Made by a program: the position numbers and the translations under genes. The notes under the pieces are model-generated. The model made no database searches. It saw only the letters and a list, made by a program, of their open reading frames with translations, and was not told where the DNA came from. DNA of 19,970 bases, taken from contig JAFQBO010000396.1 in assembly GCA_017416665.1 (NCBI GenBank), positions 1 to 19,970 of the forward strand, read 5' to 3'. The stretch's first letter is position 1. Every line of letters starts with the position of its first letter. This DNA comes from Oscillospiraceae bacterium (lineage in GTDB: Bacteria > Bacillota > Clostridia > Oscillospirales > Ruminococcaceae). Shown here piece by piece: positions 1 to 19,970 of the stretch.

Positions 1-210
1 ATTATTATCGCCGAACCGAAAGCACTTGTCGGATTTGCAGGCAGACGTGTAATCGAAGGCACAATCAAGCAGAGACTCCCTGACGACTTCCAGCTTGCTG
101 AATTTCTTCAGGAAAAAGGCTTTGTCGATATGATTGTTGAAAGAAAAAAGATGAGAAGTGTTCTTTCACATGTAATGAAGCTTCATGGCTATAAAAAGGA
201 GGACGACTGA
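1..210 (+). CDS. accD: Acetyl-CoA carboxylase carboxyltransferase beta subunit, C-terminal end (partial)
   Basis: The window opens inside an ORF that ends with TGA at 208-210; 69 residues are visible. They include [17 protein letters not shown] and the following [13 protein letters not shown] stretch, the typical C-terminal carboxyltransferase signature of AccD. In the family, AccD pairs with AccA to move carboxyl from biotin to acetyl-CoA, giving malonyl-CoA for fatty acid synthesis. The N-terminal zinc-ribbon half lies outside the window. The tail KKEDD overlaps the AAGGAGG ribosome site (196-202) of accA, so the two are translated from one message. The identification rests on sequence resemblance and on the accA neighbour. 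Confidence 0.9.
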
Positions 211-212
211 TT

Positions 213-1019
213 ATGAGCGAACTGACAGCATGGGAGCGTCAGCTTCTGATACGAGAAAAGGATCGTCCGACCGTAAATGACTATATTCCACTCATCTTTG
301 AAGAATTTTACGAAATGCACGGCGACCGTCTTTACGGCGATGATGCGGCAATACTTGGCGGTATTGCACGTATTGAAAATATGCCCGTAACTGTTCTTGC
401 CGAAGTTAAAGGCAGGGATTTAAACGAAAACAAAAAGACAAACTTCGCAATGCCTCATCCGGAAGGCTACAGAAAAGCTCTCCGACTTGCAAAGCAGGCA
501 GAAAAATTCCACAGACCTGTAATATGTTTCATTGATACTCCGGGTGCATTCTGTGGTATAGAAGCCGAAGAAAGAGGTCAGGGTGAGGCAATCGCAAAAA
601 ATCTTGCGGAATTTATGCGTCTTAAAACACCTGTAATATCAGTAGTACTCGGCGAAGGCGGAAGCGGTGGTGCTCTTGCACTTGGCGTATGCGATGAACT
701 TGCTATGCTTGAAAACGCTCTCTACTCAGTAATTTCTCCGAGAGGCTGTGCAAGTATTCTCTGGAAAGATGCTTCCAAAGAACACGAAGCATGTGAAATG
801 CTCGGTATTACTGCTGAAGACATGGTACGTCTCGGCGTTGCAGAAGACATAATTGAAGAACCAAACGGCAAGGCACAATATGACGTGTACAAAATGGCTG
901 AAAATATCAAGTCATTTTTGGTAAAATCTCTGAAGAGAAATTTGCGAAAAGATATTGACATTTTGCTCGAACAAAGGTACACTAAATTTAGAAAAATCGG
1001 TGAGTTCTCCGAAAAATAA
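213..1019 (+). CDS. accA: Acetyl-CoA carboxylase carboxyltransferase alpha subunit
   Basis: The product is 268 residues, somewhat shorter than the roughly 315-residue proteobacterial form because the N-terminal helical extension is reduced; this is common in Firmicutes. Recognisable blocks are MHGDRLYGDD (about 35-44), the PEGYRKALRLAKQAEKF helix (about 83-99), FIDTPGAFCGIEAEERGQ (about 106-123) and VVLGEGGSGGALALG (about 143-157), which form the crotonase-like carboxyltransferase core. With AccD it makes the alpha2-beta2 transferase that produces malonyl-CoA in the cytosol. ATG at 213 has AAGGAGG 10 nt upstream and lies 2 nt after the accD stop, so the genes are coupled. The acyl carrier protein gene follows after 61 bp. 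Confidence 0.95.
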   Translation: MSELTAWERQLLIREKDRPTVNDYIPLIFEEFYEMHGDRLYGDDAAILGGIARIENMPVTVLAEVKGRDLNENKKTNFAMPHPEGYRKALRLAKQAEKFHRPVICFIDTPGAFCGIEAEERGQGEAIAKNLAEFMRLKTPVISVVLGEGGSGGALALGVCDELAMLENALYSVISPRGCASILWKDASKEHEACEMLGITAEDMVRLGVAEDIIEEPNGKAQYDVYKMAENIKSFLVKSLKRNLRKDIDILLEQRYTKFRKIGEFSEK

Positions 1020-1035
1020 TAATTCATGCTATATT

Positions 1036-1048
1036 GGCGAAAATCGCC
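1036..1048 (+). promoter_or_regulatory. Small intercistronic hairpin between accA and acpP
   Basis: GGCGA (1036-1040) pairs with TCGCC (1044-1048) around an AAA loop, followed by TTTATAT. It is too weak and U-poor for a confident terminator. It could be a partial attenuator or an RNA-processing site that adjusts acpP expression relative to accA. The acpP ribosome site GGAGG (1067-1071) lies downstream and stays free. Confidence 0.4.
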
Positions 1049-1080
1049 TTTATATAAAATAACAATGGAGGTAATACAAA

Positions 1081-1308
1081 ATGGTTTTGGAAAAGGTTAA
1101 AAGCATTATTGCTGATCAGCTTGACGTTGAAGAAGATAAGGTAGTTGCTGATGCAAGCATTACTGAAGATCTTGGTGCAGATTCACTTGACGTTGTTGAT
1201 TTAATTATGTCAATTGAAGAAGAATTTGACATCGAAATCCCTGATGAAGCTGTTGAAGATATCAAGACAGTTGGCGATATTGTTAAGTACATCGAAAACA
1301 ATCAGTAA
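1081..1308 (+). CDS. acpP: Acyl carrier protein
   Basis: This is a 75-residue acidic protein of typical ACP length. The phosphopantetheine attachment motif GADSLD spans residues 32-37, with Ser35 the expected 4'-phosphopantetheine site. It is preceded by ITEDL and followed by the helix II region [18 protein letters not shown], which in ACPs is the recognition helix for FASII enzymes. ACP carries growing acyl chains through fatty acid synthesis and to phospholipid acyltransferases. ATG at 1081 has GGAGG 9 nt upstream. It is the last gene of the accD-accA-acpP run and is closed by a strong terminator, so it ends the FASII transcript. Confidence 0.96.
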
Positions 1309-1344
1309 TTACTGACAGCTTACGGATATTGCTTTTATGAATAA

Positions 1345-1377
1345 AGTCCTCTTTTAACAAAGAGGGCTTTTTTATTT
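1345..1377 (+). terminator. Rho-independent terminator after acpP
   Basis: AGTCCTCTTT (1345-1354) pairs with AAAGAGGGCT (1359-1368), with one G-T wobble and a TAAC loop, followed by a T-rich run 1368-1377. It closes the accDA-acpP transcript. The T-run merges into the first TTTCAACA repeat described separately. Confidence 0.9.
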
Positions 1378-1577
1378 CAACACCGCTTTCAACAGTGTGT
1401 TGAAAGTGATGTTGAAATAATTTTAAAACTTGTTAAAAAATCGGTTACAAAACGGTTAAACCGCCTGTCTGCGTGATTTGACAGTATCTGGAAATGTTGA
1501 ATTAAAAGCACTGTTTTTCAACATTTTAACAGACTTTTCAACATTTTATGTTAAAAAGCTTTTAAAATCTGTTGAAA
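1372..1577. repeat. Cluster of eight TTTCAACA/TGTTGAAA motifs, including a 49-bp nested dyad
   Basis: The octamer TTTCAACA occurs on + at 1375, 1387, 1516 and 1536. Its complement TGTTGAAA occurs at 1398, 1410 and 1570, with a 7/8 match at 1495. The first four form a nested, nearly perfect dyad centred on 1396 (1372-1420): ATTTCAACA, CCG, CTTTCAACA, GTG, TGTTGAAAG, TGA, TGTTGAAAT. Unit spacing there is 11-12 bp. The two at 1516 and 1536 share 14 bp (TTTTCAACATTTTA) and lie exactly 20 bp apart. A small palindrome CGGTT-A-AACCG sits at 1453-1463. No ORF here looks real. The pattern suggests a multi-site operator or a strong hairpin ahead of the lipoprotein gene; the binding protein is unknown. 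Confidence 0.7.
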
Positions 1578-1693
1578 GTATAAATTTGGTTTTTCACATA
1601 TTCAAAAAAACGGATAATACTAAAACTTTCGGAAAAAATAAATTTGTATTGCAAAGTATGGCAGTGCAGAATTTATGAAAGGATTTTATTATT

Positions 1694-2017
1694 ATGACTA
1701 AAAAAATTCCGTTTATTTTAAGTATGGCATTAATCTGCTGTTCATTTACCGCCTGTGGAGATGGTGATACTGTAAGCTCACATGCTGATGAGGGTAACAG
1801 TGTTACTGATAATACTGACGGTTTCAATGACGAAAACAAAAACAATGCCGACAACAACAACAAAACTACTGACTCTCAGAATGCTGTTGAAGAAATTATT
1901 ACAGAAGCCGGAAACGCTGTTGATGACCTTGTTTCAAGAGGTGAAGAAATTGTGACAGATGTTGCAGACGGCGTTGAAGATATGGTTGATGGTACATCAA
2001 CTGCTGCTACAAATTAA
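1694..2017 (+). CDS. Small secreted lipoprotein, Asp/Asn/Glu-rich, function unknown
   Basis: The product has 107 residues. The N-terminus has a KK pair, a hydrophobic stretch (about 5-18) and the lipobox FTAC with Cys21, so it should be lipidated by Lgt, cleaved by Lsp and anchored on the outer face of the membrane. After Cys21 the chain is low-complexity and acidic (many D, N, E, T). It ends in three short amphipathic segments of similar pattern (AVEEIITEAGNAVDDL, RGEEIVTDVADGVEDMV). I do not recognise a named family. AAAGGA (1678-1683) lies 10 nt before ATG 1694. It stands alone between the acpP terminator and its own terminator, downstream of the repeat cluster, which may control it. A weak promoter guess is TTCACA (1593-1598) with TAATAC (1615-1620). 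Confidence 0.8.
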   Translation: MTKKIPFILSMALICCSFTACGDGDTVSSHADEGNSVTDNTDGFNDENKNNADNNNKTTDSQNAVEEIITEAGNAVDDLVSRGEEIVTDVADGVEDMVDGTSTAATN

Positions 2018-2021
2018 AATC

Positions 2022-2044
2022 GGAGCTGTGAAAACAGCTCCTTT
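2022..2044 (+). terminator. Terminator hairpin of the lipoprotein gene, T-run displaced by the IS end
   Basis: GGAGCTGT (2022-2029) pairs perfectly with ACAGCTCC (2034-2041) around a GAAA loop. Only TTT follows before the IS-like terminal motif begins at 2045. Position just after the stop codon supports a terminator role. Confidence 0.75.
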
Positions 2045-2917
2045 CAGTCTGTCGAAAAAGTCCAGCAAAAGCTGGGCTTTTTAAGTAATATGTGGTATAA
2101 TGATATGGGGTGAAAAAAGAAAAAGAAGAAAGAATGCAGATGGAAATGATATGCATGGACGAATTATTACTGGAAGATCATTTACTTCGTAAAATAGACG
2201 ACGCAGTGGATTTTAGTCGTATCTATGATTTTGTGGAGGACTTGTATTGCCATAACAACGGCAGACCAAGTATAGATCCGGTAATATTGTTTAAAATGGT
2301 GCTGATACAGCATTTATTCGGAATACCATCATTAAGAAAAACAGCCGAAGAAGTAAGAATGAACATAGCGTACAGATGGTTTTGATGATGGAAGAATTCC
2401 GGTGCTTCCATACAAAAGACCTATGGGAAGTAAAGATTTCTTCAGACCATACGAGTATGTTTATGATTATTATTATGATTGTGTTATCTGTCCTGAAAAC
2501 AATATTCTTAAATATTCCACAACAAACCGAAACGGCTACAGAGAATTTAAAAGCAATGGACTTGTATGCCAAAACTGCCCTTCAAGAAATACCTGCACCA
2601 ATAACGCAAAATGTGAAAAAACAGTGGCTAAACATATCTGGAATGATTATCTTGAAATGGCAGAAGATATTCGTCATACCCCAAAATACAAGAGATTGTA
2701 TGAAAAACGAAAAGAAACAATAGAAACGTGTATTCGCAGATGCAAAAGAAAAGTATTCAATGCGTTATACACTTTACAGAGGCTTAGCTCAGGTTACAAA
2801 TTGGGTTAGGCTTAAATTTGCTGCCATGAATCTGAAAAAATATGCAATAAGGAAGTGGAATAAGGACGGAAAGGAGCGTTTTCAACTCTGTTTTTGTCCA
2901 CTTTTTCAATTTTTCTG
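2045..2917 (+). mobile_element. Decayed, internally deleted IS1182-like element
   Basis: The left end CAGTCTGTCGAAAAAGTCC (2045-2063) matches the terminal motif of three other elements in this window. A self-terminating hairpin follows: AAAAAGTCCAGC at 2055-2066 pairs with GCTGGGCTTTTT at 2071-2082. Next come a TATAAT-like -10 (2096-2101) and then transposase remnants. A degenerate right end (ACTTTTTC at 2900-2907 and CTG at 2915-2917) lies in inverted orientation, though this boundary is uncertain. At about 870 bp it is roughly half the size of an intact IS1182-family element. Loss of the transposase middle and two frame changes show it cannot encode a working enzyme. Confidence 0.75.
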
Positions 2918-2927
2918 CTTTACTTAA
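2134..2927 (+). pseudogene. IS1182-family transposase remnant
   Basis: Frame 1 from ATG 2134 (an upstream GTG at 2110 is also possible) gives the N-terminal DUF772-type domain: DHLLRKIDDAVDFSRIYDFV, GRPSIDPVILFKMVLIQHLF, then IAYRWF and a stop at 2385. From about 2384 another frame resumes with DDGRIPVLPYKRP, continuing through YEYVYDYYYDCVICPENN, the cysteines CQNCPSRNTC, and RHIW-like KHIWNDYLEMAEDIRHT. This is the C-terminal part of the family. Near 2725 an apparent one-base insertion shifts the frame again; the third frame reads VFADAKEKYSMRYTLYRGLA and FAAMNLKKYAIRKW to a stop at 2927. Roughly half of a 450-550 residue protein, including most of the DDE catalytic core, is missing at the 2380/2384 junction. 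Non-functional. Confidence 0.85.
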
Positions 2928-2933
2928 TATTTT

Positions 2934-2966
2934 ACCCCGTATTCTTTGCAAAATACGGGGTTTTTC
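2934..2966 (+). terminator. Intrinsic terminator-like hairpin downstream of the IS remnant
   Basis: ACCCCGTATT (2934-2943) pairs perfectly with AATACGGGGT (2952-2961) around an 8-nt loop, followed by TTTTTC. It may belong to the gene interrupted or displaced when the IS inserted, or it may simply insulate the acyltransferase promoter. Confidence 0.75.
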
Positions 2967-2972
2967 TACAGG

Positions 2973-3006
2973 CTTAACTTTCTTTGTGCAAACAAAGAAA
3001 GTTAAG
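2973..3006. repeat. Perfect 15-bp inverted repeat (34-nt hairpin)
   Basis: CTTAACTTTCTTTGT (2973-2987) is the exact reverse complement of ACAAAGAAAGTTAAG (2992-3006), separated by GCAA. There is no U-run afterwards, so a plain terminator role is doubtful. The rest of the interval to the acyltransferase gene is AT-rich; it contains a TATAAT at 3106-3111 with no convincing -35. Confidence 0.75.
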
Positions 3007-3140
3007 AATAAAAGGATGGTAAATATAAATTTAACTGCGTATAAAAATTTTACACATACAAACAAAATTTTTCTGTTGCAAAAATATGAATAATATGATA
3101 TTATGTATAATGTATGATATTTTTGTTCAGGAGGAATAAA

Positions 3141-4280
3141 ATGGCAGAGGGTATTAATATAAAACCATCAAGAAATTATGGTATTGATTTGCTTCGTATG
3201 TTTGCGATGTTTCTTGTCGTTGTACTGCATGTTCTGGGACAGGGCGGAGTTCTTGGGAGTGCGGCAAAAAGTGACATAAATTACAATGCGGCATGGATTC
3301 TGGAAATAGGTGCGTACTGTGCGGTAAACTGCTATGCGCTCATTTCGGGATATGTCGGACTCAATTCAAAATTCAAGTACACAAATATTATTATGCTCTG
3401 GCTTCGTGTTTTATTTTATACAGTCGGAATAACACTTGTTTTTCAGTTTGTTATGCCGGAAGCACTCGAACCGACTCCCGACAGTACGGCACTGTATCTT
3501 ATATCTGAAAAGTGGGACAGGGCACTTTTTCCGGTAAGTGAAAAGCAGTACTGGTATTTTACGGCATATTTTCTTTGTTATTTCTTCACACCGATTCTGA
3601 ACAAGGCAGTTCAGACGATTGAACGTAAGCTTATGAAGAGAACCATTATCATGCTTGTGGCAATTATAAGTATACCGACATTGTATACGGGCGTTGATGT
3701 TTTTGGAGCAGTCAAGGGTTACAGTGCATTGTGGCTTGTGATTTTATATCTTGTGGGTGCATACATGAAAAAATACAATTCACTCAGCCATATAGGAAAA
3801 ATACAGGCTTTTGCAGGATTTGTTTCATGTGTTGCGGTTACATGGGCGGTAAAACTTTCTGTTGAGGAATTTATTCCGCAGTTCAAGAGAGCAAATATTC
3901 TTATAAGCTATACTTCACCTACTATTATTGGTACAGGAATTTTTCTGTTTGTGCTTTTTAAGAATATAAATCCGCCGGCATTCTGCTGTAAAATCATAGG
4001 ATTCTTTGCACCGCTTGCGTTTTCGGTCTATATAATTCATGTTCATCCACTTTTCTGGGAACACGTTATGAAAGGATGGTTTGCACCGATAGGAGAGCTT
4101 TCACTGCCACTTATGATAATTGCGGTGATTGGTGCATCGCTGGGACTGTATTTTGCGTGTTCTGTTGTGGATTTGATAAGACATTATCTCTTTAAGCTTT
4201 TAAGACTTCAGAAACTTGTTTTTACACTTGAAATGAAAATTGCAGATAAATTCAATAAAAAAGAAGAGGACGCACTTTAA
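3141..4280 (+). CDS. Acyltransferase family 3 membrane protein (O-acetyltransferase type)
   Basis: The product is 379 residues from ATG 3141, which has AGGAGG (3129-3134) 6 nt upstream; an in-frame ATG nine codons earlier has no such site. The N-terminus YGIDLLRMFAMFLVVVLHV carries the family's Arg-X10-His pair (Arg19, His30), with the His implicated in acyl transfer. About ten hydrophobic segments follow. The internal YWYFTAYFLCYFFTPILNK region and the late FSVYIIHVHPLFW segment are typical of Acyl_transf_3 (OafA/WecH-like) proteins. These acylate extracellular polysaccharide, peptidoglycan or small molecules using cytosolic acyl donors. The substrate cannot be told: no glycan gene cluster is adjacent. 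The tail KKEEDAL is cytosolic and its codons form half of the terminator stem. It is distinct from the second acyltransferase at 16264. Confidence 0.88.
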   Translation: MAEGINIKPSRNYGIDLLRMFAMFLVVVLHVLGQGGVLGSAAKSDINYNAAWILEIGAYCAVNCYALISGYVGLNSKFKYTNIIMLWLRVLFYTVGITLVFQFVMPEALEPTPDSTALYLISEKWDRALFPVSEKQYWYFTAYFLCYFFTPILNKAVQTIERKLMKRTIIMLVAIISIPTLYTGVDVFGAVKGYSALWLVILYLVGAYMKKYNSLSHIGKIQAFAGFVSCVAVTWAVKLSVEEFIPQFKRANILISYTSPTIIGTGIFLFVLFKNINPPAFCCKIIGFFAPLAFSVYIIHVHPLFWEHVMKGWFAPIGELSLPLMIIAVIGASLGLYFACSVVDLIRHYLFKLLRLQKLVFTLEMKIADKFNKKEEDAL

Positions 4281-4292
4281 ATGTGTGTCCTC
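4266..4292 (+). terminator. Terminator hairpin overlapping the acyltransferase stop codon
   Basis: GAGGACGCAC (4266-4275) pairs with GTGTGTCCTC (4283-4292), 10 bp with one G-T wobble; TAA (4278-4280) lies in the loop. No U-run follows. The foldback element starts at 4294, one base after the stem, which suggests that the T-tract was displaced or supplied by the element. Confidence 0.7.
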
Positions 4293-4293
4293 A

Positions 4294-4572
4294 TAGTTTG
4301 TAGAAAAAGTTTATGCTAACGGGCGAGCATTGCTCGCCCCTACTACTCTGTAACATCTAAAACTTTATAATAATGTAGGGGTCGATGCCCACATCGACCC
4401 GTTGTAAATTATATGAAAATTGAGGGCTGATGTGGGCATCAGCCCCTACAAATTAAAAAACACAGAAAATAAAATTTTAAATGTTACAAGATACTACAAA
4501 TGGCTTAAATATGTTGTTTGCATGTAGGGAGACCAGTGGTCGTCCGCTATTTTTAGGTTTTTCAACAAACTG
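4294..4572. mobile_element. 279-bp non-coding foldback (MITE-like) element
   Basis: The ends are inverted copies: TAGTTTGTAGAAAAAGT (4294-4310), and GGTTTTTCAACAAACTG at the right end (to 4572), whose complement starts CAGTTTGTTGAAAAA. Inside are four hairpins. GGGCGAGCA/TGCTCGCCC lies at 4321-4339. GGGTCGATG/CATCGACCC lies at 4379-4400. GGGCTGATG/CATCAGCCC lies at 4424-4445. A GACCA/TGGTC hairpin lies within 4527-4544. The second and third are themselves inverted copies (GTAGGGG...CCCTAC), and so are 4349-4368 and 4469-4488 (18 of 20 positions). The whole element can therefore fold as one branched hairpin. There is no ORF. It fills the space between the convergent acyltransferase and pgsA terminators. 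The termini match the IS1182-like remnant, so trans-mobilisation is likely. Confidence 0.8.
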
Positions 4573-4573
4573 A

Positions 4574-4597
4574 CCCATGCTTCATATGAAACATGGG
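4574..4597 (-). terminator. Terminator hairpin downstream of pgsA
   Basis: On the minus strand CCCATG (4597-4592) pairs with CATGGG (4579-4574), with an inner TTCATATGAA palindrome extending the stem. The next base pairs belong to the foldback element end (TCAGTTTG), so there is no clean U-run. Its position just after the pgsA stop supports the call. Confidence 0.65.
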
Positions 4598-4603
4598 CTT
4601 TAT

Positions 4604-5191
4604 TTATTTATCAGAATCAATATATTTCCAGTACCCTTTAAGGTAAACAAGTCCTGAAATAACTGTAAGTGCAACCGATAACCATATTGCAATAGTCATC
4701 AGCAGATTAAGACCAACTACAAGGTTCGGAGGCGGTTCAAATCCAAAGAAATCAAAATCACCTGTAACCGAGTAAATCAGCAGTATAAGAATAATTGCTG
4801 CCATTGTAAAGGCAGTTTTCAGCTTTCCCCAGAATCCTGCCGCAACGACAACACCCTTGTCAGCCGTTACAAGTCTTAAACCCGATACCATAAATTCTCT
4901 TGCTATGATGATGAAAAACGGTACAGCACCCATTGTCCCGTATTCTACAAACACAGCAAGTGCCGCAATTACAAGTGCTTTGTCGGCAAGCGGATCAAGA
5001 AATTTTCCGAAATCAGTTACAAGGTTGTATTTTCTTGCGATATGACCGTCAAATGCATCTGTCAGTGATGCCGCAATAAACACAAACATTGCGATTGTAA
5101 AGTTAAACGGTACAAAATCCGCATACATAAAAAACAGAAAAACCGGTATTAAAATCGCTCTTAAAACGGTCAGTTTATTTGGTAAATTCAA
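4604..5191 (-). CDS. pgsA: CDP-diacylglycerol--glycerol-3-phosphate 3-phosphatidyltransferase
   Basis: The product is 195 residues, normal for PgsA. It makes phosphatidylglycerophosphate, the first committed step of phosphatidylglycerol and cardiolipin synthesis, in the membrane. The CDP-alcohol phosphotransferase motif is complete: D45-x2-D48-G49-x2-A52-R53-x8-G62-x3-D66-x3-D70 (DAFDGHIARKYN, then GKFLDPLAD). Four to six hydrophobic segments flank it. The start appears to be TTG (5191-5189), giving the family-typical MNLPNKLTVLRAIL. GAGGTGG lies 7 nt upstream and no ATG fits. The start overlaps the rimO stop (TTGA), so translation is coupled. It is the last gene of the long minus-strand run. 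Confidence 0.94.
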   Translation of the reverse strand: MNLPNKLTVLRAILIPVFLFFMYADFVPFNFTIAMFVFIAASLTDAFDGHIARKYNLVTDFGKFLDPLADKALVIAALAVFVEYGTMGAVPFFIIIAREFMVSGLRLVTADKGVVVAAGFWGKLKTAFTMAAIILILLIYSVTGDFDFFGFEPPPNLVVGLNLLMTIAIWLSVALTVISGLVYLKGYWKYIDSDK

Positions 5192-6519
5192 CTGTCAGCC
5201 ACCTCACCAATCAAGTCATAGTCAAGAGTATCAATGATTTTTATATTGACATACTGTCCGATTTGCAGCGGATTTTCACTTGTGAAGAAAGCTTTTCCGT
5301 CAATATCAGGAGCATCTGACTTACATCTGCCAAAGTAACATTCAGCGTACTTGTCAAATCCTTCAACAACCGCCTCAAAAACCTTATCAAGGTTTTTCTC
5401 GTTGTTTTGTTCGCTGATAAGCTGCTGCTGTTCCATGATTATTTCAGCACGGTGATTTTTGATTTCTTCATCAAGCTGTCCGTCAAAGCCGGCGGCAGGA
5501 GTTCCTTCCTCCTGAGAATATGCGAAACAGCCAAGCTTGTCAAAACGTGTTTCCTTAACAAATTCTGCAAGTTCCTCAAACTGTTCGTTTGTTTCACCCG
5601 GGAAACCTGTAATAAGTGTTGTACGGAGTGTAATATCAGGAATTTTGTTTCTGATTTTATTTATAAGAGATGTTAAAAACTCTTTGTCACCCACACGGTT
5701 CATATTGTGGAGAATTTCAGCGTTGCAGTGCTGAATAGGAAGATCAAGATATTTTACTATTTTTTCTTCATTCGCCATCACATCAAGCAGTTCATCAGTG
5801 ATTCTTTCAGGATAGCAGTAAAGCACTCTTATCCACTTGAGATTTTCTATTTTGCAAAGTTTCTGTAAAAGCTCCGGAAGTGCTGATTTACCGTATAAAT
5901 CCTCGCCATAGCGTGTTGTGTCCTGAGCAATTACAATAAGCTCTGTTACGCCGTTGTCCGCAAGCCACTGTGCCTCTTTTAATACGTCTTCCATAGGAGC
6001 ACTTCTGAAACGTCCTCTTATTTCAGGGATAGCACAATAGGTGCAGCAGTTGTCACAGCCTTCTGCAATTTTAAGGTATGCAAAAAATGGAAGTGTTGAA
6101 ATGATTCTGTCGCCTGTTATTGAAAGTCTGTCTTTGCTGTCAAAGGCAACAATTCTTTTATCCTCCAGAACACTGTCTATAACATCAATAATGTCTTCCT
6201 GATTGCCGATACCGACAACAGCGTCAACTTCAGGAAACTGTTCTGCCATTTCTTCCTGATAACGTTCCGAAAGACAGCCTGTTATAATAATTTTTTTAAT
6301 TCTGCCTTCTTCTTTAAGTTTTGCAAGTTCAAGAATCGTTTCAATAGCTTCTTCCTTTGCCGACTGTATAAACCCACATGTGTTTACAACAGCAATATCG
6401 GAAAGTCCCGGTTCTGTTACAAGCTGATAGCCTTTCTGTCTGAATTTATAAAGCATTCTTTCGGAGTCAACGAGATTTTTTGAGCATCCGAGTGACACCA
6501 TACCTATTTTAACAGGCAT
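5188..6519 (-). CDS. rimO: Ribosomal protein S12 methylthiotransferase
   Basis: The product is 443 residues from ATG 6519, which has AGGAGG (6534-6529) 9 nt upstream; an ATG at 6543 would begin inside recX and places the Shine-Dalgarno within the ORF. It is a radical-SAM enzyme that methylthiolates an Asp of ribosomal protein S12. The N-terminal UPF0004 domain has its three cluster cysteines, Cys12 (MVSLGCSKN), Cys48 (VVNTCGF) and Cys82 (ITGCLSE). The radical-SAM CX3CX2C motif is Cys155/Cys159/Cys162 (GCDNCCTYC). The VDSERM stretch and YLDLPIQHCN are RimO-like rather than MiaB-like. The C-terminal 60 residues form a TRAM domain. It lies between recX (13-nt gap) and pgsA (overlap). Confidence 0.94.
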   Translation of the reverse strand: MPVKIGMVSLGCSKNLVDSERMLYKFRQKGYQLVTEPGLSDIAVVNTCGFIQSAKEEAIETILELAKLKEEGRIKKIIITGCLSERYQEEMAEQFPEVDAVVGIGNQEDIIDVIDSVLEDKRIVAFDSKDRLSITGDRIISTLPFFAYLKIAEGCDNCCTYCAIPEIRGRFRSAPMEDVLKEAQWLADNGVTELIVIAQDTTRYGEDLYGKSALPELLQKLCKIENLKWIRVLYCYPERITDELLDVMANEEKIVKYLDLPIQHCNAEILHNMNRVGDKEFLTSLINKIRNKIPDITLRTTLITGFPGETNEQFEELAEFVKETRFDKLGCFAYSQEEGTPAAGFDGQLDEEIKNHRAEIIMEQQQLISEQNNEKNLDKVFEAVVEGFDKYAECYFGRCKSDAPDIDGKAFFTSENPLQIGQYVNIKIIDTLDYDLIGEVADS

Positions 6520-6532
6520 AAGAACACGCCTC

Positions 6533-7147
6533 CTAATCTTCAATATATTCTTTTACTGCACGGTTTATATCATCAAAATCATAACCAGCCCTTGCAAGAC
6601 CGTTTTTAACTTTTGCAATGGCTTTTATGTCATCTGGGTCATGCAGATACCCGTCATATTTTTTTTCTATAAGTGCCATAAGGCGTTCTTCAAGACCATC
6701 GAGTGAATTTTCGATAGCCTCATCGGCAATTTTTCCACGGATTCCACGTTTATAAAGCTCCTGTTTAACTCTCCTCGGGCCATAAAGCTTACACTCCATG
6801 TAATTGTAAACAAGACCTTCGGCATATCGGCGATCGTTTATATATCCCTTTGCCGCCATATAATCAGCAACCTTATAGCAAATATCCTCAGGATAATTTT
6901 TTTTCAGTTTTTCAAAAAGCGAAATGTAGGAATATTCTCTTTCGTTTATCAGATACATGGCTCTGCGTGTGGCACGTCGGAGTTCTGAGGCAAATAGCAC
7001 CTTTGCAAAATCCTCACTGCTTATTTCCATATCCGCTTTAAGACTGTATTTTGTTATAATGTCCCTGTGAAGATACACTCTTTTGTTGCCGTCTGCAATG
7101 ACACAGAATGTATCTCCTTTATATTTTTCAATAGATGTTATAATCAT
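6533..7147 (-). CDS. recX: Regulatory protein RecX
   Basis: The product is 204 residues, within the Firmicute range. It contains the RecX three-helix repeats: ATRRAMYLINEREYSYISLFEKL (about 59-81), VADYMAAKGYINDRRYAEGLVYNYM (about 92-116) and YGPRRVKQELYKRGI (about 121-135). In the family RecX binds the RecA filament and inhibits or modulates recombinase activity. The gene starts 5 nt after the recA stop. I see no clear Shine-Dalgarno before ATG 7147, so it is probably translated by coupling to recA, a simple way to keep RecX below RecA. The C-terminal repeat is less conserved. Confidence 0.9.
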   Translation of the reverse strand: MIITSIEKYKGDTFCVIADGNKRVYLHRDIITKYSLKADMEISSEDFAKVLFASELRRATRRAMYLINEREYSYISLFEKLKKNYPEDICYKVADYMAAKGYINDRRYAEGLVYNYMECKLYGPRRVKQELYKRGIRGKIADEAIENSLDGLEERLMALIEKKYDGYLHDPDDIKAIAKVKNGLARAGYDFDDINRAVKEYIED

Positions 7148-7152
7148 ATGTG

Positions 7153-8349
7153 TTATTCGGCAGGAGTGAATTCTTCAAAATCTTCTTCTGCACTTGCAAT
7201 AGGATCAATGTCAAATTCATCAATTTCAGCTGTGGCATCCTGATTTTCAGCAGCATTTGCCGCAGCCTTTTCAAGCTCATCATCGCTTGTAACATTCTTT
7301 TCAACTGCCTCAAGAGCGTCCTTGTCGTTCATGATTTTTTCTTCAATTTCCTTGAGCATGTCAGGATTTTCCTTGAGGGCAATTTTAACCTTTTCACGTC
7401 CCTGACCGAGTTTGGTTTCACCATAGCTGAACCAGGAACCACTCTTTTTGATAATATCAAGCTCAACGGCAATATCAATTACCTCACTGAGTCTTGAAAT
7501 ACCTTCACCGAAAATAAGGTCAAATTCACATTCCTTGAATGGCGGAGCAACCTTGTTTTTCTTGATTTTGATTTTTGTTCTGTTACCAATCTGAACTGTG
7601 CCTTCCTTGATAGGTTCGCCCTTTCTTACATCGATAATAACAGATGAATAGAATTTTAAAGCACGTCCGCCCGGAGTTGTTTCAGGACTTCCGTACATAA
7701 CACCGATTTTTTCTCTTATCTGGTTGATGAAGATGGCAACGCAGTTTGTTTTTGACAGAAGCGGAGTCAGTTTTCTCATTGCCTGTGACATAAGCCTTGC
7801 CAGCTGACCGACATTTGAATCACCCATATTACCATCAATTTCCGCTTTTGTTGTAAGTGCCGCAACCGAGTCAAGAACGACAACGTCAATAGCACCTGAT
7901 CTTACCAGTGCTTCAACAATTTCAAGTGCTTCTTCACCGCTGCTTGGCTGTGACACGAGAAGATTGTCAACATCAACGCCGATTGCCCTTGCATATTTTG
8001 GATCAAGAGCGTGTTCAACGTCGACAAAGGCAACCTCGCCGCCCTGTCTCTGTGCTTCAGAGATAATGTGAAGTGCAACCGTTGTTTTACCCGAACTTTC
8101 AGGGCCGTAAAGCTCTACTATTCTTCCTCTCGGAACACCGCCTATACCAAGTGCCAGATCAAGACTCATTGAGCCTGTCGGAATAGAATCGACTTTCATT
8201 GTTGTGTTTGCACCAAGCTTTATAATAGCACCTTTGCCGAATGTCTTTTCAATCTGTGCGATTGCACCTGCAAGTGCCTTTTTCTTTTCTTCCTTTGTTT
8301 CAGGAAGCTGTACGGTTTTGCTTTTTTTCTTTAAATCATTCTTACCCAT
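7153..8349 (-). CDS. recA: Recombinase RecA
   Basis: The product is 398 residues from ATG 8349, which has GGAGG 7 nt upstream; a longer upstream reading would lie inside prmC. RecA forms ATP-dependent filaments on ssDNA and drives strand exchange and, where present, LexA cleavage. Walker A is GPESSGKT (82-89), the catalytic Glu is Glu112, Walker B is VVVLD (156-160), and the DNA-binding L2 loop is about 211-227 with SPETTPGG. The tail from about 340 is long, Ala/Glu/Asp-rich and very acidic, which usually tunes DNA binding. In the L1 region it reads [10 protein letters not shown], where most RecA proteins read GDSHVGLQAR. The start overlaps prmC by 8 nt. I see no LexA box or promoter of its own. 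Confidence 0.97.
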
Positions 8350-9199
8350 CTGTAATCCTCCAGGTTGAACTGCCGTAAACAACTCTTGTGACACCGCAAA
8401 GATCGTCAGCAGTAGTTATATTTGCAAAGCTGTTTTCTTTCATTATTTTAATTATATCGTTTTCCTGTCCCATGCCGATTTCATAGGCAAGAATTCCGCC
8501 TTCTTTGAGGGACTTTTTCCAGAGTTTTGTAATGTTCCTGTAAAAATCAAGTCCGTCATTTCCTCCGAAAAGTGCTTTTTTCGGTTCAAAAGTGACTTCC
8601 TTCTGAAGTTCCTTCATATCCTGTGCTGTAAGATAAGGCGGATTGCAGACGATCATGTCAATGTCTGAAAAGCACTCCGAAGTTTTTTCGGCGAGAACAT
8701 CTCCCACAATGACATTTATTTCTGCATTGTTATGTTTTTTGTTTTTATTTATATATCCGACTGCTTTGTCGGATATTTCCACAGCAGTTATATCAGCATT
8801 TTTGATATATTTTTTCAGCGTAATCGCAATACAGCCGCTTCCACTGCACAAATCAAGTATTTTCGGATTTTCGGGAAGCTTCAGATTCATTGCCGTTTCA
8901 ACAAGTGTTTCTGTATCCTGCCTTGGTATCAGAACACCATCACCGACAAAAAATTCAAGTCCGTAAAACTCCCATTTTCCCAGCAGATACTGAAGCGGTT
9001 CACCCAGACTTCTCCTGTATGCGATATTATCTGCGTTTGTCACCTGTTCCTGTGTTGCAGGTATTTTGTCAAGGAGAAGCTTCTGAAGTCTGCAACCGAA
9101 AATATGTTCGGTTATGCACATTGCCTCAAACTGAGACGATTCAATATTGTTTTTATCAAGTGTTTTCCGTAAATGAAGATAAAGCTCAGACGCCGTCAC
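8342..9199 (-). CDS. prmC: Release factor glutamine methyltransferase
   Basis: The product is about 285 residues. It methylates the GGQ glutamine of peptide-chain release factors using SAM. An N-terminal helical domain recognises the release factor. The Rossmann fold begins at [13 protein letters not shown] (about 114-126), and the catalytic NPPY motif is at about 186-189 (VCNPPYLTA). The Shine-Dalgarno AGGAGG (9212-9207) stands 7 nt from GTG 9199 and only 4 nt from another GTG at 9202, so I prefer 9199. That start overlaps the stop of the DUF1385 gene as GTGA. In many Firmicutes the DUF1385-prmC pair is followed by other genes such as prfA; here recA follows directly. Confidence 0.93.
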
Positions 9200-10116
9200 C
9201 ACTTATCCTCCTCAAGATTTTCAGGAATACACGGTTTCATTGCCGCAATGGCACATTCAATCTGTTTATCATCAGGTTCTTTTGTTGTAAGACGCTGAAT
9301 ATAAAGTCCCGGTGCTGACAGAATTCTTGTAAATAAGTTGTTATGTCGTCCTGCAACCCTGATCAGTTCATATGAAATACCAACCATAAGTGGGAGAAGA
9401 ATAATACTTGACACCATTCTCTGCCATACTATTTCAAACGGAACAAGACACATTACAAGGATACTTATAAAAAGTGTAATGAAAATAAAGCTTGTACCGC
9501 ATCGAGGGTGGAAACGTACCTGTTTTCTGACATTTTCGACAGTCAGTTCAAGTCCTGCCTCAAAGCATGCTATTGTTTTATGCTCTGCACCATGATATTC
9601 GTAGGTTCTTCTTACGTCCTTCATAAATGAGGTAAGCCCAAGATAACCGACAAATACAGCGATTTTTATGATACCTTCTGCAAATGAACGAATAAATCTG
9701 TTTACCGTCAGAAAATCCGCAAAGTTTACAACCCATTTAGGTAGGAACACGAAAAGTCCCATACAGAGAACAAGACTTAAAACCATAACAATACCCATAA
9801 TGACATTCATAGCCTTGTCACTGAGTTTTTCATCTTCTTCAAGTTCTTCGTCGTCCATCTGTTTTTCAGCTGATTTCATAAGACAGCTGTAACCTTCCTT
9901 CATGGAAATGACAAAATTAAAGATACCTCTTACAAGCGGTGTTTTTCTGTACCAGGCTGTAACAGGTTTCTTGTCCCATACTTCCAGATCGATTTCGCCG
10001 TTTGGCAGACGGCATGCCATAGCACCCTTATGTACACCGTTCATCATAACGCCTTCAATAAGAGCCTGACCGCCTATTTTTGACTTATGCTGTTCTTCAT
10101 TATTTCCTTTGCTCAT
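9196..10116 (-). CDS. DUF1385 (YqhQ-like) membrane protein
   Basis: The product is 306 residues. The N-terminus has IGGQALIEGVMMNGVHKGAM (about 14-33), the family's most conserved block. A charged linker (DDEELEEDEKLSDK) precedes four probable membrane segments: about 104-128, 147-165, 208-227 and 235-252. Two His/Cys-containing motifs, EYHGAEHKT (about 173-181) and FHPRCGTSF (about 202-210), look like metal ligands. The family is sometimes labelled a putative metal-dependent enzyme, but no function is established that I know of. ATG 10116 has GAAAGG about 8 nt upstream. It overlaps prmC by 4 nt and follows the sensor kinase gene after 32 nt containing a small GTCCG/CGGAC hairpin (10132-10146). 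Confidence 0.88.
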   Translation of the reverse strand: MSKGNNEEQHKSKIGGQALIEGVMMNGVHKGAMACRLPNGEIDLEVWDKKPVTAWYRKTPLVRGIFNFVISMKEGYSCLMKSAEKQMDDEELEEDEKLSDKAMNVIMGIVMVLSLVLCMGLFVFLPKWVVNFADFLTVNRFIRSFAEGIIKIAVFVGYLGLTSFMKDVRRTYEYHGAEHKTIACFEAGLELTVENVRKQVRFHPRCGTSFIFITLFISILVMCLVPFEIVWQRMVSSIILLPLMVGISYELIRVAGRHNNLFTRILSAPGLYIQRLTTKEPDDKQIECAIAAMKPCIPENLEEDKW

Positions 10117-10148
10117 TTAATATACCTTTCCGTCCGATTTACGGACTG

Positions 10149-11558
10149 TCACTTATCCTCTCTTTGCTGAGGGATTGTTATAATTACCTTTGTCCCCTTA
10201 CCCTCTTCACTTTCAAGAGTCAGTGTACCGCCATGCTGTGCGATGATTTCATCTGCAACGGCAAGACCGATGCCTGATCCTTTTTTTGTATGATTTGCCT
10301 TGTAAAACTTAGTTTTAATTCTCGGCATATCAAATTTGCTTATACCACAGCCGCTGTCCTCAACCGTTACCATAATGTCACCTGATGGTGTCTCACCTGC
10401 AACTATATGGACATTTCCGCCTTTGTTTGAATATTTTATGGCATTATCTATGATATTTATGAAAACCTGACGAAGTCTGTTTCTGTCGCCATAGACAAAC
10501 GGAAGCATTTCAGGTTCTTCGTAGGTCATCGTAACATCTTCAATTCTTGCCCTTTCGGCATAAATCAGTACCGCCTCACCAAGTTCCGCAAGAATGTCCA
10601 TGGTATCAAGCTGGAGTGAAAAATGTCCGCTCTGCATTCTTGAGAAATCCAGCAGTTCCTCAACCATCTGGGAAAGTCTTTCGGTTTCATTTGAAATTAC
10701 CCTTATGCCTTTTCTTATGATGGTAGCGTCTGTTTCAAGACTTATGGTTTCTGCCCAGCCTCTTATTGCTGTCAGTGGTGTTCTGAGTTCGTGTGAAACC
10801 GAAGAAATAAACTCGTTTTTCATGGCGTCGGCATTGGAAAGCTCGTCCGCCATATGGTTTATTGCGGTACAAAGTTCACCGATTTCGTCATCACTTGAAT
10901 TTTTTATTCTTACTGAAAAATCACCCTTGGCGAATTTACCTGCTGTTTTACTTATCTGCTGAACCGGCTGTACAATCTGTCCGATAAAGTAGAAGCCCGT
11001 AAATGCAAGCAGACCCAGAATCGCAAGACAGATGAGTGTAAGTATCGTAATATAGCCGAGTATGGCATCGTCAACCTCTTCAAGGGAAATTGCTGCTCGT
11101 ATGGCATCATAATCGGTATTGAACGACTCTATCGAAAAGCTTACAGCCATAATTTTTTCGCCGTTTTCCTGTTTTCCGGTATAATAACCGAAATTACTGT
11201 CAGACTTCATTGCCTCCTCGTAATCGGGTATATACACCGATGATTCCGGCGTAAATCCTGACGAAGTATGTGAAATCCGTCCTTTTGAGTCGACTGCCAT
11301 CAGCTCCATTTTGTCCTTGTCTGAAAAATTTTCAAGCATGTCGCAGAGTTCGGACGAAAAATTTATCGTTGTATCTTCAGCGTAAAGCGAGAGTACGCTT
11401 GTAACCGAATTCAGCTTTGATGTCAGATACTGTCTTGCGGAGCTGTAAAAATAGTTATGAATTACATAAATAAAAATTGTTTCAATTACCAGCATTATCA
11501 GAAAAACAATACCGAGGTTGTTGATAAGCCAGCGTTTGGTTATGCTCTTTTTTCCCAA
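10149..11558 (-). CDS. Two-component sensor histidine kinase
   Basis: The product is 469 residues. The order is a membrane segment (about 14-36), an extracytoplasmic sensor domain of about 130 residues (37-167), a second membrane segment (168-193), HAMP (about 194-246), HisKA with phospho-acceptor His256 in SSVSHELRTPLTAIRGW, and a GHKL ATPase with N-box NIIDNAIKYS (about 368-377), G1 DSGCGI (401-406) and G2 GSGIGLAV (427-434). The start appears to be TTG (11558-11556), with GGAG 10 nt upstream; no ATG fits ahead of the first membrane segment. It lies 36 nt after the response regulator, its evident partner. The sensor domain resembles extracellular PAS/Cache folds in general make-up. The ligand is unknown. 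Confidence 0.93.
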   Translation of the reverse strand: MGKKSITKRWLINNLGIVFLIMLVIETIFIYVIHNYFYSSARQYLTSKLNSVTSVLSLYAEDTTINFSSELCDMLENFSDKDKMELMAVDSKGRISHTSSGFTPESSVYIPDYEEAMKSDSNFGYYTGKQENGEKIMAVSFSIESFNTDYDAIRAAISLEEVDDAILGYITILTLICLAILGLLAFTGFYFIGQIVQPVQQISKTAGKFAKGDFSVRIKNSSDDEIGELCTAINHMADELSNADAMKNEFISSVSHELRTPLTAIRGWAETISLETDATIIRKGIRVISNETERLSQMVEELLDFSRMQSGHFSLQLDTMDILAELGEAVLIYAERARIEDVTMTYEEPEMLPFVYGDRNRLRQVFINIIDNAIKYSNKGGNVHIVAGETPSGDIMVTVEDSGCGISKFDMPRIKTKFYKANHTKKGSGIGLAVADEIIAQHGGTLTLESEEGKGTKVIITIPQQREDK

Positions 11559-11594
11559 GAAAATACAGCTCCTGTTTTGTTAATATTATTGTAA

Positions 11595-12293
11595 TTATTT
11601 TTCATTCCATTTGTAGCCGTATCCCCAGATTGTAAGAATATACTGCGGATTTGACGGCTCATCTTCAATTTTCATTCTGATACGTCTGATATTTACGTCA
11701 ACGATTTTATCGTCACCGTAATAATTGTCGCCCCATATGTGTGCAAGAATGCTTGAACGGTCAAGGGCAGTATTTTTGTTATTCATAAAGTATTCGATAA
11801 TCTGATATTCAACCTGTGTGAGATCTACAGGCTTGCCGTTTTTTGAAACTGTACGGCTTTTCAGATTAAGTACAAAAGGTCCTGATTCAAGAACCGTTGA
11901 AGTATCTTCCTTTATAAAGCTCATGCACACACGTCTGTAGATGGCGTCAACTCTTGCTGTAAGTTCTGATGGTGAAAACGGTTTTGTAATGTAATCGTCT
12001 GCACCAATCATAAGACCGCTTACCTTATCCATTTCCTGAGCCTTTGCAGTAAGCATGATTATACCGAGAGTAGAACTTTTTTCTCTGAGCTTTTTACAAA
12101 CTGTAAAACCATCTATACCCGGCATCATGACATCGAGTAAAACAATGTCAAAATCGCCTTTTTCCTCAACAAATTTTCTGAGTGCGTCTTCACCGCAGTT
12201 TACGTCATAGACATCGTAACCTGCACGTTTCAGGTTAATAACAACAAAATCACGGATTGTATCTTCATCTTCGCATACAAGTATACGTTTCAT
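11595..12293 (-). CDS. OmpR/PhoB-family response regulator
   Basis: The product is 232 residues from ATG 12293, which has GGAG 8 nt upstream; an in-frame ATG at 12305 lacks a site and would contribute the GGAG itself. The receiver domain has the acidic pocket (Glu8, Asp9), phospho-acceptor Asp54 (VLLDVMMPGIDGF), the switch Thr in MLTAKAQ and the conserved Lys in YITKPFSPSEL. The C-terminal winged helix (about 135-230) includes LTQVEYQIIEYFMNN and the recognition region IVDVNIRRIRMKIEDEP, ending WGYGYKW. It is a DNA-binding transcription factor phosphorylated by the neighbouring kinase. The lipoprotein gene ends 20 nt upstream, so the three probably form one signalling unit. Confidence 0.95.
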   Translation of the reverse strand: MKRILVCEDEDTIRDFVVINLKRAGYDVYDVNCGEDALRKFVEEKGDFDIVLLDVMMPGIDGFTVCKKLREKSSTLGIIMLTAKAQEMDKVSGLMIGADDYITKPFSPSELTARVDAIYRRVCMSFIKEDTSTVLESGPFVLNLKSRTVSKNGKPVDLTQVEYQIIEYFMNNKNTALDRSSILAHIWGDNYYGDDKIVDVNIRRIRMKIEDEPSNPQYILTIWGYGYKWNEK

Positions 12294-12313
12294 AGCCTGC
12301 TCCATTTCACGTT

Positions 12314-13612
12314 TTAAAAATTAAATTTAAATTTCATAATCAGTTCCTCCGGCGAAAGTGCGAGAGGATTTTTTTCATTTATTTTCAGGAAGAAGTGCTT
12401 TTCGCCCTTTGTTCTGATGAGCGTCCAGCTTTCATCTTCACTTATTGTCTGTTTTTCTTTTCCCGAAACAACCTTTAATGTGAAAATTTCATTTGCCGTT
12501 TCAGGGTCTTTCCCACTGCATAAAGACAGCTCATTTTCGGAAATATTCTGCTTTGCGGTTATTTTTCCGTACCATTCCTGCGGGATAAAAAATACATAGC
12601 TGTCGGTGATGCTGTAGTAGCTTTCATATTTATGTCTTAAATCTTTATTGTCGATTTCATACCAGGAGGTAAAATAAAGCGGATTTTCACTGTTTACGTC
12701 ATATCCTTCACAAAATGCCGTAACAGGAATTTCAGGTTTTCCGTCCTTGTCTATGTCCTTTGACAGATATGCCGCCGGACGCATAGTTTCAAGCTTTTCC
12801 ATATCCGGTATAAATTCACGCAGAAGATTATTTTGTGAATCAACTTTGAAAACCTCTGTTACAATATTTCCGTTTCCCGTCTGAGCATCGAGGAATATTC
12901 TGCTTTCTGCTTCTGATGTCGTATTTACCGCCACCTGACTATAATCAATATAAGCACCCTCAAGCGAAAGCTCGGAACGCTTGTATTTATCATTGTCATG
13001 AAGATGGTAGACAACTGCCGTTGCCGGCTTTGACGCTGTCTTTGATGACGCTGTAAACAGTTCCTTTGTACCGTCTGCGTTGAAATCACCTGTTTCAAAG
13101 ATTGAGTACGGTTCATTTGTCATACTTGCAGACAGTTTACCATCATGGTAATCATATATGCTTATCTTTTTTTCACTTCGGTTTATAAGACTGTATCCTG
13201 CAATAATGTTTACTTTATCAGAATCGCCCAGTCTTGTAACTTCAACCTGTTCAATTTCATTTCCGTCAGCGGCATGATCGTATACAGAACGCCACTGTGA
13301 ATCAACCGTGTCAAGAATATTTATTCTCAGAAAATCTTCCGACTTGGCTGTATTTTTTTTATAGAATACGATTGCTTCGTCCTTTTCATCTCCGTCAATA
13401 TCCTCAAGAATAAAAGCGGAGAGATTTTTTCCCGATTTGGGATATTTAAGGCTTATGTTTTCACCCGTATAGCTTTTAAGAGCATTGTAAATATCCTGCT
13501 GACGGCTGTCAAGCTTCGGAGGCATTAACAGATTGTCGATACCTGCGGTAAGCGTACAGCCCGTAAGCAAAAGAGGAAGAAATACTGCAATCAGAAAAAT
13601 TTTTGATTTCAT
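12314..13612 (-). CDS. Lipoprotein with FG-GAP/VCBS-like calcium-type repeats, co-encoded with a two-component system
   Basis: The product is 432 residues. A signal peptide (KIFLIAVFLPLLL) ends in the lipobox LTGC with Cys19, so it should be anchored on the outer membrane-facing side. Three DxDxDG-type segments stand out: DIDGDEKDE (71-79), DFNADGTKE (176-184) and DIDKDGKPE (around 290). Each is followed by a hydrophobic strand, as in integrin-like FG-GAP/VCBS beta-propeller repeats that bind calcium. I do not recognise a named family. ATG 13612 has GGAGAAGGAAAT immediately upstream. It precedes the response regulator by 20 nt and follows citrate synthase by 57 nt. A role as sensory partner or target of the two-component pair is plausible but is inference from position only. 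Confidence 0.8.
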   Translation of the reverse strand: MKSKIFLIAVFLPLLLTGCTLTAGIDNLLMPPKLDSRQQDIYNALKSYTGENISLKYPKSGKNLSAFILEDIDGDEKDEAIVFYKKNTAKSEDFLRINILDTVDSQWRSVYDHAADGNEIEQVEVTRLGDSDKVNIIAGYSLINRSEKKISIYDYHDGKLSASMTNEPYSIFETGDFNADGTKELFTASSKTASKPATAVVYHLHDNDKYKRSELSLEGAYIDYSQVAVNTTSEAESRIFLDAQTGNGNIVTEVFKVDSQNNLLREFIPDMEKLETMRPAAYLSKDIDKDGKPEIPVTAFCEGYDVNSENPLYFTSWYEIDNKDLRHKYESYYSITDSYVFFIPQEWYGKITAKQNISENELSLCSGKDPETANEIFTLKVVSGKEKQTISEDESWTLIRTKGEKHFFLKINEKNPLALSPEELIMKFKFNF

Positions 13613-13669
13613 ATTTCCTTCTCCTCTCTGTACTTTTGGATCTTTTATCTTATCTATCTGTTTTATATT

Positions 13670-15022
13670 TTATCTGTTTGAAAGCGACTTGTATTCTCTT
13701 GGCTTTGCAACTGCCTTGTAAGCAGGACGGATAATTCTGCCGCCTGCAATTTTTTCTTCAATTCTGTGTGCTGACCAGCCTACAATTCTTGAGACTGCGA
13801 AAAGAGGTGTGTAAAGCTCTTCAGGAATATGGAGCATTTTGTAAACCAGACCTGAATACATGTCAACGTTTGCACAAACTACCTTTTCGCCACCCTTCAC
13901 TTCACGGAAAAGCTCAGGTGTAAGTCTTTCAATAGTGTCAAGAAGCTTGAATTCCGCTTCGATTTCCTTACCTTCGGCAAGGCTGAATGCTTTTTTCTTG
14001 AGAATAATTGCTCTTGGATCTGAAAGTGTATAAACAGCATGACCCATACCATAAATAAGTCCTGAGCCGTCATTGGCTTCCTTTCTGAGAACCTTTCTCA
14101 TGTGGTCGGCAACCTGACCTTCATCTTCCCAGTTTTTAACGTTTGTCTTGAAGTTTTCAAGCATTTCCATAACCTTTATGTTTGCACCGCCGTGCTTAGG
14201 ACCTTTGAGTGCACCTATTGCCGAAGCATATGCTGAATATGCATCAGTGCCTGAAGATGTAAGCACACGGCAAGTGAATGCTGAGTTGTTACCGCCGCCA
14301 TGTTCAGCATGGAGCATAAGCATTGTATCGAGGAGCTGTGCCTCTTCCTTGGTAAACTGTCTGTCACGACGCATAAGTGAAAGAATAGTTTCAGCTATTG
14401 TCTGATTCTTTTCAATCGGATGCATGATCATACTTCTGTGGTCAAAATGTGACTTCTTTACCTGATATGCGTGTGTCATGATAACAGGAAGCTTTGCGAT
14501 AAGGTCACAGGCAATTCTCATTTCATTTTCTATGCTGCCGTTTTCACAGTCATCATCATATGAATAAAGAGCAAGAACACTTCTGCTGAGTTTGTTCATG
14601 ATGTTCTTTGACGGTGCTTTAAGAATCATGTCAACGACAAAATCCTTTGGCAGATTTCTTCGATCGGCGATATATTCGGTGAAATTTTTAAGAGTTTCCT
14701 GATTCGGCAGCTTTCCTGTAAGCAGAAGGAATGCAACCTCTTCAAAACCGAAACGATCGTCCTTTTCAACATTAAGTACAAGATCTCTTATATTGTAGCC
14801 TCTGTAGTACAGTTCACCCGGAATAGGTTCGATCTCACCCTCGTTGATGACATAACCATGTACATTGCAGATATTTGTAAGTCCAGCCACAACACCTGTG
14901 CTGTCTTTGTTTCTGAGGCCTCTTTTAACATCAAATTTGTCGTAAAGCTTTGAGTCAAATTTGGAATTTTCGGACAAGGCTTCACATAAAGTGTTAATAC
15001 GGGCATTATCAAAATTATTCAT
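13670..15022 (-). CDS. gltA: Citrate synthase (clostridial type)
   Basis: The product is 450 residues from ATG 15022; upstream in-frame codons extend across the promoter and cannot be coding. It condenses oxaloacetate and acetyl-CoA to citrate. The active-site residues are present: His277 in GPKHGGAN, His328 in GMGHAVYTLSDPRA and Asp387 in NVDMYSG. HAEHGGGNNSAF (about 238-249) is also typical. An N-terminal extension of about 60 residues before GYVINEGEIEPIPGELYYRGYNI matches the longer citrate synthases of clostridia. A 2-methylcitrate synthase role cannot be excluded, but no prp genes are near. AAGTGAG lies just upstream of the start. It is the first gene after a consensus promoter and probably heads the minus-strand transcript. 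Confidence 0.93.
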   Translation of the reverse strand: MNNFDNARINTLCEALSENSKFDSKLYDKFDVKRGLRNKDSTGVVAGLTNICNVHGYVINEGEIEPIPGELYYRGYNIRDLVLNVEKDDRFGFEEVAFLLLTGKLPNQETLKNFTEYIADRRNLPKDFVVDMILKAPSKNIMNKLSRSVLALYSYDDDCENGSIENEMRIACDLIAKLPVIMTHAYQVKKSHFDHRSMIMHPIEKNQTIAETILSLMRRDRQFTKEEAQLLDTMLMLHAEHGGGNNSAFTCRVLTSSGTDAYSAYASAIGALKGPKHGGANIKVMEMLENFKTNVKNWEDEGQVADHMRKVLRKEANDGSGLIYGMGHAVYTLSDPRAIILKKKAFSLAEGKEIEAEFKLLDTIERLTPELFREVKGGEKVVCANVDMYSGLVYKMLHIPEELYTPLFAVSRIVGWSAHRIEEKIAGGRIIRPAYKAVAKPREYKSLSNR

Positions 15023-15056
15023 TCTACTCACTTCCATTCTTTTATATTTACCTTTT

Positions 15057-15085
15057 ATTATAACCGATTTCAGCAAATATGTCAA
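15057..15085 (-). promoter_or_regulatory. Consensus sigma-A promoter for citrate synthase
   Basis: On the minus strand TTGACA (15085-15080) and TATAAT (15062-15057) are separated by exactly 17 bp, a perfect housekeeping promoter. It gives a leader of roughly 25-30 nt to ATG 15022. The same 100 bp must hold the promoter of the divergent SpoIID-like gene, for which I see only a weak TATAAC (15088-15093). Confidence 0.9.
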
Positions 15086-15125
15086 CTTATAACAATCAGA
15101 TTTTAAAAAATAGGAGAGGATTATT

Positions 15126-16148
15126 ATGAAATCATGTATTACAGCGGCACTTGTTTTTATTTTACTGCTTCTGACAGTTCCGTCAGCACCGCTTCTGCTG
15201 GGAAAAAATATTACGGCAGATGAAAAAAGTGACATGTCTGAAGGCACTGAACCGACGAAAACCACAACGTCTGTACAAACGGAAAAAAAACCGGCAAAGA
15301 AATATAAAACGCTGAAGGTTCTTGATGTCACTACGGGAAAAGTTGATGAAATATCGGCTTTTGACTATGTTGTCGGTGCGGTGTGTGCCGAAATGCCTGC
15401 AACCTTTGAGCAGGAGGCGTTAAAGGCACAGGCGGTTGCCGCATACACTTATGCTGTGAGACAGGCTGAAAAAGCGGAAGCTTCGCCTGACAGTGAGCTT
15501 TGCGGTGCGTATTTTTCCAATGATTCATCTGTGTATCAGGCGTACTTTACCGAAAATCAGGCAAGGCAGTATTATGGCGAAAATTATGATGAGTATATTG
15601 AAAAAATCAGAAAAGCTGTTTCAGAGGTTGAATATGAATATATGACATATGAAGATGAGCCGATTATTGCGGCTTTTCATTCACTCTCAACAGGAAAAAC
15701 GGAAACAGCAGAAAATGTCTGGGGAAGTGATATAGCTTATCTGACATCGGTTGAAAGTGAATATGACAGCAGGTCGCCGAAATATACTGAAATATACGAA
15801 TTCACAGAAAAGGAAATGAAACAGCTTCTTGAAACAGCTTTTAACGGGATTTCACTTTCTGAAAACGCTGAAGACTGGTTTGTGGATTTTCAGTACAGTG
15901 ATGCACAGACTGTTCTGACAGTTTCTGTCGGTGATATGGAAGTGACAGGACAGGAACTCAGAACGGCACTCTCACTGCGTTCTGCGGCATTTGAAGTAAG
16001 GTATGAAGACGGCTTTGAAATTACAACAAAAGGTTGCGGGCATTGTGTAGGTATGAGTCAGTACGGTGCAAATGAAATGGCGAAAACAGGCAAAAGCTAT
16101 ACGGAAATTCTTAAGCATTATTATAAGGGAGTAAAAATAAACTCTTGA
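15126..16148 (+). CDS. SpoIID/LytB-domain protein (stage II sporulation protein D-like)
   Basis: The product is 340 residues. A single N-terminal membrane segment (about 5-25) is followed by a Thr/Lys-rich linker (about 30-60) and a SpoIID domain to the C-terminus. The core AEMPATFEQEALKAQAV (about 88-104) contains Glu89, the position of the catalytic acid in SpoIID. FHSLSTGKTETAENVWG and GCGHCVGMSQYGANEMA are also diagnostic. SpoIID is a lytic transglycosylase that cuts denuded glycan strands during engulfment of the forespore. The usual Arg in the AVAARTY motif is Tyr107 here. No spoIIQ or spoIIID is adjacent, so it could be a paralogue rather than spoIID itself. AGGAGAGG precedes ATG 15126; transcribed divergently from citrate synthase. 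Confidence 0.87.
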   Translation: MKSCITAALVFILLLLTVPSAPLLLGKNITADEKSDMSEGTEPTKTTTSVQTEKKPAKKYKTLKVLDVTTGKVDEISAFDYVVGAVCAEMPATFEQEALKAQAVAAYTYAVRQAEKAEASPDSELCGAYFSNDSSVYQAYFTENQARQYYGENYDEYIEKIRKAVSEVEYEYMTYEDEPIIAAFHSLSTGKTETAENVWGSDIAYLTSVESEYDSRSPKYTEIYEFTEKEMKQLLETAFNGISLSENAEDWFVDFQYSDAQTVLTVSVGDMEVTGQELRTALSLRSAAFEVRYEDGFEITTKGCGHCVGMSQYGANEMAKTGKSYTEILKHYYKGVKINS

Positions 16149-16172
16149 TTTTTTCCATAAATATGCTATAAT
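16145..16172 (+). promoter_or_regulatory. Sigma-A promoter of the second acyltransferase gene
   Basis: TTGATT (16145-16150) and TATAAT (16167-16172) are 16 bp apart, with an extended TGC before the -10. The -35 overlaps the stop codon of the SpoIID-like gene. From CTTGATTTTTTC to ATAATATA it matches the htpG promoter at 17791 in 29 of 32 positions. Confidence 0.85.
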
Positions 16173-16181
16173 ATAATGAGG

Positions 16182-16227
16182 TTTTCTGTGACATTGATTA
16201 CTGAGCTTTCAGTGATGTTTCAGAAAA
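16182..16227 (+). promoter_or_regulatory. Long imperfect hairpin in the 5' leader of the acyltransferase mRNA
   Basis: TTTTCTG (16182-16188) pairs with CAGAAAA (16221-16227). Inside, CAT pairs with ATG, and ACTGA with TCAGT. It starts only a few bases after the expected transcription start and ends 36 nt before the ATG, leaving the ribosome site free. It may act as a 5' stabiliser or regulatory leader; it resembles no riboswitch I know. Confidence 0.5.
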
Positions 16228-16263
16228 TACAATAATTTATTTTTATGGCAAAGGAGAAAAAAT

Positions 16264-17388
16264 ATGGGTAAAACTTCCGATATGAAAGCATCCCGACGAA
16301 TATACTACATAGATCTTGCGAGGTTTATAGCGATAATTTCAATAACGCTGAATCACGCAGTAAGCCGTTCATTTGACATTTACGGCGATAATCTGGCGGA
16401 ATTCAACGAACTGCCTGTTTACATGACAATAATAAAGTGTGTTACGTATGTTTTCAGCCGAATAGGTGTACCGCTTTTTCTGATGATCTCAGGTGCTCTG
16501 ATGTTGCCGAGAGACTATACACAACCCGAAAAAATAAAGGGTTTTGTAAAAGGTAACTGGCTTAATTTGTTTATCACAACCGAAATATGGCTTGTGATAA
16601 TGTTCTGGTTCCTCAATATGACACATGGTTCCGATCTGAGAACGCATGGTCTTGGCAGAGCGTTGTTCAGCTTTGTTGAAAATCAGCTTTTTGTCAATCA
16701 GACCACGTTTCCGAGTATGTGGTATATGCCTATGATACTTTGTGTATATCTGATGATTCCGATTATTTCTGTAGCGGTAAACAAGATAGACAGGAAATAT
16801 TTTATACTGCCACTGGCTATTGCAGTTGTAAGCGGTATGATTGTACCGACATTCAATGCAGGACTTGAAGCAGCTGGTTCATATCGTTCCGTTGATTTTG
16901 CATTAAGCATTACAGATCTGTTTTCTGTATATCTTATTCCACTGGTTATGGGGTATTTTGTAAGTCAGGGTGTACTGAAAAAGCTGTCAAATATTGTTGT
17001 AATAACAGTTTCGGCAACGTCATTTATACTTGTATGTGCTTTTCAGTTCTGGATTTATACAACAGGCAGCAATTACTCAGTCAGATACGAATCGTTGGGA
17101 TTGTTAATCTGTTCTGTTTTCCTGTTTGAAGCTTTGAGAAGAATTAAAAACAGTACCGGTACGCATAAAATTGTTACTGAAATTTCGAAGATTTCATTTG
17201 CAATTTATTTTTTACATATTATCATAATGACTGTATTGCAGAAGGTACTCTATGAATTTCCGATTGATAATAAATTAATAGCATTAATTATTCTTGAGGT
17301 AGGTTCGTTCATTGGAAGCATAATAATTATTGAAATACTTAAAAAAATTCCTGTGATAAAGAAACATCTGTTTATGATAAAAGACTGA
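16264..17388 (+). CDS. Acyltransferase family 3 membrane protein, second copy
   Basis: The product is 374 residues with about ten membrane segments. The N-terminal YYIDLARFIAIISITLNHAV carries the family Arg-X10-His pair (Arg20, His31). The FPSMWYMPMILCVYLMIPI segment (about 155-173) and the late ISFAIYFLHIIIM segment fit OafA/WecH-type O-acyltransferases, which acylate glycans or other surface molecules. The C-terminus IEILKKIPVIKKHLF is basic and cytosolic. It shares fold and catalytic motif with the gene at 3141 but is clearly diverged, so the two are not recent duplicates. AAAGGAG lies about 8 nt before ATG 16264. It has its own promoter and terminator (monocistronic). The substrate is unknown. 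Confidence 0.87.
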   Translation: MGKTSDMKASRRIYYIDLARFIAIISITLNHAVSRSFDIYGDNLAEFNELPVYMTIIKCVTYVFSRIGVPLFLMISGALMLPRDYTQPEKIKGFVKGNWLNLFITTEIWLVIMFWFLNMTHGSDLRTHGLGRALFSFVENQLFVNQTTFPSMWYMPMILCVYLMIPIISVAVNKIDRKYFILPLAIAVVSGMIVPTFNAGLEAAGSYRSVDFALSITDLFSVYLIPLVMGYFVSQGVLKKLSNIVVITVSATSFILVCAFQFWIYTTGSNYSVRYESLGLLICSVFLFEALRRIKNSTGTHKIVTEISKISFAIYFLHIIIMTVLQKVLYEFPIDNKLIALIILEVGSFIGSIIIIEILKKIPVIKKHLFMIKD

Positions 17389-17400
17389 TTTTAAATTAAA

Positions 17401-17421
17401 AGAGACTGCCATGCGGTCTCT
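17401..17421 (+). terminator. Terminator hairpin, left copy of a 21-bp duplication
   Basis: AGAGACTGC (17401-17409) pairs with GCGGTCTCT (17413-17421) around CAT, with one T-G wobble. It directly follows the acyltransferase stop region. It lacks the T-run, because the non-coding element begins at 17422. An identical hairpin, with its T-run, stands at 17746. Confidence 0.8.
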
Positions 17422-17745
17422 CAGTTTGTCGAAAAAGTCTTTGGTCATAAAACTAAAAGTTTTGATCAAACTTTTTTGCTTGCATGCCTGTGGTGCAAAA
17501 GTTTGCGGTTTCTGCTCTGCATGCCGTTGGCACTCGGCAGAGCCTTTGGTTGCCGTCCGCAGACGGCGAAATACCCCATCGGAGGCGCATTTACGAGGGG
17601 TGAATTGAAAAAAACAGCCCGGTGGGCTGTTTTTTCAAGAGGGGACGCTTTGCGAGAGAAAGCGTCCCCTTGCTTTGGTCGTACTTATATTTGCCTGCCG
17701 ATTTAATCGGCATGAAATTTTAATTTAAGTTTTGTCTACAGTCTG
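17422..17745 (+). mobile_element. 324-bp non-coding MITE-like element flanked by a duplicated terminator hairpin
   Basis: The left end CAGTTTGTCGAAAAAGTC (17422-17439) and the right end GTTTTGTCTACAGTCTG (17729-17745) are imperfect inverted repeats, 12 of 16 positions. The element is hairpin-rich. GCCGTC/GACGGC lies at 17552-17567. A CAGCCC/GGGCTG hairpin with A- and T-rich arms spans 17605-17638. AGGGGACGCTTT/AAAGCGTCCCCT lies at 17640-17670. The palindrome TGCCGATT-T-AATCGGCA lies at 17696-17712. A CTCTGC/GCAGAG pair is also present around 17515-17542. There is no credible ORF. The block from 17552 to about 17616 recurs in the element starting at 19794. The ends match the IS1182-like remnant at 2045, so it is probably a non-autonomous relative. 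The 21 bp at 17401-17421 recurs exactly at 17746-17766, as expected for a target duplication. Confidence 0.82.
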
Positions 17746-17772
17746 AGAGACTGCCATGCGGTCTCTTTTTTT
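17746..17772 (+). terminator. Terminator hairpin with T-run, right copy of the duplication
   Basis: This is the same 21-nt stem-loop as at 17401, followed by seven T (17766-17772). This copy keeps the original T-tract, so the ancestral acyltransferase terminator was probably intact here before the element inserted. Confidence 0.85.
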
Positions 17773-17791
17773 ATAAAATAATAAAAAACAC

Positions 17792-17819
17792 TTGATTTTT
17801 TCTGTAAATGTGCTATAAT
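17792..17819 (+). promoter_or_regulatory. Sigma-A promoter of htpG
   Basis: TTGATT (17792-17797) and TATAAT (17814-17819) with a 16-bp spacer and an extended TGC. CIRCE begins 4 bp after the -10, so a bound repressor would cover the start point. Confidence 0.9.
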
Positions 17820-17823
17820 ATAT

Positions 17824-17850
17824 TTAGCACTCGTAAAGCGAGAGTGCTAA
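17824..17850 (+). promoter_or_regulatory. CIRCE operator (HrcA-binding site)
   Basis: TTAGCACTC (17824-17832), nine bases GTAAAGCGA, GAGTGCTAA (17842-17850): an exact match to the CIRCE consensus. HrcA represses through CIRCE at normal temperature and is inactivated on heat shock with the help of GroEL. Its place over the htpG start makes htpG a predicted HrcA-regulon member. Confidence 0.96.
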
Positions 17851-17876
17851 AATCTAAGATTATGGAGTTGAAAATA

Positions 17877-19757
17877 ATGGAAACAAAAGAATTCAAAGCC
17901 GAGTCAAGACGACTTCTTGACCTCATGATTAATTCGATTTACACTCATAAGGAAATCTTTTTAAGAGAGCTTATTTCAAATGCCAGTGACGCCATTGACA
18001 AGCTCTATTTTAAATCACTTACCGATGATAAGGTAGGCATAAAAAAAGACGATTTTGCCATTAAAATCGACGTTGACAAGAATGCAAGAACAATCACTAT
18101 AACCGATAACGGTATCGGTATGACAGCAGATGAACTTGAAGAACATCTTGGTACTATCGCAAACAGTGGTTCACTGAAATTCAAGACTGACAACAAGCTT
18201 GATGAAGATGTGGATATTATCGGACAGTTCGGTGTCGGTTTCTATTCGGCATTTATGGTTGCAAAGGAAGTTGTGGTAAAGAGTAAGGCTTACGGCTCTG
18301 ATACAGCCTTTGAATGGGTTTCAGAAGGTACAGACGGCTATCGCATCGGCGAATGTGACAAGGACAGTGTCGGTACAGAAATCATCTTAAAGCTTAAAGA
18401 TAATACAGAAGATGAAAGCTATGATGAATTCCTTGAACAGTACAGAATTCAGTCACTCATAAAGAAGTATTCTGATTATATCCGCTTCCCTATTAAGATG
18501 GACATGCAGAAAAGCCGTCTTAAAGAAGGTACTGAAAACGAATATGAAGATTATACAGAAACAGAAACTCTTAACAGCATGATTCCTATCTGGAGAAAGA
18601 ACAAGAGCGAACTCAAGGACGAAGACTACAACAGCTTCTACAAGGAAAAGTTCATGGACTTTACAGATCCTGTTACACATATTCACGCAAAAACAGAAGG
18701 TACTGCCACATATAATGCACTTTTATATATTCCGTCAAAAGCACCTTATGACTACTACTCAAAGGATTATGAAAAGGGTCTACAGCTTTACTCAAGCGGT
18801 GTACTGATTATGGATAAGTGTGCAGATCTGCTTCCTGATCATTTCAGTTTCGTAAAGGGACTTGTTGATTCAGAGGATCTTTCACTCAATATTTCCCGAG
18901 AAATGCTTCAGCATGACAGACAGCTCAAGCTTATCGCAAAAAGTCTTGAAAGAACTATTAAAAATGAGCTTAACAAAATGCTTAAAAATGACAGAGAAAA
19001 ATATGAAAACTTCTATAAAGCGTTTGGTTTACAGCTTAAATTCGGCGTATACAACAACTATGGCATGAACAAAGATGCAGTAAAAGATCTGCTTATGTTC
19101 TATTCTTCAACAGAAAAGAAACTTGTTACTCTTGAAGAATACGTTTCAAGAATGCCGGAAGAACAGAAGTATATTTACTATGCATGCGGCGAAACAGTTG
19201 AAAAGATCGATATTCTCCCACAGACTGAACTTGTTAAGGACAAAGGTTACGAAATTCTTTACTTTACAGACAGTGTTGATGAGTTTGCTATCAAGATGCT
19301 CATGAGTTATAACGAAAAGGAATTCAAGTCTGTATCAGCAGGAGATCTTGACATAGATACTCCTGAGGAAAAGGAAGAACTTACTGCAAAGGAAGAAGAA
19401 GCAAAGGACTTGTTCAAGTTCATGCAGGAAAAGCTTGATGGAAAGGTTAAATCCGTAAAGCTTTCAAAGAGACTTAAATCACACCCTGTATGCCTTTCAA
19501 GTGAAGGTGAAGTTTCGGTTGAAATGGAAAAAATCCTTAATGCTATGCCGAACGATCAGAAGGTTTCAGCGTCAAAGGTTCTTGAAATCAATCCTGATCA
19601 CCCTGTTTTTGAAACACTTAAAAAGCTCCACACAACAGACGATGAAAAGCTTGAAAAGTATAGCAGACTGCTCTATAATCAGGCACTTCTTATTGAAGGT
19701 ATGCCGGTAGAAAACCCGGTTGAATTCTCAAATCTTGTATGTGAACTTATGGTATAA
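17877..19757 (+). CDS. htpG: Molecular chaperone HtpG (bacterial Hsp90)
   Basis: The product is 626 residues from ATG 17877, the usual HtpG length. GGAG (17864-17867) lies 9 nt upstream; an in-frame ATG at 17808 is inside the promoter and upstream of CIRCE, so it cannot be the start. The GHKL ATPase domain has Glu31, Asn35 and Asp38 in [13 protein letters not shown], Asp77 in TDNGIGM, and the lid region [14 protein letters not shown]. The middle domain includes the SREMLQ-type loop ([14 protein letters not shown]). The C-terminal dimerisation domain ends in [17 protein letters not shown]. It is a cytosolic ATP-dependent homodimeric chaperone for stress-damaged clients. The gene is monocistronic, under a sigma-A promoter with CIRCE, and is closed by a perfect terminator hairpin. 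Confidence 0.97.
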
Positions 19758-19767
19758 TATATACAAC

Positions 19768-19793
19768 AACCCCGCACAGTTTGGTGCGGGGTT
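19768..19793 (+). terminator. Terminator hairpin of htpG, followed at once by an element end
   Basis: AACCCCGCAC (19768-19777) pairs perfectly with GTGCGGGGTT (19784-19793). The T-run expected next is replaced by the terminal motif CAGCTTGTCGAAAAAG at 19794. Confidence 0.85.
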
Positions 19794-19970
19794 CAGCTTG
19801 TCGAAAAAGTTCCTTTTGAAAAGATTTTTCAAAATTAAAAGTTTCGGTCAAGCCTTTTCAAAGGCTTGCGGGGTCGAGGGGCGGAGTCACTCGTCGCCGT
19901 CCGCAGACGGCGAAATTCCTGGCCTAAGAGGCGCATTTACGAGGGGTGAATTGAAAAACAGCCCACTGGG
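19794..19970 (+). mobile_element. MITE-like non-coding element, left part (runs off the window)
   Basis: The left end CAGCTTGTCGAAAAAGTTC (19794-19812) belongs to the same terminal family as 2045, 4294 and 17422. Inside are CAAGCCTTT/AAAGGCTTG (19849-19868) and CGCCGTC/GACGGCG (19895-19912). A 30-bp block at 19929-19958 is identical to 17583-17612. The CAGCCC hairpin arm that follows is cut by the window end. Between the shared blocks the two elements differ, so they are diverged members of one family and not a recent copy. Confidence 0.78.

Follow-up and report, generated by a model that had tools for sequence, protein, structure and literature searches.

The stretch of DNA analysed here in full, which we call the window, comprises 19,970 nucleotides of an Oscillospiraceae genome (G000). 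It contains a degenerate insertion sequence (IS) of the IS1182 family and small non-autonomous elements, which lie beside stem-loops. The features are:

2022..2041, + strand: terminator-like stem-loop, 3 nt from the left end of the IS1182 relic (fold -13.5 kcal/mol)
2045..2974, + strand: degenerate IS1182-family element (relic), 930 bp, recognised from the motif, inverted repeats (left 2045-2061, right 2957-2974) and profile matches
2110..2385, + strand: transposase remnant, N-terminal part (DUF772; IS1182 profile positions 3-89)
2402..2809, + strand: transposase remnant, C-terminal part (DDE_Tnp_1_6; IS1182 profile positions 340-454)
2934..2961, + strand: stem-loop inside the relic that may be its own terminator, with a T-tract that overlaps the right inverted repeat
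2973..3006, no strand assigned: perfect stem-loop adjoining the relic's right end (arms 2973-2987 and 2992-3006; -15.3 kcal/mol for 2974-3005)
4266..4292, + strand: terminator-like stem-loop, 1 nt from the left end of element B (-16.7 kcal/mol)
4294..4572, + strand: non-autonomous element B, 279 bp, with palindromic repeats inside
4574..4597, - strand: stem-loop at the right end of element B (-14.2 kcal/mol)
17401..17421, + strand: target duplication copy 1, whole stem-loop AGAGACTGCCATGCGGTCTCT, T-tract lost
17422..17745, + strand: complete non-autonomous element (MITE), 324 bp, hairpin-rich interior (z -6.6)
17746..17766, + strand: target duplication copy 2, the same stem-loop followed by a T-tract; the sole terminator-like site found within 17300-17900
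19768..19793, + strand: terminator-like stem-loop 3' of htpG, 0 nt from the next MITE (-18.6 kcal/mol)
19794..19970, + strand: MITE, left part only (window end)

The IS1182 relic, its relatives and its small derivatives

The relic has kept both ends, its gene is not intact, and it measures 930 bp compared with 1299-1767 bp for complete relatives, which carry a single transposase gene between matching terminal inverted repeats. Its open reading frames match the NCBIfam IS1182 profile (NF033551), which bears out the family assignment proposed in an earlier note on this DNA. The two remnants leave profile positions 90-339 unmatched and score 101.6 and 92.1 bits, below the cut-off of 270 because they are fragments; three intact relatives reach 420.7, 407.9 and 416.6 bits. 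In other genomes there are full-length relatives that share these ends and have their transposase frame open, the kind of element that the earlier note had proposed to look for; neither G000 nor ten same-genus genomes yielded an intact transposase with such ends. The small non-autonomous derivatives that it had postulated are also present: complete MITE copies are 279-370 bp long, have the same kind of duplications, and share their ends with the relic and the IS relatives. A transposase of the same type probably mobilised them in trans.

The relic matches the DDE (RNase H-like) domain in Pfam, and residues D145, D272 and E399, invariant in 21/21 transposase sequences, are the putative catalytic triad. 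For a predicted model of the L128 transposase (mean pLDDT 77.6) the best structural matches were Tn5 and piggyBac transposases, then integrase cores, with VIA-align reports confined to Foldseek's own candidates; Foldseek alone gave no match to this model at E 0.001 or better, and a sequence search of solved structures gave no match.

The terminal motif adjoins stem-loops of varying sequence

The sequence CAGTTTGTCGAAAAAGT is the left end of this IS1182-type element family, and the terminal inverted repeats in the genus read CAGnnTGTCGAAAAAGT ... GGTTTTTCTACAGnCTG. Allowing up to 3 mismatches, the window holds five occurrences of the 17-mer motif where 0.12 would be expected, and 0/200 shuffles reach five. 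A sixth end, at 17745, is a diverged right-end form (CAGACTGTAG...) outside these matches; the MITE to which it belongs runs from CAGTTTGTCGAAAAAGT on the left to TTTTGTCTACAGTCTG on the right. All six associated hairpins are present and fold well, and the hairpin-to-end gaps read from the sequence (3, 1, 1, 0, 0 and 0 nt) agree with the spacing of 0-3 nt first reported. A seventh end, overlooked at that stage, is the relic's right end GGGGTTTTTCTACAGGCT (2957-2974), also beside a hairpin.

At up to 1 mismatch the motif has 44 copies in G000 and 56 in a sister species (G009), compared with 0 and 1, respectively, for a reversed-pattern control; nine other same-genus genomes have 0-2 copies each. 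Adjacency was scored on matches at up to 2 mismatches in fetched stretches (113, of which 111 had at least 40 nt of flank and two with less were left out), counting stem-loops of score at least 16 that end no more than 3 nt outside the motif. Such a stem-loop adjoins 47/50 copies in G000, 52/54 in G009 and 6/7 elsewhere (with one element scored at each of its ends). For G000 and G009 combined this gives 99/104, the remaining five sites having no clear hairpin, as against 8.3% of 2460 control positions lying 15-90 nt past the 3' ends of ORFs, 5.2% of 3951 positions in intergenic DNA and 10/107 on the motif's inner side. The association of motif and hairpin described in the earlier note is confirmed, and is stronger than that note claimed.

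Motif and hairpin are so nearly always together that the hairpin might be thought part of the element, or the motif a conserved part of the terminator. We consider this extremely unlikely: hairpin sequences vary from copy to copy, as expected if stem-loops are chosen by structure rather than sequence, and empty sites hold one hairpin with neither motif nor element. Element-free hairpins also follow htpG in relatives, with nothing abutting them, and at the L065 site in G008, G002 and G001 the hairpin is present and the element absent. These same-genus orthologous sites are supportive only, their hairpin sequences having diverged and the neighbouring genes differing in places; the exact empty sites came from plasmid and phage records.

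The target-site duplication is an entire terminator stem-loop

Identical hairpins lie on both flanks of the MITE at 17422-17745, a point the earlier note missed; its statement that the window's hairpins are unrelated in sequence fails for this pair, which are the same 21 nt. The target-site duplication is thus the entire terminator stem-loop, and identical whole hairpins flank 57/76 complete element rows. These 57 rows represent 55 distinct cases (L097 was counted from both ends, and L133 and L135 are identical); L001, L002 and L042, which duplicate other loci, and L039, with a false right end, were left out. The duplications are palindromic, 47/57 being exact dyads. As one complete stem-loop copy is left on each side, their length (18-36 bp) varies with hairpin size. 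Watson-Crick pairing continues 1-7 bp past the duplication in 36/57 cases, so the joins often fall within the A/T-rich stem base rather than at the outermost foot. There is also some base preference, since 49/57 duplications start with A and 49/57 end with T.

Full-length IS1182 relatives in other Clostridia, plasmids and phages likewise duplicate the whole hairpin, and when the flanks are joined with a single hairpin between them, the resulting sequence is 100% identical to empty sites in Listeria plasmids and in one Streptococcus phage. We chose 15 plasmid and phage copies among the 72 matches listed. One is IS1272; nine of the other 14 have the whole-hairpin repeat (included in the row count), L258 has two different hairpins, L261 lacks the left hairpin, L254 is cut by the record start, and the element ends of L257 and L263 were not delimited. 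In a sample of 30, L284 duplicates the hairpin and has a broken frame, its assignment resting on a BLAST match; L284 and L287 are too short for the tree described below. The far hairpin copy retains its T-tract and still scores as a terminator, which suggests that termination is probably kept, further downstream, at that copy; the altered transcript ends proposed in the earlier note are plausible.

Near-random insertion, with selection sparing the copies at terminators, is very improbable as an explanation. Dense genomes would be expected to favour intergenic copies in this way; selection cannot, however, set the joins 0-3 nt from a stem or make the duplicated segment match a hairpin. The join positions and hairpin-matched duplications contradict it.

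Two different hairpins flank 15/76 complete rows, among them element B, which sits between convergent genes. The relic's two hairpins are also unlike each other. In 2/76 rows one hairpin seems to have diverged between the two flanks; the left stem of L078 is no more than weak, and L114 lacks a left hairpin and repeats just 8 bp. The two-hairpin copies probably arose by recombination between element copies, by deletion or inversion reaching another hairpin, or by chimeric assembly. The right hairpin of L068 is the left hairpin beside another copy, L081, and a circular Enterococcus plasmid record also shows the two-hairpin state, its two IS copies having a similar right-flank hairpin and different left flanks. 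Against this, a search of the incomplete G009 genome for a second location of two further such hairpins returned only the places already known.

Relation to known systems

IS1272 (Staphylococcus), a distant member of the IS1182 family, performs "inverted repeat-replacing" transposition, in which the stem-loop is deleted and no duplication formed (PMC5678879), and TnSha1 and IS1272 mostly target stem-loops of unrelated sequence, several of them terminators by RNA-seq (PMC4923244). The choice of terminator stems proposed in the earlier note is accordingly borne out here and is not new, being published for IS1272 (PMC5678879, PMC4923244). The present elements resemble IS1272 in family name, in stem-loop targets and in insertion at or in the hairpin stem. 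They differ in that IS1272 deletes the stem-loop whereas these elements duplicate it whole; target deletion without duplication was not found in them. That they nevertheless replace the hairpin, with the present flanking hairpins secondary, is scarcely conceivable: the precedent is a deleting element of the same family by name (PMC5678879, PMC4923244), and for the duplicating clade identical whole hairpins in 57/76 rows and empty sites with a single hairpin contradict it. In the transposase tree the duplicators form one clade, with one exception, separate from the IS1272-like branch, and IS1272 proteins from phage records share 28-29% identity with an intact clade member over 43% of the latter's length.

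Other IS1182-type elements show partial likeness. From the portions consulted, MITEPye1 / ISPye18 of Paracoccus yeei are likewise small, non-autonomous, intergenic and stem-loop-folding, with IS1182-type ends, but have 4-bp direct repeats and no hairpin target described there (PMC11578231); ISPse1 (Paracoccus) is also of the IS1182 family but has a 4-bp duplication in the paper's table (PMC3281130).

Duplication of the whole stem-loop is sketched as a possible pathway b, with no example in the accessible text (PMC5678879). Our literature search, which reached few subscription papers, did not find whole stem-loop duplication by an IS1182 element described. In reviews, the direct repeats given for IS1182 are long and variable, and specialists may therefore know parts of this already. 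Group IIC introns, which also insert beside intrinsic terminators, were rejected as an explanation: these RNA-based retroelements have no inverted repeats and do not duplicate their target, and the window gave no Rfam match at or above a family's gathering score.

A proposed mechanism

Taken together, an IS1182-family IS and its derivatives very likely target stem-loops of any sequence and duplicate the whole stem-loop. As to how, we lean towards a model in which a large IS1182 clade makes structure-set duplications through the four-way junction of a terminator, joined at both 5' feet. The target would be the extruded cruciform, and the transposase would join at the two 5' feet of the stem-loop, which in a junction would lie close together regardless of arm length; such adjacency could explain a duplication of variable length from a class of enzyme whose duplications are usually fixed. 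Gap repair would then copy each arm. With the T-tract on the far copy, termination would survive and insertions would be mild, which fits the left-end counts of 44 in G000 and 56 in G009.

An alternative, which we regard as unlikely, is that the transposase recognises the hairpin in a single-strand or transcription-linked form (a lagging-strand hairpin, an R-loop, or a paused polymerase with nascent RNA at the terminator) instead of as a double-strand cruciform, both feet then being cut. Targets do concentrate at the 3' ends of genes, where transcription terminates (gene context is from crude calls of ORFs of at least 70 aa), and other mobile elements use single-strand target structures. However, symmetric duplication requires both-strand joining at mirror positions, and some targets are hairpins within other repeats, such as that of L033, nested at AAACAGCCCAATGGGCTGTTT inside another element copy. 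A transcription-coupled process might also give an orientation bias, yet there is none relative to tandem genes (5 against 10 MITE rows, 8 against 8 IS rows). In 3/31 rows a full-length IS copy sits between divergent genes, so not every target need be a terminator.

Implications

A duplication of fixed length is what usually characterises a DDE transposase. In these elements it varies with the target's secondary structure, so that cruciform targeting can be put to the test; the family also allows deletion to be compared with duplication across two of its branches. In genome annotation, an insertion can be recognised by two identical terminators spaced about 280-370 bp, or about 1.5 kb when a transposase lies between them. 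If the junction model is true, these elements would carry out in nature a pathway that the IS1272 literature only drew, their clade would stand apart from the hairpin-deleting branch, and the build-up of MITEs at dozens of terminators without destroying them would be explained. For the biology of the host, the elements would have a route to insertion beside genes that leaves the terminator intact, the neighbouring gene probably keeping a working stop signal.

Terminal motifs adjoin hairpins genome-wide

All six hairpins that the earlier note placed beside terminal motifs proved real in the window, and the motif, which is the left-end terminal sequence of an IS1182-type element family, exceeds chance there (5 copies against 0.12 expected at up to 3 mismatches). 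Allowing at most 1 mismatch, the window's genome (an assembly of 1.83 Mb in 416 contigs, 64% complete, possibly from a Ruminococcus-like clostridium) has 44 copies, the sister species 56 and nine further genomes of the genus 0–2 apiece. The regions around motif sites were rescanned at up to 2 mismatches, giving 113 matches, 111 of them with at least 40 nt of flank. A stem-loop ends within 3 nt outside the motif at 47/50 sites in the window's genome, 52/54 in the sister species and 6/7 in the other genomes, compared with control rates, by the same criterion, of 8.3% downstream of ORFs, 5.2% in intergenic sequence and 10/107 at the motif's inner flank. Given these rates, the refutation proposed in the earlier note, that most copies would lie away from hairpins, fails. 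The adjoining hairpins have many differing sequences. Five sites in the two main genomes have no clear hairpin; among them, L094 could be a fortuitous motif match and L009 may have a bulged stem.

The whole hairpin is usually duplicated

The interpretation that an IS1182-like transposase chooses terminator stems was of the right kind but overlooked the main feature, namely that elements with both ends assembled usually have an identical hairpin at either side. The features concerned in the window are as follows.

2045–2974, relic of an IS1182-family insertion sequence
2957–2974, right end of the relic, likewise adjoining a hairpin
4294–4572, element B
17401–17421 and 17746–17766, identical hairpins at the two sides of a 324-bp element

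A repeat comprising the complete stem-loop flanks 57 of 76 complete element rows (55 distinct), with a length of 18–36 bp (median 25). The outermost bases pair, with at least four further pairs inward, in 47 of the 57 when G-T is allowed (43 by Watson-Crick pairs only) and in the remaining 10 once up to 2 nt per side are trimmed; the same pairing is found in 0.9% of 400,000 draws of length-matched random windows. The two copies are in direct orientation in 55/57 (ambiguous in 2), the median length of the uninterrupted stem is 10 bp, most loops span 3–4 nt, and the repeat begins with A in 49/57 and ends with T in 49/57. Since potential pairing extends 1–7 bp beyond the repeat in 36/57, the joins often fall inside the A/T-rich foot and not at its outer limit.

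Element interiors also contain hairpins. Palindromic repeats of the GGGCGAGCATTGCTCGCCC and GTAGGGG...CGATGCCCACATCG types lie within element B (4321–4450), and a similar hairpin, GGGCGACCATTGGTCGCCC, is the insertion target at three loci (L010, L017, L031). One copy (L033, G000:C273) is nested at hairpin AAACAGCCCAATGGGCTGTTT within another copy of the element.

Empty sites

Element flanks were joined with a single hairpin copy retained, and the product was searched for. The 400-nt joined sequence from a Listeria plasmid IS1182 copy matches five plasmid records at 100%, that from Streptococcus phage Javan90 matches Javan87 at 100%, and that from an Enterococcus plasmid matches 11 Enterococcus plasmid records at 94–97%. 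These single-hairpin empty sites indicate that the duplication is produced by insertion. One Enterococcus empty-site record, aligned base by base, has a single hairpin, with a 6-nt gap approximately 150–170 nt away. Compared with the empty site L306, the occupied Enterococcus plasmid (L260) has its hairpin loop in reverse complement; loop inversion likewise distinguishes one hairpin copy of L295 from the other.

Several same-genus relatives have a hairpin 3' of htpG with no element adjoining, and the L065 site has a hairpin and no element in three same-genus genomes (G008, G002, G001); the hairpins at such sites vary in sequence and count as weaker evidence than the plasmid and phage sites. 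Downstream of htpG in the sister species, an element is present at the next hairpin. In the window an acyltransferase gene (16264–17388) lies between a gene at 15126–16148 and htpG; the sister species has no acyltransferase gene at that place, and htpG follows directly.

Elements between two different hairpins

The whole-hairpin repeat is missing from 19/76 complete rows. Two different hairpins flank 15 of these, including element B. Two others seem to carry one hairpin in diverged copies; the left stem is weak in another, and the last lacks a left hairpin and has an 8-bp repeat. One hairpin is common to L068 and L081, which suggests that two-hairpin rows could arise by recombination between element copies. 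A search of the incomplete sister-species assembly for second places of two such hairpins gave nothing new. The two-hairpin state is also present in a circular plasmid record, NZ_CP015884.1 (L258, L299–L302), where two IS1182 copies have a similar right-flank hairpin and different left flanks, hinting at rearrangement between them.

Duplication largely follows one clade

A further 30 loci were drawn by the IS1182 profile alone. Twelve were assigned to the duplicator transposase group, of which nine were readable: eight have whole-hairpin repeats and one has two different hairpins. The IS1272-like branch has none in 10 (ends uncertain in L281 and L298), two of three loci with ends like GAGACCACTG have 9-bp repeats, and a fourth group of four contains two readable loci, L291 with a 31-bp whole-hairpin repeat and another with a 4-bp repeat. 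L287, a fragment, was left unplaced. L288 and L294 are members of an IS1182-profile group, distinct from the duplicators, whose ends resemble GAGACCACTGAAAAAGT; their 9-bp repeats (GGACGGTTC, GGACCGTCC) are partly palindromic.

In a maximum-likelihood tree of 73 rows, every labelled duplicator except L291 groups within a single clade of 55 rows (support 100/98), to which IS1272 does not belong. The deeper branching order is unsure because IS1272 is a long branch, the tree program issued a warning about long branches coming together, and midpoint rooting served for drawing only. Among 14 hand-picked plasmid and phage IS1182 copies, nine have the whole-hairpin repeat.

Hairpin targeting within the IS1182 family is already known; our searches of an open-access library revealed no account of a separate clade that regularly duplicates the whole hairpin and whose MITEs (small non-autonomous derivatives) have been amplified. 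The observation that the termini adjoin hairpins is real.

Probable mobilisation by IS1182-type transposases

The two ORF fragments of the relic match IS1182 profile positions 3–89 and 340–454. Searching with the N-terminal fragment gave 146 loci; among the best 80, the left end was recognised in 66 and adjoins a hairpin in 59 of the 63 with a readable flank. As for the full-length element that the earlier note proposed to look for, relatives with similar ends exist elsewhere; the window's genome and ten further genomes of the genus yielded no intact transposase bounded by the ends seen here. From the resemblance between the relatives' ends and those of the MITEs, mobilisation of the latter in trans by an IS1182-type transposase is likely. 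Many of the relatives (L108–L181) carry a short internal stem-loop and T-tract just inside the left end (e.g. CCAGC...GCTGGGCTTTTT), which probably shields the transposase gene against read-through.
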